A stretch of 64,000 bases of DNA, taken from the NCBI RefSeq assembly GCF_004336745.1, contig NZ_SJXD01000022.1, positions 62,001-126,000 on the forward strand, written 5' to 3'. Shown piece after piece: positions 1-64,000 of this stretch; position 1 is the stretch's first letter, and each line of letters starts with the position of its first letter. This stretch comes from Roseococcus sp. SYP-B2431 (GTDB lineage Bacteria; Pseudomonadota; Alphaproteobacteria; Acetobacterales; Acetobacteraceae). The position numbers and the translations under genes are program-made. The notes beneath the pieces were generated by a model. That model worked only from the letters and a program-made list of their open reading frames with translations, was not told the origin of the DNA and did no database searches.

Positions 1-1268
1 GCGGTGACGACCACGGGGCCATCGGTCTTCGGGATGCGCCCGCGCACCGCCCAGACCGAGCCCGGGATGTGCCCCGCCCGGAAGTCGATGGAGCGCGTGA
101 GGTCCACCACCGTCACGCCCGTCTCGGCGGCGAGGGCCTGCGAGGTGATGGCCGGGGCGAGCTTCACCTCCGGCGCCTCGGGCTTCCAGGGGCCGGTCGC
201 CAAGGCGCCCTTCAGGGTGTCCTGGACGACATAGACCTCCCAGCCACCCATCTGGCGCAGCCAGGCGGCCGACATGCGGGCGCGGACCGTGTCGTCGTCG
301 GCCAGGATCACGCGCGCGCCGCGCACGGCGATCCACTGGTCCGTCGCCTGCACGAGCTGCCCGCCCGGCGCGTGCCGGAAGCCGGGAATATGGCCGGCCG
401 CGTATTCCTCGGCCGCGCGGACGTCGAGCGCATAGGTCGTGCGGCTGTCGTCGGCGAGCATGGCCTCCGCGGCGGCGCGGCTGATCAGCTTCACGCCGTT
501 CTCCGCGGCAAAGGCGGTGGCGCGTTGCAGGGCCAGCCCGGCGCTCTTCGGCGTGCCGGGGGCGTAGCTGCGGGTCTGGCCGCGCTCGACGGTGAAGCCG
601 GCCAGCTCCCAACCCATGGTGCCGTTGCGCAGGGCCACGATGCGGTTGGGCACGCCCGCCCGGCGCAGGCTCTCGGCGCCCATGATGCTGCGCGTGCGGC
701 CGGCGCAGTTCACGACGATCGTCGTCTCCGCGTCGGGAACGAGATCGCCGATGCGATAGGCCAGCTCCCCGCCCGGCACGTTCACCGCGCCAGGGATGGT
801 CATCTTCACGTATTCGTCCATCGGGCGGCTGTCGAGGATGACCATCGGCCTGCCGGAATCGACCATCGCCTGGAGTTCCGGCGGATCGACGCTCTCGGTG
901 CCGTAATGGTGCTCGACCCATTCGCCGAAGGCCTTGGAGGGCACATGCACGCCGGTGAAGACGACATGGCCCGCCGCCTTCCAGGCCGGCGTGCCGCCCT
1001 TCAGCACATGGACATCCGCATAGCCGATCGAGGTCAGGTATTCGGCCAGCTTCGCCGCATGCCCCTCGCCGCCATCCACGCAGACCACGCGCGTCGCCCT
1101 GCGCGGCAGCAGCGCGCGGGCACGCAGCTCTTTCTTCGAGAGCGGGCAGGGCACGGCCCAGAAGAGGTGGCCGTGGCCGAACTCGCCCTCCTCGCGCGCA
1201 TCGAGGATCGCGAGCTCGCCGCCGCGGGAGATCCAGGCCTTGAGGTCGGCCGACGTGACGAAGCGCAT
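1..1268 (-). CDS. Multi-domain rhodanese-like sulfurtransferase (C-terminus cut by window edge)
   Basis: The 422 visible residues hold three full rhodanese-like modules (about residues 5-105, 125-230 and 250-350) and the start of a fourth. Rhodaneses carry sulfur as a persulfide on an active-site Cys. Module 1 has Cys63 in VVCVDGG and module 2 has Cys188 in VVNCAGRTRS. Module 3 has Asp where Cys is expected (VILADDD), so it is probably non-catalytic. The ATG shares one base with the stop of the thiol dioxygenase gene (TGATG), so the two are translationally coupled. This suggests the protein handles sulfur released downstream of cysteine or 3-mercaptopropionate oxidation. The family is clear; the substrate is inferred from the neighbour. 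Confidence 0.85.
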   Translation of the reverse strand, partial: MRFVTSADLKAWISRGGELAILDAREEGEFGHGHLFWAVPCPLSKKELRARALLPRRATRVVCVDGGEGHAAKLAEYLTSIGYADVHVLKGGTPAWKAAGHVVFTGVHVPSKAFGEWVEHHYGTESVDPPELQAMVDSGRPMVILDSRPMDEYVKMTIPGAVNVPGGELAYRIGDLVPDAETTIVVNCAGRTRSIMGAESLRRAGVPNRIVALRNGTMGWELAGFTVERGQTRSYAPGTPKSAGLALQRATAFAAENGVKLISRAAAEAMLADDSRTTYALDVRAAEEYAAGHIPGFRHAPGGQLVQATDQWIAVRGARVILADDDTVRARMSAAWLRQMGGWEVYVVQDTLKGALATGPWKPEAPEVKLAPAITSQALAAETGVTVVDLTRSIDFRAGHIPGSVWAVRGRIPKTDGPVVVT

Positions 1269-1897
1269 CAGGCCTTCGCGCCGCCAGAGGGCGTCGCAGA
1301 GGTCGCCTTCATGAAGTTCTTGTTGTAGTAGGAGACCACGCCCGTCTGGTCGTCGAAGGCGCGGCGGCCGTCGAGCTTCTCCAGCGCCAGCCCGTACATG
1401 TGCAGATGCCGCGTCGGCTTCGTGCCCATGGTGTGGATGGAGTGGATGTCGTCGGGCATCAGGCAGATTCCGCGGCCCGGCTCCACCATGACCTCCTCCT
1501 TCACGCGCATCTCGCAGCGCTCCGGATCCTTCCCGTCGTCGAGGCGCTCGTAGACCTTGTTCAGCTCCTGCCCGTCCACGGCGACGACCACGGCCCAGGT
1601 GGTGTGGTCGTGCGGCTTGGTCGCGTTGCCGGGGTTCAGCGCGTTCATGTAGAGGGCGAAGCGGTTGTTCTCGTCCTCCTGGAGCAGGTAGCGGTTGCTG
1701 CCCTTCTCGCCGTTGGGCGGCGACGGGAACTCGCTGCTGGGGAACAGGTGCTCCTGCGCGGCCAGGGCCAGCAGCTCGCCGCGGATGCGCTCCAGCGCCG
1801 GCCGGGTGACGCCCATGCTCGACTCGATCTCGCGAATGCGGCCGATGGTCGCGGCCACGGCGGCGGCGCGGGCCGCCTTCACATCCATCGTGTTCAT
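1268..1897 (-). CDS. Cysteine dioxygenase-family thiol dioxygenase (cupin)
   Basis: A 209-residue cupin of the cysteine dioxygenase / 3-mercaptopropionate dioxygenase type, which uses mononuclear non-haem iron to oxidise a thiol to a sulfinate. Likely iron ligands are His96 and His98 in KPHDHTTW and a His in the second cupin motif (DDIHSIH, His152 or His155). A strong GGAGGAG lies just upstream of the ATG and fixes the start. It is the first gene of a two-gene operon with the multi-rhodanese protein. Family membership is well supported. Whether the substrate is cysteine or 3-mercaptopropionate cannot be read from the sequence. Confidence 0.85.
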   Translation of the reverse strand: MNTMDVKAARAAAVAATIGRIREIESSMGVTRPALERIRGELLALAAQEHLFPSSEFPSPPNGEKGSNRYLLQEDENNRFALYMNALNPGNATKPHDHTTWAVVVAVDGQELNKVYERLDDGKDPERCEMRVKEEVMVEPGRGICLMPDDIHSIHTMGTKPTRHLHMYGLALEKLDGRRAFDDQTGVVSYYNKNFMKATSATPSGGAKA

Positions 1898-1961
1898 CTG
1901 AGGCTCCTCCTGAATTCAAAGGAAGATAGTCCCGCTTGCGCCGCCGCGCCACCGGTCGCAG

Positions 1962-2855
1962 ATGGAGCGGGTGGAAACCCCTCCCGCCATTTTCGACCGC
2001 GCCCTGGTCGCCCTCCGCAGGGAGAGGGCGGCCGCGACCGTGGCCAAGGTCGCCCCCGTGCTGGACGCCGCAGCGATGGCCCTGCTCGACCGGCTGGACG
2101 ACACCACCCGCCGCTTCTCCCGCGCGCTGGACCTCGGCGGGCGCGGCCCCGTCGCCCCGGCCTTGCGGGCGCGCGGCATCCCCTTCGTGGTCTCGATGGA
2201 CCTCGCCCCCGCCATGGCGCGCCGCGCCCAGGGGCTGGACACCGGCGGCCTGGCGGTCGCCGCCGACGAGGAATGGCTGCCCTTCGCGCCTGGCAGCTTC
2301 GACCTGATCGTGGCGAGCCTCAGCCTGCATTGGGTGAACGACCTGCCCGGCGCGCTCATCCAGATCCGCCAGGCCCTGTCGCCCGACGGGCTGTTCCTCG
2401 CCTCGCTGCCCGGGCTCGGCACGCTGCAAGGCCTGCGCGAGGCGCTGAACGCCGCCGAGGCGGAGACCCGCGGCGGCGTCTCGCCCCGCATCTCCCCCTT
2501 CCCCGAGCTGCGCGACCTCGCCGGCCTGCTCCAGCGTGCCGGCTTCGCGATCCCCGTGGCGGACCAGGAGCGGCTGCCGATGATCTACCGCAGCCCCATG
2601 GGCCTCGTCGCGGATCTGCGCGCGGCGGGGGAGAGCAATGCGGTGCGCGCAAGGGATTCGCGCGTTCCGCCGCGCGCCTTCTTCCCTCTCGCCTTTTCCC
2701 GGCTGAACCTGGACATGGAGCTCCGCCTCCTGGTGATGACGGGCTGGTCGCCTCACGAGAGCCAGCAGAAGCCTGCCCGCCCCGGCAGCGCGAATGCCCG
2801 GCTGGCGGAAGCCCTGGGCAGCGTCGAGATCAAGGCGGGCGAGAAACCGGGTTGA
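1962..2855 (+). CDS. Class I SAM-dependent methyltransferase, BioC/NDUFAF5-like
   Basis: This 297-residue protein has a Rossmann methyltransferase core. A divergent glycine loop (ALDLGGRGPVAPAL) is followed by an acidic residue at the end of strand 2 (SMDLAPAM). The motif FDLIVASLSLHWVNDLPGAL is typical of the BioC and mitochondrial NDUFAF5 group. NDUFAF5 relatives in alphaproteobacteria are often annotated as BioC although they are not biotin genes, and no bio gene lies nearby. The likely role is modification of a protein or small molecule. The C-terminal 80 residues are less conserved in appearance. It is followed by map on the same strand with a 64-base gap. Confidence 0.75.
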   Translation: MERVETPPAIFDRALVALRRERAAATVAKVAPVLDAAAMALLDRLDDTTRRFSRALDLGGRGPVAPALRARGIPFVVSMDLAPAMARRAQGLDTGGLAVAADEEWLPFAPGSFDLIVASLSLHWVNDLPGALIQIRQALSPDGLFLASLPGLGTLQGLREALNAAEAETRGGVSPRISPFPELRDLAGLLQRAGFAIPVADQERLPMIYRSPMGLVADLRAAGESNAVRARDSRVPPRAFFPLAFSRLNLDMELRLLVMTGWSPHESQQKPARPGSANARLAEALGSVEIKAGEKPG

Positions 2856-2919
2856 ACCGGGCGCCCCCGAAGCGCATCTTCGCAGTGCAACCAGAAGTAA
2901 GCAGGCCGGACCGATCGAG

Positions 2920-3723
2920 ATGGACAACCAGGGCGCCGAATCGCGCCGCATCACCCGCCACATGCCCGAGGATTTCGAGGGCGCCCGCCGCGCCGGTGCC
3001 CTGGCGGCCGCCTGCCTCGACATGATCACCGAGCATGTCCGCCCCGGCGTGACCACCGGCCATCTCGACCAGCTCTGCCACGACTTCATGGTCGAGCGCG
3101 GCGCGGCGCCGGCCACGCTGGGCTATCGCGGCTATACCAGGTCCTCCTGCATCTCGATCAACCACGTCGTCTGCCACGGCATCCCGGGCGAGCGCGTGCT
3201 GCTCGACGGCGACATCCTGAACATCGACGTGACGGCGCTGCTCCACGGCTGGCACGGCGATTCCAGCCGCATGTACGCGGCCGGCCAGATCAGCACCAAG
3301 GCGCGGCTGCTGATGGACGTGACCTACGAGGCGATGATGCGCGGCATCGCCGTCGCGAAGCCGGGGAACACCTTCGGCGACATCGGCCATGCCATCCAGA
3401 CCTACGCCGAGAAGCACCGCTTCACCATCGTGCGCGACTTCTGCGGCCACGGCATCGGCCGCAAGTTCCACGAGCCGCCGAACGTGCTGCATTTCGGCCG
3501 ACCGGGCGAGGGCGCGAAGCTGGCGCCGGGCATGTTCTTCACCATCGAGCCGATGGTGAATGCCGGCCGCCCCGAGGTGAAGATCCTCGACGACGGCTGG
3601 ACCGCCGTGACGCGCGACCGCAGCCTCTCGGCGCAGTTCGAGCACATGGTCGGCATCACCGAGACGGGCTGCGAGATCTTCACGCTCTCGCCGGGCGGGC
3701 TGAACAAGCCGCCGTATATCTAG
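2920..3723 (+). CDS. map: Type I methionine aminopeptidase
   Basis: Removes the initiator Met from nascent proteins in the cytoplasm. All five metal ligands of the pita-bread fold are visible: Asp103 (NIDVTALL), Asp114 (HGDSSRM), His177 (FCGHGIGR), Glu210 (TIEPMV) and Glu241 (FEHMVG). The 267-residue length is normal for a type I enzyme. I chose the ATG at 2920 (MDNQGAESRR) because the residues upstream are low-complexity and unlike the family. radC follows, an arrangement common in alphaproteobacteria. The stop codon adjoins a short copy of the dispersed hairpin repeat. Confidence 0.95.
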   Translation: MDNQGAESRRITRHMPEDFEGARRAGALAAACLDMITEHVRPGVTTGHLDQLCHDFMVERGAAPATLGYRGYTRSSCISINHVVCHGIPGERVLLDGDILNIDVTALLHGWHGDSSRMYAAGQISTKARLLMDVTYEAMMRGIAVAKPGNTFGDIGHAIQTYAEKHRFTIVRDFCGHGIGRKFHEPPNVLHFGRPGEGAKLAPGMFFTIEPMVNAGRPEVKILDDGWTAVTRDRSLSAQFEHMVGITETGCEIFTLSPGGLNKPPYI

Positions 3724-3766
3724 CCCTCAGACGCCGGGCAGCGCCGGCCGCTGTGCGGCCGGATGG
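3723..3766 (+). repeat. Dispersed two-hairpin element, copy A (short form)
   Basis: The left motif GCCCTCAGACGCCGGGC starts within the stop codon of map. It is joined directly to the conserved right hairpin: CCGGCCGC at 3744-3751 pairs with GCGGCCGG at 3755-3762 around a TGT loop, and GGAT follows. The variable middle hairpin and the TTGGCTT block of longer copies are absent, so this is a shortened member of the family. Orientation follows map transcription. No T-run follows, so it is not an obvious intrinsic terminator. Confidence 0.75.
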
Positions 3767-3841
3767 ACGGGAACTCGCTTAGCCCGTTGAAGCATGCCCT
3801 GGCGGGTGCGATCCTCCCCCGCCGCCAGGGAAAACCGCCGC

Positions 3842-4588
3842 ATGTCCGCCAAGCGAGGCCTCGACGAGGCCGGGGGCCTCTTCCCGATCGAGGCGCCGAA
3901 CGCCACGCCGAACTCTCCCCTGGGCGCCGAGGGCCATCGCGCGCGGATGAGAAAGAAGCTCATCGAGGCCGGCCCCTCGGCGCTGCTCGATCACGAGCTG
4001 ATCGAGATGGTGCTGTTCCTCGCCCTGCCGCGGCGCGACACCAAGCCCCTCGCGAAGCTGCTGCTCGCCCGCTTCGGCAGCTTCGCGGCCGCCCTCACCG
4101 CGTCCACGGCGGAACTCCGCGCCATCGAGGGCCTCGGCGAGGCGGGCATCGCGGCGCTGCGCACGGTGCAGGCGGCGGCGCTGCGGCTGGGCGAGGCGGC
4201 GGTGAGGAGCCAACCTCTGCTGAGCGACAGCGGCAGCCTCGCCGCCTACCTGACCGCCGCCATGGCGCGAGAGCGGACCGAGCATTTCCGCGTCCTCTTC
4301 CTCGACGTGAAGAACCGGCTGATCGCCGACGAGGTGATGGGCCGCGGCACGGTGGATCACACGCCCGCCTATCCGCGCGAGGTGGTGCGGCGTGCGCTCG
4401 AGCTGCACGCCTCTTCGCTGATCCTGGCGCACAACCACCCCTCCGGCGACCCGACGCCCAGCCCGGCCGACATCGCGATGACGCGCGACATCAAGGCGGC
4501 GGCCGCGGCGCTGGGGATCGCGCTGCATGACCACCTGGTCGTCGGGCGTGGGGCGCCCTTCTCGATGCGGGGCCAGGGGCTGTTGTGA
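3842..4588 (+). CDS. radC: RadC family JAMM/MPN domain protein
   Basis: The protein has an N-terminal helix-hairpin-helix-like region and a C-terminal JAMM metalloprotease-like domain. The diagnostic zinc motif HNHPSGDPTPSPAD is intact. The historical link of RadC to DNA repair was later withdrawn, and its biochemical role is unsettled. The ATG at 3842 (MSAKRG) gives 248 residues and fits the family. An ATG at 3794 in the same frame would add 16 residues that look like non-coding sequence. It lies downstream of map, with repeat copy A between them. Confidence 0.9.
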   Translation: MSAKRGLDEAGGLFPIEAPNATPNSPLGAEGHRARMRKKLIEAGPSALLDHELIEMVLFLALPRRDTKPLAKLLLARFGSFAAALTASTAELRAIEGLGEAGIAALRTVQAAALRLGEAAVRSQPLLSDSGSLAAYLTAAMARERTEHFRVLFLDVKNRLIADEVMGRGTVDHTPAYPREVVRRALELHASSLILAHNHPSGDPTPSPADIAMTRDIKAAAAALGIALHDHLVVGRGAPFSMRGQGLL

Positions 4589-4736
4589 CCGCCGTCCCCA
4601 AGGCACGGCCCTGGATCACGCCACCTTGAGCGCGAGGCCGCCTGCAGATGGGTTCCGTGGTGAACGCCGGAAGTCAGGGCTGACTCGGAAGGCGCCGAGG
4701 CCGTAGGATCGACCCTTCGGGAAAGATCGCCCTTCC

Positions 4737-5576
4737 TTGACCCTGACCGCCACGCCCCTGCTTCGCACCGACCTGGTCCGGGTCACGGACGTGCTCTGCG
4801 CGGCGGGGCCCGATTCGCCCTCGGTCGTCGAGCATCACACGCATCATTCGCTCGCCTTCGTCCGCGCCGGCAGCTTCGCCTGCCGCTGCGGGCGGGAGGA
4901 TTTCGACATGGTCCGCGGCTCGGTGCTGGTCGGCTCGCCCGGCCGCGAATTCACCTGCAGCCACATCCACCGCCCGCATGGCGACCGCTGCCTCTCCGTG
5001 CAGATCGCGCCGACCGCCGTTGACATGCTGGGCGGGGCGGAATGGGGCATCGGCACGCTGGCGCCCACGGCGGAGATGCCCGTGCTCGCCCGCCTCATCG
5101 AGGCGCGCGCCCGGCAGCGCCACCGCCTCGGGCTGGAGGAGGCCGCCCTCCTCGCCGTCGCGCGTTTCGGGCAGCTGGGCCGCCGCGCCCGCTCCGCCCG
5201 CCGCGCGCCCAACCCGCGCGAGCGGCGCCTCGCCGTCTCGGCCGCGCTCTGGCTGGAGGCGCAGGCCGGCGAGGAGACCAGCCTCGGCGAGGCCGCGGCC
5301 CAGGCCGGGCTCAGCCCTTTCCATTTCCTGCGGGTCTTTTCCCGCACCCTCGGCGTCACGCCGCACCAGTACCTGCTGCGCGTCCGGCTGGACCGGGCCG
5401 CGAGGCTGCTGGGCGAGACGGAGCTGCCGGTGACGGAGGTGGCCTTCGAGGCCGGCTATGCCGACCTCTCGAACTTCGTGCGCGCCTTCGGCCGCGCGGC
5501 GGGCATGTCGCCCCGCGCCTTCCGGCGCAGCGCCGACCGCAAGAATTTCCAAGTCTCCCCGGCCAGGGCGATCTAA
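4737..5576 (+). CDS. AraC family transcriptional regulator
   Basis: A 279-residue regulator. The C-terminal AraC domain has both helix-turn-helix motifs: GLSPFHFLRVFSRTLGVTP, then EVAFEAGYADLSNFVRAFGR. The N-terminal half is an AraC-type cupin effector domain (HHTHHSLAFVRAGSF). The start appears to be TTG at 4737; later in-frame CTG or GTG codons cannot be excluded. The VOC gene 29 bases downstream on the same strand is probably co-transcribed and may be its target. The 148 bases upstream hold no other gene or clear promoter. Confidence 0.85.
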   Translation: MTLTATPLLRTDLVRVTDVLCAAGPDSPSVVEHHTHHSLAFVRAGSFACRCGREDFDMVRGSVLVGSPGREFTCSHIHRPHGDRCLSVQIAPTAVDMLGGAEWGIGTLAPTAEMPVLARLIEARARQRHRLGLEEAALLAVARFGQLGRRARSARRAPNPRERRLAVSAALWLEAQAGEETSLGEAAAQAGLSPFHFLRVFSRTLGVTPHQYLLRVRLDRAARLLGETELPVTEVAFEAGYADLSNFVRAFGRAAGMSPRAFRRSADRKNFQVSPARAI

Positions 5577-5605
5577 CCCCTCCTCCGCAACAGGAGGCAC
5601 AGGCC

Positions 5606-5962
5606 ATGTACGATCATGTGGGACTCAAGGTTCGCGACACGGGCGCCGCCGTGCGGTTCTACGGCGCCGTCATGGGCGCGCTCGGGCACAGGCCGATCGC
5701 AGAGGATGGCACGGGCTACGGCTCGGGCGACGCGGCGCTCTGGCTGAGCGAGGACAGTACCGCGCCCGGCGGCGCCCATGTCGCCTTCCGGGCGGCGGAT
5801 CATGAGGCCGTCCGCCGCTTCCACGCGGCCGGGCTTGCCGCCGGCGGCAAGGACAACGGCGCCCCCGGCCCGCGGCCGAATTATGGGCCGACCTATTACG
5901 CCGCCTTCCTGATCGATCCGGACGGCAACAATGTCGAGGCGGTCTGCCTCAAGGCCGCCTGA
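5606..5962 (+). CDS. VOC superfamily (glyoxalase/bleomycin-resistance-like) protein
   Basis: A 118-residue single-module vicinal-oxygen-chelate protein. It starts YDHVGLKVRD and ends LIDPDGNNVEAV, with the usual ligand positions (His4 and the near-terminal Glu). An AGGAGG sequence precedes the ATG at 5606. Such small VOC proteins act as metal-dependent isomerases, dioxygenases or drug-binding proteins, so the substrate is unknown. It sits directly behind an AraC regulator, which suggests an inducible two-gene unit. Confidence 0.8.
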   Translation: MYDHVGLKVRDTGAAVRFYGAVMGALGHRPIAEDGTGYGSGDAALWLSEDSTAPGGAHVAFRAADHEAVRRFHAAGLAAGGKDNGAPGPRPNYGPTYYAAFLIDPDGNNVEAVCLKAA

Positions 5963-5990
5963 TCCAAGGGCGCGACCGGCGCCCCGGCCA

Positions 5991-6929
5991 TCAGGCCGCG
6001 GCGATCGCCGGCCGCGCGCCCAGGATATGGGCGATGGCATAGGTCAGGTCCGGCCGGTTCAGCGTGTAGAAGTGGAATTCGTCCACGCCATTGGCCTGCA
6101 GGATGCGGACCTGCTCGGCGGCCAAGGTCGCGGCCACCAGCCGCCGGGTGTCCACGTCCTCGTCCAGGCCCTCGAAGAGCCTCGCCAGCCAGTCCGGCAC
6201 CGAGGCGCCGCACATGGCGGAGAAGCGCTTCACGCTGGCGAAGTTGGTCACCGGCATGATGCCCGGCACGATCGGCGCCGTGATTCCCGCCGCGTGGCAG
6301 CGGTCCAGGAAGCGGAGGTAGACGTCGGTATCGAAGAAGTATTGCGTGACCGCGCGGGTCGCGCCGGCATCGATCTTCCGCTTCAGGAAATCGAGGTCGG
6401 AATCGGCGGAGAGCGCGGCCGGGTGGATCTCCGGATAGGCGCCCACGCTGATGTCGAAATCGCCGATCCGCCGCAGGCCGCGGACCAGGTCCTCCGCCTG
6501 GGCGTAGCCGCCCGGATGGGGCTCGTAGGTCGAGGCGCCGGCCGGCGGGTCGCCGCGCAGGGCCACGATGTGCCGCACGCCAGCCGCCCAATAGGCGCGG
6601 GCGACCTCGTCCACCTCCTCTCGCGTGGCGCCCACGCAGGTCAGGTGCGCGGCGGGCGTCAGCGAGGTCTCCCTCACCAGCCGCGACACCGTGTCGTGCG
6701 TGCGGGACCGGGTGGAGCCGCCCGCCCCGTAGGTGACGGAGACGAAGCGCGGCGCCAGCGGCTCGAGCCGGCGGATACAGGTCCAGAGATCGGCCTCGAG
6801 CTTCTCGTTCTTCGGCGGGAAGAACTCGAAGGAGAGCTTCGGCGCCGGCAGGCTCGATGGCGAGGGAAGTGTCCCGACCCGAGGGCCGGTCAGCCAGCGT
6901 TCCAGGGTATTGGGGGGCGAGGCATCCAT
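5991..6929 (-). CDS. metF: 5,10-methylenetetrahydrofolate reductase
   Basis: An FAD enzyme that reduces methylene-THF to methyl-THF for methionine synthesis. The 312-residue TIM barrel shows SFEFFPPKNE near the N-terminus, VSVTYGAGGSTR, ALRGDPP and VTQYFFD, all MetF hallmarks. The ATG at 6929 is preceded by a GGAAGGGG sequence. No metH lies in the window, but folD and folC, which share the pathway, do. I looked for a SAM or cobalamin riboswitch upstream and recognised none. The gene is divergent from mlaA. Confidence 0.95.
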   Translation of the reverse strand: MDASPPNTLERWLTGPRVGTLPSPSSLPAPKLSFEFFPPKNEKLEADLWTCIRRLEPLAPRFVSVTYGAGGSTRSRTHDTVSRLVRETSLTPAAHLTCVGATREEVDEVARAYWAAGVRHIVALRGDPPAGASTYEPHPGGYAQAEDLVRGLRRIGDFDISVGAYPEIHPAALSADSDLDFLKRKIDAGATRAVTQYFFDTDVYLRFLDRCHAAGITAPIVPGIMPVTNFASVKRFSAMCGASVPDWLARLFEGLDEDVDTRRLVAATLAAEQVRILQANGVDEFHFYTLNRPDLTYAIAHILGARPAIAAA

Positions 6930-7115
6930 GCCGAAGGTTTGGCGCCCCCCCTTCCGTTATGCAAGGGCCTCGCCATCTCTGCGCGAGGACCGGGCCCCGG
7001 CGCATCTCGGGATTCGCTCAGGAACTTGCTGCGGCAGGGGAAAATGTGCATGAAGCTGGAACGGCATCACTTCGTCCGGGTCAGGATGCTCCGTCTGAAA
7101 GGTCTGGTTCCGCCC

Positions 7116-7925
7116 ATGCGCCTAGCTTCCCTCCTGGCTTCTGCGATCGTGCTCGTCGGGCTGGCGGGCTGCGCGGCGCGTCCGCCGGCCAGCGACCCCG
7201 AGGCGCTGGAGGAGTTCCGGGCCAACAACGACCCCATCGAGCCCTTCAACCGGGCGATGTATTCGGTGAACGATGTCCTCGACACGGTGGCGCTGAGGCC
7301 GGCCGCGCAGGCCTATCGCTTCGTGCTCCCGCAGCCGGTCCGCACAGGCGTGCGCAACGCGCTCGGCAATCTGCGGGCGCCGAACATCCTCATGAACGAC
7401 GTGCTCCAGGGCGAGGTGGATCGCGGCGCCCGCACGGCGGCGCGCTTCCTCATCAACTCCACTCTCGGCATCGGCGGGCTGATCGACGTCGCGGAGTGGC
7501 AGTTCGGCATTCCCGGCCACAGCGAGGATTTCGGCCAGACCCTCGCGGTCTGGGGCGTCGGCGAAGGCCCCTACCTCTTCCTCCCCGTCCTGGGCCCCTC
7601 CAACCCGCGCGACCTGTTCGGCTTCGGCGTGGATGTGGTGGCGAGCCCCTGGTTCTGGTTCGGCCAGGGCAGCGTGGTCGAAGCGCTGCGCTGGGCCCAT
7701 ACGGGAATCGCCCTCATCGACGCGCGCGAGGGCGTGCTGGATGCCCTCGACGAGTTGAACCGCGGCTCGCTCGATCCCTACTCGACGCTGCGCAGCGCCT
7801 ATCGCCAGCGGCGCAACGCCGAAATCCAGGGCACCGGCTTCGTGGCGCCGGACGCCGCGCGCGGCACCGGCTTCGGCGTCGGCACCGGCGTCCCCGTCCC
7901 GCCGCGCAACCCTTCCGCCCCCTGA
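7116..7925 (+). CDS. mlaA: MlaA (VacJ) outer-membrane lipoprotein of phospholipid transport
   Basis: MlaA sits in the outer membrane and removes mislocalised phospholipids from the outer leaflet, passing them to MlaC. The ATG at 7116 gives MRLASLLASAIVLVGLAGC, a lipoprotein signal with lipobox LAGC. The core has NDPIEPFNRAMYSVND, FLINSTLGIGGLIDVA and SEDFGQTLAVWGVGEGPY, typical MlaA motifs. Upstream in-frame ATGs exist at 7047 and 7050, but 7116 gives the proper signal peptide. mlaC follows after a short tandem repeat. The mlaFED transporter genes are not in the window. Confidence 0.93.
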   Translation: MRLASLLASAIVLVGLAGCAARPPASDPEALEEFRANNDPIEPFNRAMYSVNDVLDTVALRPAAQAYRFVLPQPVRTGVRNALGNLRAPNILMNDVLQGEVDRGARTAARFLINSTLGIGGLIDVAEWQFGIPGHSEDFGQTLAVWGVGEGPYLFLPVLGPSNPRDLFGFGVDVVASPWFWFGQGSVVEALRWAHTGIALIDAREGVLDALDELNRGSLDPYSTLRSAYRQRRNAEIQGTGFVAPDAARGTGFGVGTGVPVPPRNPSAP

Positions 7926-7960
7926 GGCCTGACCCCTGAGGCCTGACCCCCGAGGCTTGA
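7922..7960 (+). repeat. 14-bp tandem repeat between mlaA and mlaC
   Basis: Two exact copies of CTGAGGCCTGACCC and a partial diverged third run from within the mlaA stop codon to one base before the mlaC ATG. They fill the whole intergenic space and replace a recognisable Shine-Dalgarno. The unit is not a multiple of three, and each copy has two TGA triplets. It may be a slippage-prone spacer affecting mlaC translation. Confidence 0.75.
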
Positions 7961-7961
7961 A

Positions 7962-8612
7962 ATGACCGAGACAGTTTCCCGGCCCGATGCGCGCCCGACG
8001 CGCCGGGCGCTGCTGGCCCTCCTGGCCGGCCTTCCCTTCCTCCGGCCCCTCGCGGCGTCGGCGCAGATGGATCCGGGCCGTGCCACGGCCTTCATCCAGC
8101 AGACCGGCGAAGCCCTGGTCGGCGCGCTCAACAACACCGGGCTGTCGGCGGCCCAGCGACGCGAGCGCGTGGCGGGCATCCTTCGCCAAGCGGTGGACAT
8201 GGAGGGCACCGGCCGCTTCATCCTCGGTCGCTGGTGGCGCACGGCCTCCCCGGCCGAGCAGCAGGAATATCAGCGCCTCTTCGAGCAGACGCTGATCCTG
8301 AACCTGGCCGCCCGCTTCGGCGAGTATCAGGGCGTGCGCTTCGCGCTCGGCCGCAGCCAGCAGCGCACCGAGGACGACGCCCTGGTGACCACCGTCGTGG
8401 AGCGGCCGAGCAGCGCTCCCGTGAACCTCGACTGGCGCGTGGCGGATGTCGGCGGCCAGCCGCGCATCGTGGATCTGGTGGCCGAGGGGACCTCGCTCCG
8501 GCTCACCCAGCGCAGCGAGTACAGCGCCGTGATCCAGCGCGGCGGAAACCAGGTGTCGGCGCTGCTGGCGGCCATGCGGAACCAGCTACAGCAGCTGCAG
8601 CAGCGGGGATAG
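7962..8612 (+). CDS. mlaC: MlaC periplasmic phospholipid-binding protein
   Basis: A 216-residue MlaC/Ttg2D-family protein that ferries phospholipid between MlaA at the outer membrane and the MlaFEDB complex. It has an N-terminal export signal with a twin-arginine-like RPTRRALLALLAGLP ending near ASA-Q. The body includes VAGILRQAVDMEGTGRFILG and FRALYxxLF-like elements (YQRLFEQTLI), followed by the usual beta-rich half. It is directly downstream of mlaA, which supports the assignment. Confidence 0.9.
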   Translation: MTETVSRPDARPTRRALLALLAGLPFLRPLAASAQMDPGRATAFIQQTGEALVGALNNTGLSAAQRRERVAGILRQAVDMEGTGRFILGRWWRTASPAEQQEYQRLFEQTLILNLAARFGEYQGVRFALGRSQQRTEDDALVTTVVERPSSAPVNLDWRVADVGGQPRIVDLVAEGTSLRLTQRSEYSAVIQRGGNQVSALLAAMRNQLQQLQQRG

Positions 8613-8627
8613 TTCCTCCCGCATTCA

Positions 8628-8658
8628 GACCCGCGACGATCGCCCCGGTTGGCGGGTC
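8628..8658. terminator. Hairpin between convergent mlaC and aminotransferase genes
   Basis: GACCCGC at 8628-8634 pairs with GCGGGTC at 8652-8658 around a 17-base loop, between two convergent genes. There is no T-run, so this is a weak call as a bidirectional terminator. Confidence 0.35.
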
Positions 8659-8704
8659 GGTCTCGTCATAGGCCTGCGGAAATCGGCATGCGCCGCTTCG
8701 TCGG

Positions 8705-9874
8705 CTACCGCCCGAGCCAGGCCTTCAGCCGCTCGGGCGCCTCGGTCATGGCCGCCTCCGCCCCACAATAGCTGAACCGCAGGAACCGCCCGCCCCGTGT
8801 GCGGTCGAAGTCCACGCCCGGCGTGGCCGCGATGCCCGCGCCGTCCAGCATCCGCGCCGTGAATTGCACGCTGTCGTTGGTCAGGTGCGAGACGTCGCAC
8901 CAGAGGTAGAAGGCGCCGTCCGCCGCCGCGATCCGGTCGAGGCCGGCCTTCGGCAGCCCCTCCAGCAGGCGGGCGCGGCTGCGGGCATAGGCGGCCTTCT
9001 TCGCCTCCAGCTCCGCCACGCAGTCCATCGCGGCTTCGGCCGCCACCTGGGCCACGTGGGGCGCGCTGATGAACATGTTCTGCGCGAGGCGCTCGACCGG
9101 CCGCACAAGGTCCTCCGGCAGCAGCAGCCAGCCGATCCGCCAGCCCGTCATGCACCAGTACTTGCTGAAGCTGTTGACCACGATTGCGCTGTCGCTGACG
9201 GCGGCGGCCGTGCTCTCGGCGACCGTGCCCCAGGAGAGCCCGTGGTAGATCTCGTCCGAGACCAGCCGCACGCCCCTGGCATGGCACCAGCGCGCGGTAG
9301 CGGCGAGCTCCTCCGGCGTCAGCATGGTGCCCGCGGGGTTGCAGGGGCTCGCGACGACGAGGCCGTCCGGCCGCGGATCTAGCGCCTCCAGCATGGCGAT
9401 GCTGGGCTGGAAGCGCGTCTCCGGCCCGCATTCCAGCAGCACCGGCTCCATGCCGAGGGCGGTGAGAATATTGGCGTAGGGCGGGTAGAAGGGCGCCGCC
9501 ATGGCCACCCGGTCGCCGCGATCGAAGGCCGCGAGGAAGGCCAGCGGGAAGGCGCCGGAGGCGCCCACCGTCACGGCAATCCGCGCGGGCGGGACGGTGA
9601 CGCCGTAATGCTCCCGATAGTGCCGGGCGATGCGCTCGCGCAGCGGGAGCAGGCCGAATGCCTCGGTGTAGCCGAGCGGATGGCCGGATTGCAGCGCCTC
9701 GACAGCCGCCGCGACGGCACCGGCCGGCGCCCCTGAGCCCGGCTGGCCCACCTCCATGCGGAGGATGCCCGGAGCGGAGGGCGGCAGGGCCGCGGCCCGC
9801 GCATTGGCGGCCGCGATCACATCCATGACGATGAAGGGCGGGGCCTCGGCCCCCCTCCCCGTCTTGAGGGTCAC
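8705..9874 (-). CDS. PLP-dependent class I/II aminotransferase
   Basis: A fold-type I aminotransferase of the AspC-like group. The PLP lysine is in VVNSFSKYWCMTGWRIGW, the cofactor Asn motif is ASPCNPAGTML and the Asp/Tyr motif is LVSDEIYHGLSWG. The GTG at 9874 is preferred because PPFIVMDV near the N-terminus is conserved in relatives and would be split by the ATG at 9826. This GTG forms a 4-base GTGA overlap with the stop of the upstream GGT-like gene, so the two genes are coupled. The amino donor and keto acid cannot be predicted. Confidence 0.87.
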   Translation of the reverse strand: MTLKTGRGAEAPPFIVMDVIAAANARAAALPPSAPGILRMEVGQPGSGAPAGAVAAAVEALQSGHPLGYTEAFGLLPLRERIARHYREHYGVTVPPARIAVTVGASGAFPLAFLAAFDRGDRVAMAAPFYPPYANILTALGMEPVLLECGPETRFQPSIAMLEALDPRPDGLVVASPCNPAGTMLTPEELAATARWCHARGVRLVSDEIYHGLSWGTVAESTAAAVSDSAIVVNSFSKYWCMTGWRIGWLLLPEDLVRPVERLAQNMFISAPHVAQVAAEAAMDCVAELEAKKAAYARSRARLLEGLPKAGLDRIAAADGAFYLWCDVSHLTNDSVQFTARMLDGAGIAATPGVDFDRTRGGRFLRFSYCGAEAAMTEAPERLKAWLGR

Positions 9875-11358
9875 CGGTCCGTGGCGCCGAGCGCCACGCC
9901 CGCGCCGCGCGGATCGGTCAGCGTGGTGCAGAGCGCCTGATACCCCGGCAGGTATCGCGGGCACATGCCGAGCTGCGTGCGGCCCGGCTCCGGCGATTGC
10001 TGGATGGCGGTCTCGGCGCCGGCGTCGCGCAGCATCTGCGCGGCGAGCGGGCCGGCGACCGCCATCGGCGCGGCCTGCTGGCCCGAGCCGGCGACGGCCA
10101 TGCGGAAGGCGCGCAGGTTGGGGCTCCAGCCGATCGCGGCCGAGAGCAGCGGGGGCTGGATGCGGCCGAGATTGGGCGCCGCCGCGCCGAGGAAGCCCAT
10201 CCCCGGCATGATCCGGCCGGTGCCGAACAGGTTGTTCATCGTGAAGGCGCAGGTCACGGCATTGCCGTTGCGGTCGTAGACGACGAGGCCGGCGCTGGCC
10301 GGCAGGTCGCCGAGGCCGCCCGAGGACAGGTCGTTCGCGGCGAGAAGGGCCATGGGGTCGCCGCCGCGGGCCCGGCTCGCCGAGGCCACGGCCATGGCCC
10401 GCGCTTGGGCGGCATCCGGCGCCTGGCCGGCCTGGAGGGCCTGGAAAGCCGCGGCGGCGGCCAGGCCGCCATCGGCCGGCGGCGGGAGAAAGGCGATGCG
10501 GTCGCCGCCGCGGCCGTTGACGATGATCGGGCGCATCAGCTGCGGCAGCGCCGCGCGTAGCTCGGCCATGGTGATGGTGCCGGCGCCGACCTGCGCCGAG
10601 GCCTCCTCGAGACGGCGGGCCAGCCCGCCCTGGTGCAGGTCGCCCACGCCGGCGGTGCGCAGCGCCGCGAGCGTCCCGCCCAGCGGCGGGTTCTGGAAGC
10701 TCTCCCCGACCGCGACCGGGCGGCCCGCGCGGCTGAAGACGGCCCGGACCTCGGGATCGGCGAAGAGCGGCGCCGGCACGGCGGCCACGTCGTTATGGAG
10801 CGCGCGCGACATGGGAACGCCGAATCGCGCGGCCTGCTCGGCCGGGCCGATCAGCTCCTCGAAAGGCCGGGCATTGGGCAGGCGCGTGTAGAGGGCGAAC
10901 ATGCCGCGGGCGAAAAGAGGCACGGCGGCTGGACGGTCGGCGTTGTGCGGGGTGCTCGCGCGCGCGCCGGGCGGGAAGACGAGCGCCTCCGTTTCGTTCC
11001 GGGTGCGATTGTAGACGAGGCAGGCCCCGCCGCCCCCCAGGCCCACGCGGGAGGGCAGGGTGACGGCCATGACGAAGCCGGCCGCCACGGCCGCATCCGT
11101 GGCGTTGCCGCCGGCGGACAGGACGCTGCGGGCGGCGGCGGCGGCCACCGGCTCCTCGGCCGCGACGCCGCCGAGGAAGCCGGAGACGAAGCCCGGCGTG
11201 CCCGCCTGGATGCTGCTGCCGAGCATGCCCGAGGCGAGGTTCCCCGCCGTCTCGCAGGCGGTGAGCGACAATCCGGCGACGACCAGGGCGAGGGCCCGCC
11301 CAATGGTCGGCCCATTGGTCGGGCGGCGAGGCTTGGCGGTCCTGGCGGTCGTGTTCAT
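9871..11358 (-). CDS. Gamma-glutamyltransferase-like lipoprotein with degenerate active site
   Basis: The 495-residue protein aligns with gamma-glutamyltransferase (AAxRSVLSAGGNATDAAVAAGF, LPSRVGLGGGG, FGTGRIMPGMGFL). It carries a lipoprotein signal ending LSLTAC. GGTs cleave themselves before a nucleophilic Thr in a TTH motif; here the aligned segment reads LPASAGLVVYD, with Ser355 at about the Thr position. The PLSSMSP segment reads LLSAAIGWSP, and the oxyanion GG in GSPGGS reads GSGQQA. It is therefore probably a non-hydrolase relative anchored in the envelope. The start is ATG 11358. It is coupled to the aminotransferase downstream by a GTGA overlap. Confidence 0.8.
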   Translation of the reverse strand: MNTTARTAKPRRPTNGPTIGRALALVVAGLSLTACETAGNLASGMLGSSIQAGTPGFVSGFLGGVAAEEPVAAAAARSVLSAGGNATDAAVAAGFVMAVTLPSRVGLGGGGACLVYNRTRNETEALVFPPGARASTPHNADRPAAVPLFARGMFALYTRLPNARPFEELIGPAEQAARFGVPMSRALHNDVAAVPAPLFADPEVRAVFSRAGRPVAVGESFQNPPLGGTLAALRTAGVGDLHQGGLARRLEEASAQVGAGTITMAELRAALPQLMRPIIVNGRGGDRIAFLPPPADGGLAAAAAFQALQAGQAPDAAQARAMAVASASRARGGDPMALLAANDLSSGGLGDLPASAGLVVYDRNGNAVTCAFTMNNLFGTGRIMPGMGFLGAAAPNLGRIQPPLLSAAIGWSPNLRAFRMAVAGSGQQAAPMAVAGPLAAQMLRDAGAETAIQQSPEPGRTQLGMCPRYLPGYQALCTTLTDPRGAGVALGATDR

Positions 11359-11514
11359 GCGGGTGGCGCTCGATTCCCTCGATGGCGGCATTCCGGCCGG
11401 TCGAGGGGGATTAGACGCCTTCGCCCCCCCGGGCAACCGAGGCCTGCCCAGGCGCCGGGAATTGCCTCGGGCGATGGGAGGGAGGATGTTGGGGCTCTGC
11501 GCAGGAGGCGGATC

Positions 11515-12240
11515 ATGCAACGACGTGGATGGATGGCGCTCGGCGCCGCCCTGCTGCCGGGGGCCGCCACGGCCCAGGCGCTGAGCCAGGATCAGCGGGC
11601 CGAGGTGCTGCGGCTGCTGCGCCAGGCGTTGCGCGAGGACCCCAGCATCCTGCGCGATGCCCTGGCCGGCCTGGAGCAGTCGGAGCAGGCCGAGCGGAGC
11701 TCCGCGCAGGCGGCGGCCATCGGCGCCCGCGCCGAGCTGCTGTTCCGCGACCCGTCCGACCCGGTGAAGGGCAATCCGCAGGGGCGCGTCACCTTCGTTG
11801 AGTTCTTCGACGCCCGCTGCGGCTATTGCAAGCAGCTGCATCCGGCCATGGACCAGCTGCTCCAGCGCGAGCGCGACGTGCGCGTGGTGCTGAAGGACCT
11901 GCCGATCCTGGGGCCGAATTCGCTGCTGGCGTCGCGCGCGCTGCTGGCCGCGCAGCGGCAGAGCCTCTACGTCCCGCTCTATGACGCGCTGATGCGGCTG
12001 CGCGAGGAGCCCACGGAAGCCGTGCTGCGCCGCGAGGCGGAGCGCGCGCGAATCGACTGGACGCGGCTGCGGCGGGACATGGACGACCCCTCGATCCAGG
12101 CGCGGATCGCACGGAACCTGGAATTGGCGCGCGCGCTGGACATCCAGGGCACGCCGGCGCTGATCATCGGGACGACGATCGTGCCGGGCGCGGTGGATCT
12201 GGCAGAGCTGCAGCGGCTGACGGCCGCGGCCCGGGGGTAG
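11515..12240 (+). CDS. DsbA/Com1-like periplasmic thiol oxidoreductase
   Basis: A 241-residue exported thioredoxin-fold protein with an N-terminal signal (MALGAALLPGAATAQA). A helical segment carries the DsbA-family element LREDPSILRDAL. The active site is CGYC in FFDARCGYCKQLHPAM, and the cis-Pro loop is GTPALII. Such proteins oxidise or isomerise disulfides in secreted proteins. The ATG at 11515 has an AGGAGG sequence seven bases upstream. It is divergent from the GGT-like gene. Confidence 0.88.
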   Translation: MQRRGWMALGAALLPGAATAQALSQDQRAEVLRLLRQALREDPSILRDALAGLEQSEQAERSSAQAAAIGARAELLFRDPSDPVKGNPQGRVTFVEFFDARCGYCKQLHPAMDQLLQRERDVRVVLKDLPILGPNSLLASRALLAAQRQSLYVPLYDALMRLREEPTEAVLRREAERARIDWTRLRRDMDDPSIQARIARNLELARALDIQGTPALIIGTTIVPGAVDLAELQRLTAAARG

Positions 12241-12273
12241 CGCCATCGGCCGGAATGGGCTTTCGAACGGAGA

Positions 12274-12381
12274 ATCGGGCCGCAAAGCGACCGGCGACGC
12301 CCGACCGACCTCCCGGCCCGGCGCGCCGTTCGCGCGGCGATGCCAAGCCGCCGGAGGCGGCGCCCGGCGTCCGACAGTATA
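12274..12381 (-). repeat. Dispersed two-hairpin element, copy G
   Basis: Read on the minus strand it starts at TATACTGTCGGACGCCGGGCG. The left hairpin follows (GCCGCC/GGCGGC, plus-strand 12347-12352 with 12356-12361), then TTGGCAT and an imperfect right hairpin (CCGGTCGC...GCGGCCCG) ending in GATT. Its left edge merges with the T-rich tail of the lipoprotein gene's terminator. It is the most diverged full-length copy. Confidence 0.65.
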
Positions 12382-12415
12382 AAATACCGGAGATCAGGCC
12401 CTTCCGGCCTGATCT
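12381..12415 (-). terminator. Intrinsic terminator of the 12414-12950 lipoprotein gene
   Basis: On the minus strand AGATCAGGCC (starting inside the TAG stop) pairs with GGCCTGATCT around GGAAG, a 10-bp stem. CCGGTATTTTATA follows, a T-rich tail. On the plus strand no T-run follows, so it serves the minus-strand gene. Confidence 0.75.
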
Positions 12416-12950
12416 ACCTGGGCCCTCGCCGCCGATTCATCGCTAGCTCTTCCTCGGTCAGCTGGAAGCCCACCATGATCCGGTAGTCCTGCGCCCGGCG
12501 CTGCTGCCCGACCGGGAAGCTGATCTCCACCGGCTGCGAGCTCACCGCCGCGCGCGTCGTATTCGCGCCGAACTGCGCCGGCAGCACAAAGGTCTGGCGG
12601 TTGATCACGTTGTTGTCGGCGTCCAGGAGCGCCAGGAACCAGGGGATCTGCACCTGGCGCGTCGGTGCCGCGGGGCCGCGATCCATCTGGAATCGCATGG
12701 AAATGATCGCATCCACGCTCTGGTCGCGGCGGCCGCGGCGGCAATTGGCGTCCACCGCCGTTACCCGGGCGTCGATCACCACCGTCGACAGGTCGGGCGG
12801 GGCGCCCGGGCGGTAGCGCGTGAGGTCGGCGAGGTCCGCCGGGAGGGTCAGGGTGGGACAGGAGACCAACAGGTCGTCGATCCGGGTCGGCTGACAGCCG
12901 GCCACCCCCATTGCCGCCAGGAACAGCGGCGCCACATAGGCCAGACGCAT
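12414..12950 (-). CDS. Lipoprotein of unknown function
   Basis: A 178-residue protein with a clear lipoprotein signal ([19 protein letters not shown], lipobox VAGC). The mature part looks beta-rich, with [18 protein letters not shown] and [20 protein letters not shown]. That pattern suggests an immunoglobulin-like or LEA-like fold, but I do not recognise a named family. GGAGGGGTGAGC precedes the ATG at 12950. The gene is divergent from ispH and ends in a strong terminator next to repeat copy G. Confidence 0.75.
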
Positions 12951-13040
12951 GCTCACCCCTCCATTCGCGCTCCGTCTGGCACCGATCGGCCCGAAGGGAT
13001 AGTCTGGGGGCCAGCACCTCGCCTTGGGATTCCGTACCGC

Positions 13041-14003
13041 ATGGCCGAAAAGCCCCCACTTCATGTGTTTCTCGCCGGACCGCGAGGGTTCTGCGCCGGC
13101 GTGGACCGCGCCATCAAGATCGTCGAGGAGGCGCTGAAGCGCTACGGCGCGCCCGTCTATGTGCGGCACGAGATCGTCCACAACCGATTCGTCGTCGAGG
13201 CGCTGGAGCGCCAGGGGGCCGTCTTCGTGGAGGAGCTCACCGAGATCCCCAATGACGGCCAGCCCGTGGTCTTTTCCGCCCATGGCGTGCCGAAATCGAT
13301 CCCGGCCGAGGCCGAGCGGCGCGAGATGTTCTTCCTCGACGCCACCTGCCCGCTGGTCAGCAAGGTGCATCGCGAGGCGGAGCATCACTTCTCGCGCGAG
13401 CGGCACCTGATCCTGATCGGCCATGCCCGGCACCCCGAGGTGATCGGCACGATGGGCCAGTTGCCGCCCGGCGCCGTCACCCTGGTCGAGGACGAGGAGC
13501 AGGCCCGCACGGTCGAGCCGCCGGCTGGCCGGCCGCTCGCCTTCATCACCCAGACCACGCTTTCCGTCGACGATACGGCGGAGATCGTGAACATCCTGCA
13601 GAGCCGCTTCCCCCATATCGCCGCGCCGGCGAAGGAGGACATCTGCTACGCGACCACCAACCGCCAGGCGGCCGTGAAGGAGATCGCTCCCAAGGTCGAC
13701 ATGATGATCGTGGTCGGCGCGCCGAACTCCTCCAACTCGGTGCGGCTGGTCGAGGTCGCCGGGCGGGCCAGCACGGCGAAGGCGGTGATGGTGCAGCGCG
13801 GGCGCGACCTGGACCTGGCGACGGTCGAGGGCGTCCGCCGCATCGGCATCACGGCCGGCGCCTCCGCGCCGGAAGTCCTCGTCGAGGAGGTGCTGACCCG
13901 GCTGCGCGAGCGCTACACCCTCGAGATCGAGGAAATCGTGGTGGCGGAGGAGAAGATCATCTTCAAGCTGCCCGCCGCCCTGGCCGCGCCCGCGCCGGCC
14001 TAG
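13041..14003 (+). CDS. ispH: 4-hydroxy-3-methylbut-2-enyl diphosphate reductase
   Basis: The last enzyme of the MEP isoprenoid pathway, making IPP and DMAPP with a [4Fe-4S] cluster. The three cluster cysteines are present: Cys18 (GFCAGVDRA), Cys103 (DATCPLVSK) and Cys202 ([11 protein letters not shown]). The substrate-binding motifs HEIVHN and SAHGVP and the catalytic-Glu motif TTNRQ are also visible. The length of 320 residues is normal. Only three bases separate it from thrB, so ispH-thrB-rnhA reads as an operon, a common alphaproteobacterial order. Confidence 0.96.
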
Positions 14004-14006
14004 TCC

Positions 14007-14984
14007 ATGGCCGTCTACACCGAGGTCACCGACGAGGCGCTGCGCGCGTTCCTCGCGGATTACGCCATTGGCGACCTGCTGGCCTTCCGCGGCATCGCGG
14101 AGGGGGTGGAGAACTCCAACTACGCACTGAAGACGACGGAGGGGGACTACATCCTCACCCTCTACGAGAAGCGCGTGGACCCGAAGGAGCTGCCCTGGTT
14201 CCTCAACCTGATGCAGCACCTGGTGGCGCGCGGCCTCTCGGCGCCCATGCCGGTGCCAGGGCGCGACGGCGCCGCGCTGCGCGAGCTCGCCGGGAGGCCG
14301 GCGGCCATCTGCACCTTCCTGCCCGGGGTCTGGCCGCGGCGGGTGCGGGTGGAGCATTGCGGGCCGCTCGGCGCGGCGCTGGCCGGACTGCACATCGCGG
14401 GCGCGGATTACGCGGCGCTCCGCCCGAACAGCCTCGGCGTCGCGGCCTGGAAGCCGCTGCTCGACGCCTGCCGCGCGGATGGAGAGGGCGTGCAACCAGG
14501 GCTCGTGGCGGAGCTGGATTCGGCGCTGGCCGGCATCCTCGCCGCCTGGCCGAAGGACGGCACGCTGCCGGTCGGGCAGATCCATGCGGATCTCTTCCCG
14601 GACAACGTCTTCTTCCTGGAGGAGGGCGGCGCGCCGCGCCTCTCCGGCCTTATCGACTTCTACTTCGCCTGCACCGAGCTGCTGGCCTATGACGTCGCGG
14701 TCTGCCTCAATGCCTGGTGCTTCGAGGCGGATCGCAGCTTCAACGTCACCAAGGCGCGGGCGCTGCTGCGGGAATACGCGGCGCGGCGGCCGATGAGCGA
14801 GGCCGAGCGGGCGGCGCTGCCCGTGCTCTGCCGGGGCGCGGCGATCCGCTTCCTGCTGACGCGGCTCTACGACTGGGTGAACACGCCGAAGGGCGCCATG
14901 GTCACCCGAAAGGATCCCTTGGAATACCTGCACAAGCTGCGCTTCTTCACGCTCGCCGCGGGCCCGGAGGCGATCGGTGCCTGA
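14007..14984 (+). CDS. thrB: Homoserine kinase (APH-fold type)
   Basis: Phosphorylates homoserine for threonine synthesis. It belongs to the aminoglycoside-phosphotransferase-like ThrB family of alphaproteobacteria and pseudomonads, not the GHMP type. The N-terminal [11 protein letters not shown] loop, the catalytic [11 protein letters not shown] and the metal-binding GLIDFYFA motif are diagnostic. The length is 325 residues. It overlaps rnhA by eight bases. Confidence 0.93.
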
Positions 14985-15426
14985 CAGCCGCGACTTCGTG
15001 GAGATCTTCACCGATGGCGGGTGCAAGCCCAATCCGGGCCCGGGCGGCTGGGCGGCGATCCTGCGCTTCGGCTCGGTCGAGAAGGAGCTGACCGGCGCCG
15101 AGCCGGCCACGACCAACAACCGCATGGAATTGACGGCCGCCTGCGAGGCGCTGGAGGCGCTGAAGCGCCCCTGCCGCGTGGCGCTGCACACGGACAGCGA
15201 ATACGTTCGCAACGGGATGGAGCGCTGGATCAAGGGCTGGGTGCGCAACAGCTGGCGCAACGCGGCCAAGGAGCCGGTGAAGAACCACGAGCTCTGGCAG
15301 CGGCTGCTGGCGGCGGCCAAGCCGCACGAGGTGGAGTGGCTCTGGGTGCGCGGCCATTCGGGGCACCCGATGAACGAGCGGGCGGACGTGCTCGCGACGC
15401 AGGCGCGGGAATCGTTGCGCGCCTGA
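14977..15426 (+). CDS. rnhA: Ribonuclease HI
   Basis: Cleaves RNA in RNA-DNA hybrids. The catalytic residues are in place: Asp13 ([15 protein letters not shown]), Glu51 (NNRMELTAA), Asp73 (HTDSEYV), His127 ([13 protein letters not shown]) and Asp137. The start is GTG at 14977 inside the end of thrB, giving translational coupling. The length of 149 residues is typical. Confidence 0.95.
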
Positions 15427-15430
15427 TCCG

Positions 15431-16096
15431 TCAGGCGGCCTTCCCCGCGCCGACCATCTCCCGCATCCGGTCCACCGCCGCATGCGGCGCCGTCAGCACC
15501 GGCACCTTCACCACCGCGCGCACCGCATCCGCTGCACGCGAGGTGGAGAAGTGCGCCAGCATGATCGCGTCATGCCCGCCCAGCTCCGGGGCACGCGCCG
15601 CGACGAGGCGGTTGTGTGACTCGACGTCGCCGCCCTTCAGCAGCGCGATCGCATCCGCCACCAGCACCGTGTCCAGCGTCGCCGGCTTGCCGCTGCGCGC
15701 GACGAATTCGTCGAACTCGTCGGTCATGGTGCCGACCGAGGGGCCGAAGGTGGCCAGCATGCCGATGCGGCTGCCCTGGGCGATCGCCGCCTGGAACATC
15801 GCCTCGTTCGGCTTCAGCACGGGGATGGGCAGTTCCGCGATCATCCGGTCGATGGCCGGGCCGAAGGCCGAGCAGGTCACGAGGATGCCGTCCGCGCCCA
15901 TGCGGTGGCCGTAGGTGCCGAAGGCGACGAAGCGCTCGATCATCGCCTCGGTCAGCTCAGGCTCGCGCGCGCGGTCGATCGAGAGGCCGTCGTCCAGCAG
16001 GTTGATCGTCTCGGCCTCGGGCCAGCGCTCGGCGAAGGCGGACTGGATCGGCTGCATGGCGACGGGTGTCGCATGGAGAAGCACGATGCGCGGCAT
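15431..16096 (-). CDS. Asp/Glu/hydantoin racemase-superfamily protein, one catalytic Cys
   Basis: A 221-residue member of the two-domain racemase superfamily that includes hydantoin racemase, maleate isomerase and arylmalonate decarboxylase. The first-domain Cys is present (GILVTCSAFGPAIDRM). In the second domain, racemases usually have a second Cys in an LGC motif; here the aligned region reads AIMLAHFSTSRA without one. It is therefore probably not a classical two-base racemase and may be an isomerase or decarboxylase. It is convergent with rnhA (four bases apart) and divergent from the ModA-like gene. Confidence 0.75.
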   Translation of the reverse strand: MPRIVLLHATPVAMQPIQSAFAERWPEAETINLLDDGLSIDRAREPELTEAMIERFVAFGTYGHRMGADGILVTCSAFGPAIDRMIAELPIPVLKPNEAMFQAAIAQGSRIGMLATFGPSVGTMTDEFDEFVARSGKPATLDTVLVADAIALLKGGDVESHNRLVAARAPELGGHDAIMLAHFSTSRAADAVRAVVKVPVLTAPHAAVDRMREMVGAGKAA

Positions 16097-16238
16097 GGGA
16101 CACCTTCATGGCTGGACGCTTGGACTCGTCGCCGCCGTTATGCCGGCAAAGCCGGGGCCCCGGAAGCGGGCCGGCTTGACCGGGGCCGGCGCCTGTGGTC
16201 GTCCGGAACCAGGCCATCCCTCGGAGGAAACCAGAACC

Positions 16239-16946
16239 ATGACGACAACGGCATCGGGCGTGACGCTCAAGATCCTGTCCGGCCTGGCGGTGCGCGGCGC
16301 CTTCGAGGGCGGCATCATCGCGGATTACGAGGCGCGGACGGGCAACAGGATCGACGTCGCCTGGGTTCCCACGACGCTCATCATGTCGAAGGTCGCGGCC
16401 GGCGAGCAGGCGGACGTGCTCGTCCTCATCCGAGACGCGATGGACAAGCTGGTCTCCGAGGGGAAGGTCGATCCGGCGACGCGGATGGAAGTGGCGCATT
16501 CGCGCCTCGGCGTCGCCGTGCCGCGGGGCGCGGCCCATCCGCCGGTGGGCACGGTGGACGAGTTCCGGGCGGCGCTGCTGGGGGCGCGTTCCGTCGCCTA
16601 TTCGCGCGCCGGCGCCAGCGGCATCCATTTCGAATCGGTCATCGACAGGCTGGGCATCGGCGACGAGGTGCGCCGCCGCGCCACGGTGATCCCCTCCGGC
16701 TTCACGGCCGAGAAGCTGGTGACCGGCGAGGCGGACCTCGCCGTGCAGCAGGTGAGCGAGTTGCTGGTCGTCGACGGCATCGAGGTGGTCGGCAAATACC
16801 CGGAGGAGCTGCAGCAGGTCTCCTCCTTCTCGGCGGCGCTGATGACCGGCTCGACGCAGCGCGCGGCCGCCGAGGCCTTCCTGGCGGGCCTCAACAGCGA
16901 GACGGCGCGGGCGGCCTATCTGGCGAGCGGCGTCGACCCCGCCTGA
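16239..16946 (+). CDS. ModA-like substrate-binding domain protein without signal peptide
   Basis: A 235-residue type II periplasmic-binding-protein fold resembling ModA (LKILSGLAVRGAFEGGIIADYE, VLVLIRDAMDKLVSEGKV, YSRAGASGIHFESVIDRLGI). The ATG at 16239 has a GGAGG 12 bases upstream, and the N-terminus (MTTTASGVTLK) has no hydrophobic signal. It looks cytoplasmic, unlike true ModA, and no ABC permease or ATPase genes are adjacent. It may be a ligand sensor, or an enzyme partner of the racemase-like gene divergent from it. The region 16097-16238 between the two holds short GCCGGC inverted repeats but no clear promoter. Confidence 0.7.
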   Translation: MTTTASGVTLKILSGLAVRGAFEGGIIADYEARTGNRIDVAWVPTTLIMSKVAAGEQADVLVLIRDAMDKLVSEGKVDPATRMEVAHSRLGVAVPRGAAHPPVGTVDEFRAALLGARSVAYSRAGASGIHFESVIDRLGIGDEVRRRATVIPSGFTAEKLVTGEADLAVQQVSELLVVDGIEVVGKYPEELQQVSSFSAALMTGSTQRAAAEAFLAGLNSETARAAYLASGVDPA

Positions 16947-16993
16947 TCGCCGATGACCGGCGGCAGATGCGGAGAATTGTTCGGGGAGGTGGG

Positions 16994-17069
16994 TGGTGGA
17001 GCTGAGCGGAATCGAACCGCTGGCCTCGTCATTGCGAACGACGCGCTCTACCAACTGAGCTACAGCCCC
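16994..17069 (-). tRNA. tRNA-Ala (anticodon CGC)
   Basis: On the minus strand a 76-base cloverleaf runs from GGGGCTG to a genomically encoded CCA. The anticodon arm CGTCG-TTCGCAA-TGACG places CGC at positions 34-36, reading GCG. The T-arm is AGCGG-TTCGATT-CCGCT. The acceptor stem has the G3-U70 wobble pair that defines alanine identity. It lies alone between the ModA-like gene and yggT. Confidence 0.96.
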
Positions 17070-17233
17070 GTATCACCACCGGCCGCGTTTGGTGGCGCGG
17101 CCGAGGCGGCGGGTTTTGCGGGATGGGCGCAGGGGTGTCAAGCGCCCCTCCCGCGCAATCCGGGGTTGCCCCGCCCGCGGCCATCCGCGACAAGGGCGCC
17201 TGACGCCGTCGCAACCCGGAGCGCCGCCCCGCG

Positions 17234-17545
17234 ATGATCCTCGATGCCCTTTTCTTCCTGATCCAGGCCGGGCTGACCCTGTTCTTCTGGGCCATCCTCA
17301 TCGCGGCGGTCCTGTCGCTGCTGACCGGCTTCGGCATCCTGGACACGCGCAACCGGCTGGTCTGGGCCTTGTCGGATTTCTTCTATCGCGTGACGGAGCC
17401 GGTGATGCGGCCCGTGCGCAACAGGCTCCCTAATCTGGGCAGCGTCGATATCTCGCCGCTGGTCGTTCTGCTGCTGGTGCAGGCCTGCATGCTGCTGGTG
17501 GCCGCCATCCAGGGTTACCTCATCCGCGGCGGGCTGTACTTCTGA
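17234..17545 (+). CDS. YggT family integral membrane protein
   Basis: A 103-residue protein with two hydrophobic segments (about 5-32 and 70-95) flanking RVTEPVMRPVRNRLPNLGSVDISP, the YggT signature. YggT proteins are small inner-membrane proteins linked in various bacteria to cell-division placement or osmotic stress; the exact role is uncertain. folD follows 42 bases downstream on the same strand. Confidence 0.9.
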   Translation: MILDALFFLIQAGLTLFFWAILIAAVLSLLTGFGILDTRNRLVWALSDFFYRVTEPVMRPVRNRLPNLGSVDISPLVVLLLVQACMLLVAAIQGYLIRGGLYF

Positions 17546-17587
17546 TCCTGCGGGAATCACGCAGCTGGCACGCGGAGGGCTGAACCG

Positions 17588-18427
17588 GTGACGCAGATCT
17601 TGGACGGCAAGGCGATCGCCGAAAGGCTGCGCGGAAAGCTGGCCGGGCGGGTCGCCGAGCTCGCCTTCCGGCCGGGCCTCGTGGTGGTCCGCGTGGGCGA
17701 GGATCCGGCCAGCGGCGTCTACGTCCGCAACAAGGACCGCGCGGCGACCCAGGCCGGCTTCGCCTCCCGCACCCGCCATCTGCCGGAGGAGACGACCGAG
17801 GCCGAGCTCCTGGCCGAGATCGCCGCGCTGAACGCCGACCCCGAGGTGGACGGCATCCTGGTCCAGCTCCCGCTCCCGAAGCACATCCGCTCCGAGATGG
17901 CGATCGCCGCCGTCGATCCGGCCAAGGACGTGGACGGCTTCCATCCGGTCAATGCGGGCAGGCTGGCCTCCGGCCTGCCGGGGCTGGTGCCCTGCACGCC
18001 GCGCGGCGCCATGCACCTGCTGGCCGAGGCGAAGGCGAAGCTGTCCGGCGCCCGCGCGGTGGTCGTGGGCCGCAGCCAGATCGTGGGCCGGCCGATGGCG
18101 CAGCTGCTGCTGGCCGCCGACTGCACGGTGACCATCGCGCATTCCCGCACGGCCGACCTTCCCGGCGAGTGCCGCCGCGCCGACATCCTGATCGCCGCCG
18201 TGGGCCGGCCCGAGCTGATCCGCGGCGACTGGATCCGGGAGGGCGCCGTCGTGATCGACGTGGGCATCAACCGCATGCCGGACGGCAAGCTCAAGGGCGA
18301 CGTGGCCTATGCCGAGGCGCTGCCCCGCGCCGCCGCCATCACGCCCGTGCCAGGCGGCGTCGGGCCGATGACCATCGCCTGCCTGCTGGAGAACACGCTG
18401 GAGGCGGCGCTGGCCCGGCGGGGCTGA
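17588..18427 (+). CDS. folD: Bifunctional methylene-THF dehydrogenase / methenyl-THF cyclohydrolase
   Basis: Interconverts methylene-, methenyl- and 10-formyl-THF using NADP. The N-terminal domain has [13 protein letters not shown] with the catalytic Lys and [14 protein letters not shown]. The Rossmann domain has [17 protein letters not shown] and [16 protein letters not shown], and the C-terminus has [11 protein letters not shown]. The start is GTG at 17588, giving 279 residues. With metF and folC it gives the window three folate genes. Confidence 0.95.
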
Positions 18428-18515
18428 GGCGGCGGAGCTCAGGCTCGACGGCATCGGCGCCGGGCCGCAGGATGCCTGAAAGCGCCGGAACATTCCGATC
18501 AACCTCGTCCTCGCC

Positions 18516-19352
18516 GTGGCCTATGTCCTGCTCTGGGGCTCGGCCTTCAACGCCGCCCGCGTCATTGCGCTGGAATGGTCGCCGCTCTGGGCGCTGCTGA
18601 TCCGCTTCGGCGCCGTCGTGCCGCTGCTCTGGCTCGTGGTGCGGCTGCGCGCCGCGCCGCTGCCCCTGGGCACCGATCGCTGGCGCGTAGCCGTCATGGG
18701 CGCCTTCGGCATGGGCGGCTACCTGGCCTGCGCATGGGTGGCCTCGGCGCATGTGCCCTCCGGCCTGGTGGCGCTGCTGGCGGCGGCCTCGCCGCTCTTC
18801 GTCGCGATGGGCGCCCGCCTGCTCGGCCAGCGCATGGCGCCGATGGCTTGGGCGGGGCTGGGCCTCGGATGGGTGGGCGTCGCCACGCTCGGGCTGCTGC
18901 GCTCGGCCGATGGGCTGGAGGCGGCAGAGGCCTGGGGCATCGGCACGGCGCTGCTCGGCGCGCTGCTGCAGGCCGTAGGCGTGCTGGCCTTCGCGCCGGC
19001 GCGCGACCGGGTGGATCCCTGGGCCACGAATTTCGTGCAGAGCATCGTCGCCACGCTGGTGCTGGCGGTGCTGGTCGCGCTCTGGGGCGGGCCGATGCCT
19101 AGCCGGGCGACGCCCGCCGCGCTCGGGGCGCTGGCCTATGTCTCGCTGCTGGTGGGAATGGTTGGCTACGCGCTGTTCTTCACGGTGATCCGGCGATTCG
19201 GCGCGGCCAATGCCGCGGCGCTGCAGCTCATGGCGCCGCCGGTGGCCGCGCTGATCGGCTGGGCGCTGCTGGGCGAGCGGCTGGCCTGGGGCGACCTGCT
19301 GGGCGGGGCCATCACCCTGGCCGGGCTGCTGCTCATGTTCCGCGCGCGCTGA
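18516..19352 (+). CDS. EamA/DMT superfamily transporter
   Basis: A ten-helix drug/metabolite transporter built from two EamA repeats (about residues 1-125 and 140-275), with LLWGSAFNAARVIA at the start and GERLAWGDLLGGAITLAGLLL at the end. Such proteins usually export amino acids or other small metabolites; the substrate is not predictable. The annotated start is GTG 18516. In relatives the first helix starts a few residues earlier, and an in-frame ATT at 18495 would supply IPINLVLA, so an unusual start codon is possible. Confidence 0.82.
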   Translation: MAYVLLWGSAFNAARVIALEWSPLWALLIRFGAVVPLLWLVVRLRAAPLPLGTDRWRVAVMGAFGMGGYLACAWVASAHVPSGLVALLAAASPLFVAMGARLLGQRMAPMAWAGLGLGWVGVATLGLLRSADGLEAAEAWGIGTALLGALLQAVGVLAFAPARDRVDPWATNFVQSIVATLVLAVLVALWGGPMPSRATPAALGALAYVSLLVGMVGYALFFTVIRRFGAANAAALQLMAPPVAALIGWALLGERLAWGDLLGGAITLAGLLLMFRAR

Positions 19353-19371
19353 GGCTGGGCTAGGGTCAGCC

Positions 19372-20553
19372 ATGCTCCACGGCCGAAAAATCCTGCTCAT
19401 CGTCTCCGGCAGCGTGGCCGCCTTCAAGGCGCTGATGCTGATCCGCCTGCTGCGCGCCGAGGGCGCCAGGGTGCGCGCCGTGCTGACGGCCGGGGGCGCG
19501 CGCTTCGCGACGAAGGAATCGCTGGCCGCCATCACCGGCGAGCCTGTCTCGGACGATCTCTGGGCGGCCGAGAACGAAATCGGCCACATCCGGCTGGCAC
19601 GATGGGCCGATGCGGTGGTGGTGGCGCCCACCTCGGCGAGCCGGCTGGCGCAGATGGCCCAGGGCCTCGCCGGGGATCTGGCCGGCTGCATCCTGCTCGC
19701 CACGCGCGCGCCGGTGCTGGCGGCGCCGGCGATGAACCCGGCCATGTGGGCGCATCCGGCGACGGTCGCGAATGCCGCGCTGCTGCGCTCGCGCGGCATC
19801 CGCTTCGTGGGGCCGGGCGAAGGGCCCATGGCGGAGCCAGAGAGCGGGCCGGGCCGCCTGTCCGAGCCGGAGGAGATGCTGGCGGCGATCCGCGCGCTCT
19901 TCGCCGAAGGGCCGCTGAAGGGCCGGCATGTGCTGGTCACCGCCGGGCCGACGCAGGAGCCGATCGATCCGGTGCGCTACATCTCCAACCGCAGCAGCGG
20001 CAAGCAGGGCCACGCCATCGCGACGGCGCTGGCGGCCCTGGGCGCGCGGGTGACGCTGGTGACAGGGCCGGTCGCCCTTCCCGCCCCGCCCGGCGTCGAG
20101 GTGAAGCGAATCGAGACGGCGCGCGAGATGCTGGCCGCCTGCGAGGCCGCGCTGCCGGCGGACGCAGCGATTTTCAACGCCGCCGTCGCCGATTGGCGCG
20201 TGGCGCATGAGGCGGGGCAGAAGCTCAAGAAGGAGCCGGGCGCCGGCGCGCCGACGATCGAGATGACGCTGAATCCGGACATCCTGGCGGCCATCTCGAA
20301 GCACGCCTCGCGCCCGAGGCTGGTCGTCGGCTTCGCCGCGGAGACCGAGCGCGTGATCGAGCACGCCCGCAGCAAGCTGGCGCGGAAGGGCTGCGACTGG
20401 ATCGTGGCAAACGACGTCTCGGGCGACGTGTTCGGCGGTGGCGAGAATACGGTGCATCTCGTGAGCGCCACGGGCGTGGAGGATTGGCCAAGGATGGCGA
20501 AGGAAGAGGTGGGCGAAAGGCTGGCCGCGCGCGTGGCGGAGTTTTTCGCGTGA
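19372..20553 (+). CDS. coaBC: Bifunctional phosphopantothenoylcysteine decarboxylase/synthetase
   Basis: Performs two steps of CoA synthesis. The N-terminal flavin CoaC domain (about 1-180) has [10 protein letters not shown], catalytic His72 ([11 protein letters not shown]) and APAMNPAMW. The C-terminal CoaB domain (about 185-390) has [24 protein letters not shown] and IVANDVSG. The CoaC flap, which in E. coli holds Cys158 in ACGDxGPGR, reads [10 protein letters not shown] here and has no Cys. The gene is otherwise full length at 393 residues. The stop overlaps the start of dut (GTGA), the classic pairing. Confidence 0.94.
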
Positions 20554-20993
20554 AGGTGCTTGTTCAAAGGCTGCCGCATGCCGAGGGCCTGCCGCTCCCG
20601 GACTATGCCACCGGGGGCGCGGCGGGGATGGACCTGCTGGCCGCCAAGGCCATGACCGTCCCGCCCGGCGGCCGTGCCCTGGTGCCGACGGGCCTCTGCA
20701 TCGCCCTGCCGGAGGGGTTCGAGATGCAGGTCCGCCCGCGCTCCGGCCTCGCGCTGAAACACGGCATCACCCTGCCCAACGCCCCTGGCACTGTGGACGA
20801 GGATTATCGCGGCGAGGTGGGGGTGATCGTCCTGAACACAGGATCCGAGCCCTTTGTCATCACCCGCGGCGACCGCATCGCCCAGGCCGTCTTCGCGCCC
20901 GTGACGCGGGCGGAGTGGGAAGAGGTCGTGGTCCTGCCGGAGACGCAGCGGGGCAGTGGAGGATTCGGGAGCACCGGCAAGTCCGTATTGTAA
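20550..20993 (+). CDS. dut: dUTP diphosphatase
   Basis: Hydrolyses dUTP to dUMP. All five trimeric dUTPase motifs are present: [42 protein letters not shown] and the C-terminal [10 protein letters not shown]. The start is GTG at 20550 within the coaBC stop, giving 147 residues and translational coupling. Confidence 0.96.
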
Positions 20994-21057
20994 CGGGTTG
21001 CTCTCAGGAAGCCGTGGATTGACGCTCCTCGTGTTATTTTATGGAGGATGCTCAAGA

Positions 21058-21651
21058 ATGCTTCGTATTTTGGCCCTGTTGGGCCTCATGATGACATCGG
21101 CCTGTGCAACAATCACGACTGGCACTTCACAGCCGATCACGGTGACGAGCGAGCCCGCCCAGGCGGTTTGCCAGATGCAGCGCGGTGGCGAGGTCGTTGG
21201 CGCGGTGAGCGCCACGCCCGCCACGGTCACGGTGAGCCGCTCCTCCCGCGACATCTCGCTGCGTTGCGAGCGTCCTGGGTACCAGCCCGGCGTCACCACC
21301 GTGGCGGCCAACTTCCAGGCCATGACGCTCGGCAATCTTCTGATCGGTGGCCTCGTTGGAATCGCCGTCGACGCCGCATCGGGGGCGATCGGGGAGTATC
21401 CCGGCAACGTTCACGTCACGCTTCCTCCCAGCCAGCCCGCGAGTGGCGACAGCCCCCTGGCGGCACGCCGTCGCGAGATCACGACGCAGGCCGATGACCG
21501 GATCGCGGCCGTGCGGGCATCATGTACCGACCGGCCGACGCGCGGCGGAGCAGCGAGCAGCTGCGATATGGCGGTGAACGCGATCAACATGGAGCGCGAA
21601 GCCCAGCTGCGGCTCCTGCAGGAACCGCCAGGGGCGATGCCGCGAGCCTGA
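21058..21651 (+). CDS. Lipoprotein of unknown function (CATITTGTSQ type)
   Basis: A 197-residue protein starting MLRILALLGLMMTSACATI, a lipoprotein signal with Cys16. The N-terminal mature part (ITTGTSQPITVTSEPAQAVC, then PATVTVSRSSRDISLRCERPGYQ) resembles a PEGA-like beta domain. A glycine-rich hydrophobic patch (LGNLLIGGLVGIAVDAASGA) follows. This layout occurs in a widespread uncharacterised lipoprotein group. The tail is charged. A GGAGG sequence precedes the ATG at 21058. The 64 bases upstream are AT-richer than the surroundings and probably hold the promoter. Confidence 0.75.
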   Translation: MLRILALLGLMMTSACATITTGTSQPITVTSEPAQAVCQMQRGGEVVGAVSATPATVTVSRSSRDISLRCERPGYQPGVTTVAANFQAMTLGNLLIGGLVGIAVDAASGAIGEYPGNVHVTLPPSQPASGDSPLAARRREITTQADDRIAAVRASCTDRPTRGGAASSCDMAVNAINMEREAQLRLLQEPPGAMPRA

Positions 21652-21704
21652 GGAGACCCGGGCGGGGATGGTGCGCAGTCGGTTTTAGGCACCATATCCC
21701 CGCC

Positions 21705-22502
21705 ATGGACCTCGATTTCACCGAAGACGAGCTGCACCGCTACTCGCGCCATATCCTCCTCAAGGAGGTCGGCGCGATCGGCCAGGCGAAGCTGCGCGCG
21801 GCGCGCGTGCTCATCGTCGGCGCAGGCGGGCTCGGATCGCCGCTGGCGCTCTATCTCGCCGCGGCCGGCGTCGGCACCCTCGGCCTGGTGGACCATGACG
21901 CGCTGGAGCTCTCCAACTTGCAGCGCCAGGTCGCGCATGCCACCTCGCGCATCGGCCAGAACAAGACGGACAGCACCGCCGCCGCCCTGCGCGACCTGAA
22001 CCCCGAGGTGCGGCTCGAGCTTCACACCCGCCGCATGGACCGCGCCGCCGCCGAGGCGCTGATCCCGCGCTACGACGTGATCTGCGACGGTACGGACAAC
22101 TTCCCGACGCGCTTCCTCCTCGGCGACGCCTGCCACCTGTTGAAGAGGCCGCTGGTCACCGCCGCCGTCCTCCGATTCGAGGGGCAGCTCTCCGTCTTCC
22201 GCGCGCATGAGGGCGCGCCGCACCCATGCCATCGCTGCCTCCACCCGGAGATGCCGCCCGAGGGCCTGGTCCCGACCTGCTCCCAGGCCGGCGTCCTCGG
22301 CGCGGTCGTCGGCGTGATGGGCACCCTGCAGGCGACGGAGGTGCTGAAGGTCGTCATGGGCATCGGCGAGGACATGTCGGGCCGCCTGCTTCTGTGGGAC
22401 GCGCTCGACGCACGCTTCCGCACCGTGAAGCTGCGGCGCGACCTGGAATGCGCCCTCTGCGGCGAGAAGGCGGATATCCGCGACCTCTCGGCGCATTCGT
22501 GA
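21705..22502 (+). CDS. moeB: ThiF/MoeB-type adenylyltransferase
   Basis: An E1-like enzyme that adenylates the C-terminal Gly of a ubiquitin-like sulfur carrier such as ThiS or MoaD. The ATP loop is VGAGGLGSPLALYLA. The family motifs RQ (LSNLQRQVAHA) and CDGTDNFPTRFL are present, as are two zinc CxxC pairs (CHRC and CALC) and a Cys in VPTCSQAGVLG. ThiF and MoeB cannot be separated by sequence alone. The DsrE-like sulfur-relay gene overlapping downstream supports a sulfur-transfer role. The length is 265 residues. Confidence 0.85.
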   Translation: MDLDFTEDELHRYSRHILLKEVGAIGQAKLRAARVLIVGAGGLGSPLALYLAAAGVGTLGLVDHDALELSNLQRQVAHATSRIGQNKTDSTAAALRDLNPEVRLELHTRRMDRAAAEALIPRYDVICDGTDNFPTRFLLGDACHLLKRPLVTAAVLRFEGQLSVFRAHEGAPHPCHRCLHPEMPPEGLVPTCSQAGVLGAVVGVMGTLQATEVLKVVMGIGEDMSGRLLLWDALDARFRTVKLRRDLECALCGEKADIRDLSAHS

Positions 22503-22870
22503 GCCCGCTCGGCATCCTGCTCCTCTCGGGCGGACATGAGCGCGGCCATTACGCGCTGATGCTCGCGACCGCCGCCGCCGCGATCGGCCGGCCGGTCACG
22601 CTCTTCGCCACCAATGCCGGCTGCCGCCTCCTGCTGAAGGACGCGCCCCTCGAAAGCGATGGGCGCGAGCAGGAGCTGTCGCGATCCGGCGTCGCGACGC
22701 TCGGCGAGCTGATGGAGGCGGCGCAGGCCCTCGGCATCCGCCTGATCGCCTGCGAGGCCGGGCTGCGCGCCGAATCGCTGACGGAGGAACCCCTGGCCGA
22801 GGGGGCCGAGATCGCCGGCATCGTCACCTTCCTCGCTGCCGTGGGCTCGGGGCAGGTCATTTCCCTCTGA
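22499..22870 (+). CDS. DsrE family sulfur-relay-like protein
   Basis: A 123-residue alpha/beta protein starting at GTG 22499 in a GTGA overlap with the ThiF/MoeB gene. It has the DsrE pattern: an N-terminal strand ILLLSG, then HYALMLATAAAAIGRPVTLFATN, then a conserved Cys in GIRLIACEAGL. DsrE/TusD-type proteins pass persulfide sulfur, for example in tRNA thiolation. Coupling to an E1-like enzyme suggests a small sulfur-transfer unit, but the acceptor is unknown. Confidence 0.75.
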   Translation: MSPLGILLLSGGHERGHYALMLATAAAAIGRPVTLFATNAGCRLLLKDAPLESDGREQELSRSGVATLGELMEAAQALGIRLIACEAGLRAESLTEEPLAEGAEIAGIVTFLAAVGSGQVISL

Positions 22871-22923
22871 GCGCCCGTTCTGACCCTTGACCCGGCGCGG
22901 CTGGGCGCGGCATCGAAGGGGGG

Positions 22924-23760
22924 ATGAGGGCCCGCTTCACCATCGCGCTTCTCGCGCTTGCCGGTGCCGTCGGCACGCCGGGCTTTGCTCCCGCACAGTC
23001 CAGCCTGGGCGGCTCGCAGGTGCTTGCGCCGCCCCGGGCCGCTTCCCCGCCGGCTGCGACGCCACCCTCCGCGCGCCCCGGCCAGGCGCAGCGTCCCACG
23101 CCGCCGGCACGCCCCGCTCAGGCCCAGCGCCCCGCAAGCCAGCGCCCCCAGGCGCAACGCCCCGCCTCGCCGCAGACCGCGGCCCAGCGCCAAGCCGCGG
23201 AGCGCCAGCGCCGCGCGGCCGCCCAGGCCGCCGCGGCGGCGGCAGCAGCGGCTGCGGCCGCCGCCGCGGCGGCTGCCGCGCAGGCCACTCCTCCTGCGCC
23301 GGAGCCGCAGCCCAGCATCGGCAGCGTCACCGGGCTGCCGATGCCGCGCTTCGCGGCGCTGCGCTCCAATGACGTGAACCTCCGCGTCGGGCCCGACCGC
23401 CGCTTTCCGGTCGAGTGGCGCTACCAGCGCGCCGACCTGCCGGTGCAGATCATCCGCGAGCACGACCAGTGGCGCCGCATCCGCGACCCGGACGGGACGG
23501 AGGGCTGGCTCGCCGCCTCCAACCTCCAGCCCGGCCGCCGCACCTTCATCGTCCGAGGCAACGCGACGGCCGAGATCCAGCTCCGCCGCCGCGCCGAGGA
23601 CGGCGCCGCGCCCGTGGCGCGGCTGCGCCCGGGCGTGATCGGCCGCATCCGCAATTGCGAGGCCGGAAGCGCCTGGTGCGAGGTGCAGGTGCAGGACCGC
23701 CGCGGCTACATCAGGCGCGCGGAGATCTTCGGCGTGATGGCGGACGAGGAGATCAAGTAG
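22924..23760 (+). CDS. Exported SH3-domain protein with Pro/Gln/Ala-rich linker and poly-Ala tract
   Basis: A 278-residue protein: signal peptide (1-25), low-complexity linker with several AQRP repeats (about 26-100), an 18-Ala run at 102-119, then a bacterial SH3-like region (about 140-275). The SH3 part starts SNDVNLRVGPDRRFPVEWRY and includes GTEGWLAASNLQ and CEVQVQDRRGYIRRAEIFGV, resembling the SH3_4/YgiM group. It probably acts in the periplasm at peptidoglycan or protein partners. The poly-Ala tract uses mixed GCN codons with many GCG/GCC and could vary in length between strains. Confidence 0.8.
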   Translation: MRARFTIALLALAGAVGTPGFAPAQSSLGGSQVLAPPRAASPPAATPPSARPGQAQRPTPPARPAQAQRPASQRPQAQRPASPQTAAQRQAAERQRRAAAQAAAAAAAAAAAAAAAAAAQATPPAPEPQPSIGSVTGLPMPRFAALRSNDVNLRVGPDRRFPVEWRYQRADLPVQIIREHDQWRRIRDPDGTEGWLAASNLQPGRRTFIVRGNATAEIQLRRRAEDGAAPVARLRPGVIGRIRNCEAGSAWCEVQVQDRRGYIRRAEIFGVMADEEIK

Positions 23761-23806
23761 CGGGGCTGGCGGGAAGGATGCGGCAGCCCGTGCGGCCGCG
23801 ATCCAT

Positions 23807-25108
23807 TCAGGCGGAGGCGCGGCGGCCCGCGGATGGCGCGGCCTGCTCCCCATCCAGCTTCAGCACCTCGCCGGCCAGGTAAAGGCTGCCGCAGATCAGG
23901 ATCCGGCCCGGCGGCTCCTCGGCCATGATCCGCGCCAGGGCCGAGCGCAGGTCCGGTCCCGGCCGGGCTAGGCCGCCGCTGGCCGCGACGATCTCCTCCA
24001 CCGACATGGCCAGATGCTGGCCAGGCTCCCGCACGGCCGTGACGCTGTCGGCCAGCGGTAGGAGCGGCGCCAGGAAGCCTTTCGCCGTCTTGCCCTGCTT
24101 CATGCCGACCACGAGGTGCACCGGCCTGTCGCGCCATTCCACGAGGGTCTCGGCCAGCGCCGCCCCGGCCCCGGCATTGTGGCCGCCGTCAAGCCACAAT
24201 TCCCAGGGCGGCGGCGGCGCCAGCGCGCCCCCTAGACGCTGCATCCGCGCCGGCCACTCCGCGGCGGCGACCCCGCGCAGGATGGCCTGCTCCGTCAGCC
24301 AGATGGGATTCCAGGTCCGCATGGCGGCGACGGCGATGCCGGCATTGTCGGGCTGATGCGCCCCGCGAAGCCCCAACGGCGGCAGGTTCAACGGCCCCTT
24401 CGCGTCCCGGTAGAGATGCCCATTGGAGGTCGGCTCGATCCGCCATTCGCAGTCCCGAGCCAGCAGCGTGGTGCCCAGCGCGGCGGCGCAGGCCGAGATC
24501 ACGCCGAGCGCCGCCGGATCCTGCCGGCCGGTGACGCAGGGGATGCCCGGGCGGATGATCCCGGCCTTCTCGAAGGCGATCTTCTCCAGCGTGTCGCCCA
24601 GGAAATCCATATGGTCCATGGAGACGCTGGTGATCGCCGTCACGGCCGGCGACTGCACCACATTCGTCGCGTCGTAGCGGCCGCCGAGGCCCACCTCGAG
24701 CACGAGCATGTCGGCCGGGACGCGGCTGAACAGCAGCAGCGCGACCGCGGTGGTGATCTCGAAGACGGTGATGGGGTCGGCGCCGTTCACCTCCTCGACC
24801 TCCTCGAGCGCGGCGACCAGGAACTCCTCGGCGACGAGGTGGCCGGCCAGCCGGATACGCTCGTGGAAGCGCACGAGGTGCGGCGAGGTATAGACATGCA
24901 CGCGCCGCCCCGCCGCCTCGCCGATGGCGCGCAGGAAGGCGCAGGTCGAGCCCTTGCCGTTGGTGCCGGCGACATGGACCACGGGCGGCAGCCGCCGCTC
25001 GGGATGGCCGAGCTTGGCCAGCAGCTTGTGGAGGCGTCCCAGGCTGAGGTCGATCAGGACGGGGTGGAGCGCATGCAGCCGGTCGATGATCTCTTCCGAG
25101 CGGGGCAT
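23807..25108 (-). CDS. folC: Folylpolyglutamate synthase / dihydrofolate synthase
   Basis: Adds glutamate to dihydropteroate and reduced folates. The Mur-ligase-like fold has the ATP loop HVAGTNGKGST, then YTSPHLVRFHERI, FEITTAVALLLF, LEVGLGGRYDATNV and SMDHMDFLG; the C-terminal domain has LDGGHNAG. The length is 433 residues. It is downstream of accD, the usual accD-folC order, but repeat copy B fills the gap. The apparent Shine-Dalgarno (GAGGG, seven bases before the ATG) belongs to that repeat. Confidence 0.94.
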   Translation of the reverse strand: MPRSEEIIDRLHALHPVLIDLSLGRLHKLLAKLGHPERRLPPVVHVAGTNGKGSTCAFLRAIGEAAGRRVHVYTSPHLVRFHERIRLAGHLVAEEFLVAALEEVEEVNGADPITVFEITTAVALLLFSRVPADMLVLEVGLGGRYDATNVVQSPAVTAITSVSMDHMDFLGDTLEKIAFEKAGIIRPGIPCVTGRQDPAALGVISACAAALGTTLLARDCEWRIEPTSNGHLYRDAKGPLNLPPLGLRGAHQPDNAGIAVAAMRTWNPIWLTEQAILRGVAAAEWPARMQRLGGALAPPPPWELWLDGGHNAGAGAALAETLVEWRDRPVHLVVGMKQGKTAKGFLAPLLPLADSVTAVREPGQHLAMSVEEIVAASGGLARPGPDLRSALARIMAEEPPGRILICGSLYLAGEVLKLDGEQAAPSAGRRASA

Positions 25109-25110
25109 AC

Positions 25111-25236
25111 TTTATGCCCTCAGACGGCGGGTGGGTTGGGGCTGCTTGCCCCAACCGCCGCTTTGCCTTCGCCGCGCCGCGGGGGCGCCTGGCCCGGAGG
25201 TGGAGTGGGCGGCGCCGGCCGCAGTCGCGGCCGGAT
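25111..25236 (+). repeat. Dispersed two-hairpin element, copy B
   Basis: It starts TTTATGCCCTCAGACGGCGGG two bases from the folC start codon. The left hairpin is GGTTGGGG (25134-25141) paired with CCCCAACC (25149-25156). The block CTTTGCCTTCGCCGCGCC follows, then the right hairpin CCGGCCGC-AGTC-GCGGCCGG ending in AT. On the minus strand its left edge gives CTGAGGGC seven bases before the folC ATG. Confidence 0.8.
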
Positions 25237-25262
25237 TTCCCTGGGATCGCTCCCGGACCATC

Positions 25263-26135
25263 TCAGGCGGCCGCCGGCACGGGTTCTCCTTCGGCGTCCC
25301 TCAGCAACCGGATCAGCCGTCCGAGCGTGGCGCGCATCTCGCCGCGCCTGACGACCATGTCGAGGATGCCGTGCTCCAACAGGTATTCGGCCCGCTGGAA
25401 GCCCTCCGGCAGCTTCTCCCGGACGGTCTGCTCGATGACGCGCGCGCCGGCGAAGCCGATCAGCGCGCCGGGCTCGGCGATCTGGATGTCGCCCAGCATG
25501 GCGAAGCTGGCCGTGACGCCGCCCGTCGTCGGGTCGCAGAGCACGACGAGGAAGGGCAGGCCGGCGTCCTTCACCATCTGCGTCGCGATCACGGTGCGCG
25601 GCATCTGCATCAGGCTCACCGCGCCCTCCTGCATGCGGGCGCCGCCCGAGCTCGCGAAGACGATCAGCGGCGCGTCCTGCAGGACGGCCAGCCGCGCGGC
25701 CGTCACGATCGCCTCGCCCACGCCGGCGCCCATGGAGCCCGCCATGAAGGCGAATTCGAAGGCCGCGACGACGGCGCGCTGCGCCTCGATGGTGCCATGG
25801 CCGACCAGCACCGCGTCATCCATGCCGGACTTCGCCTGGGCGTCGCGCAGGCGCTCCGAATAGCGGCGCTGGTCGCGGAAGCGCAGCGGATCGGCGGGCG
25901 CCTTGGGGAGCTCGATCTTCTGCCAGCCCTCGTCCAGGGTCGCGTCGAGCCGCTGCCGCGCCGAGAGCCGCATGTGGTGACCGCAATGCGGGCAGACGCG
26001 GAGATTCTTATCCAGATCCGTCTGGAAGATCATCTGCTCGCAGGAGGGGCATTTGTGCCAGAGATTCTCCGGCACCTCGCGGGAGCCGAAAAGCGTCTTG
26101 ATCTTGGGCAGAGCCCACTCGGAAATCCAGTTCAT
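25263..26135 (-). CDS. accD: Acetyl-CoA carboxylase carboxyltransferase subunit beta
   Basis: The beta subunit of the carboxyltransferase that makes malonyl-CoA with AccA. The N-terminal zinc ribbon is present (CPSC and CPHC, from about residue 29), followed by the crotonase-like core with FASSGGARMQEGAVSLMQMP and PTTGGVTASFAMLGD. The ATG at 26135 (MNWISEWALPKIK) gives 290 residues and matches relatives. The frame runs open upstream, but that stretch is repeat copy C, which supplies a GAGGGC six bases before the ATG. Confidence 0.94.
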   Translation of the reverse strand: MNWISEWALPKIKTLFGSREVPENLWHKCPSCEQMIFQTDLDKNLRVCPHCGHHMRLSARQRLDATLDEGWQKIELPKAPADPLRFRDQRRYSERLRDAQAKSGMDDAVLVGHGTIEAQRAVVAAFEFAFMAGSMGAGVGEAIVTAARLAVLQDAPLIVFASSGGARMQEGAVSLMQMPRTVIATQMVKDAGLPFLVVLCDPTTGGVTASFAMLGDIQIAEPGALIGFAGARVIEQTVREKLPEGFQRAEYLLEHGILDMVVRRGEMRATLGRLIRLLRDAEGEPVPAAA

Positions 26136-26140
26136 GTCTC

Positions 26141-26250
26141 TGCCCTCAGGCGCCGGAGGCCGGGCTCGCCGGCCGGGGCTCCGCGCCCTGTGAGGGCCGC
26201 GCCAGGCGGGAAGACCGGTCGCGGCGCGCCGGCCGCAGTCACGGCCGGAC
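26141..26250 (+). repeat. Dispersed two-hairpin element, copy C
   Basis: It starts TGCCCTCAGGCGCCGG five bases from the accD start codon. The left hairpin is GGCCGG (26158-26163) with CCGGCC (26169-26174). GGGCTCCGCGCC replaces the TTGGCTT block. The right hairpin is CCGGCCG-CAGTCA-CGGCCGG. It lies between the divergent accD and PBP1a genes, so it may overlap the accD promoter. Confidence 0.75.
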
Positions 26251-26367
26251 GCTGCATCATCGTTCACGATCTGACATGACGGCGCTTGCCGTGCGGGTCA
26301 AGCGATGTTGCGAAAGGTGCGCAACACGGCGCTACAACGCGCGACAGGCCCATGCTAGGGAGGAGCC

Positions 26368-28266
26368 ATGCCTCGAGCGGCAGCCGCACGGCTGCGTCCC
26401 GCGGCCCCTCGCCCTCGCGCCACCCCCCGGCTCGAAAGACGGCCCCCCCCGAGCGGGCCAAAACCCGGCGGGCCCCCTGCCCGCGCCGCCACACCGGCCC
26501 GCCGAAGCCTCGGCGGCCGGCTCTTCCGGCTGGGCATCATCCTGGCGATCTGGGGCGCCTTCGCGCTGGCCGCCGTACTCCTCTGGTTCACCTGGGACAT
26601 GCCGCGCACGGATTCGGCGCTGGAGCACCGGCGCCGCCCCAGCGTCACCCTGCAGACCGCCGAGGGCAGCCCCCTCGGCAACCAGGGCGACCTCTATGGC
26701 GAGACCCTGCGCCTGCGCGACATGCCGCCGCACGTCCCGGCCGCGCTGCTCGCCATCGAGGACCGGCGCTTCCGCAGCCATTTCGGGCTGGACCCCATCG
26801 GCCTCGCCCGCGCGATCTACCGCAACATCGACGCCGGCGACGTGGTCCAGGGCGGCTCGACGCTGACGCAGCAGCTCGCCAAGAACCTGTTCCTGAGCCC
26901 CGCCCGCAGCACGCGGCGCAAGGTGCAGGAGGCGCTGATGGCCCTCTGGCTGGAGCACCGCTTCACCAAGGACCAACTCCTCGAGATCTACCTGAACCGC
27001 GTCTATCTGGGCGGCGGCGCCTATGGCGTGGACGCGGCGGCGCGGCTCTATTTCGGCGTCTCGGCGCGGCGGCTGACCCTCCCGCAGGCCGCGATCCTGG
27101 CCGGGCTGCCGCAGGCCCCCTCGCGCTACAACCCGCGCTCCAACCCCGACGGCGCCATGGCCCGCGGCCGCGACGTGCTGGCCGCCATGCGCGACACCGG
27201 CGCCATCACCGCCGAGCAGGCGGCCCAGGCGGCAGAGGAGATGCGCATCCCGCCGCGGCCCTCGCGCAACGGCGGCTGGTTCGCCGACTGGATCTTCGAG
27301 GACATTCCGGAGGCCTTCCCCGGCAGCAGCGCCGACCTCGTGATCCGCACCACGCTCGACCCGCGCTGGCAGAGCGCGGTGGAAACGCGCCTCGCCGCCC
27401 TGCTCGACGGGCCGGGGCGCCAGACGCGCGTCAGCCAGGGCGCGGTGATCGTGATGGACGCCCCCACCGGCGCCGTCCGCGCCATGGCCGGCGGGCGGGA
27501 CTTCCGCCTCTCGCCCTTCAACCGCGCCACCAGCGCGCGGCGCCAGCCGGGCTCCACCTTCAAGGCGCTGGTCTACCTGGCGGCGCTGGAGCGCGGGGCC
27601 AGCCCCGGCGATGCCGTGAGCGATGCGCGTCTCGCGCGCGGCTGGTCGCCCTCCAACGGGCATTGGCGCTCGCGCGGCTCGATCACGCTGGAGGAGGCCT
27701 TCGCGCAATCGGTCAACACCGCGGCCGTGCGCGTCCTGCAGATGGGGGGCGGGTCGCGGGCCGTGGCGGAGGTCGCCGGGCGCCTCGGCCTGCGCGGGCG
27801 CTTCCCGACGGACGGCTCGATCGCGCTCGGCACCGGCGAAGTGACGCTGATCGACCTCGCCGCCGCCTATGCCGCCATCGCCAATGGCGGCCGGCGCGTG
27901 ACGCCGCATGGCATGGCGCGGGTGGAGGCGGAGGGGCGCGTGGTCAGCGCGCCGCGTCCCCCGGCGCCGCAGGTCATCGCCAGTTCCCATGCCGAGCAGA
28001 TGCGGCAGATGATGTCCGCCGTCACGCGCTACGGCACCGGCCGCCAGGCGGCGGTGCCGGGCCTGGCCGTGGGCGGCAAGACGGGCACCACCCAGGATTA
28101 CCGCGATGCCTGGTTCCTGGGCTTCGTGCAGCTTCCTTCCGGGCCGCTGGTGATCGGGGTATGGCTCGGCAATGATAACAATGTCGGCATGGACGAGATC
28201 TCCGGGGGGACGCTCCCGGCCCGGCTGTTCCGGGAGATCGTCGAGGCGGCCCGGGCCGGCCCTTAG
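26368..28266 (+). CDS. Bifunctional penicillin-binding protein 1A family
   Basis: A class A PBP (632 residues) that polymerises and crosslinks peptidoglycan. It has a basic, proline-rich cytoplasmic tail (1-47) and one membrane helix (about 50-75). The GT51 domain has catalytic Glu131 in AIEDRRFRSHFG and GGSTLTQQLAKNLFL. The transpeptidase has Ser396-x-x-Lys399 (GSTFKAL), Ser448-Val-Asn and Lys571-Thr-Gly. GGGAGGAGCC precedes the ATG. It is shorter than E. coli PBP1a because the inserted OB-like domain is small or missing, closer to PbpC or PBP1a variants of alphaproteobacteria. Confidence 0.92.
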   Translation: MPRAAAARLRPAAPRPRATPRLERRPPPSGPKPGGPPARAATPARRSLGGRLFRLGIILAIWGAFALAAVLLWFTWDMPRTDSALEHRRRPSVTLQTAEGSPLGNQGDLYGETLRLRDMPPHVPAALLAIEDRRFRSHFGLDPIGLARAIYRNIDAGDVVQGGSTLTQQLAKNLFLSPARSTRRKVQEALMALWLEHRFTKDQLLEIYLNRVYLGGGAYGVDAAARLYFGVSARRLTLPQAAILAGLPQAPSRYNPRSNPDGAMARGRDVLAAMRDTGAITAEQAAQAAEEMRIPPRPSRNGGWFADWIFEDIPEAFPGSSADLVIRTTLDPRWQSAVETRLAALLDGPGRQTRVSQGAVIVMDAPTGAVRAMAGGRDFRLSPFNRATSARRQPGSTFKALVYLAALERGASPGDAVSDARLARGWSPSNGHWRSRGSITLEEAFAQSVNTAAVRVLQMGGGSRAVAEVAGRLGLRGRFPTDGSIALGTGEVTLIDLAAAYAAIANGGRRVTPHGMARVEAEGRVVSAPRPPAPQVIASSHAEQMRQMMSAVTRYGTGRQAAVPGLAVGGKTGTTQDYRDAWFLGFVQLPSGPLVIGVWLGNDNNVGMDEISGGTLPARLFREIVEAARAGP

Positions 28267-28269
28267 CGG

Positions 28270-28575
28270 ATGACGCTGCGCTGGGACGTGCTGCTGGCCA
28301 TCCTGGGAATGGCGTTGTCCACCTACCTGCTCCGGGCCGGCGGCTACGCGCTGCTGCGCGCCTTCCGGCCGACGCCCTTCGTGACGGCGATGCTGAGCCA
28401 CATGCCCGGCTGCATCTTCGTGGCCTTCGTGATCCCGGCGCTGGTGATCGGCGGGCCGGTGCAGATGCTGGCCGCCGCCGGCGTAGTGGGCGTGATGATC
28501 GGCACGCGCAGCTACATGCTGGCGATCGGCGCGGGCGTCGCGGTGATCTGGCTGATGCGGTCACTGCCGGGGTGA
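28270..28575 (+). CDS. azlD: AzlD family branched-chain amino acid exporter subunit (orphan)
   Basis: A 101-residue protein with three to four hydrophobic segments and the AzlD pattern LRAGGYALLRAF near the N-terminus. AzlD is the small partner of AzlC in amino acid export, but no azlC lies next to it or elsewhere in the window. It starts three bases after the PBP1a gene, so it is probably co-transcribed. The stop overlaps a GTG that opens a truncated GNAT-like frame. Confidence 0.8.
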   Translation: MTLRWDVLLAILGMALSTYLLRAGGYALLRAFRPTPFVTAMLSHMPGCIFVAFVIPALVIGGPVQMLAAAGVVGVMIGTRSYMLAIGAGVAVIWLMRSLPG

Positions 28576-28727
28576 AGATCCGGCGCAGTCTGGAGTCCGG
28601 CGACGCCGAGGTGCTCGCCGCCCTCCTGTCCGAGCTCGGATGGGCGCCCCACAACGGCGATGTCGCTGATTTCGTCCTCCGGCCGCGGCCCCGGCACCGC
28701 GCGCGAGGGGCCCAGGCCGCAGCCTAA
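28572..28727 (+). pseudogene. Remnant of a GNAT acetyltransferase (N-terminal piece)
   Basis: GTG at 28572 overlaps the azlD stop (GTGA) and opens a 51-codon frame. It begins VKIRRSLESGDAEVLAALLS, like the first strand and helix of GNAT acetyltransferases (IRxxxxxDAxxLxxLLxELG). After LGWAPHNGDVADFVL it changes to an Arg/Pro-rich tail and stops inside the end of the convergent mscS gene. The acetyl-CoA-binding part is absent. I read this as a decayed gene; a functional 51-residue peptide is less likely. Confidence 0.5.
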
Positions 28728-31009
28728 GCCGGCGCCGTCTCCGGGATCGGCGGCTGGGGCGGCGCCTTGGCGGAAAACAGCCGCAGCCCGGCCGCGTCGC
28801 AATGCTGCTTCATGCGGCGGTTGAGCTCGCGCCCCACGGCCCAGCGCCGCGCCGGCGGCGTCATGATCCGGGCGCGCAGGAAGACGCCCATGTCGGTCAT
28901 CTTGTCCACGCCCATGACCTCCAGCGGCGCCAGGAGCTGCGGCGCCCAGGCCTCGTCCTCGCGCATCGCCTCGCCCACCTGCCGCAGGATCATCACCGCC
29001 TTGTCGGTGTCCACCGAATAATCGAGCGCCACGTCCACGACCGCATATCCGAAGTCGCGCGTCTGGTTCGTCACCGTCGAGACCGAGCTGAAGGGCACGA
29101 TGTGGACCGAGCCATCCACCGCCCGCAGCCGGATCGAGCGGATCGAGAGCTGTTCCACCGTTCCCGTCAGGCCGCCGACCGTCACGGTATCGCCCACCGT
29201 CACCGCATCCTCGAGCAGCAGGAAGATGCCGGTGATGACGTCGCGCACCAGCGTCTGGCTGCCGAAGCCGATGGCGAGGCCGACGACGCCGGCGCCGGCG
29301 AGCAGCGGCGCCACGTTGATGCCGACCTCGGTCAGCGCGGTGATCGTGACCACCACCAGCAGCACGCCCGCGATCGCGGTCCGCAACATGGGCAGAAGCG
29401 TTCGGACGCGCGCGCTGCGGGCTGCCGAGCTGTCATGAGGCAGGGCCTTGAGCTGACGCTGAATGGCCGAATTCGCCGCCTCCCAGGCCAGAAGCGCGAC
29501 TGCCGCCGTGATTCCGATGGTCACGGCCCCGGAGACCAGTCGCCCGCCCCAGCGGCCCGGCCGGAACCAGGACAGCGAGTGCAGCCCCCAGGCTTCCAGC
29601 AGAAGGACGATGACGATGGCGCTGATGACGGCCGAAACGATGGTGCGCAGCGCCGGCAGGTAGCGGTTGGCCCGCGCCTCCAGCCCGGGGTATTTGCCCG
29701 CCAGGTCGGTGCTGACACGGAACAGCCAGTCGAGCAGCCGGCGCATGCCCTCGTCCAGCAGCTTGCCGCCCGCGATGATGGCGACCGTGGTCACCGAGGC
29801 GCCGAACAGCCGCTCGAAGCCCCGGTCGATGTTCATCGCCCAGACCGCCCAGGCGGCCAGCAGCCACAGGATGATGATGACATGCCAGGCCAGGGCCAGC
29901 CGGTTGCGGATTGCCCGCATCCAGCGTCGGCTGGCGCTCGGCTGGTCGTCCTCGGCCAGGGTCGGCGCGTCCAGCAGCTGGGCGACCGCGCCGCGATTCT
30001 GCATCACCACGACGGCGACGAGCAGGGTGAGCACCAGCAGGCCGAAGCGCCAGATCGTCTGGTGCGCGCCATAGGGCAGGCCGAAGAGCATCGCCGATTC
30101 GGCGATGGTGTAGAAGAGCACGCCGGCCAGGGCGAGGCGGCGCAGCCAGAGCATGGCATAGGCGGCCGTCTCGTCGTCGCAGGGGATGAGGCGCAGGCGC
30201 CCATTGTTCGGCGCGAAGAACATCCGGCCCACGGCCATGATCGCGCGCGCGGCCATATAGGCGAAGACCACCTGCTCCATGACCAGGCGGTTGGAGGGCC
30301 AGAGAGCATAGGCATCCACCACCGCGATCGCGCAGAGGCCGAATCCCAGGATGGGAACCATGTCGAGCGCCAGATGGGCCAGTAGGTAGGGCAGGCTGCG
30401 GATGCGCCGCATCGGCCCTTCGACGGCGGCTACGCGGGCCTCCAGCATCCGGTGCGGGCGGCGCATGAGGTACCGCAGGATCCGCTCGACCACCACGCCG
30501 CCGATCAGCATCAGGGCGAGCTTCCAGGCGAGGCTCAGGACCTGGGACTGCAGGCGCTCGTCATAGGTCAGCCGGCTGAACCAGTCGCCGACGGCGTTGA
30601 GCTCCGTCGCGGCGGAGAGACGCGTGAGGATGTTCTCCAGGAAGGCGACCAGCCTCTGGCCGACGCCGGTGACGATCTCGGCGGGGACTGAGGCGGGCTC
30701 CTCGTCAGCGGGCGCCGCGGCCGGCGCGGCGGCTGGGGCCGCGCCTCCGGCGGCCGCGGGCGGGGATTCCAGGGCGCGGATCAGCGCGGCGCGGCGGCTC
30801 TCGTCGCGGAGGATCTCGAGCAGGGCGCCCAGCTCGGCCTGGGTCGTCGCCGAAACCTGGCCGTTCTGAGCCGCGGCGGGCGCAGGCGCGGGCGCCGCCG
30901 GAGCCGCAGCGGCGGGAGGCGCAGCGGCCGCTGGCGGTGCGGCGGGCGCCTGCGCCAGGGCCGGGAGGGCGAGGAACAGGGCGAGGAGGGGCAGGAGTCG
31001 ACCGAGCAT
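28724..31009 (-). CDS. Large MscS-family mechanosensitive channel
   Basis: A 761-residue inner-membrane protein: signal peptide, Ala/Pro-rich periplasmic linker (about 20-50 and 85-105), about ten hydrophobic segments, then the MscS core. The pore helix is GAGVVGLAIGFGSQTLVRDV. The beta domain has EDAVTVGDTVTVGGLTGTVE and HIVPFSSVSTVTNQTRDF, followed by the C-terminal alpha/beta cage. Its architecture is like the extended MscS paralogues (YbdG/YjeP-like), which open during osmotic downshock. The start ATG 31009 (MLGRLLPLLALFLAL) gives the signal peptide. Confidence 0.9.
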   Translation of the reverse strand: MLGRLLPLLALFLALPALAQAPAAPPAAAAPPAAAAPAAPAPAPAAAQNGQVSATTQAELGALLEILRDESRRAALIRALESPPAAAGGAAPAAAPAAAPADEEPASVPAEIVTGVGQRLVAFLENILTRLSAATELNAVGDWFSRLTYDERLQSQVLSLAWKLALMLIGGVVVERILRYLMRRPHRMLEARVAAVEGPMRRIRSLPYLLAHLALDMVPILGFGLCAIAVVDAYALWPSNRLVMEQVVFAYMAARAIMAVGRMFFAPNNGRLRLIPCDDETAAYAMLWLRRLALAGVLFYTIAESAMLFGLPYGAHQTIWRFGLLVLTLLVAVVVMQNRGAVAQLLDAPTLAEDDQPSASRRWMRAIRNRLALAWHVIIILWLLAAWAVWAMNIDRGFERLFGASVTTVAIIAGGKLLDEGMRRLLDWLFRVSTDLAGKYPGLEARANRYLPALRTIVSAVISAIVIVLLLEAWGLHSLSWFRPGRWGGRLVSGAVTIGITAAVALLAWEAANSAIQRQLKALPHDSSAARSARVRTLLPMLRTAIAGVLLVVVTITALTEVGINVAPLLAGAGVVGLAIGFGSQTLVRDVITGIFLLLEDAVTVGDTVTVGGLTGTVEQLSIRSIRLRAVDGSVHIVPFSSVSTVTNQTRDFGYAVVDVALDYSVDTDKAVMILRQVGEAMREDEAWAPQLLAPLEVMGVDKMTDMGVFLRARIMTPPARRWAVGRELNRRMKQHCDAAGLRLFSAKAPPQPPIPETAPA

Positions 31010-31101
31010 GCCCCTGGTTGTGGGGCCTGGGGGGCTCAGGTCAAGTTTCAGGTGCAGGCCGGGCGGTTGCCCCGAACGGCCAGGGCGCCCACATTGCCGC
31101 C

Positions 31102-31290
31102 ATGAAGACATTCTTCACCATCCTGGTTCTGGCCTCTATGGCCGCGACGCTCGGCGTGCTTGTTGCGGGCATGATCGGGATGGCGCGCGGAATGCCGGGC
31201 CAGGCCTCGCAGAAGCTGATGCGGTATCGCGTGCTCCTGCAAGGTCTCACCCTGGTCCTTTTCGCCATCCTCATGATGATCTGGAAATAG
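31102..31290 (+). CDS. HIG1-domain small membrane protein
   Basis: A 62-residue protein with two transmembrane helices (about 5-28 and 44-61) joined by a short loop ending SQKLMRYRVLLQG, the bacterial form of the HIG1 motif. HIG1 proteins (Rcf1 in mitochondria) associate with cytochrome oxidase and respiratory supercomplexes. It lies alone between the divergent mscS and the convergent TRAP operon. No oxidase genes are in the window. Small size limits certainty. Confidence 0.75.
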   Translation: MKTFFTILVLASMAATLGVLVAGMIGMARGMPGQASQKLMRYRVLLQGLTLVLFAILMMIWK

Positions 31291-31297
31291 CCGGCGC

Positions 31298-32719
31298 CTA
31301 CCGGCTCAGCAGCCAGTCCGGCAGGCCGGTGACCAGGGTCACCGGGAAGAGCGTGACCAGGACCACCGTCAGCACCAGCATCAAGAAGAAGGGCATGGAG
31401 GCCTTCGCCACCTCCAGCTGCTCCTTCCCCGTCATCGTCTGCATGACGAAGAGGTTGAACCCCACCGGTGGCGTGATCTCTGCGATCTCGACCAGCAACA
31501 CAATGAAGATGCCGAACCACACCAGGTCGAATCCCGCATGCTGCACCAGCGGGATGACGATGGAGGTGGTCAGCACGATCATCGACACGCCGTCCAGCGC
31601 CGTGCCCAGGACCACGTAGACCACCGTCAGGATGGCGATCAGCCCATAGGGGCCGAGGTTGAGATGCGTCACGCCCTCCGCCAGGGCCGCGGGGATGCCG
31701 GTCAGCGCCATCGCCTTGGTCAGGAAGGCCGCGCCCGCCAGGATGAACATGATCATACAGGAGAGGCGCGTCGCGCCCTTTACGCTGTCGAGGAAGCTCT
31801 GCCAGGTCAGCACCCGCTCGCCCGCGGCGAGGCCGAGCAGGGCGAAGAATGCGATCGGCCAGAATTGCGAGAAGGGGATCAGCCCCACCGCCCAGGCGAT
31901 CAGGTCCAGAACCAGCAGGCCGAGCCCGGTCCAGCGCCCCGCCGCCATGAGCAGCGAGCCCAGCACGCCGAAGGCGGCGGCCTCCGTCGCCGTGGCCCAG
32001 CCCACGAACATCGTGCCGATGACGACGACGATCAGCACGGCACAGGGGATGAGCTTGGAGCTCTGCCGCAGCTTCTCGGCGAAGGGGATGGGCGGTTCGG
32101 GCCTGGGCTGCTTGGCCGGGTTCATCTTGGCCCAGATCGCGATATAGGCGCTGAACAGCAGCATCACGAGCAGGCCCGGGATGCAGCCCGCGATGAAGAC
32201 GCGCACGATCGAGACCTCGGCCGCCACGGCATAGACCACCATGATGATCGAGGGCGGGATCAGGATGCCGAGCGTGCCCGAGGTGGCCAGCGAGCCAACC
32301 GCCACGTCCTCGTCGTAGCCGCGCTTCTTGAGCTCCGGCAAGGCGATCTTGGAGACGGTGGCGCAGGTCGCGGCCGAGGAGCCGGAGACCGAGCCGAAGA
32401 TGCCGCAGGCCAGGATGTTCACGTGCAGCAGCCCGCCCGGGAGGCGCCGGACCCAGGGCGCGAGGCCATTGAACAGTTCTTCCGAGAGCTTGGTGCGGAA
32501 CAGTATCTCCCCCATCCAGACGAACATGGGCAGGGCCGCGAGGGTCCAGGATCCGGTGGCCTCCCAGAAGGAGGAGGCGAGGTAGAGGCCGGGCGAAGGA
32601 TGCGCCGCAGCCATGGCGACGTAGCCGACGGCCGCGAGCGCCATGGCGATCCAGAGGCCCGCGCCCAGGAACACGCACAGCAGGACGAGCAGGAGCAAGG
32701 CGAAGGTGAGGAGGTCCAT
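31298..32719 (-). CDS. dctM: TRAP transporter large permease DctM
   Basis: A 473-residue protein with about 12 transmembrane helices. It has the DctM/SiaM patterns GIFGSVSGSSAATCATVSKI, GSLATSGTLGILIPPSIIMVVY and ITPPVGFNLFVMQ. It drives Na+-dependent uptake of the ligand delivered by DctP. It is three bases downstream of dctQ and last in the dctP-dctQ-dctM operon. A segment at about 255-300 (AGRWTGLGLLVLDLIAWAVG) looks like an extra helical insertion. Confidence 0.95.
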   Translation of the reverse strand: MDLLTFALLLLVLLCVFLGAGLWIAMALAAVGYVAMAAAHPSPGLYLASSFWEATGSWTLAALPMFVWMGEILFRTKLSEELFNGLAPWVRRLPGGLLHVNILACGIFGSVSGSSAATCATVSKIALPELKKRGYDEDVAVGSLATSGTLGILIPPSIIMVVYAVAAEVSIVRVFIAGCIPGLLVMLLFSAYIAIWAKMNPAKQPRPEPPIPFAEKLRQSSKLIPCAVLIVVVIGTMFVGWATATEAAAFGVLGSLLMAAGRWTGLGLLVLDLIAWAVGLIPFSQFWPIAFFALLGLAAGERVLTWQSFLDSVKGATRLSCMIMFILAGAAFLTKAMALTGIPAALAEGVTHLNLGPYGLIAILTVVYVVLGTALDGVSMIVLTTSIVIPLVQHAGFDLVWFGIFIVLLVEIAEITPPVGFNLFVMQTMTGKEQLEVAKASMPFFLMLVLTVVLVTLFPVTLVTGLPDWLLSR

Positions 32720-32722
32720 GTC

Positions 32723-33256
32723 TCAGACTTCCGCCGAGAAGTCGCCGGCGGCGGCCCGTTCCTCGGCGGCGCGGACATAGGTGGGGATCGCCCCCTTCAG
32801 CACCGCGACGAACTCATCGACGATCGCGATCAGCAGGATGCCAGATCCCAGCGGCATGGCGAGCTTCGGTATCCAGAGCTGGAAGGGCACCGTGCCCTGC
32901 GCGACCTCCTCGATCTCCCAGGAGAAGATCACGTCCTGCGCGGTCCAGAAGGCGATGTAGCCGACCAGCAGGGCGGCCATCGCCAGCACCAGCAGCTCCA
33001 TGACCCGGCGGGCCCCCGGGCCGAGCCGGTCGAGCACCATGCCCACCCGGATCAGCTCGCCGCGCTTGAAGGTGGCGCCGAGAGCGAAGAAGGTGGTCGC
33101 GACGCAGAGATAGGCGCTGAGGTCGTCGGCGCCGGCGAATTGCCGGTTCGTCTCGCGCAGCGCGACCTGCGACATCATCACGACAAAGATGGAGAACAGC
33201 GACAGCGCGGCGAGGCCGGCGCTGGCGGCGTAGAGGGCGTCCAGCGCGCGGCGCAT
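32723..33256 (-). CDS. dctQ: TRAP transporter small permease DctQ
   Basis: A 177-residue protein with four predicted transmembrane helices, typical of DctQ. It has VALRETNRQFAGADDLSAYLCV, then FKRGELIRVGMVLDRL, and a C-terminal cytoplasmic tail. It sits between dctP and dctM with short gaps and is co-transcribed. Confidence 0.92.
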   Translation of the reverse strand: MRRALDALYAASAGLAALSLFSIFVVMMSQVALRETNRQFAGADDLSAYLCVATTFFALGATFKRGELIRVGMVLDRLGPGARRVMELLVLAMAALLVGYIAFWTAQDVIFSWEIEEVAQGTVPFQLWIPKLAMPLGSGILLIAIVDEFVAVLKGAIPTYVRAAEERAAAGDFSAEV

Positions 33257-33268
33257 GCGGGGCCCGCC

Positions 33269-34237
33269 TCAGGCGCGATAGGCCGCGATCAGCTTCTGCC
33301 CGTCCTCGCCCGTGCGCGACACCCATTCCTCGGTCATCTGCGCGCTGATGCGGCGCATGCCTTCCTTAAGCTCCGGGGTGGCTTCGGAGATGGTCATGCC
33401 GCGCTGGCGCAGCGTGGCCTCGGTGCTGGCTGTCGCTTCCTCGGCCATGCGCCAGCCGCGCGTCTCGGCGGTGGCGGCGGCGGCGCGGATGGCGGCCTGG
33501 GTGGCGGGAGGCAGGGCGTCGAAGACGCGCTTCTGCACCATGATGACGTTGCGCGTGAAGGTGAAGGCGGCCGGGGTGAAGACCCGGCAATAGTCCCAGG
33601 CCTGGGTGTCCACGCCGGTCTGGGCCGAGGTCACCATCGCGTTCACCACGCCCGTCGCGAAGGCCTGCGGCAGCTCGGCCTGCTGCACCAGCGTCGGGCT
33701 CGCGCCGATCAGCGAGGCGAAGCGGTTGGTCATGACGTTGAAGGTGCGGAACTTGGTCCCGCGCAGCGACTCGAGCGAGGCGAGCGGCACGTTGGAATAG
33801 AAGCCGCCCGGGGGCCAGGGCACCATATAGAGCAGCGAGAGGCCTTGCCGGTTCAGCCGCGCCTCGACATAGGGCTTGGACAGGTCGGAAAGGCGCTTGG
33901 CGCCGGCGAAGTCCGGCACGAGGCCGGGGATGCCGTCCACTTCGAAGAAGGCATCCTCGTTGCCATAGGCCGAGAGCAGGATCTCACCGAGCTGCACCTG
34001 GCCGGTCTGCACGCCGCGCTTGATCTGGCCCATGGGCAGCAGCGCCGCGTTGGAATGAAGCTGCACTGCGATATTGGCGGCCTGGAGCTCGGCCAGGAAG
34101 GTCTGGATGTTGCGCGTATGGAAATTGCCGTCCGGATAGGCGGTGGCCATCTGCCAGCGCGTCTGCGCGCCGGCGAGGCTCGGCACGAGCGGGCTGGCAG
34201 CAGCGGCGGCCAGAAGGGCGCGGCGGTGGATGGTCAT
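33269..34237 (-). CDS. dctP: TRAP transporter solute-binding protein DctP
   Basis: A 322-residue secreted receptor with a signal (MTIHRRALLAAAAASPLVPSLAGAQ). DctP-family elements include QMGQIKRGVQTGQVQ-like (LLPMGQIKRGVQTGQV), GTKFRTFN and the carboxylate-binding Arg in RTFN. Ligands of this family are organic acids or related compounds; the exact ligand is not predictable. GGAGAGG precedes the ATG at 34237. The upstream 199 bases hold no recognised gene and probably contain the operon promoter. Confidence 0.93.
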   Translation of the reverse strand: MTIHRRALLAAAAASPLVPSLAGAQTRWQMATAYPDGNFHTRNIQTFLAELQAANIAVQLHSNAALLPMGQIKRGVQTGQVQLGEILLSAYGNEDAFFEVDGIPGLVPDFAGAKRLSDLSKPYVEARLNRQGLSLLYMVPWPPGGFYSNVPLASLESLRGTKFRTFNVMTNRFASLIGASPTLVQQAELPQAFATGVVNAMVTSAQTGVDTQAWDYCRVFTPAAFTFTRNVIMVQKRVFDALPPATQAAIRAAAATAETRGWRMAEEATASTEATLRQRGMTISEATPELKEGMRRISAQMTEEWVSRTGEDGQKLIAAYRA

Positions 34238-34436
34238 GGGTCGAGCCTCTCCGGGATGACGACGGATGGAGCATCGACCGAGGTCCGACGCGGGCGCAAG
34301 CCCGACCTTTCGCCGGCTGGTGCGCCGGTGGGCGCCGATTGCCCGCGCGACGTGCAAGGCCGCGCCGGGTTTGGCGTCATCCGCGGCGGCGCCGGCACCC
34401 TACTCGCTGCGCCGCGGCCTCCGCGTCCGGATCCCG

Positions 34437-34874
34437 CTAGCCCGCCGTGGCGACGTAGAGCTTCAGCTCCTCCGTCTCCTGCTCGGCCTCCGCGATCCGC
34501 GCCTTCACGAGGTCGCCGATCGAGACCATGCCGGCCAGCGCGCCGTTCGCATCCAGCACCGGCAGATGGCGCACGCGCCGATCGGTCATCACCTGCAGCG
34601 CCTCCTGCACGGTGCTGCTGGGTGTGACCGTGTGCAGCACGCGGGTCATGAGCTGCCCCGCGGTCATCTGCATCACCGGCTCGCCGATGCCCGCCATCGC
34701 CCGGACGATGTCGCGCTCGCTGACGATGCCCAGGACGGTACCGTCGGGCTCGACGACCAGGACGGCGCCGATGCGATGCTGCGCGAGCGTCCGCGTGATG
34801 GAGGCCACGCAGTCGCCCGTGCGGACGGAAATGATGTGGCTGCCTTTGCCGCGCAGGATGTTCTGGATCACCAT
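34437..34874 (-). CDS. Two-CBS-domain protein
   Basis: A 145-residue protein made only of a CBS pair: CBS1 about residues 8-65 (AVLVVEPDGTVLGIVSERDIVR) and CBS2 about 75-130 (RHLPVLDANGALAGMVSIGDLV). Such proteins bind adenine nucleotides as energy sensors. The start at 34874 (MVIQNILRGKG) is preferred because AAGGAGG lies just upstream. A further ATG at 34889 would place that AAGGAGG inside the gene. The neighbours give no partner. Confidence 0.88.
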   Translation of the reverse strand: MVIQNILRGKGSHIISVRTGDCVASITRTLAQHRIGAVLVVEPDGTVLGIVSERDIVRAMAGIGEPVMQMTAGQLMTRVLHTVTPSSTVQEALQVMTDRRVRHLPVLDANGALAGMVSIGDLVKARIAEAEQETEELKLYVATAG

Positions 34875-35024
34875 GAGTTCCTCCTTCATCCCGAGATTGC
34901 ATTAACGTCAGGTTGCGCCGTTGCTCGCGTCGGTTGCAACGGAAAGCTTTGCTGCATTGCGGCACGGCTTTGCAGCGGGACGCTGAATTCGTGGCGCGCC
35001 CGGGAGCGCGACATTCCCGGGCCG

Positions 35025-36785
35025 CTAGCCGGCCACGGTTCCGGTCAGCTGGGTGCGCACCAGGTCCGCGAAACGGCCGTCCAGGGCGATCAGCGTGGCG
35101 AAGTTTCCGCGCTCGACGATGCGGCCCGTATCGAAGACCAGGATCTCGTCCGCGTCGCGCACGGTCGAGAGCCGGTGCGCGATGATGAAGGTCGTCCGCC
35201 CCGCCATCAGCGCGCGCAGCGCCTTCGCGACCTTCGCCTCCGTGGCCGCGTCCAGCGCGCTGGTCGCCTCGTCCAGGATCAGCACCGGCGGATCCTTGAG
35301 CAGCGCCCGCGCGATGGAAAGCCGCTGCCGCTGCCCGCCGGACAGCGTCGTGCCGCGCTCGCCGACCATGGTGTCGTAGCCATCGGGCTGGCGCAGGATG
35401 AAGTCGTGCGCCTCGGCCATGCGGCAGGCGCGCTCGATCTCCTCCTGCGTGGCGTTCGCGCGGCCGACCAGCAGGTTGTCCCGGATGGAGCGGTTGAACA
35501 GCATGCTCTCCTGGAAGACCACGCCGATGTTGCGGCGCAGGCTCTCCAGCGTGACATCGCGCAGGTCCGTCCCGTCGAGCGTGATGCGCCCCTCGGTCGG
35601 ATCCCAGAGCCGCTGCAGCAGCTGCATGGAGGTCGTCTTGCCCGCGCCGGTCGCGCCCACCAGCGCCACCGTCTGCCCGGGTTGCGCCACGAGGTCGATG
35701 CCGCTCAGGATCCGGCCGCTGTTGGGGTAGGAGAAGCCCACGCCATCGAACCGCACCTCGCCCACGGCGCGGCCGAGATCCTTGGCGTCGGGCCGCTCCG
35801 GCACCGTGCTCATCGTGTCCAGCACGTTGAAGTACTGCCGCAGGGACGGCGCCTGGAAGAGCATGTGCGACACGAAGCCCACCGCGCCCTCCATCCGCGC
35901 GACGAGCAGCGTCGCGAAGCCCATGAAGCTCACGATGTCGCCCACCGTGGCCTGGCCCTGCAGGTGCAGCGCCGTGCCGAGCATGAAGATCATGATGACG
36001 GTGATGGTGCTGGAGGCGCGCGTGAGCACGTTCACCACGGCCCACCAGTTCAGCACGGGGAACTGGTGGTCCAGCACCTGGCGCATGATGTCGCCGAACA
36101 TCTTCGCCTCGCTGTTGAGCCGGGTGAAGGACTGCACCACCACCACGTTGGACAGCGCGTCCTGCGCGGAGCCCGCGAGCTGGGTCTGGAATTCCTCCAC
36201 CTTCATCTGCGCATTCTGCGTCTTGCGGATGACGACGGCCGTGATGACGGTGAAGACGATCACCAGCGCGATGAGCAGCAGCCCGAGCCGCCAGTTGAGC
36301 GACATGGTGAGCGGCAGCAGGACCAGCGCGCTCACGATCGTCACCAGATGCTCGCGGAAGAAGGCGAGCCAGAGGCCGAACAGGTTGTCGGTGCCGACCA
36401 GCATCACCTTCATCAGCCGGCCCGACTGCACGTCGCCATGGAATTCCAGCGGCAGCGCCAGCACGTGCTGGAAGTAGCGCGACATCATCACCAGGCGGTT
36501 GCGATGGGCCATGCGGTCGGCCAGCAGCGCGACCGCCACGTTCGCGCCGATCGAGGAAAGCCCCACCGTCGCCCAGATGAAGAGCAGCGTGTAGGCGGCG
36601 GTCCAGACGTCGGAGGCGGCCATCCGGTCGGTCCTGGACAGCAGGTCGATGACGCGGCCGAAGAGCACCGGCTCCAGGAACTGCAGGCCGGCCAGCGCGA
36701 TGGCGGCGGCGGTCAGGCCGAAGGCCACCCATTTGTCGGGCTTGAGCAGCGTCAGAACGCGCCAGTAGAGATGGAGAAACGCCAT
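35025..36785 (-). CDS. ndvA: NdvA/ChvA-like ABC exporter (fused permease-ATPase)
   Basis: A 586-residue half-transporter with a six-helix membrane domain and a C-terminal ATPase: Walker A GATGAGKTT, signature LSGGQRQRLS, Walker B VLILDEATSALD, H-loop IAHRLS. The membrane part shares NdvA-like patterns (TLFGLWLAF-FREHL, QFPVLNWWAVVNVL-TRASST), suggesting the beta-(1,2)-glucan exporter family. No glucan synthase ndvB is nearby, so the substrate is inferred. A 7-bp CCCGGGA/TCCCGGG hairpin follows the stop (about 35000-35022). Confidence 0.8.
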   Translation of the reverse strand: MAFLHLYWRVLTLLKPDKWVAFGLTAAAIALAGLQFLEPVLFGRVIDLLSRTDRMAASDVWTAAYTLLFIWATVGLSSIGANVAVALLADRMAHRNRLVMMSRYFQHVLALPLEFHGDVQSGRLMKVMLVGTDNLFGLWLAFFREHLVTIVSALVLLPLTMSLNWRLGLLLIALVIVFTVITAVVIRKTQNAQMKVEEFQTQLAGSAQDALSNVVVVQSFTRLNSEAKMFGDIMRQVLDHQFPVLNWWAVVNVLTRASSTITVIMIFMLGTALHLQGQATVGDIVSFMGFATLLVARMEGAVGFVSHMLFQAPSLRQYFNVLDTMSTVPERPDAKDLGRAVGEVRFDGVGFSYPNSGRILSGIDLVAQPGQTVALVGATGAGKTTSMQLLQRLWDPTEGRITLDGTDLRDVTLESLRRNIGVVFQESMLFNRSIRDNLLVGRANATQEEIERACRMAEAHDFILRQPDGYDTMVGERGTTLSGGQRQRLSIARALLKDPPVLILDEATSALDAATEAKVAKALRALMAGRTTFIIAHRLSTVRDADEILVFDTGRIVERGNFATLIALDGRFADLVRTQLTGTVAG

Positions 36786-36969
36786 CGGCCTCTATCCTGA
36801 ACGGCTTCGAACAATGCCTGTAGCGACCATGGGGCGACGCGCAAGCCTGTCCAGGGTTTCGATAGCAAGCGGAACCATCGCCGCCGATGCAGGTTGCATG
36901 GTTCACCCTTGAACGCGGCGCCGCGCCGGTCCAATCTCCTCGACAAATATATAAATTGGAGACGTTCAG

Positions 36970-37998
36970 ATGCCCCTCTCGCGCCTTTCGCGCCGTGCCG
37001 TGCTTTCGGCGAGCCTTTCGGCCCCCTTCCTCGGCGCGCGGCCGGTCCATGCCCAAGGCGCGGCCCAGGGCGGCTGGTCGCCGAGCCGGCCCATTCGCCT
37101 CGTGGTGGGATTCACCCCCGCCGGCACGACCGACATCGCCGCGCGCCTCCTCGTCGAGCCGCTGTCGCAGCGGCTGGGCCAGCAGGTCGTGATCGAGAAC
37201 CGGCCGGGCGCCGGCGGCAATGTCGGCGCGGATGTGGTGGCCAAGGCCGATCCCGACGGCCACACCATCCTCATGCAGACCATCAGCTCGGGGGCGATCA
37301 ACTACCAGCTCTACGGCTCCCGCATGCCCTACAAGCCGGAGGATTTCGCCGGCATCAGCCTCGTCATCCGCGTGCCCAACGCGATCTTCGTGAACCCGAA
37401 CGTGCCGGCGAACACGCTGGCCGAGCTGGTGGCGCTGGCCAAGGCCAATCCGGGCAAGATGAACATCGGCAGCAGCGGCGTCGGCACCTCGCTGCACATG
37501 ACGGGCGAGCTGCTGAAGCTGGCGGCCGGCATCGACCTGACGCATGTGCCCTTCCGCGGCGCCGGCCCCATGATGCAGGAGATCATCGCCGGCCGCATCG
37601 AGGTCGGCGTGGACAACCTGCCGAGCGTGATCAACCACCTGCGCGAGGGACGGCTGAAGCCGCTCGCCGTCACCACGGCCACGCGGAGCCCGCAGCTCCC
37701 GAACGTGCCCACCACGGCCGAGGCCGGGCAGCCCGGCGTCGAGGCCACCGCCTGGTTCGGGCTCGTCGGTCCCGCCCGCATGCCGCGCGCGGCCATCGAG
37801 CGCATCAACCGCGAGGTCGAGGCGATCCTCACCGAGCCCGCCATCTGGGCGAAGTTCGCCGATCTCGGCGGCATGCGCGCCGAGCTGGCGCCGGGTGGCG
37901 GCAGCTCGCCGGAGACCTTCGACACCTTCATGCGCAACGAGATCGCGAAATGGAGCGACGCCGTCCGCCGCTCCGGCGCCACGGTGGAAGGGTCGTGA
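36970..37998 (+). CDS. Bug-type tripartite tricarboxylate transporter receptor 1
   Basis: A 342-residue secreted protein of the Bug/TctC family with a twin-arginine-like signal (LSRRAVLSASLSAPFLGA...HAQ). Family marks include PIRLVVGFTPAGTTD, ENRPGAGGNVGAD, GTSLHMTGELLK, HVPFRGAGPMMQE and FGLVGPARMP. Bug receptors bind small carboxylates or aromatic acids. No TctA/TctB membrane genes are here. TTGGAGA precedes the ATG, and the leader has an unusually AT-rich stretch at about 36942-36958. First of three tandem receptors. Confidence 0.92.
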   Translation: MPLSRLSRRAVLSASLSAPFLGARPVHAQGAAQGGWSPSRPIRLVVGFTPAGTTDIAARLLVEPLSQRLGQQVVIENRPGAGGNVGADVVAKADPDGHTILMQTISSGAINYQLYGSRMPYKPEDFAGISLVIRVPNAIFVNPNVPANTLAELVALAKANPGKMNIGSSGVGTSLHMTGELLKLAAGIDLTHVPFRGAGPMMQEIIAGRIEVGVDNLPSVINHLREGRLKPLAVTTATRSPQLPNVPTTAEAGQPGVEATAWFGLVGPARMPRAAIERINREVEAILTEPAIWAKFADLGGMRAELAPGGGSSPETFDTFMRNEIAKWSDAVRRSGATVEGS

Positions 37999-39002
37999 TC
38001 CGGGCCGCCCCGCGCCGCGCCGTCCTGGCCGCGGGCCTCGCCGCGCCGGCGCTCGCCCTTTCGGAGGGCAGCCGGGCGCAGGGCGGCTGGGCGCCCACGC
38101 GCCCGCTCCGCCTCGTCATCCCCTTCCCGCCCGGCGGCACGACCGACATGGTCGGCCGCATGGTCGCCGAGCGGCTGGCGCCCAAGCTCGGCCAGCCGGT
38201 GGTGGTCGAGAACCGGCCCGGCGCCGGCGGCAACCTGGCCGGCGAGGTCGTGGCGCGCGCGGAGCCGGATGGCGGCACGCTGCTCTTCACCTCGATCGGC
38301 ACGGGGGCGATCAACTATTCCGTCTACGGCGCGCGCATGCCGTGGAAGCCGGAGGACATGGCGGCCGTGGGCCTCGTCACGCGCATGCCGAACGTCCTGA
38401 TGGTTGCGAATCGCATGCCGGTGCAGACCATGGCCCAGTTCCTGGACTTCGCGCGCGGCCGGCAGGGCGAGATCACCTACGGCACGGCCGGAATCGGCAG
38501 CAGCCCGCATGTCTGCATGGAGCTGCTGAGCCAGATCACCGGCATCCGGCTGGTGCACGTTCCCTTCCGCGGCTCGGGCCCGATGCTGACCGAGCTCATG
38601 GCCGAGCGCGTGGATTGCGGCATGGACAACATCCCCTCCGCCCTGCCCTTCATCCGCGACGGCCAGATCCGGGCGCTGGGGATGAGCGGCGCCTCGCGCG
38701 CCAGCGTGGTACCGAACGTGCCCGTCATCGCGGAAACCATTCCGGGCTTCGAGGCGACGGCCTGGTTCGGCGTGCAGACCTCGTCGCGCGTGCCCCGCGC
38801 GGCGATCGAGCGGATCGGCGCGGAGATCGACGGCATCGCGCGGACCCCCGCCTTCCGGGCGCGGCTCGCGGAGTTCGGCGCGGATGGGCCGGGCCTCACC
38901 CCCGATGGCGGCAGCAGCCCGGCGGCTTTCCAGGCCTTCCTGGCGGCCGAGATCCGGAAATGGGCCGAGGTGGTGCAGAAGGCGAATTTGACGGCCAGCT
39001 GA
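37995..39002 (+). CDS. Bug-type tripartite tricarboxylate transporter receptor 2
   Basis: A 335-residue paralogue of the previous gene with the same marks (PLRLVIPFPPGGTTD, ENRPGAGGNLAGEV, HVPFRGSGPMLTEL, FGVQTSSRVP). It starts at GTG 37995 in a GTGA overlap with receptor 1, so it is co-translated. A signal peptide with RRAVLAAGLAAPALA is present. The ligand is unknown and probably related to that of receptor 1. Confidence 0.92.
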   Translation: MIRAAPRRAVLAAGLAAPALALSEGSRAQGGWAPTRPLRLVIPFPPGGTTDMVGRMVAERLAPKLGQPVVVENRPGAGGNLAGEVVARAEPDGGTLLFTSIGTGAINYSVYGARMPWKPEDMAAVGLVTRMPNVLMVANRMPVQTMAQFLDFARGRQGEITYGTAGIGSSPHVCMELLSQITGIRLVHVPFRGSGPMLTELMAERVDCGMDNIPSALPFIRDGQIRALGMSGASRASVVPNVPVIAETIPGFEATAWFGVQTSSRVPRAAIERIGAEIDGIARTPAFRARLAEFGADGPGLTPDGGSSPAAFQAFLAAEIRKWAEVVQKANLTAS

Positions 39003-39035
39003 TATGCGCGGCCGCCGGTGGATCGGCGGGCCCAA

Positions 39036-39077
39036 GGGGGATATCACCCGGGGGAATTCCTCCCGGAGATGTCCCCC
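39036..39077. promoter_or_regulatory. 42-bp near-perfect palindrome over the ribosome binding site of Bug gene 3
   Basis: Centred between 39056 and 39057 in GAATTC, the two 21-base arms pair with 17 Watson-Crick pairs, two G-U pairs and two mismatches. The outer ends are GGGGGATATC and GATGTCCCCC. The downstream arm contains the likely Shine-Dalgarno (GGAG, 39065-39068) of the gene starting at 39079. As RNA it would fold into one long hairpin hiding that site; as DNA it could be an operator. Confidence 0.6.
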
Positions 39078-39078
39078 C

Positions 39079-40089
39079 ATGTCCCACATCAAGTCCCCGA
39101 CCAAGTCGCTGACGCGCCGTTCCGCGATGGCCCTGCCCACCTTGGCCCTGCCGGCCCTGCTCCCCGCCGTCGCTTCCGCCCAGGCGCCCTGGGCGCCGAC
39201 GCGCTCCATGCGCATCGTGGTCCCCTTCACCGCCGGCGGCGCCACCGACGTCACGGCCCGCGTGGTCGCCGAGCGGCTGACGCACCTCCTCGGCCAGCCC
39301 TGCGTCGTGGAGAACCGGCCCGGCGCGGGCGGCAATATCGGCGCGGAGGTCGTGGCCAAGGGCGATGCCGACGGCCACACGCTACTGATGTGCACGATCG
39401 GCACGGCCAGCATCAACCAGTTCCTCTATCCGCGCCTCTCCTTCGATCCGATGAAGGACCTGGCCTCGGTCGCGCTCGCGAACCTCGTGGTCAATGCCGT
39501 GGTCGTGCCGGCCGAAAGCCCGGCGCGGAGCATCCAGGATCTCATCGCGCTGGCGAAGCGCGATCCGGGCGGGCTCAATTACGGCACGCCGGGCAACGGC
39601 ACCTCGGGCCATCTCTGCGGCGAGTACTTCAAGCACAAGACGGGCACCGAGCTCGGCCACGTGCCCTATCGCGGCACGGGCGCGCTGATCCCGGACCTGC
39701 TGGCCGGCCGCATCCAGCTGACCTTCGACAACCTGCCCGCCTATATCCCGCATATCCGCGAGGGCCGGCTGCGGGTCCTGGCGGTCACAAGCCGCGAGCG
39801 CTGGTTCACCCTGCCGGAGGTTCCGACGGTGATCGAGCAGGGGGTGACGGACTTCGAGGCGGTGGCCTGGTTCGGCCTGCAGGTGCAGGCGCGCACCCCG
39901 CGCGCGATCGTGGACCGCCTGACGGCCGTCGCGCAGGAGATCTGCCGCGAGCCCGCGACCGTCGCGAAATTCCGCGAGCTGGGCGCCATGCCCTCGCAGC
40001 TCGGCGGGGCCGATTTCGACCGCTTCATCGCGGCCGAGAACGAGAAGTGGGGCGCGGTGGTGCGGGCGGCGAATATCCGCCTCGATTAG
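39079..40089 (+). CDS. Bug-type tripartite tricarboxylate transporter receptor 3
   Basis: A 336-residue Bug/TctC receptor with signal (SLTRRSAMALPTLALPALLP...ASAQ) and core motifs SMRIVVPFTAGGATD, ENRPGAGGNIGAEV, GTSGHLCGEYFK, HVPYRGTGALIPDL and FGLQVQARTP. It is more diverged from receptors 1 and 2 than they are from each other. It is separated from receptor 2 by 76 bases containing the palindrome at 39036-39077. The ATG at 39079 gives a proper signal; an upstream in-frame start at 39004 is less likely. Confidence 0.92.
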   Translation: MSHIKSPTKSLTRRSAMALPTLALPALLPAVASAQAPWAPTRSMRIVVPFTAGGATDVTARVVAERLTHLLGQPCVVENRPGAGGNIGAEVVAKGDADGHTLLMCTIGTASINQFLYPRLSFDPMKDLASVALANLVVNAVVVPAESPARSIQDLIALAKRDPGGLNYGTPGNGTSGHLCGEYFKHKTGTELGHVPYRGTGALIPDLLAGRIQLTFDNLPAYIPHIREGRLRVLAVTSRERWFTLPEVPTVIEQGVTDFEAVAWFGLQVQARTPRAIVDRLTAVAQEICREPATVAKFRELGAMPSQLGGADFDRFIAAENEKWGAVVRAANIRLD

Positions 40090-40213
40090 TTTCGAAGGCA
40101 ATCCACGACGTCCGATTGCAGCCTGGCGCGGCGGATTCGGGGTGGCGGATTCCGGCGGCCGGGCCAACCTATCCTCCGAACGCCCGTCGAAGGGGCGTGC
40201 GGAGGAACCAGCC

Positions 40214-40705
40214 ATGGAAGCGCTCACGGATGACCCGGCACTCTCGCCCCGCCTCGTCGTGAAGAAATGCGAGGAGGCGCTGGAGTTCTATCGCAGGGCC
40301 CTCGGCGCCGAGGAGCGATACCGCCTGGTCGAGAAGGGCACGGGCCGGATCGGCCATGCCGAGATGACGATCTACGGCTCGGTCCTCATGCTCTCCAGCG
40401 AGTATCCGGAAATGGGCATCCTGGGCTCGGACGGGAAATCACCCGTCCGGCTGCACCTGATGGTTCCGGATGTGGATGCGGCGCTGGAGCGGGCCAGGGC
40501 GGCCGGTGCGACGGTGATCCGGCCGCCGACGGACGAGTTCTACGGCCATCGCGCGGCCGTCTTCGACGATCCCTACGGCTTCAACTGGATGCTGGGCCAG
40601 GAGAAGGAGAAGCTCTCGCCCCAGGAGATGCAGCGGCGCTACGACGCGTTGATGGATGGGATGGCCGGCAAGAAGGCGGGTAGGGCCGAAGCCGGCGGAA
40701 CCTGA
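40214..40705 (+). CDS. PhnB-like VOC (glyoxalase) family protein
   Basis: A 163-residue VOC protein of the PhnB-like subgroup: LSPRLVVKKCEEALEFYRRA near the start, GRIGHAEMTIYGSVLMLSSE, then VPDVDAALERARAAGATV and DDPYGFNWMLG. The function is uncertain; relatives are often annotated as glyoxalase or bleomycin-resistance-like. GGAGG at 40201 precedes the ATG at 40214. It is convergent with trxA, with repeat copy D between them. Confidence 0.85.
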   Translation: MEALTDDPALSPRLVVKKCEEALEFYRRALGAEERYRLVEKGTGRIGHAEMTIYGSVLMLSSEYPEMGILGSDGKSPVRLHLMVPDVDAALERARAAGATVIRPPTDEFYGHRAAVFDDPYGFNWMLGQEKEKLSPQEMQRRYDALMDGMAGKKAGRAEAGGT

Positions 40706-40728
40706 CAGTATCGGGGAGCCTCCAGCGA

Positions 40729-40838
40729 ATCCGGCCGCACAGCGGCCGGCGCGCCGCGACCAGCCTGCCGACTTGCACGCCCCGACAGGGCGCGAAGCCA
40801 AGGCCGCGGACGCGGCCGCCCGGCATTTGAGAGCATAA
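40729..40838 (-). repeat. Dispersed two-hairpin element, copy D
   Basis: Read on the minus strand: TATGCTCTCAAATGCCGGGC, then the left hairpin GGCCGCG/CGCGGCC (plus-strand 40802-40808 with 40811-40817), CTTGGCTTCGCGCC, and the right hairpin CCGGCCGC-TGT-GCGGCCGG ending in ATT. Its left edge runs into the T-rich tail of the trxA terminator. Confidence 0.8.
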
Positions 40839-40880
40839 TAAAACCAGCTTCTAAAATTGCTTTTCAGGCAATTTTAGAAG
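40838..40880 (-). terminator. Intrinsic terminator of trxA, built from the end of the gene
   Basis: On the minus strand CTTCTAAAATTGC (last sense codons of trxA) pairs with GCAATTTTAGAAG over 13 bp around CTGAAAA, which contains the stop. CTGGTTTTATTATG follows. The stem is unusually AT-rich for this genome. Confidence 0.85.
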
Positions 40881-41193
40881 CGATCCAGTCCTTCATCTGG
40901 CTGCGCGGCATGGCACCGACCTTGGTGTCCACCGGCTTGCCGTCCTGGAACAGGATCATCGTCGGGATGCCGCGCACCGAGTAGTTGTTCGGCGTCATCG
41001 GGTTGTCGTCGATATTGACCTTCGCGATGGTCAGCTTGCCCTGATACTCCTGGGCAATCTCGTCCAGGATGGGCGCGACCATCCGGCAGGGGCCGCACCA
41101 TTCGGCCCAGAAATCCACCAGCACGGCGCCCTTCGCCTCCAGCACGTCCTGCTTGAAGCTGTCGTCGCTCACGGCCTTGGTCAGTTCGCTCAT
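40864..41193 (-). CDS. trxA: Thioredoxin 1
   Basis: A 109-residue cytoplasmic disulfide reductase with the redox site WCGPC (Cys33, Cys36) in FWAEWCGPCRMVAP and the cis-Pro loop GIPTMILF. It is the last gene of the tsaE-amgK-murU-addB-addA-trxA array, 51 bases after addA. Its final codons form one arm of its terminator. Confidence 0.96.
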   Translation of the reverse strand: MSELTKAVSDDSFKQDVLEAKGAVLVDFWAEWCGPCRMVAPILDEIAQEYQGKLTIAKVNIDDNPMTPNNYSVRGIPTMILFQDGKPVDTKVGAMPRSQMKDWIASKIA

Positions 41194-41244
41194 GGGGGAT
41201 CCTCGATTCCGATGGGGGAAAGGTCGTGTCGCCCCCGCCGATGG

Positions 41245-44200
41245 TCAAGCGGGGGCATAGCGATCCAGCAGCATGGCAGGCAAAGGCATCGTGCGGGCGC
41301 CATAGGTCCAGACCAGGGCGCACTCCACCGGCCGGCCCGGGAAGGCGGCGCGCAGCACGGCGCGATACGCCGCCATCTGGCGCAGATAGGCCGGTGGCGC
41401 GGCCTCGGCGACCTCCGGCGGGGGGCGGTTGGTCTTGAAGTCGAGGACCAGGATTTTTCCGGGCGTCACCAGCAGCCGGTCCACCTGGCCCAGGATGAGC
41501 CGCTCGCCAATCCGCCCGGCCAGCGGCGCCTCGGCGAGGCTGCCGGGCCCGAAGGCCGGCGCAATCTCCGGATCGGCCATGACGCCCAGCGCCTCGGCCA
41601 GGATCTCCTCCACCTGGCCGGCATCGAGTCCCTGGCCGGGACGCGCGAGCCAGGCCCGTCCGGCGGCCTCCCGAGCCCCCGCCGGAAGGTCCGGCAAGGA
41701 TTGCAGCAGCGCATGGATCAGGTTGCCGCGGCGGAAGCGTCGGCCCAGCGGATCGCCCGGCGCGTGCGGCGCGGCGACGGGCAGCTCGGCCTCCGTGTCC
41801 TCCATATGAGAGGGCGTGGCGATGGCCGGGGCCTCCACCGGCCGGGCCGGGATGCGCGCCCATCCCGGCATGGTGGCGGCGAGGCTGGCCTCGCGCCGCG
41901 TCTCGTCGCGCCGCGGATCGGTTTGCGAGGATTCGAGGCGCAGCAGCGGCCCCTCCGCGAAGCCCGCCGGATCGGCGCCCCAGGCGCCCGGCTCGAATGG
42001 CCGCGCGGCCACGCCGTCCAGCCGCTGGAAGCCCGCGGCGACCTTCTCGTACCAGCAGCCCGGCACCGGCAGGCGGGCGCCATGCCAGCCGCAGACGAGC
42101 AGCCGGTCCTCGGCGCGGGTCAGGGCGACGTAGAGCAGGCGGTTGGATTCCCGCGCCTCGCGCTCGGCGCGTGCAGCATCGGCATCCGCATAGGCCGGCG
42201 CGGCAAAGCCGGTCTTGCGCGGGGCCCAGAGCGGCAGCTCCTCCTCGGTCCAGCGCAGGCCGGCGGATTGCGGCGGGCCGCTGGTGGTGTCGGGCAGGAT
42301 CACGATCGGCGCCTGGAGGCCCTTGGCCCCATGCACGGTCATGACCCGCACGAGGTCGGCGCTGGTCTCCGGCTCGCGCTTCACCTCGGCGCTGGCGCGG
42401 CGCATCCAGTGCAGGAAGCCCTGGAGCGAGGCGGGATGCAGCCGCTCATGCGCCATGGCGGCGGTCAGCAGCTCGTCCAGCGGATCGGCGGCGTCGGGGC
42501 CCAGGCGCGCCAGCAGCCGCGCCCGCCCGCCGCGCTCGCCCAGGATCTCGGCGATGAGCGCGTGCGGCGGCAGGTGGTCGGCGCGCGAGCTCAGGGCGGC
42601 CAGCAGATCGGCGGCGCGGCCTACGGGCGTGTCGGCGCCGCGCTCCGCCATCAGGCGGGCGAACAGCGAGCCGGGACGGCCATGGGCGAGGGCGAAGAGC
42701 TGGTCGTCGTCCAGCCCGAGGATGGGCGATTTCAGCGCGGCGGCGAGCTGCAGCTCGTCCTGCGGCAGCAGGATGGAATCCAGCACCGCCAGCACGTCCT
42801 GAACGGCGAGCTGGCCGACGAGCAGCATGCGGTCGACGCCGCCCACCGGCACGTGCCTCTCCTTCAGCGCGCGGACGAGGTGGCCGACGAAGGCATTGCG
42901 CCTGCGCACCAGGATCAGGATGTCGCCCGCCCGGATGCGGCGGCCCTGCGAGGGATCGCCCTCGTGCCGGGCCGGCAGGCGCTCGTGCCGGATCATGTGG
43001 TCGATGCGCGTGGCCAGCGTGGCGGCGAGGCGGGCGTCGGCGCCGGTCTCGCCGGTGGCGGCGTCGGGCACGGCCCATTCCGGCGGCTCCCCGCGCGCGG
43101 CCTGGGCCTGGAGCGGCCAGAGCTCGACCACGCCGGCGGCGCCCTGGCGATCGGCGAGGTGCCGGAGCACCTGCCCCTCCTCGATCACGCCCGCCCTTGC
43201 CGCGCCTTCCGCGAAGACCGCGTCGACAAGTTCCAGCACGGGAGGCGCGGAGCGGAAGGAGACCTCGAGCGGGACGGAGCGGAATTGCTTCGCCTCGATC
43301 GCCGCCTGGAACTCCGCCTCGGCGCGCGGCAGCCCGCCGGCGTCGGCGCCCTGGAACCCGTAGATCGACTGCTTCACGTCGCCCACGGCGAAGATGGTGC
43401 GCTGCGGGGCGCCCTCCTCGCGCGTGCCGGCGCCGGCGAAGAACTCGCCGGTCAGGGCGCGGGCGATGCCCCATTGCTCGGGATTGCTGTCCTGCGCCTC
43501 GTCCAGCAGCACGTGGTCGAGCCCGCCGTCGAGCTTGTAGAGCACCCAGGCCGACCCCGGATTCTCCAGCAGTTTCCGGGCGGCGGCGATGAGGTCGTCA
43601 TAGTCGAGCCGTCCGATGCGCTGCTTGGCCGCCTCGAAGCGCTTCAGCACCGGCAGGCCGAGCACCAGCGCGGCCTCGGTGGCGCGCAGCAGCGCCACGG
43701 CCTGGGCCCGCGCCATGAGGGCGAGCAGGCGCTCGCCCTCGGCCTCGCAAAGGGCTTGGACCGTGGCTTGATTGGCGCCGGTGGCCTTGGTCGCGAAGCT
43801 CTTGCGGACCGTGCGGTCGCCGGTGACGAAGATGCAGGTCCAGTCCTCCAGCAGGGCTTCGCGGCAGGCCTCGTCCTGCGCCAGCCAGGCCTTGATCGCG
43901 GCGCCGCGCGGGGCGTCGGTCTTCTCGCTGCCGAGGGCGAGCATCGCGGCCGCGCGCGCCAGATCGCGCTCCTGCGGCGGCTTCGCGGCCTCGCGCCGCA
44001 GCGCGGCCTCGTCCGCATCGGGCTCGACGCCCAGTCGCCGAGCGATCTCCGCCAGGAGCATGGGCAGACCGCCCACCGCCTCCAGCCCGGCCTGGAGCAT
44101 GGACTCGGCGCGCCGCAGCTCGGCCATGAGCCCGCCGAGGCCGCTGGCATGGCTCAGCGCGGCCAGCCGTTCCAGCGCCGGGCTGATGAGCAGCTCCGCC

Positions 44201-44685
44201 TCGCGAGCGGAGGAGAGCTGCACGGCCGCGTCCATCTCCTCCAGGACGGAAAAGCCGGGCGGCAGGCCGGCTTCCAAGGGAAAGCTGCGCAGCAGGGATT
44301 GGGCGAAGGCGTGCAGCGTCGCGATCCGCATGCCGCCGGGCAACTCCAGCACGGCGGCGAAGGCGGCACGGGCGCGCGTGGTCTCCTCGGCGGTGGGCGG
44401 ATGGCCCAGCAGCGCCTCCAGTTCCGCGGCCAGCGCGCCGGGCTCGGCCACGGCCCATTGGCCAAGGCGGCCATTCAGCCGCGTCGCCATCTCGGCGGCG
44501 GCGGCCTTGGTGAAGGTCAGGCAGAGCAGCCGTTCCGGCCGCACCCCGCCCAGGATCAGGCGCAGCAGCCGGTCGGTCAGCAGCTTGGTCTTGCCCGATC
44601 CGGCCGAGGCGGTGACGAAGGCCGAGACCGAGGGATCGGAGGCTTCGGACTGGCTCCGCTCGGCGATGTCGCGCGGGCGGTTCAT
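41245..44685 (-). CDS. addA: Double-strand break repair helicase-nuclease AddA
   Basis: A 1146-residue UvrD-type helicase fused to a C-terminal RecB-family nuclease. With AddB it resects DNA ends for RecA. Visible: Walker A TASAGSGKTKLL (about 26-37), motif II LLDEAQDSNPEQW, GDVKQSIYGFQGAD, TVHGAKGLQAPIV, VALTRAEDRLLV, and the nuclease motif ILVLDFKTNRPP near the C-terminus. ATG 44685 overlaps the addB stop (ATGA). Confidence 0.96.
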   Translation of the reverse strand: MNRPRDIAERSQSEASDPSVSAFVTASAGSGKTKLLTDRLLRLILGGVRPERLLCLTFTKAAAAEMATRLNGRLGQWAVAEPGALAAELEALLGHPPTAEETTRARAAFAAVLELPGGMRIATLHAFAQSLLRSFPLEAGLPPGFSVLEEMDAAVQLSSAREAELLISPALERLAALSHASGLGGLMAELRRAESMLQAGLEAVGGLPMLLAEIARRLGVEPDADEAALRREAAKPPQERDLARAAAMLALGSEKTDAPRGAAIKAWLAQDEACREALLEDWTCIFVTGDRTVRKSFATKATGANQATVQALCEAEGERLLALMARAQAVALLRATEAALVLGLPVLKRFEAAKQRIGRLDYDDLIAAARKLLENPGSAWVLYKLDGGLDHVLLDEAQDSNPEQWGIARALTGEFFAGAGTREEGAPQRTIFAVGDVKQSIYGFQGADAGGLPRAEAEFQAAIEAKQFRSVPLEVSFRSAPPVLELVDAVFAEGAARAGVIEEGQVLRHLADRQGAAGVVELWPLQAQAARGEPPEWAVPDAATGETGADARLAATLATRIDHMIRHERLPARHEGDPSQGRRIRAGDILILVRRRNAFVGHLVRALKERHVPVGGVDRMLLVGQLAVQDVLAVLDSILLPQDELQLAAALKSPILGLDDDQLFALAHGRPGSLFARLMAERGADTPVGRAADLLAALSSRADHLPPHALIAEILGERGGRARLLARLGPDAADPLDELLTAAMAHERLHPASLQGFLHWMRRASAEVKREPETSADLVRVMTVHGAKGLQAPIVILPDTTSGPPQSAGLRWTEEELPLWAPRKTGFAAPAYADADAARAEREARESNRLLYVALTRAEDRLLVCGWHGARLPVPGCWYEKVAAGFQRLDGVAARPFEPGAWGADPAGFAEGPLLRLESSQTDPRRDETRREASLAATMPGWARIPARPVEAPAIATPSHMEDTEAELPVAAPHAPGDPLGRRFRRGNLIHALLQSLPDLPAGAREAAGRAWLARPGQGLDAGQVEEILAEALGVMADPEIAPAFGPGSLAEAPLAGRIGERLILGQVDRLLVTPGKILVLDFKTNRPPPEVAEAAPPAYLRQMAAYRAVLRAAFPGRPVECALVWTYGARTMPLPAMLLDRYAPA

Positions 44686-47600
44686 TCCTCGCCCTCCAGC
44701 GACCATTCGGCCGTGCGCGCCAGGTGCTGGTAGTCGGGCGCCGCCTGCCGGCCGGGATGGGGATGCGCGAGGAAGGGGGCGTCGCCCAGGAGGAAGTCGT
44801 CGGCCAGGCGGTGCAGGGCGCGCTCGGCCACGGCGATGGCCTCCGGGATCTCCAGCTTCGGCACGATGACCTCGCCGGGCTCGGCGGCGCCGGTGAGCCG
44901 CCAGTATTCCAGCGAGGAGACGGTGCCCTCGGGCACGCCCTGGAAGGCGCCGCGCTCCGCCATCAGCGCCTCCAGCGGGAGCTGCGGCGCGGTACCGTCG
45001 CGCACCTGCCGGGCCGAGGGCACCGTGCCGGTCTTGTAGTCGAGGATCCGCAGCGTGTGGTCGGACTTGCGGTCCACCCGGTCCGCGCGCGCCTCCAGCG
45101 TGACGGTGCCGCGGGGGCGCGCGATATCCAGCTTCGCCTTGCACTCCACCCAGGTCGCCAGCAGGGCGCCGCGTTGCTGCGCCTCCATGCCGCGCAGATA
45201 GGCGCCGATGCGCGCCAGCCGCGGCTTCCACAAGGCGGCGATCGCCGGCCGCAGCGTGGCATCGGCCAGCGCCCAGTCGGCCGCCGCATCCCAGACCGGC
45301 TTGGCGGCCGCCTCCCCGGGCCAGTGCTGCGGGAGGCCCTGGAGGAAGCGGTGGATCGTGGAATGGATCAGGTTGCCGTAATCGGCGGCGCCGGGCTCCT
45401 GCTCCAGCGGATCGAGCGGCGAGAGGCCGAGGATGCGGCGTGCATAGAAGGCGTAGGGATCGGCGATCAGCGTCGCGACGTCGCTGACCGTGAGGCGATG
45501 CGGCCGCGCCCCGGCGGGCGGTCGCGGCGCGGGGCGGGGCCAGGGCGTCACCGCGGCCGGCTGGTCCAGCAGCGGAGCCCAATCGGCGCAGGGATTCTTC
45601 GCCACGACGAGCCCCCGCTCCTGCCCGGCCAGGAAGGTGTCGAGGCGCGTCAGCCAGCGGGCCGGCACGCTTGGGGTGCCGCCGCGCCGCGCCGCCCGCG
45701 ACAGCACCGCCTCGCGCGCCGAGCTCGCCGCGAGGAAGAAGTCGGCGGCGACGCGGCCGATGCGCAGCTCCGGCGAGGGCAGGCCGAATTCGCGCCGCAT
45801 GGGGCGGCTCATCCAGGGGCCGGGATCGGCGGCCTGGGGCCAGACGGTCTCGTCCAGCGCGCCGAGGATCACGCAGTCGAAGTCGAGCAGCCGTGCCTCC
45901 AGCAGGCCCAGGATCTCCACCTGCGGATGCGCTGCATCCGGCCGCCCCCGCGAGATGCGCGGCGCCCGAGTGACGCCCTGCGCCAGCGCGGCCTCGAAGA
46001 GCGCGGGCCATTCGGCGGGGGCCAGCGGCGGCAGCTCGGCCATGGCGGGGGCCAGGGCGGCGAGGTGGCGGGCCAGGGCCTCGCCCTCGGCCTGGGCGTA
46101 GAGGCGCAGCCCGCCGGGGAGCTCGGGCGTGCCGGCCAGGGCCTCGGCGGCTTCGAGATGCTCGGCCAGGAGGTCGGCGGGCGGGCGCAGGACGTTGTGC
46201 GGCAGGGCGTGGAAGGGGCCGAGCGCCGCTTCCAGAGCCTCCAGCAGCGGCGCGATCCGCTCCACCGCCCGTGCGTCGCGCGATCCGGCCAGGGCCATCC
46301 GCAGCCCGTCCAGCCCGGGCGGGGGCGCCGGGCCGCGCAGCACCGCCCGCTCCAGCAGCTGCACCGTGGCCAGCCAGTCCGCGCGGTCCCAGCCGGCCGC
46401 GCAGAGCGGATGCTTCAGCACGGAGAGCAGCGGCACCGGCCCGCATTCGCCCGCCGCCAGATGCGCGATCAGCCGGAGGAAGATGCCCGGCGGTGTGTCG
46501 GAGAGCGGCTGGCCGGCGGAATCGTCCGCCAGGATCCCGTGGCGCGGCAGCTCGGCCGCGACCCGGCGCGCGAGGTCCCGGTCCGGCGTGATCAGCGCGG
46601 CCCGCGCGCCCGGCCGCTCCAGCGCGCCGCGCAGGGCGAGCGCGACGGCCCCGGCCTCGTGCTGGCTGTCGCTGGCCTCGATGCGCGAGAGACCGTCCAG
46701 CGCGCCCTTCCAGCGCGCGGCGTCGCGGTCCTGCCAGGGCTCCAGATGCCCCGCCGGCAGCAGCGCGGTGCCGAGGAGCGCGGAGCGGTCGCTCGATCCC
46801 TCGGAGGCACTCCCCTTGGGCCAGGGCGCGGCATCGGCCATGGTCGCACCCATGCGCCGCAGCATGATGCGCTGGCCGGCGAAGGGGTGCGTGGGCGCCT
46901 CGAAGAGCGCCTCGAAGGGGAGCGCGGCCGTCGCCGCATCCTCGGCGGGCAGCACGACGGCGCCCTCGGGCAGCCGGGTGGCGATGGTCTTCAGCAGGTC
47001 GGCGGCGGCGGGCACCGTGCCGCCCATGCCGATGCCGGCCGCGATCACCACGCCCGGGGGCGGTTCGCGCTCCCAGGCCTCGCGCTGGGCGCGCAGCGCC
47101 AGCACGCGCCGCACGCCGATGTCGAGCAGACGCTGCGTGTGCAGCCATCCCTGCCATTCCTCCACCACCGGCTTCAGAAAGGAGGTGGTGATCTGCCAAT
47201 GGATCGCGAGCTTGTCCGGCGCGAGCCTGTCCAGCCGTTCCAGCCAAAGGTGTTCGAGCAGTTCCGGATCCTGAGGGATCGGCTCGGCCTCTTCGAGCGC
47301 GATCTCGTCCAGCAGCCGTCCGAGTTCAGCGCCAAGGGCCCAGGCGTGCTCGGCCGTCGGCGGGCCGCCCAGCGAGGGCGCGCGCTTGCCGGCGAAGCCG
47401 GCCAGCACCGCCTGGCGGCGCAGCGGATCCACCGCCGGCGGCAGCCGCAGAAGCTCCGGCAGGGCGAGCTCGTCGGCATCCTCGACCGAAAGTCCCGCCA
47501 GCGCGCGCATGCGCGGCAGCAGCAAGGCCGGCGCCTCGGCCTCCCGGAGAAAGGCCGCCTGCAAGGCGCGCGCGGCACGGCGCGTGGGCAGCAGGATGGT

Positions 47601-47699
47601 CGCCGCCGCCAGCCGCTCGCCGGTGCCCAGCCGCGCCAGCGCGCCGCGCGCCAGCATCGGCAGGAAAGGCAGCCCCGGCGCGATGGAGAAGAGCTTCAC
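44682..47699 (-). CDS. addB: Double-strand break repair nuclease AddB
   Basis: About 1005 residues with an inactive helicase-like N-terminal half and a C-terminal RecB-type nuclease (DYGNLIHSTIHRFL, LRILDYKTGTVPSA). It also has the AddB mark LLGALDETVWPQ (ILGALDETVWP). I place the start at GTG 47699, which forms a GTGA overlap with murU like other junctions in this array. TTG at 47705 is an alternative that adds two residues. Confidence 0.94.
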   Translation of the reverse strand: MKLFSIAPGLPFLPMLARGALARLGTGERLAAATILLPTRRAARALQAAFLREAEAPALLLPRMRALAGLSVEDADELALPELLRLPPAVDPLRRQAVLAGFAGKRAPSLGGPPTAEHAWALGAELGRLLDEIALEEAEPIPQDPELLEHLWLERLDRLAPDKLAIHWQITTSFLKPVVEEWQGWLHTQRLLDIGVRRVLALRAQREAWEREPPPGVVIAAGIGMGGTVPAAADLLKTIATRLPEGAVVLPAEDAATAALPFEALFEAPTHPFAGQRIMLRRMGATMADAAPWPKGSASEGSSDRSALLGTALLPAGHLEPWQDRDAARWKGALDGLSRIEASDSQHEAGAVALALRGALERPGARAALITPDRDLARRVAAELPRHGILADDSAGQPLSDTPPGIFLRLIAHLAAGECGPVPLLSVLKHPLCAAGWDRADWLATVQLLERAVLRGPAPPPGLDGLRMALAGSRDARAVERIAPLLEALEAALGPFHALPHNVLRPPADLLAEHLEAAEALAGTPELPGGLRLYAQAEGEALARHLAALAPAMAELPPLAPAEWPALFEAALAQGVTRAPRISRGRPDAAHPQVEILGLLEARLLDFDCVILGALDETVWPQAADPGPWMSRPMRREFGLPSPELRIGRVAADFFLAASSAREAVLSRAARRGGTPSVPARWLTRLDTFLAGQERGLVVAKNPCADWAPLLDQPAAVTPWPRPAPRPPAGARPHRLTVSDVATLIADPYAFYARRILGLSPLDPLEQEPGAADYGNLIHSTIHRFLQGLPQHWPGEAAAKPVWDAAADWALADATLRPAIAALWKPRLARIGAYLRGMEAQQRGALLATWVECKAKLDIARPRGTVTLEARADRVDRKSDHTLRILDYKTGTVPSARQVRDGTAPQLPLEALMAERGAFQGVPEGTVSSLEYWRLTGAAEPGEVIVPKLEIPEAIAVAERALHRLADDFLLGDAPFLAHPHPGRQAAPDYQHLARTAEWSLEGEE

Positions 47700-48421
47700 C
47701 GCCAATGGCTGAGCAGCCCGGCGCGCAGCCGCCGCTCCGTGCGGGCGAGGTCCGAGGGGGTGGAGAGGTGGAACCAGGCGCCGTCATGCACGAGGCCGTA
47801 GAGCCGGCCGGCCCCGATCGCGCGGTCGAAGCAGCGGTTGAGGCTGAAGCGGCCCTCGGGCTCGGACACGACGAGGGCGGGCGCCATCACCTGCACGCCA
47901 CCGAAGATGAAGGGCGCGACCTCGGCGCCGTTGGGCCGCCGGAGCCGGCCGGCGCCGTCGAGGAAGAAGTCGCCGCGGCCCACCTCGCCCTCGACCTGCG
48001 AGGTGCGGACCAGCAGCAGCAGCGCGTCCATGCGCGCGGGGTCGAAATACTGGGCGAGCAGGGCCAGCGCCGGCTTCGGCCCGTCGAGCCAATAGGCGTC
48101 GCCATTCACCACGGCGAAGGGCTCCTCGCCCAGCCGCGGCAGGGCGCGGCGGAGGCCGCCGCCGGTCTCCAGCAACTCCGGCTCCAGCTGCAGGCGCAGG
48201 CGGGGCGGCGTGCCCTCGCGCGCGGCCAGGGCCTCGGCCACGCGCGGCGCGCACCAATGCGCGTTCACCACGGCCTCCTCCACCCCGGAGATGGCCAGCC
48301 GGTCCAGCGCATGGTCGAGCAGCGACCGACCGAGCAGGGGCAGCAGAGGCTTGGCCGTATCCGCCGTCAGCGGCCGCATGCGCTGGCCGAGCCCAGCGGC
48401 GAGGACCATGGCGTGTTTCAT
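47696..48421 (-). CDS. murU: N-acetylmuramate-1-phosphate uridylyltransferase-like protein
   Basis: A 241-residue sugar-nucleotidyltransferase with AMVLAAGLGQRMRPLTADTA and KPLLPLLGRSLLDHALDRL. With AmgK it forms the MurNAc-salvage route to UDP-MurNAc known in Pseudomonas, which bypasses MurA. Pairing with the kinase gene supports MurU over a generic NTP transferase. The Shine-Dalgarno (GAGGG) six bases from the ATG lies in repeat copy E. Confidence 0.87.
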   Translation of the reverse strand: MKHAMVLAAGLGQRMRPLTADTAKPLLPLLGRSLLDHALDRLAISGVEEAVVNAHWCAPRVAEALAAREGTPPRLRLQLEPELLETGGGLRRALPRLGEEPFAVVNGDAYWLDGPKPALALLAQYFDPARMDALLLLVRTSQVEGEVGRGDFFLDGAGRLRRPNGAEVAPFIFGGVQVMAPALVVSEPEGRFSLNRCFDRAIGAGRLYGLVHDGAWFHLSTPSDLARTERRLRAGLLSHWR

Positions 48422-48426
48422 ACTTC

Positions 48427-48562
48427 CGCCCTCAGGCGCCGGGCGTAGATTTTCCCGCCCTCAAGCGCCGGGCGGCGGCTCCGCCGCCTTGGCTTGCGCC
48501 GCGCCACAGGCGCCCCGGGCCAGCATGCCGGTGGGGCGGCGCCGGCCGCCTTGCGGCCGGAT
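48427..48562 (+). repeat. Dispersed two-hairpin element, copy E (duplicated left end)
   Basis: Two left ends occur in tandem: CGCCCTCAGGCGCCGGGCG and GCCCTCAAGCGCCGGGCGG (from 48457). Then come the left hairpin GGCGGCGG/CCGCCGCC (48471-48478 with 48481-48488), CTTGGCTTGCGCCGCGCC, and the right hairpin CCGGCCGC-CTT-GCGGCCGG ending in AT. It fills most of the gap between amgK and murU. Confidence 0.8.
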
Positions 48563-48581
48563 GGTTCTTGCAGGGATGCGC

Positions 48582-49526
48582 TCACGCGGGGTTCCTCCGC
48601 AGCGCGGGCGGCACATGCCTGTCGAGGAAGCGTGCGAGCGGGGCTGCGGCCTCATGCGCCAGCGCGCCGTCCAGCAGCGCCCAGCAGCGCGGGCCATGGG
48701 CGAGGTAGTGCGGCTTGCCGTCGCGCCGATCGAGGCGCACCCAGAGCGCCGCCACCCGCAGGTGCCGCTGGGCGCCATGCACGGCCATCGCGGCGTGCAG
48801 ATCCGCGGCGCCAAGGTCTGGGCGATCCGCCAGGTACTCGCGGATCGCCGCCTCGCGCAGCGCCGGGGGCACGTCGCGCCGCGCATCCTCGACCAGCGAG
48901 ACCAGGTCGTAGACGGAATTGCCGATCGCCGCGTCCTGGAAGTCGATCAGCGCCATGCCGCGAGGCGTGGGGATGAGATTCGCGGGGAAGAAGTCGCGAT
49001 GCACGATGCCCTGGGCGGCGAAGGGCGCCAGCATCTCACGGATCGCGGCGTCGAGCGCCGCGTGCACCGCGTCGGAGGGCGGCGCGCCGAACACCGCCGG
49101 CCACCACCATTCCAGGAAGGTCGCGGCGGTGGTGCGCGACATGGCTGCCGCATCCCAGGCGGGCAGGCCCTCGGGCGGTGGCGCGGCGTGCAGCCGCGCC
49201 ATGCTGCGTGCGGCGTCGAGGTAGAGCGGGGCCGGCTCCGCGCCGGCATCCAGCGCCTCGGCCATGCTGGCGGTGCCGAGATCCTCGACGAGCGCCAGGT
49301 TTTCCGCCTGCTCCACTGCGAGGATGGCGGGCGCCGGCACGCCGATGGCGTCCAGGTGCCGCGCCACGCGCAGGAAGGCCGCGAGATAGCCCGCATCCGG
49401 CGTCTGCATCAGCAGGGCGCCGCGCGGCCCGCCGCTCAGGCGGGTGTAGCGCTTGCTGGCGTCGCCCGGCATCGTCTCCCGATGCGCCGCGCCGTATCCA
49501 TGGGCCTCGAGGAAGCGCGCGCTCAA
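48582..49526 (-). CDS. amgK: Anomeric N-acetylmuramate/N-acetylglucosamine kinase-like (APH fold)
   Basis: A 314-residue aminoglycoside-phosphotransferase-fold kinase with catalytic IVHRDFFPANLIP and metal-binding MALIDFQDAAIG. AmgK phosphorylates MurNAc at C1 for MurU. The start is TTG at 49526 in a TTGA overlap with the tsaE stop. Context (tsaE upstream, murU downstream) is the standard arrangement. It is separated from murU by 160 bases filled by repeat copy E. Confidence 0.87.
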   Translation of the reverse strand: MSARFLEAHGYGAAHRETMPGDASKRYTRLSGGPRGALLMQTPDAGYLAAFLRVARHLDAIGVPAPAILAVEQAENLALVEDLGTASMAEALDAGAEPAPLYLDAARSMARLHAAPPPEGLPAWDAAAMSRTTAATFLEWWWPAVFGAPPSDAVHAALDAAIREMLAPFAAQGIVHRDFFPANLIPTPRGMALIDFQDAAIGNSVYDLVSLVEDARRDVPPALREAAIREYLADRPDLGAADLHAAMAVHGAQRHLRVAALWVRLDRRDGKPHYLAHGPRCWALLDGALAHEAAAPLARFLDRHVPPALRRNPA

Positions 49527-49960
49527 GCCAGCCGCCCCTCCCAGCCCTCGATCCGCGCCGAGCGCGAATCCTCGTCCGCGCCGGGCGCCAGAGTCACACG
49601 CAGCGCCTTCTCAGGGGCAAGCGGGCCGAGCCGATCCGGCCATTCCACCAGCACGATCCCCTCCCGCGCCTCGTCCCAGCCCAGCTCCGCCAGGCCGCCG
49701 GGGCCGGAGAGGCGGTACAGGTCGAAATGATGCGCCGCCGCGCCGCCCGGCAGGTCGTAGGACTGGACCAGCGTGAAGGTCGGGCTCGGCACCTCCAGCG
49801 CGGGGTCGCCCGTGGCGCTCCGCAGGAAGGCCCGCGCCAGCGTCGATTTCCCGGCGCCGAGCGGCCCTTCGAGCAGCAGCGCGTCGCCCGGCCGCGCCAG
49901 CCCGGCAAGGCGGGCGGCGAGGGCCTGGGTGGCCGCGAGGTCGGGGAGAATCAGCTCCAT
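49523..49960 (-). CDS. tsaE: tRNA threonylcarbamoyladenosine biosynthesis ATPase TsaE
   Basis: A 145-residue P-loop protein with LLEGPLGAGKSTLARAFL, PSPTFTLVQSY, HFDLYRL and IVLVEWPDRLG, all TsaE hallmarks. It works with TsaB, TsaD and TsaC to make t6A37 in ANN-reading tRNAs. It heads the array that continues with amgK. The 90-base gap to the divergent FNR gene probably holds both promoters. Confidence 0.95.
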   Translation of the reverse strand: MELILPDLAATQALAARLAGLARPGDALLLEGPLGAGKSTLARAFLRSATGDPALEVPSPTFTLVQSYDLPGGAAAHHFDLYRLSGPGGLAELGWDEAREGIVLVEWPDRLGPLAPEKALRVTLAPGADEDSRSARIEGWEGRLA

Positions 49961-50050
49961 GCCCGCCCATCTTGCCGTCCGCCGCCGCAACCAGCAAACC
50001 GGCGGGGCGAAGGCTGGACGGAAGGAATAAAGGGAGGCATGCCAGGCGCC

Positions 50051-51067
50051 ATGAGCGACACCATCGAGACCGACGTGGCCATCATCGGCGCGGGGCCCTG
50101 CGGCCTCTTCGCCGTCTTCGAATGCGGCATGCTGAAGATGCGCAGCGTCGTCATCGACACGCTGGAGGAGATCGGCGGCCAATGCGCCGCGCTTTACCCG
50201 GAGAAGCCGATCTACGACATCCCGGCCCACCCCGCGATCGATGGCGCCGAGCTCATCAACCGCCTGGCCGAGCAGGCTGCGCCCTTCTCGCCCCAATACC
50301 TGCTGAACCAGCGCGTCGAGCGGTTGACGCCCACGGCCGAGGGTTTCGTTCTGCAGACCAGCGCGCAACGCACCGTTTCGGCCAAGGCGGTCATCATCGC
50401 GGCCGGCGCCGGCGCCTTCGGCCCCAACCGTCCGCCGCTCGAGGGGCTGGCCGGCTACGAATCCAGCGGCGCGGTCCGGTATATGGTCACCCGGCGCGAG
50501 GAATTCCGCGGCAAGCGCGTGGTGATCGCCGGCGGCGGCGACAGCGCGGTGGACTGGGCGCTGAGCCTCAAGGACGTGGCCGAGAAGGTCGTCTTCGTCC
50601 ATCGCCGCCCCAAGTTCCGCGCCGCCCCGGAGACCGTCGCCCAGCTCGAGGCCGCCGCGGCGCGCGGCGAGATCGAGATGGCCATCCCCTATCAGCTGCA
50701 CGGGCTGGAGGGCGACGGCGCGAAGCTCGACGCCGTGGTGCTCGCCACGCTCAAGGGCGAGGAGAAGCGGGTCGAGGCCGACCACCTGCTGGCCTTCTTC
50801 GGCCTTTCGATGGAGCTCGGCCCCATCGCCGACTGGGGGCTGGGGCTGGACCACAGCCACGTCCAGGTGGATCCCTCCACCTGCGCGACCAATATCCCCG
50901 GCGTGCATGCGATCGGCGACATGGCGACCTACAAGGGCAAGCTGAAGCTCATCCTGCAGGGCTTCTCGGAGGCCGCGATGGCGGCGCATGCCATCCACCC
51001 CCGCGTCTTCCCGGGCGAGGCGCTGCATTTCGAGTATTCGACCAGCAAGGGCGTGCCGGTCTCATGA
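50051..51067 (+). CDS. Ferredoxin/flavodoxin-NADP+ reductase (thioredoxin-reductase type)
   Basis: A 338-residue flavoprotein with an FAD site AIIGAGPCGLFAVFECGM, the FNR-group mark EIGGQCAALYPEKPIYDIP, an NADP site IAGGGDSAVDWAL and HAIGDMATYKGKLKLI. It lacks the CxxC of true thioredoxin reductases, which places it in the TrxR-like FNR type. I chose ATG 50051 (MSDTIETD); the ATG at 50039 sits too close to GGAGG. The stop overlaps the next ATG (ATGA). Confidence 0.9.
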   Translation: MSDTIETDVAIIGAGPCGLFAVFECGMLKMRSVVIDTLEEIGGQCAALYPEKPIYDIPAHPAIDGAELINRLAEQAAPFSPQYLLNQRVERLTPTAEGFVLQTSAQRTVSAKAVIIAAGAGAFGPNRPPLEGLAGYESSGAVRYMVTRREEFRGKRVVIAGGGDSAVDWALSLKDVAEKVVFVHRRPKFRAAPETVAQLEAAAARGEIEMAIPYQLHGLEGDGAKLDAVVLATLKGEEKRVEADHLLAFFGLSMELGPIADWGLGLDHSHVQVDPSTCATNIPGVHAIGDMATYKGKLKLILQGFSEAAMAAHAIHPRVFPGEALHFEYSTSKGVPVS

Positions 51068-51699
51068 CCCCCGGGGAGCGGAAGGCGCAGTTCGGCGCGA
51101 CGGGGGCGGATGCGCGACGCCATGCGCCCGCCACCGCCCGCAACCGCGACCCGCTCCTGGATGTGCTGCGCGGCGTGCTGCCGTCCGAGGGCCTGGTCCT
51201 CGAGGTGGCCTCCGGCTCCGGCGAGCATGCGATCCACTTCGCCGCCGCGCTGCCCGGCCTGACCTGGCAGCCCACCGATCCCGACGAGGGCGCGAGGGCC
51301 AGCATCGACGCCTGGGCGAAGGCATCCGGGATTGGGAACATCCGCCCGGCGCTCCCGCTCGATGCCAGCGCCTGGCCCTGGACGGTCCCGGCCGCCGACG
51401 CCCTCCTCTGCGTGAACATGATCCATATCGCGCCCTGGTCGGCCACGACCGGCCTTCTGCGCGGCGCCTGCGAGCTGCTGTCGCCCGGCGCGCCCCTGAT
51501 CCTCTACGGACCCTTCCTGCGCGCCAGCGTCCAGACCGCGCAGGGCAATCTGGTCTTCGACGCCGACCTCCGCGCCCGCAACCCCCAATGGGGCCTGCGC
51601 GCCCTGGAGGAGGTCACGCAGGCGGCCGTGGGGTTCTCGCTGGAGCGGATCGTGGAGATGCCGGCGAACAATCTGACCGTCATCTTCCGGCGGGTGTAG
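51064..51699 (+). CDS. DUF938-type SAM-dependent methyltransferase-like protein
   Basis: A 211-residue protein with the DUF938 pattern: HAPATARNRDPLLDVLR, then LVLEVASGSGEHAIHFA, a SAM-binding-like glycine loop, and VNMIHIAPWSAT, YGPFLR. The enzymatic substrate is unknown. It is translationally coupled to the FNR gene by an ATGA overlap and is convergent with the TTC38-like gene 19 bases away. Confidence 0.88.
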   Translation: MTPGERKAQFGATGADARRHAPATARNRDPLLDVLRGVLPSEGLVLEVASGSGEHAIHFAAALPGLTWQPTDPDEGARASIDAWAKASGIGNIRPALPLDASAWPWTVPAADALLCVNMIHIAPWSATTGLLRGACELLSPGAPLILYGPFLRASVQTAQGNLVFDADLRARNPQWGLRALEEVTQAAVGFSLERIVEMPANNLTVIFRRV

Positions 51700-51718
51700 G
51701 CCGCGCCGAACCACCCGG

Positions 51719-53047
51719 TCACCCCGGCATGGCGATGCGCTCCGCCCGCCCGGCGAGCAGCCGCGCGAACGGGCTCTCCGGCTTGGCCGCAAGCCGCTCG
51801 GCCGAGAGCGCCCGGGCCAGGGCCGGATGCCCGCCACGCAGCGCCGCCTCGATCAGCGTGAGATCGATGACGTCGCGCTGGGCATGGCTGCCGCCGAAGA
51901 CGGCCGCGCCGCCGCGCACCGGACGGACAGCGCGAATCGCGGCCTCGTAGCGGCCCTCGTGGAAGGCCGCGAAGCCGCGCATGAGCGGCAGCGAGACCTG
52001 CCGCGCGGCGCGCGCCTGGTCGCCAGCCCTCTCAGCGGCCTCGGCCACCGCCTCGATCGCCGCTTGCGCCTTCTCCTCGCGGCCGGCGCCGAGATAGGCC
52101 ATCAGCGCATGGAGGTCGTTGAAGGCGTAGAAGCCCGGCTCCCAGATCCGGTCGAAGCGGTCGGCCAGGGCCTGCCAGCGGGAGCCCAGCTCGACGCCGC
52201 GCAGTTGCAGCCGCCAGAGCATCGCCGCCATGTCCAGGAGTTCCAGCATGACCGGCGTGTCGGCGCCCATGACCGGCCCGTCCACCAGCTCCAGCACGGT
52301 GGCCGTGTCGCCCATCTCCAGATGGTAGAGCGCGAGATGCCACCAGTTGTGCACGGCCAGGAAGCTGCCCTCCGACCAGCTCGCGACGTCGCCGCGCAGC
52401 CAGCCGATGCCCTCCTCCGTCCGACCCTGCATCTCCAGCACATGCGCGACGGCATGGCGCGCCCAGCCGTCGCGGCGCTCGGCTTCGATGGCGAGGCGGC
52501 CGGCGCGCTCGGCGCCCGCATAGTCGCCGGTCTCCTCGAGGCCGAAGGCGAGCATGCCCTGCACCGCATGCCAGCCGGGCATCGACGGGTGCCAGGCCGG
52601 TGCCGCGCGCTGGACGCGGTCGCGCAGCATGCGGGAATGGCCGGTGAAGAAGTCGATCTGATGCCCGCCCATGAGCGCGAGCAGGTCGCGCGGATGGTCG
52701 ATGGCCACGTCCTCCATCACGCGCGAGGCCGCCCACCAGCGGCCCTCCGCGAGATGGTCGAGCGCGGCGAGATGGCCGTCCTCGCGCGCATCGCGCGGCA
52801 GGGCGCGGGCCTCGTCCAGCGCGGAGCGGGCGGCGGGCAGCGCCTGGCTCTCCGTGGAGAGCAGCAGCATCCACGCCTTCAGCAGATGCGGCATGACGAA
52901 GCGCGGCGCGGCCTGGATCAGGGCGTCGGCGCCGCCGAGCGGATCGCCGGCATAGAGCAGGGTCTCGCCCAGCAGGGCGTCCCAGCCGGCGGCGGTCAGG
53001 GAATCGGCGCCGGAGAGCGCCTGGCCCCGGATGTCGGTGACGGTCAT
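51719..53047 (-). CDS. TTC38-like tetratricopeptide protein
   Basis: A 442-residue, all-helical repeat protein resembling the TTC38 family. Family-like segments are HDHPRDLLALMGGHQIDFF-like (AIDHPRDLLALMGGHQID), SEGSFLAVHNWWHLALYHLE and GFYAFNDLHALMAYLGAG. The function is unknown. It lies 12 bases downstream of a small DUF1127-like gene and is probably co-transcribed with it. Confidence 0.8.
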   Translation of the reverse strand: MTVTDIRGQALSGADSLTAAGWDALLGETLLYAGDPLGGADALIQAAPRFVMPHLLKAWMLLLSTESQALPAARSALDEARALPRDAREDGHLAALDHLAEGRWWAASRVMEDVAIDHPRDLLALMGGHQIDFFTGHSRMLRDRVQRAAPAWHPSMPGWHAVQGMLAFGLEETGDYAGAERAGRLAIEAERRDGWARHAVAHVLEMQGRTEEGIGWLRGDVASWSEGSFLAVHNWWHLALYHLEMGDTATVLELVDGPVMGADTPVMLELLDMAAMLWRLQLRGVELGSRWQALADRFDRIWEPGFYAFNDLHALMAYLGAGREEKAQAAIEAVAEAAERAGDQARAARQVSLPLMRGFAAFHEGRYEAAIRAVRPVRGGAAVFGGSHAQRDVIDLTLIEAALRGGHPALARALSAERLAAKPESPFARLLAGRAERIAMPG

Positions 53048-53059
53048 GGCTGTTTCTCC

Positions 53060-53287
53060 TCAACGATGCAGCTGCAGGATGATGTCGACGCGAGAGAGGA
53101 GCGGATGCTCCTTCGGGCCCAGGCCGATGTCGCGGAGTATATGCGCTTCGAGATGCTCGAGCGCCTCGCGCGTTGCGTTCAGGTCGCCGCGAAGCCGCGC
53201 GCGCGCCAGGGCCCGGAGCCAGAGCTCGCGGAGCTGTGTGAAGAGATCGGGCGCCCGCGGCGCCCCGGTGAGTTGGTCGGTGGTCAT
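53060..53287 (-). CDS. Small DUF1127-like protein
   Basis: A 75-residue protein from ATG 53287 with a GAGG upstream. The C-terminal half has LEHLEAHILRDIGLGPKEH, like the DUF1127 RDIGL motif, but the N-terminal part is longer and Arg-rich. DUF1127 proteins in alphaproteobacteria can affect RNA turnover and phosphate or carbon responses. It is upstream of the TTC38-like gene on the same strand. Confidence 0.65.
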   Translation of the reverse strand: MTTDQLTGAPRAPDLFTQLRELWLRALARARLRGDLNATREALEHLEAHILRDIGLGPKEHPLLSRVDIILQLHR

Positions 53288-53338
53288 GGCACATCCTCGA
53301 TGAAGAGGCGCGTCCATGCCCCCGATGCGGGGTTCCCA

Positions 53339-53358
53339 GCTGTTCCTGGGGGAACAGC
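53339..53358 (-). terminator. Hairpin after the octopine-dehydrogenase-like gene
   Basis: GCTGTTCC pairs with GGAACAGC around a four-base loop, eight bases past the TAA stop of the minus-strand gene at 53367. There is no T-run, so it is terminator-like at best. Confidence 0.45.
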
Positions 53359-53366
53359 CCGTCGGG

Positions 53367-54299
53367 TTACGGGCCCAGCACCTTCGCCAGGAAGGCCGCG
53401 TCGAGATCCTTCATGACCGGATGCGGCGAGAAGACCTCTCCCGTCGTCCCTTCCAGGAGCTGCAGCGCGGCGGCGATCATGGGGACGGGGCGCCCCGTCG
53501 CCCGCCCCAGCGCCTCCAGGAAGGCGAGGCCCGCGCCGAGCTCGGGCAGGGGCGGCAGCGATTCGGGCAGCCCGCCCTGTTCCATCACCATCTCCGCCAT
53601 ACCCGGCAACGCAGCGCGGCCGCAGGCTACGGCCAGCGCGTCGCGCTCGGCGGAGAGGCCGAGCAGCAGCCGCGCCACGCCATGCGGAATGCCGGCCGGC
53701 GCCAGCATGCGGGCGGCGCCGATCAGCGCCGTCGGCTCGGCGAGCCCGGCCGCCAGCACGTCGGCGAGCGGCTCCACCGGCAGGCCGAAGAGGTCCACCA
53801 GCGTGTCCGTGAGAAGCCGCCGCGCCGCCGCCGGCAGCCCGCCGGCCCAGATCCGCGGCCGGATCGCCGTGATGTCGATAGCGCCGTCGCCGTCGCGCCG
53901 CGCGGCGACCGGCGGCACCGGCAGCGCGCCGACCGGCAGCGACAGGCCGCGCGACTGGGCCAGCCCGTGCAGCAGCAGCGGCGCCAGTGCGCCCGGCGGG
54001 GCGAGGAGGACCGCGGGCTCGCCCACCAGGGTGGCGGCCATGCGGTGCAGCAGCTGGGGCAGCACATGGCCGGGCAGGGCCACCAGCACGACCTCGGCCT
54101 GGTCGAGCGCACGGCCGAGATCGGCGGCGATGCGCAGCGGCCAGCTGCCCGCGAGCAGGCCCCGTGTCTTGAGCCGGTCCCCGAGATGCCGCGTGCCGCC
54201 CCCGCGCGGCGACCAGAGCGTGACCTCGTGCTCGCGGCTGGCAGCCAGCCCCGCCATGGCACTGCCGGCGGCGCCCGCCCCCAGAACGGCGACTCTCAA
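53367..54299 (-). CDS. Octopine/nopaline dehydrogenase-like NAD(P) protein
   Basis: A 310-residue protein starting with a Rossmann dinucleotide fold (RVAVLGAGAAGSAMAGLA), then VVLVALPGHVLPQLLHRM. A helical C-terminal domain (about 165-300) resembles opine dehydrogenases, although the usual catalytic His is not obvious. Glycerol-3-phosphate or ketopantoate reductase relatives are possible. The start appears to be TTG 54299. A five-codon frame, ATG AAG GTC GCC ATT TGA, precedes it and overlaps as TTGA. Confidence 0.7.
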   Translation of the reverse strand: MRVAVLGAGAAGSAMAGLAASREHEVTLWSPRGGGTRHLGDRLKTRGLLAGSWPLRIAADLGRALDQAEVVLVALPGHVLPQLLHRMAATLVGEPAVLLAPPGALAPLLLHGLAQSRGLSLPVGALPVPPVAARRDGDGAIDITAIRPRIWAGGLPAAARRLLTDTLVDLFGLPVEPLADVLAAGLAEPTALIGAARMLAPAGIPHGVARLLLGLSAERDALAVACGRAALPGMAEMVMEQGGLPESLPPLPELGAGLAFLEALGRATGRPVPMIAAALQLLEGTTGEVFSPHPVMKDLDAAFLAKVLGP

Positions 54300-54435
54300 A
54301 TGGCGACCTTCATGCCGCGAAAACCCCTTGAATCCATGCCAGACTGCCGACCGGCGCCCCTCCCGTCCATCTCTGTCACAGAGGATTCGCCATGTCGTCA
54401 TTGCCCTGTTGCCGAAGCGGCGATAGCGAGGCCCC

Positions 54436-55371
54436 ATGAGCACAGACGCCGCCGCCACCCCCGCGATCGCGACCGGCAGGCCAGCGAAGCGCCGCCCGCA
54501 GCGCGCCAAGCTGGTCCGCCCCAAGCCGGGCCGCGCGAAGCCGCGGCTGCCCGGGCGTCTCTGGAACGACGTCCTGGGCGATCGCCCGCTGGGCGGCCGC
54601 TTCCGCGCCGCGCGCCGGATCCTCTGCGTGGTGGTCTTCACCCTGCTCTGCATCCCGGTCCAGGGGGTGTTGCTGCAGTTCTCCGGCCCGGCCAAGAACC
54701 ACTTCGCGCGGTTCTACTTCCACACGCTGTGCTGGCTGATCGGGCTGAAGCTGCGCGTGATCGGCAGGCCGCCCGCCGGGCCGCGGACGCTCTACGTCTC
54801 CAACCACACCTCCTGGCTCGACATCCTGGTGCTGGGCGCCACGGTGGATGCGCGCTTCGTCTCCAAGTCCGAGGTGGCGGACTGGCCGCTGATCGGCTGG
54901 GTCGCGAAGCTCGGCCGCTCGGTCTTCGTCAGCCGGAGCCGCGGCCGCACGGGCACCGAGGCTCAGGAGCTGCGCGCACGGCTCGACGAGGGCGAGAGCC
55001 TGATCCTCTTCCCCGAGGGCACCACCAGCGACGGCGCCCGGGTCCTGCCCTTCCGCTCCTCCTTCTTCTCCGTGGCCGGCGCCGCGTCCCGCATCCAGCC
55101 CGTAACGGTGGTCTACGACCGGCTGGGCGGCCTGCCGGTCGGCCGGCGGGACCGGCCGCTCTTCGCCTGGTACGGCGACATGGAGACGGGCAGCCACGCC
55201 TGGCGGCTGCTGCGCCGGACCGGCACGCGGGTCAGCGTCGTGCTGAATGAGGGCTTCGCTCCGGACGCCGTCCCCGACCGGAAGGCCATGGCGGCCCGGG
55301 TGGGGCGCTCTGTGACGGAAACGGCCGCGGCCCTGCGGCAGAACCGCGAGGTGATGCCGCGCGCGGCCTGA
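54436..55371 (+). CDS. plsC: 1-acyl-glycerol-3-phosphate acyltransferase (PlsC family)
   Basis: A 311-residue membrane acyltransferase: basic Pro/Arg-rich N-terminus (1-40), a hydrophobic segment (about 62-82), catalytic NHTSWLD (HX4D) and substrate motif FPEGTTSDG. It makes phosphatidic acid from lysophosphatidic acid. The longer N-terminus and single helix resemble the OlsA/PlsC group. It is divergent from the opine-dehydrogenase-like gene. Confidence 0.9.
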   Translation: MSTDAAATPAIATGRPAKRRPQRAKLVRPKPGRAKPRLPGRLWNDVLGDRPLGGRFRAARRILCVVVFTLLCIPVQGVLLQFSGPAKNHFARFYFHTLCWLIGLKLRVIGRPPAGPRTLYVSNHTSWLDILVLGATVDARFVSKSEVADWPLIGWVAKLGRSVFVSRSRGRTGTEAQELRARLDEGESLILFPEGTTSDGARVLPFRSSFFSVAGAASRIQPVTVVYDRLGGLPVGRRDRPLFAWYGDMETGSHAWRLLRRTGTRVSVVLNEGFAPDAVPDRKAMAARVGRSVTETAAALRQNREVMPRAA

Positions 55372-55537
55372 GCTCCACGCCGTTATTCCTTGACCGACGC
55401 GGCTCCGCTCTGGGACGGTCGGACGATGAGACGCCAACCCGTCACGCAGGAACGGGGCCGCTCTTCTTGACCACGCGGCCAAGTGTCCGCATCTCCTCGC
55501 CCTGGACCGTCCTCGCGGCGGGCAGCGAGGGAACTTC

Positions 55538-56944
55538 ATGACGAATTCGACCCCCCTGGCCGAGGTGGCGCCGCCCGCCGGCCCCAGGAAGCGCCTGTTC
55601 CTGCGCAGCTGGGGCTGCCAGATGAACGTCTACGACACCGGCCGCATGGCCGACGTCCTGGCGCCGCTGGGTTACGCGCCGGTGGATGCGCCCGAGGGCG
55701 CGGACATGATCATCCTCAACACCTGCCACATCCGCGAGAAGGCCACCGACAAGCTCTTCTCCGAGCTCGGCCGCCTGCGCCTGCTGAAGGAGGAGAAGGA
55801 GGCGAAGGGCGGCGGGATGGTGCTGGCGGTGGCGGGCTGCGTCGCCCAGGCCGAGGGCGCCGAGATCGTTGCCCGCGCTCCTTATGTGGACATCGTCCTG
55901 GGGCCGCAGAGCTACCACAGGCTGCCGGAGATGGTGGCCCGCGCGGGCCGGGCGGCCGGGGCGGTCGTCGAGACCGAGTTTCCCGTGGAGGAGAAGTTCG
56001 ACCACCTGCCGGATGCCGCGGCGCCGCAGGGCGTGACGGCCTTTCTCACCATCCAGGAGGGCTGCGACAAGTTCTGCTCCTTCTGCGTCGTCCCCTATAC
56101 GCGGGGCGCCGAGTACAGCCGGCCGGCCGCCGCCGTGCTGGCCGAGGCGCGCCGGATGGTGGCGCAGGGCACGCGGGAGCTCTCGCTGCTCGGGCAGAAC
56201 GTGAATGCCTATCACGGAGAGGGTCCCGACGGCGCCGAATGGGGCCTCGCACGGCTGCTTTACGCCCTCGCGGAGATCCCCGGCATCGAGCGGCTGCGCT
56301 ACACCACCTCGCATCCGCGCGACATGGACGATGCCCTGATCGCCGCCCATCGCGACATCCCTGCCGTCATGCCGTTCCTGCACCTGCCCGTGCAGTCCGG
56401 CTCGGACCGGGTGCTGGAGGCGATGAACCGCGGCCACACCGCCGAGGACTACCTTCGCCTCGTCGACCGGCTGCGCGAGGCCCGGCCGGACCTTGCCCTC
56501 TCCACCGACATCATCGCCGGCCACCCCGGCGAGAAGGAGGAGGACCACGAGGCGACGCTGGCGCTGATCCGTCGCGTCGGCTTCGCCTCGGCCTTTTCCT
56601 TCAAGTATTCGGCGCGTCCTGGCACGCCGGCGGCCGGCGCCCCATATCGTGTCGACGAAGCCGCCAAGGACCGCCGGCTGCAGGAGATCCAGGCGCTGCT
56701 GATCGAGCAGCAGGCCGCCTTCAACGCCTCGCTGACGGGCCGGACCGTGCCCGCGCTCTTCACCGGTCCGGGCCGCCGTCCCGGTCAGCTCTCGGGCCGC
56801 ACGCCCTGGCTGCAACCCGTCCATGCCGCGGGGGATTTGTCCCTCGTCGGCCGCGTCGCGCCGGTGCGCATCCTTGCCGGCCAACCCTACTCCCTTCACG
56901 GGGAGCTGCTTCACGCCTTGCAACAGGAGAAGAACGCCGCTTGA
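55538..56944 (+). CDS. miaB: tRNA-2-methylthio-N6-dimethylallyladenosine synthase MiaB
   Basis: A 468-residue radical-SAM methylthiotransferase acting on A37 of tRNAs. The N-terminal cluster ligands are Cys27 (SWGCQMN), Cys63 (NTCHIRE) and Cys101 (AGCVAQ). The radical-SAM site is Cys176, Cys180 and Cys183 (CDKFCSFC). A C-terminal TRAM domain follows. It leads a tight cluster miaB-phoH-ybeY-corC-lnt. The 166-base leader holds no gene. Confidence 0.96.
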
Positions 56945-58020
56945 GCAACGCCCTCGCCCTCCGCACCCGCTCCGGGCCTCCGGGCCCGCCCCCGTCCGAG
57001 CAGCGCAGCGTCACGCTGCAATTCGAGGACAATGCCCTTCTGCCCCTGCTCTACGGCGAGCATGACCGGCACCTGGCGCGGATCGAGCAGCGATGCGGCG
57101 TGCGATTGGCGAGCCGGGGCAACCGTCTCACCATCAGCGGCACGGGCGAGCGGACGGAGATGGCGGAACAGGTGCTGCGCGGGCTCTGGCGCGGGCTGGA
57201 GCGCGGGCAGTCGCTCTCCGCCTCCGAGGTCGAGGCCGCCATCCGCATGGCCGAGGGCGAGGCCGAGCAGGATCCGCGCCTGCCCCTGCAGGACATCCCG
57301 CAGATCCGCACGCGGCGCGGCGCCATTGCGCCCCGGACGCCGGCGCAGTCCGCCTACATGGACACGCTGGCCCGCGACGAGATGGTCTTCGGCATCGGCC
57401 CGGCCGGCACCGGCAAGACCTACCTCGCCGTGGCCCAGGGCGTTGCGCTGCTCCAGGCCGGACGGGTGGACCGCATCGTGCTCTCGCGACCCGCCGTGGA
57501 GGCGGGCGAGCGGCTGGGCTTCCTGCCCGGCGACATGAAGGAGAAGGTCGACCCCTATCTCCGCCCGCTCTACGATGCGCTGCACGACATGCTACCGGCC
57601 GAGCAGGTGGCGCGCCGGCTGGCCGCGGGCGAGATCGAGATCGCGCCGCTCGCCTTCATGCGTGGCCGCACCCTGGCCCATTGCTTCGCCATCCTAGACG
57701 AGGCGCAGAACACCACTCCCGCCCAGATGAAGATGTTCCTGACCCGCATGGGCGAGGGCACCCGGATGGCCATCACGGGCGATCCGAGCCAGGTGGATCT
57801 GCCGCCGGGCCAGAAGTCGGGGCTGGTAGAAGCGATTTCCATCTTGCGCGACGTGCCCGGAATTGGTTTCACGCATTTCGACGAGCGCGATGTGGTAAGG
57901 CATCCGCTCGTGGGCCGGATCGTGACGGCCTATGGACGTGCGGAGAGCGGTCGCCCTTCCAGGCCCCAAACGGGGCCAGGGCGCGCCGCTGGGAAGGAGT
58001 TGGATGTCGCCGGGAAGTAG
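56941..58020 (+). CDS. phoH: PhoH-like ATPase
   Basis: A 359-residue PhoH/YbeZ protein starting at TTG 56941 in a TTGA overlap with miaB. It has an N-terminal KH-like region (about 25-100), Walker [13 protein letters not shown] and Walker [20 protein letters not shown]. YbeZ partners YbeY in ribosome and rRNA quality control, which fits the ybeY gene overlapping its 3' end. Confidence 0.93.
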
Positions 58021-58525
58021 TCTGCCCGGCAGTGGTTTTGCCGCTGCCGGGCTTTCGGATGTCGAGATCGTCTTCGCGGCGCCCGGCTGGAGGGGGGCCG
58101 TGCCCCGCGCAGAGGCCCTGGCGCGCCGCGCCGTCGAAGCCGCCCTGGCGGACCAGCGCACTTCCGGCCACCTCACCCTCCTCCTCACCGACGACGCCGA
58201 GATCCGCCGGCTCAACGGCGGATTCCGCGGCAAGGAGAAGGCGACCAACGTCCTCTCCTTCCCTGCCCCCTATGGCAGCCTGACGCTGGGCGACCTGGCG
58301 CTCTCGCTCGGCGTGGTGAAGCGCGAGGCCGCCGCCGAGGGGCGCCGAATCGCCGCGCATTACGCCCATCTCATCGTGCATGGCGTGCTGCACCTGCTGG
58401 GCCATGACCACCTCGCCGCCGGCGAGGCCGTGACGATGGAGCGGGCGGAGGCGCGCATCCTGCACCGGCTCGGCCTGCCCAATCCCTGGCGCCCGGGCTG
58501 GACCCGGGCCGGGTGGGCCGCCTGA
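58004..58525 (+). CDS. ybeY: Endoribonuclease YbeY
   Basis: A 173-residue zinc endoribonuclease for 16S rRNA 3' maturation and ribosome quality control. The zinc site is [11 protein letters not shown] (His126, His130, His136) and the conserved NVLSFP segment is present. AAGGAG precedes ATG 58004, which lies 17 bases inside phoH. It ends in a TGATG overlap with corC. Confidence 0.94.
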
Positions 58526-59415
58526 TGCCCTCCGACCATCCCCCAAGGAACGACGTGATCCGCCGCCTTCGCACCCTTTTCGGCCGGCGCGAGGAAAGCC
58601 TGCGCGACCGCGTCGAAGAGCTCATCGACGCGCCGGACGAGCTGGAGACCGACGCCCGCGCCGATTCACGCACCCTGGGCCCGCACGAGCGCGCGCTGCT
58701 CGGCAACGTGCTGAAGCTGCGCGGCGCGACGGCCTACGACGTGATGGTGCCGCGGGCCGACATCATCGCCCTGCCCTCCGAGCTCACGCTGGAGCAGGCG
58801 CTGCAGGCCGTGCAGCGCGAGGGCCACAGCCGCTATCCGGTCTATCAGGGCCAGCTCGACGACGTGCTGGGCATGGTCCATATCAAGGACGTCTTCGCGG
58901 CGGTCGGACGGCAGGCGCCGTTCAGCCTGCGCGCGATCCTGCGCAAGCCGCTGCTGGTGGTGCCGAGCGTCTCGGTGCTCGACCTGCTGCTGCGCATGCG
59001 CGAGGCGCGCATCCATATGGCGCTGGTGGTGGACGAGTATGGCGGCATCGATGGGCTGGTGACCATCGAGGACCTCGTCGAGACCATCGTGGGCGACATC
59101 GCCGACGAGCATGACGAGATCATGGGTCCGCAGATCGTCGAGCGCGCCGAGGGCGTGTTCGAGGTGGACGCCCGGACCGAGATCGACGCCTTCGAGGACA
59201 AGATGGGCCCGATCCTCACTGAGGAGGAGCGCGGCGCGGACATCGACACGGTGGGGGGGCTGGTGCTGAAGCTCGCCGGCCGCGTGCCGGCCCGGGGCGA
59301 GATCTTCACCCACAGCTCGGGGCTGGAGTTCCGGGTGCTCGACGCCGACGCCCGCCGCATCCGGCGGCTGCGCGTGCGGCGGCCGGCGGCGGACGGGGCC
59401 CAGGCGGCGGAGTAG
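58525..59415 (+). CDS. corC: CorC/HlyC-type CBS-domain protein
   Basis: A 296-residue soluble protein: two CBS domains (about 55-175, with VMVPRADIIALP and VVDEYGGIDGLVTIEDLVE) and a CorC_HlyC transporter-associated domain (about 195-285). It lacks the membrane DUF21 domain. Its role in Mg/Co homeostasis is inferred from E. coli YbeX. In this cluster it follows ybeY as in many proteobacteria. Confidence 0.92.
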   Translation: MPSDHPPRNDVIRRLRTLFGRREESLRDRVEELIDAPDELETDARADSRTLGPHERALLGNVLKLRGATAYDVMVPRADIIALPSELTLEQALQAVQREGHSRYPVYQGQLDDVLGMVHIKDVFAAVGRQAPFSLRAILRKPLLVVPSVSVLDLLLRMREARIHMALVVDEYGGIDGLVTIEDLVETIVGDIADEHDEIMGPQIVERAEGVFEVDARTEIDAFEDKMGPILTEEERGADIDTVGGLVLKLAGRVPARGEIFTHSSGLEFRVLDADARRIRRLRVRRPAADGAQAAE

Positions 59416-59513
59416 TGTCGGGGGTGGTGCGCGGCGGAACGGGCCGGATCGGCGGTTCCGCCGCCTCCCCTGCCCCCATGCCGGCTTCCGGCGATCCGGG
59501 CTATAGCCGCGGC

Positions 59514-61064
59514 ATGGCATCGCTCCTCGCCCGACTGTTCGCCCCCCTGGCTACCCGGCCCCCGCTCACCGCCTTTCTGCTGGGCCTGGCCTCCGTGCTG
59601 GCGCTGCCGCCGGTCTATGCGGTGCCGGTCCTGCTCTTCACCATTCCCGCATTCCTCACCCTTATCGGCCGGGCGACGAGCTGGCGGCAGGCGGCCTGGC
59701 TGGGGCTCCTCTACGGCTTCGGCTATAATCTCGCCGGCTTCTACTGGGTGACCCACGCCATCCTGACGGATGTGGCGAAGTTCTTCTGGCTCGTGCCCAT
59801 CGCGGCGCCCGGCCTTGCCCTGCCCATGGCCGTCTACACCATCCTTCCCGCCGTCTTCGCCTGGCGGGTCGGGCCGGGCTGGCCGCGCGTGATCGGCTTC
59901 GCTGGCGCATGGGTCGTGGCCGAGTTCCTGCGCGGCTGGCTCTTCACCGGCTTTCCCTGGAACCTGATCGGCACGGTCTGGGCCTTCCGGCCGGAGCCCA
60001 TCCAGCTCGCCAGCGTCATCGGCGTGCACGGCCTGTCCTTGCTGACGATCCTCCTCGCGGGATTGCCCATCCTGCGCAGCCGCAGGGCCAACCTCGGCGG
60101 CCTCGTCGTGCTCGCGCTCTGGGTGGGCTTCGGGATCTGGCGTCTGCAGGCGATCCCGCCCGCCGAGATGCCCGTGCGGATCGTGCTGGTCCAGGGCAAC
60201 GTCGCGCAGGACGTGAAGTGGGACACCTCGCAGCGCCTGCCCATCTTTCAGCGCTACATCTCGCTGACCGGCGAGGCCGCCCGCGCCTCCGGGGCCTCGC
60301 ATCCCGGCCAGCCCGTGCTGGCCATCTGGCCCGAGACGGCGAGTCCCTTCCTGCTCGCCCAGGATCCCGACGCGATGCGCCTCGCCGCGCAGGCCCTGCC
60401 GCCGGGCGGCCTGCTGTTGGCCGGCACCGTGCGTGCGGAGTGGAACGCCGAGGGGCGGCTCTCGCGCCTCTACAACAGCCTCGTGACGCTGAATCCCGAG
60501 GGTCAGGTCCTGGGCGTCTTCGACAAGGCGCATCTCGTGCCCTTCGGCGAGTTCATGCCCTTCGGCGGGCTGCTGCCGATCCGCCTCGTGACCGGCGGCG
60601 TCGACTTCTCCGCCGGTCCGGGACCGGGCGCGCTGCCGCTGCCGGACGGCCTTCCCTCACCCGGCCCGCTCATCTGCTACGAGGTGATCTTCTCCGGCCA
60701 GGTCGTCGGCGCCGAGCGTCCGGCCTGGCTGCTCAACATCACCAACGACGCCTGGTTCGGCCTCTCGGCGGGCCCCTTCCAGCATCTGGCGACGGCGCGG
60801 CTGCGCGCGGTCGAGGAGGGGTTGCCCATGGTGCGCGCCGCGCAGACGGGCATTTCCGCCGTCTTCGACGCCACCGGTCGGCAGGTGGCCCGGCTCGGCC
60901 TGGGCGCGACGGGCACCCTCGAATCGGCGCTGCCGGCCGCCCTCGCACCCACGTTCTTTGCCGAGGGCGGGCTCTGGATCCCGCTCGGCCTTTCCGCGTT
61001 CTCGCTGATAACCTCCGTTCTTTTCGGGAGGTTCCGGCGCTCCACCCCACCTCGCATTCCATGA
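59514..61064 (+). CDS. lnt: Apolipoprotein N-acyltransferase
   Basis: The last step of lipoprotein maturation at the inner membrane. It has about six N-terminal transmembrane helices and a C-terminal nitrilase domain with the triad Glu274 (WPETASPF), Lys338 (DKAHLVPFGEF) and Cys388 (ICYEVIFSG). I chose ATG 59514 (MASLLARLFAP); in-frame starts at 59415 and 59478 would add a Gly/Ala-rich leader. It would serve the lipoproteins in this window (MlaA and others). Confidence 0.93.
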   Translation: MASLLARLFAPLATRPPLTAFLLGLASVLALPPVYAVPVLLFTIPAFLTLIGRATSWRQAAWLGLLYGFGYNLAGFYWVTHAILTDVAKFFWLVPIAAPGLALPMAVYTILPAVFAWRVGPGWPRVIGFAGAWVVAEFLRGWLFTGFPWNLIGTVWAFRPEPIQLASVIGVHGLSLLTILLAGLPILRSRRANLGGLVVLALWVGFGIWRLQAIPPAEMPVRIVLVQGNVAQDVKWDTSQRLPIFQRYISLTGEAARASGASHPGQPVLAIWPETASPFLLAQDPDAMRLAAQALPPGGLLLAGTVRAEWNAEGRLSRLYNSLVTLNPEGQVLGVFDKAHLVPFGEFMPFGGLLPIRLVTGGVDFSAGPGPGALPLPDGLPSPGPLICYEVIFSGQVVGAERPAWLLNITNDAWFGLSAGPFQHLATARLRAVEEGLPMVRAAQTGISAVFDATGRQVARLGLGATGTLESALPAALAPTFFAEGGLWIPLGLSAFSLITSVLFGRFRRSTPPRIP

Positions 61065-61098
61065 CCAGATAATTTATATATTGAGATTGGGAAAAATA

Positions 61099-61127
61099 TT
61101 GACGCTGCGGCGACTTGAGGCTATGGC
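61099..61127 (+). promoter_or_regulatory. Candidate sigma-70 promoter upstream of the XRE gene
   Basis: TTGACG (61099-61104), a 17-base spacer, then TATGGC (61122-61127), within an AT-rich island. A second candidate closer to the gene is TTCACG (61178-61183), an 18-base spacer, then TATACA (61202-61207). These are sequence matches only. Confidence 0.4.
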
Positions 61128-61210
61128 CGCGATACAGGTCAGGGCCACGATGCAGCCTGCAGGTGTGTTCCAGGCCGTTCACGCATAAAAAATGCAACCC
61201 CTATACAGCT

Positions 61211-61258
61211 CCTGAGCTTAGGGATTTTCAGGTCGGGCCTGAGCCGAGGGGATTCAGG
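61211..61258 (+). promoter_or_regulatory. Two tandem CCTGA/TCAGG dyads, putative operators
   Basis: Two similar sites, 61211-61232 and 61238-61258, each start CCTGAGC and end TCAGG, with 12 and 11 bases between the half-sites. Their interiors also match (TTAGGGATT against CGAGGGGAT). They overlap the leader just ahead of the XRE gene. This would suit an autoregulated repressor. Confidence 0.55.
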
Positions 61259-61282
61259 TGGATGGTTTCAGTGAGAGAAGCG

Positions 61283-61732
61283 ATGTCGAGCGGCGGAAGC
61301 ACCGAACGGGCAGAGAAGGAACATCGTCCGAGCCCGATCGACGTGCATGTCGGGTCGCGCGTCCGCCTTCGCCGCACGCTTCTGGGCATGAGCCAGGAGC
61401 GCCTGGGCGAGGCGCTCGGCCTCACCTTCCAGCAGGTGCAGAAATACGAGCGCGGTGTGAACCGGATCGGCGCCTCGCGCCTCTTCGACCTCTCGCGCGT
61501 TCTCGACGTGCCGATCAGCTTCTTCTTCGACGACATGCCGGGCACCGTCGGCGGGAGCCAGAGCTTCGCCCGCCGCGTTTCCGGCTTCGCCGAGGCGCAG
61601 GATGGCTTCGAGGACGACACGCTGCATCGCCGCGAGACGCTGGAGCTGGTGCGGGCCTATTACCGCATCTCCGATCCCGCCGTGCGCAAGCGGGTCTTCG
61701 ACCTCATCAAGGCGATGACGCCGGCTGAATAA
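61283..61732 (+). CDS. XRE-family transcriptional regulator (PraR/PhrR-like)
   Basis: A 149-residue protein with an N-terminal helix-turn-helix (HVGSRVRLRRTLLGMSQERL, then FQQVQKYERG). A conserved C-terminal part follows (FFFDDMP; ETLELVRAYYRI; FDLIKAM). This arrangement matches alphaproteobacterial PraR/PhrR-type regulators of stress and symbiosis genes. ATG 61283 has GAGAGAAG upstream; ATG 61262 is an alternative that adds seven residues. It has its own promoter region, tandem dyads and terminator. Confidence 0.85.
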   Translation: MSSGGSTERAEKEHRPSPIDVHVGSRVRLRRTLLGMSQERLGEALGLTFQQVQKYERGVNRIGASRLFDLSRVLDVPISFFFDDMPGTVGGSQSFARRVSGFAEAQDGFEDDTLHRRETLELVRAYYRISDPAVRKRVFDLIKAMTPAE

Positions 61733-61762
61733 ACCCGCTTCGCGGATTATTCAGGGTCTTTC
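61725..61762 (+). terminator. Intrinsic terminator overlapping the XRE stop codon
   Basis: CTGAATAA (61725-61732, includes the TAA stop) pairs with TTATTCAG (61747-61754). An inner CCGC/GCGG stem sits around TTC. GGTCTTTCAT follows, a weak T-rich tail. Confidence 0.65.
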
Positions 61763-61834
61763 ATGCCCTCATATGCCGGGCGCGCGCTCAGGGCGCCTGG
61801 CTTGCCCTCGGTGCGCCCGGCCGGCAGTCGGATT
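61761..61834 (+). repeat. Dispersed two-hairpin element, copy F (degenerate right end)
   Basis: It starts TCATGCCCTCATATGCCGGG right after the XRE terminator. The left hairpin is GGCGC (61779-61783) with GCGCC (61793-61797), then TGGCTTGCC. The right end is reduced to GGCCGGCAGTCGGATT, losing most of its stem. It lies between convergent genes. Confidence 0.65.
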
Positions 61835-61874
61835 CGTCGGACGCATTGATCCTTCTGCGACACCGGTTCGGGGC

Positions 61875-62555
61875 CTAGGCCCCCAGCCGGTACCCGCCTT
61901 CATCCGTCAGCAGCAGCTTCGCCGCCTGCGGCTCCGGCTCGATCTTCCGCCGCAGCCGGTAGATATGCGTCTCCAGCGTGTGCGTCGTGACCGCGCTGGA
62001 ATAGCCCCAGACCTCGCCCAGCAGCTCCGCCCGCGGCACCGCCCGCCCGCCCGCGCGATGCAGGTAGAGCAGGATCGCCGCCTCCTTCTCCGTCAGGCGG
62101 ATCCGCTTCCCGCCGGGGCCGAGCATCAGCTTTCCCGCCGGATGGAAGGCGTAGCCGCCGAGCGGGATCGCCGCGTCCGGCGAGGCCTCGAAGGCCGCCA
62201 GCAGGGCATGCAGCCGGGCCACCAGGTCGGGCAGCCGCACCGGCCGCGGCACGCGCTCGCTGATCCCGGGCGGCAGCACGTGCGGAGCCTCCTCCGTCGC
62301 GGCCTGGCCGAGCAGCAGCACGGGCCGGCCGCCGCCCGCCTCGCGCAGCAGCGGCCCCCAATGCGAGGGCCCCGGCATCACGGCGGCGTCGAGCAACGTG
62401 GCGTCGATGCGCCCGGCCGCCTCGGCCAGCCGCAGCTGCCCGGCCTCCGGCGCCGCGGCCTCCGCGGAGAAGTCGGTGCCCTGGGCAAGCTGAGGGGGCA
62501 GCAGCGCGGCGAGCGCGGCGTCCGTGGTCACGAGCAGGAGTTTTCGGCCAGGCAT
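61875..62555 (-). CDS. OmpR-type winged-helix regulator with degenerate receiver domain
   Basis: A 226-residue protein with an N-terminal receiver-like domain (1-115) and a C-terminal winged helix (IRLTEKEAAILLYLHRAGGR, ELLGEVWGYSSAVTTHTLET, HIYRLRRKIEP). The receiver keeps an Asp at the phosphorylation position (Asp56 in DATLLDAAVMPG), but the acidic pair reads Thr10-Thr11 and the conserved Lys is Arg104. It may act without classical phosphorelay. No histidine kinase is adjacent. It is convergent with the XRE gene. Confidence 0.8.
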   Translation of the reverse strand: MPGRKLLLVTTDAALAALLPPQLAQGTDFSAEAAAPEAGQLRLAEAAGRIDATLLDAAVMPGPSHWGPLLREAGGGRPVLLLGQAATEEAPHVLPPGISERVPRPVRLPDLVARLHALLAAFEASPDAAIPLGGYAFHPAGKLMLGPGGKRIRLTEKEAAILLYLHRAGGRAVPRAELLGEVWGYSSAVTTHTLETHIYRLRRKIEPEPQAAKLLLTDEGGYRLGA

Positions 62556-62735
62556 GCGGGCCCATCGGTTACCAGCGTGCCTCGGGCATAGCACCCGCTC
62601 TGCCGCCGGGGAAAGGTTCGCCGAAACCGGGCCCGCTTTGACAGGTTGAGAAACTTTGCTGACCACCCCCTGCGAGACTGCATCCGATCGCCACATTTGA
62701 TTCGTATGTGGAAAGCGCCTCAGGATCACGGCTTC

Positions 62736-63899
62736 ATGAAAAGAAACGCCATTCAACCCTCGGCAAACCAGGCCCCGAAGCCCGCCTCCGCCGAGACCCT
62801 GGCGCTGCGCGCGGTCCACCGCGCCGTCTCAGAGCTCCGTCGCGGCACGCCCGTCGTGCTGCGCGGCCTGGCCGGCCAGGCCCTCGCCGTCGCCGCCGCC
62901 GAGACGGTGAGCGCCCCCGGCCTCGCGGAGATCTCCTCGCTGTCGGGCACCCCGCCCGTCCTGCTGCTCGCCCCGGTCCGCGCCGCCGCGGTGCTCCAGC
63001 GCCCCGTGCCGCTGACGGCACCGGAGGAGGGGGTCGTGGCGCTGCGCCTACCCCCTGCCCTGACCGCGCCCGACCGCCTTCGCAGCTTCGCCGATCCGAC
63101 GGGCGAGCTGCTGCTCGGCCCCGAGGGACAGGCCATGGAGCTCGCGCCGCAGCCGCCGCTGGCCGTCGCAGCCCTCGCCCTGGGCAAGCTGGGCCGGCTG
63201 CTGCCGGCCCTCGTCGCCGCGCCTGTACCCGACCGCGAGGTGCCCGGCCTGCTGAGCGTCACCGCCGCCGAGATCCTCGCCTATCCGGCCACCGCGGCGA
63301 CCACGCTGCGCGCCGTCGGCGAGGCCCGCGTGCCGCTCGAGGACGCGCCCGAAACCCGCATCACCGCCTTTCGCGCGGCCGATGGCGGGATCGAGCATCT
63401 GGCGATGACCGTCGGCGACCCCGCCGCCGTCCTGGCCGCCGGCGGCGCGCCGCTGGTCCGCCTGCATTCCGAATGCTTCACCGGCGACCTGCTGGGCTCG
63501 TTGCGCTGCGACTGCGGCCCGCAGCTGCGCGGCGCGCTGCGCCGCATGGCGGAGGATGGCGCGGGCGTGCTGCTCTATCTGGCGCAGGAGGGGCGCGGCA
63601 TCGGCCTCGTGAACAAGTTGCGCGCCTATGCGCTGCAGGACCAGGGCCTCGACACCCTCGATGCCAACCGCGCCCTCGGCTACGGCGCCGACGAGCGCAA
63701 TTTCCTGGTGGCCGCGACGATGCTGCGGCTGCTCGAGATCCCGCGCGTGCGGCTGTTGACCAATAATCCCGACAAGATCTCCGCCCTGTCCGCCTGCGGC
63801 ATCGAGATCGTCAGCCGGGAGCAGCACGCCTTCGCCGGCAACGGCGTGAACGACCGCTATCTCGCAACCAAGGCCGAGCGCTTCGGGCATATGTTTTAG
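62736..63899 (+). CDS. ribA: GTP cyclohydrolase II with degenerate N-terminal domain
   Basis: The first committed step of riboflavin synthesis. The C-terminal GCHII domain (about 195-387) has zinc ligands Cys247, Cys258 and Cys260 (HSECFTGDLLGSLRCDCG) and YLAQEGRGIGLVNKLRAYA. The N-terminal 190 residues look like a degenerate DHBP-synthase-like region without RibB motifs, a layout known in alphaproteobacteria. ATG 62736 (MKRNAIQP) is preferred; ATG 62706 is possible. Confidence 0.92.
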   Translation: MKRNAIQPSANQAPKPASAETLALRAVHRAVSELRRGTPVVLRGLAGQALAVAAAETVSAPGLAEISSLSGTPPVLLLAPVRAAAVLQRPVPLTAPEEGVVALRLPPALTAPDRLRSFADPTGELLLGPEGQAMELAPQPPLAVAALALGKLGRLLPALVAAPVPDREVPGLLSVTAAEILAYPATAATTLRAVGEARVPLEDAPETRITAFRAADGGIEHLAMTVGDPAAVLAAGGAPLVRLHSECFTGDLLGSLRCDCGPQLRGALRRMAEDGAGVLLYLAQEGRGIGLVNKLRAYALQDQGLDTLDANRALGYGADERNFLVAATMLRLLEIPRVRLLTNNPDKISALSACGIEIVSREQHAFAGNGVNDRYLATKAERFGHMF

Positions 63900-63918
63900 C
63901 CCCCGGCCGGCTGGGGCT
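63898..63918. terminator. Hairpin between convergent ribA and the next gene
   Basis: AGCCCC (from within the ribA stop) pairs with GGGGCT at 63913-63918 around a nine-base loop, between convergent genes. Short stem and no T-run. Confidence 0.4.
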
Positions 63919-64000
63919 CAGTCGCCGTCCAGCGCCAGCGTCGCGAAGCTCGCCAGCCAGTGCTCGCCCATGTAGTCGCTCGCGATGGCCGGCAGGCCGG
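63918..64000 (-). CDS. C-terminal end of a probable DUF2891 protein (cut by window edge)
   Basis: Only the last 26 codons are inside the window, ending DYMGEHWLASFATLALDGD. The YxGEHWLASFAxLAL pattern is what I recall for the C-terminus of DUF2891 proteins, an uncharacterised, probably helical family. The call rests on this short segment alone. Confidence 0.45.
   Translation of the reverse strand, partial: GLPAIASDYMGEHWLASFATLALDGD

Follow-up and report, generated by a model that had tools for sequence, protein, structure and literature searches.

The window, by which we mean the whole 64,000-nucleotide stretch of DNA analysed here from a Roseomonas-related bacterium, carries copies of a dispersed repeat of about 110 bases with at least three hairpins, lying beside genes that include folC, accD and trxA. 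The initial annotation had listed seven copies, and these proved real and about where it had placed them, being the top seven matches of a covariance model (E 2.5e-8 to 1.9e-22) in a window search that returned 128 matches at E<=10, the eighth best of which reached only 18.6 bits. The model was built from 58 copies, one of which (L013) is the window copy at 48448. The first copy (3714–3767, plus strand; 45.1 bits, E 2.4e-9) is a deleted one, its left block joined to the right hairpin by internal deletion, and its CCCTCA follows directly on the TAG stop (3721–3723) of an M24 peptidase gene (called at 2920–3723; Pfam). Correcting the earlier listing, two full copies lie on the minus strand: one at 12271–12387 with the first hairpin (H1) GCCGCC-TCC-GGCGGC (89.2 bits, E 8.3e-20), and one at 40726–40843 after the stop of trxA (40864–41193, minus strand; Pfam thioredoxin; 93.5 bits, E 7.8e-21). 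The latter is adjoined by a T-run and a stop-spanning hairpin (40834–40881, minus strand) in which the final codons of trxA pair over 14 bp with an inverted copy of themselves; folding of 40834–40895 gave -20.7 kcal/mol, z -5.2.

The accD–folC junction holds a full plus-strand copy with a long H1 (GGTTGGGG/CCCCAACC) at 25107–25239 (66.1 bits, E 2.5e-14), which, read on the minus strand, ends TGAGGG-CATAAAGT-ATG, the ATG being that of a folC-like gene at 23807–25108 (Pfam Mur ligase domains); in genome G012 this junction is empty. A full, diverged copy occupies the accD leader at 26133–26253 on the plus strand (accD 25263–26135, minus strand; Pfam; 40.9 bits, E 2.5e-8). Between a nucleotidyltransferase gene (47696–48421) and a phosphotransferase gene (48582–49526), the full copy at 48448–48565 (plus strand; 100.3 bits, E 1.9e-22) stands in tandem with a truncated left half at 48419–48446 (plus strand; 17.0 bits, E 0.011), whose minus strand reads TGAGGG-CGGAAGT-ATG of the nucleotidyltransferase gene. 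The partly deleted copy at 61756–61836 (plus strand; 41.9 bits, E 1.4e-8) lies between convergent genes, is preceded by a hairpin in which the gene end CTGAATAA pairs with an inverted copy of itself, and is likewise missing from the corresponding site in G012. When the left-block 18-mer alone was searched with three mismatches, the window count was not above chance (10 vs 6.3 expected; 12 of 100 shuffles as high), and we therefore used whole-genome and full-model evidence instead.

Alignment of the 58 copies resolved the plan of the unit, which runs from a T-run through TGCCCTCA-RR-CGCCGGGCG, hairpin H1, TTGGCTT, a long-range stem (H2) and hairpin H3 to a GGATTC end. These copies were taken from 157 pattern copies by requiring the standard right hairpin followed by AT and a length of 98–104, a selection biased towards well-formed copies and especially towards the H3 stem. 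H1 consists of 6 bp, GC-only in nearly all of the 58 copies, around a TCC loop, with an outer GCC/GGC helix, while H2 encloses about 36 nt. In the consensus, the left block, linkers and loop are conserved and the stems variable. The layout proposed initially had missed a third paired region (CGCCGC...GCGGCG, varying to CGCGCC...GGCGCG) and had set the left start too late: further upstream, a T-run occupies -9 to -5 and TG precedes CCCTCA. The two ends, TGCCCTCA on the left and GGATTC on the right, do not resemble each other, and no terminal inverted repeats were seen. Comparison of copies and junctions did not fix the boundary to the base, nor was a clean target-site duplication found at the filled and empty junctions compared. 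Short ATGA or CAT repeats occur at two junctions and coincide with stop or start codons, a confounding that leads us to claim no target-site duplication. A second Shine-Dalgarno (SD) sequence at the right end was considered and rejected as too weak, positions 8–11 after H3 being only 51–56% G each in the 58 copies.

Genome-wide, the host carries at least 83 copies at E<1e-3, confirming a dispersed family; this is a lower bound, comprising 83 of the 85 model matches listed after scoring 150 of 16,646 first-look candidates. The exact left block CCCTCANNCGCCGGGC occurs 43 times in the host genome vs 0 in the reversed control. Because of these two results, neither outcome named beforehand as speaking against the family, a lack of further copies or matches no better than GC-rich composition, applies. 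The exact left block was present in 20 of 20 congeners sampled, reached 198 occurrences in one genome (G078), and turned up in additional alphaproteobacterial families joined to other tails. Shortening is common, with five of the 83 host matches below 65 bases (the window copy at 3714–3767 among them), and tandem arrays were also found. Since most copies are diverged, we do not claim present mobility. A phage collection gave no element matches.

Mobility in the broad sense, which the initial annotation had suggested, is borne out by orthologous sites that are filled in some genomes and empty in others, by tandem arrays and by the presence of copies on both strands. Read by eye, the MurU-type junction of the 48448 copy is filled in 2 of 17 orthologous loci and the accD–folC junction in 2 of 19; among 15 host loci compared with G012, 11 have a syntenic counterpart, in four of which no more than 22 bases take the place of the element. 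The accD leader carries an element at the equivalent position in 13 of the 19 orthologous loci, with stems mostly paired (12 of the 13 copies were aligned). Filled and empty sites, tandem arrays and the old accD leader copy thus show dispersal and retention. Retention at 13 of the genus's 19 accD leader loci is what a vertically inherited cis-regulatory RNA, a riboswitch-like leader rather than a repeat, would also produce, an explanation that we consider highly improbable given that copies precede or follow unrelated genes in either orientation, also occur in tandem and have empty orthologous sites, that Rfam offers no match, and that CsrA is absent from 21 of 21 genomes. At gathering scores, Rfam 15 returned a single tRNA for the window, and at E<=1 five element loci gave tmRNA in L074 (two models) and four weak matches far below gathering scores. 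A CsrA-bound leader, CsrA being considered as a GGA-loop binder, was rejected on the same count (PF02599 in 0 of 21 genomes). As for the statement that no named element has this layout, there is no Rfam match, and none of six 16-base variants of the left block appears in the text of the open-licence papers searched.

The left stems had been said to differ while remaining paired, and the 58-copy alignment agrees, with 98.7% of cells paired vs 83.2% after shuffling and both sides changed in 13 of 20 pairs; 0 of 500 shuffles were as high. Double-sided changes outnumber one-sided ones by 129 cells to 3, with G-U intermediates nearly absent. H1 is perfect in 164 of 182 distinct copies, spanning 22 inner stems (the regular expression used fixes the outer letters and loop type), and the mismatches show no G-U excess (GT 3, AC 7). 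Across 185 rows, most of them fetched by a pattern fixing GCC, the outer helix is GCC/GGC in 167, GGC/GCC in 13 and otherwise in 5, and never GCC with GCC or GGC with GGC. Two copies fold weakly below shuffled sequence, with z from -0.4 to -2.5 over both strands. The earlier proposal of selection on structure or a structured mobile unit is upheld in its compensatory stems and broad mobility; as to selection, the double-sided changes and near absence of G-U intermediates mean that DNA hairpins or templated repair account for the pairing no less well than selection on RNA. One alternative attributes the perfect stems to template-switch repair of quasi-palindromes during replication, a process that would also make the inverted gene-end copies described below, whose 14–18 bp of exact identity would be hard to reach by point mutation. 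We hold it to be a possible, if doubtful, account: conservation of the left block, linkers and loop beside varying stems argues that something recognises the layout, and the arms of H2, about 36 nt apart, are probably too distant for simple hairpin correction.

Copies avoid genes and lie in transcribed gaps, with 0 of the 83 host copies inside called genes although 88% of those loci is coding, and only 2 of 83 between divergent genes, although gaps of that kind account for 34% of the intergenic sequence and 16% of the gene pairs. This count used 83 of 85 matches, the two weakest (E 0.006 and 0.5) being left out; from a second listing of 88 matches, five same-copy repeats in overlapping loci and one fragment were excluded, and copy C28:17686 was added from the first listing. 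In a 140-copy set, which shares host copies with the set of 83, none lies inside a gene and six are divergent. Read leftward, the element presents TGAGGG-N6-9-ATG, an SD arrangement, in 13 of the 33 copies whose left-hand gene is on the minus strand; of the 21 copies within 40 nt of its called start, 13 sit 6–9 nt from it (P 7e-9 if uniform, for a spacing window chosen after the distances were seen), and the gene caller used no SD signal. The remaining 20 of the 33 do not have this spacing, the called start being just 1 nt away in four of them; in the 140-copy set, 20 of 51 copies have it. Placed 6–9 nt ahead of an ATG, TGAGGG could replace the ribosome-binding site of the gene behind it.

Rightward, the same edge presents a T-run, 53 of 83 copies having TTT among the 12 nt that precede CCCTCA, vs 1.8% of 12-mers in 400 kb of genome, coding included. 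It often follows a stop-spanning hairpin whose arms follow the last codons of the gene. A perfect gene-end stem of at least 8 bp is present in 10 of 47 copies (the 47 of 50 that lie within 45 nt after a plus-strand gene) vs 2.5% or 5.6% of 355 element-free stops, a control that includes operon-internal stops needing no terminator. Exact inverted copies of gene ends, 14–18 bp long, occur at L230 and L233. At trxA, the stop-spanning hairpin is present at 7 of 9 filled sites vs 0 of 10 empty ones, two filled sites lacking it (Fisher P 0.0007, overstated because the nine filled genomes are related), and 93 of 97 cells in its arms are paired, with double-sided change at four positions, as counted from arms registered by hand where MAFFT had misplaced two alignment rows. 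After a gene, the T-run could provide the U-tract of an intrinsic terminator, with the final codons of that gene and an inverted copy of them forming the stem. The element thus looks able to act as a ribosome landing site on one side or to contribute to a transcription stop on the other.

A purely selfish or inert repeat, cleared from genes and promoters by purifying selection and bearing its SD and T-run by accident, would leave the same absence from genes and near absence from divergent gaps by purging alone, and common shortened copies and tandem arrays also suit it. We nevertheless think it unlikely, in view of the 6–9 nt peak to starts, the accD leader copy kept with mostly paired stems in 13 of 19 loci, and terminator arms that follow the coding sequence. 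We favour, with a probability of about 0.6, a non-autonomous REP/MITE-like dispersed repeat whose left edge works outward both ways. Copies would survive where they are harmless or useful, as the left edge would serve either kind of neighbour, and mobilisation would fall to an enzyme other than a host-encoded Y1 (RAYT/IS200) transposase.

Hairpins near both ends, a T-rich left flank and location at terminators recall RAYT, intron and IS200 systems, and on this likeness the element might be a RAYT-moved REP or a derivative of a group II intron or IS200/IS605. We regard such an origin as very unlikely. The suggested link to a REP-associated transposase found no counterpart in the host, where the Y1 transposase domain PF01797 is absent; it occurs in 1 of 21 genomes of the genus and 3 of 13 other element-bearing genomes. 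A group II intron derivative was rejected, with no Rfam intron match at E<=1 in the five loci and RVT_1 absent from the host (7 of 21 genomes of the genus carry it). A RAYT may all the same have had a past role, since REPtrons can go missing by deletion according to one study (PMC3733652).

The repeat family is new, its general type a known one: its 83 copies, all extragenic, with covarying palindromic stems, have the features of REP-like repeats in the broad sense (many copies, extragenic, palindromic). Rhizobium-specific intergenic mosaic elements (RIME) are alphaproteobacterial, about 100 bp long and built of two palindromes; a plasmid collection, which presumably includes rhizobial megaplasmids, gave only two partial Niveispirillum matches to the element. 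REPINs and BIMEs are inverted pairs of one REP, with a RAYT, whereas the hairpins here are different modules in fixed order in a host without a RAYT. The element shares with these composite REPs several hairpins per dispersed unit and long retention (PMC3116915, PMC8049555), and with RU/ERIC-like enterobacterial sequences the character of small mobile intergenic sequences of about 100–170 bp (PMC2759123, PMC2229807); it differs from RU/ERIC in that no terminal inverted repeats were seen in it.

GTAG and CGTC REPs are likewise short, palindromic and mostly extragenic repeats with paired stem changes, but consist of a single 20–40 bp palindrome, compared with about 110 bases and at least three hairpins here (PMC3733652). 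GTAG REPs are defined there by an unpaired GTAG tag at one end of a 20–40 bp palindrome, and CGTC REPs by a CGTC tag, an 8–9 bp stem starting with A/T pairs, a 4–5 base loop and a CCA tail; the latter occur mainly in Alphaproteobacteria, apparently without a dedicated transposase, and the same paper lists Acetobacteraceae among families without CGTC repeats (PMC3733652). We rejected membership of the GTAG group, as the 58-copy consensus has no GTAG at a hairpin foot and the host no RAYT, and of the CGTC group, given H1 stems that are GC-only in nearly all copies, a TCC loop and no CCA tail in the consensus. Copies with RR=GA do contain the letters CGTC on their minus strand (GGCGTCTGAGGG), where, however, the adjoining stem is GC-only.

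A bolder extension, which we offer tentatively and think improbable as a whole, is an alphaproteobacteria-wide modular mobile family serving as a portable gene-boundary cassette, with a constant head (CCCTCA-RR-CGCCGGGCG-H1-CTTGGCT) and exchangeable tail hairpins. In one orientation it would provide the following gene with a structured leader that carries its own ribosome-binding site; in the opposite orientation it would contribute a U-tract, the host completing the terminator with an inverted copy of the last codons, which would then coevolve with the coding sequence. If the favoured reading of a non-autonomous repeat is true, the family has a comprehensible means of persisting within operons: its left end lets neighbours of either kind go on functioning. 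The contrast of filled with empty junctions within a single genus allows direct tests of insertion, retention and the emergence of terminators out of coding sequence, and up to 198 exact left blocks in one genome, with no recognised mobiliser in most tested carriers, point to an unrecognised way of spreading. Six left-block pairs lie 600–4000 bases apart among the fetched loci; the one inspected for an autonomous version, an inverted pair in phage contig L139, has no transposase visible by eye between its blocks. By eye, the frames between them resemble phage tail-region genes.

All seven copies proposed in the initial annotation of the window were confirmed: each was read directly, aligned and recovered as a top match of the covariance model R1 (E 2.5e-8 to 1.9e-22), with the eighth-ranked match reaching 18.6 bits only. 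R1 was trained on 58 full copies from the host and named relatives, one of its rows being the window copy at 48448. The left block alone reached no significance within the window; across the host genome it occurs exactly 43 times, versus 0 for the reversed pattern. Searching the host with R1 extended the family genome-wide, to at least 85 places at E ≤ 1 and at least 83 copies below 1e-3, both lower bounds obtained by scoring 150 of 16,646 first-look candidates.

The element is a real, strongly structured repeat family. Read with its left block first, the unit consists of a T-run (-9 to -5), TG, CCCTCA-RR-CGCCGGGCG, the left hairpin H1, TTGGCTT, the 5' arm of a long-range middle stem (H2; CGCCGC/CGCGCC), about 36 variable bases, the H2 3' arm (GCGGCG/GGCGCG), the right hairpin H3 (CCGGCCGC-NNN-GCGGCCGG) and ATTC. 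H1 and H3 had been described in the initial annotation; H2 and an outer H1 helix had been overlooked and are added here. The outer helix reads GCC/GGC in 167 of 185 copies, GGC/GCC in 13 and otherwise in 5, with crossed combinations never occurring. Compensatory stem change, as claimed from the first copies, was borne out in A2, the alignment of the 58 copies beneath R1: pairing was 98.7% over 1160 cells versus 83.2% when shuffled, double-sided changes occurred at 13 of 20 pairs, the covariation score was 0.330 versus 0.073 in the control, and pairing fell to 31–52% if the partner was shifted by 1–3 columns, with H3 figures biased upward since rows were selected partly by a well-formed H3, a selection in which H1 and H2 played no part. 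G-U steps are nearly absent from the stems, which thus do not demonstrate selection on RNA, and the folding energy of whole copies is not unusual given their high GC content (z -0.4 to -2.5; two copies, both strands).

The head (left block, H1 and CTTGGCT) is followed by alternative tails: Roseococcus and one host copy (L005) have GGATCGC-TGAA-GCGATCC plus a TATTC-loop hairpin, Falsiroseomonas has additional GC hairpins, and other alphaproteobacterial families have very different tails. The head is common to several alphaproteobacterial families. GTAG and CGTC REPs are described as single short tagged palindromes, and no CGTC repeats are reported for Acetobacteraceae (PMC3733652); among the papers listed in searches of open-licence literature, none describes this unit in its title or abstract opening.

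None of the 83 host copies lies within a gene called by a simple codon-based caller, though coding sequence makes up 88% of those loci. Neighbouring genes are oriented ++ at 32 copies, -- at 31, convergently at 18 and divergently at 2; in 400 kb of the host, divergent gaps account for 34% of intergenic bases and 16% of gene pairs. A 140-copy set, which overlaps the former in its host copies, gave 0 inside genes and 6 divergent. These orientations indicate that, few exceptions aside, copies occupy gaps downstream of one or both neighbouring genes; many fill most of their gap. The window also carries a tRNA gene at 16997–17069 (minus strand).

Following a plus-strand gene, 47 of 50 copies begin within 45 nt of its stop. 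TTT stands within the 12 nt preceding CCCTCA in 53 of 83 copies, versus 1.8% of genomic 12-mers (coding included), and likewise in 13 of 19 leader-type copies, so that the T-run is part of the unit. Perfect stems of at least 8 bp span the stop at 10 of the 47 copies. Among 355 element-free stops, 2.5% or 5.6% have any such stem, according to how long a stretch was scanned, and operon-internal control stops flatter this contrast. At trxA, where 19 of 21 genomes offered a usable locus, the element is present in 9 and absent in 10. Seven of the nine filled sites show, in order, a stop-spanning hairpin (the last codons plus an inverted copy), the T-run and the left block; this hairpin is absent at all ten element-free loci, three of which have a different hairpin further downstream, without a T-run. 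The arms track the codons of the species concerned, 93 of 97 cells being paired and four positions showing double-sided change (register set by hand), and the folding energy of this candidate terminator stands out (z -5.2). Two relatives, G012 and G007, have the trxA element without the inverted copy. Exact-period tandem arrays of the element occur with periods of 93, 117, 138 and 144. Two tandem copies at L205/L234 (G000 C1:154644–154914) are each followed by a near-identical intrinsic terminator, CCCGTCGCCAG-TTCT-GGCGACGGG-T-run, so that the duplicated unit there includes the terminator.

The left edge reads TGAGGG on the minus strand, and GAGG pairs with the anti-Shine-Dalgarno (anti-SD) sequence. 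Of the 33 copies whose left gene is on the minus strand, 21 lie within 40 nt of its called start, and 13 of these are 6–9 nt from it (P 7e-9 versus uniform spread, for a spacing picked after the distances were seen); in the 140-copy set, 20 of 51 have the 6–9 nt spacing. In 4 of the 33 the start is 1 nt off, too near for an SD. Window copies 25107, 26133 and 48419 have this arrangement. We infer that TGAGGG may serve as an SD, and position together with covariation supports putative outward SD and terminator roles. At 47696–49526 lies a nucleotidyltransferase and phosphotransferase gene pair (Pfam), which we take to resemble the MurU/AmgK cell-wall recycling genes.

The initial annotation had also raised presence or absence at orthologous gaps, and both filled and empty sites were found. 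By eye, the element occurs upstream of the MurU-like gene in 2 of 17 orthologous loci, with none within 260 bases in the other 15, and in the accD-folC gap in 2 of 19. Among 15 host loci (400 kb) compared with G012, 11 had a syntenic counterpart and 4 did not. At four of the 11 (contig C12: 247874, 128229, 87107, 123756) at most 22 bases replace the element; two have 42 and 75 other bases, one an apparent remnant and four the element, one of them degenerate. Genome comparison thus shows dispersal of the family. The accD leader carries the element in 13 of 19 loci (5 without, 1 interrupted by a contig end), with H1 stems that vary among species yet pair in most. Filled and empty sites, together with retention in this leader, indicate that the family both spreads and is retained. 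Two genomes that lack the element upstream of accD (L182 and L183) still carry GGCGCGAAGCGAGGGCATG ahead of the start, apparently the remnant of a deletion.

Counting the host, the exact left block was found in 29 of 60 genomes sampled among relatives, including all 20 congeners, and in 47 of 289 across the class, where many carriers have a single match, as does the reversed control in some genomes. Nine genomes have at least 15: the host (43), G078 (198), G231 (71), G210 (58), G263 (43), G046 (20), G079 (16), G306 (16) and G042 (15). Carriers among the matches listed, out of at least 108 stretches in all, include Roseomonas, Roseococcus, Rubritepida, Falsiroseomonas, Neoroseomonas and further Acetobacteraceae; the labels Niveispirillum, Rhodospirillales and Hyphomicrobiales appear on one record each. 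DNA flanking host elements is about 86–89% identical to Rubritepida and Roseococcus records.

In other alphaproteobacterial families (loci L331–L350; G078, G231, G046, G042, G263 and others) the same head precedes palindromic tails, several of which end GGTAT; G046 and G078 have a left hairpin, TGATCG-RAAC-CGATCA. The three copies read in G046 are near-identical, so that family may be currently active. A phage or prophage contig (L139, IMG/VR) bears two inverted heads 1.6 kb apart, at 2656 (+) and 4271 (-), and the frames between them resemble tail-region genes. In Roseococcus sp. SDR (L074), a four-unit array of period 93 (1319–1653 and 1685–2060) begins about 30 bases past a permuted, alphaproteobacterial-type tmRNA gene.
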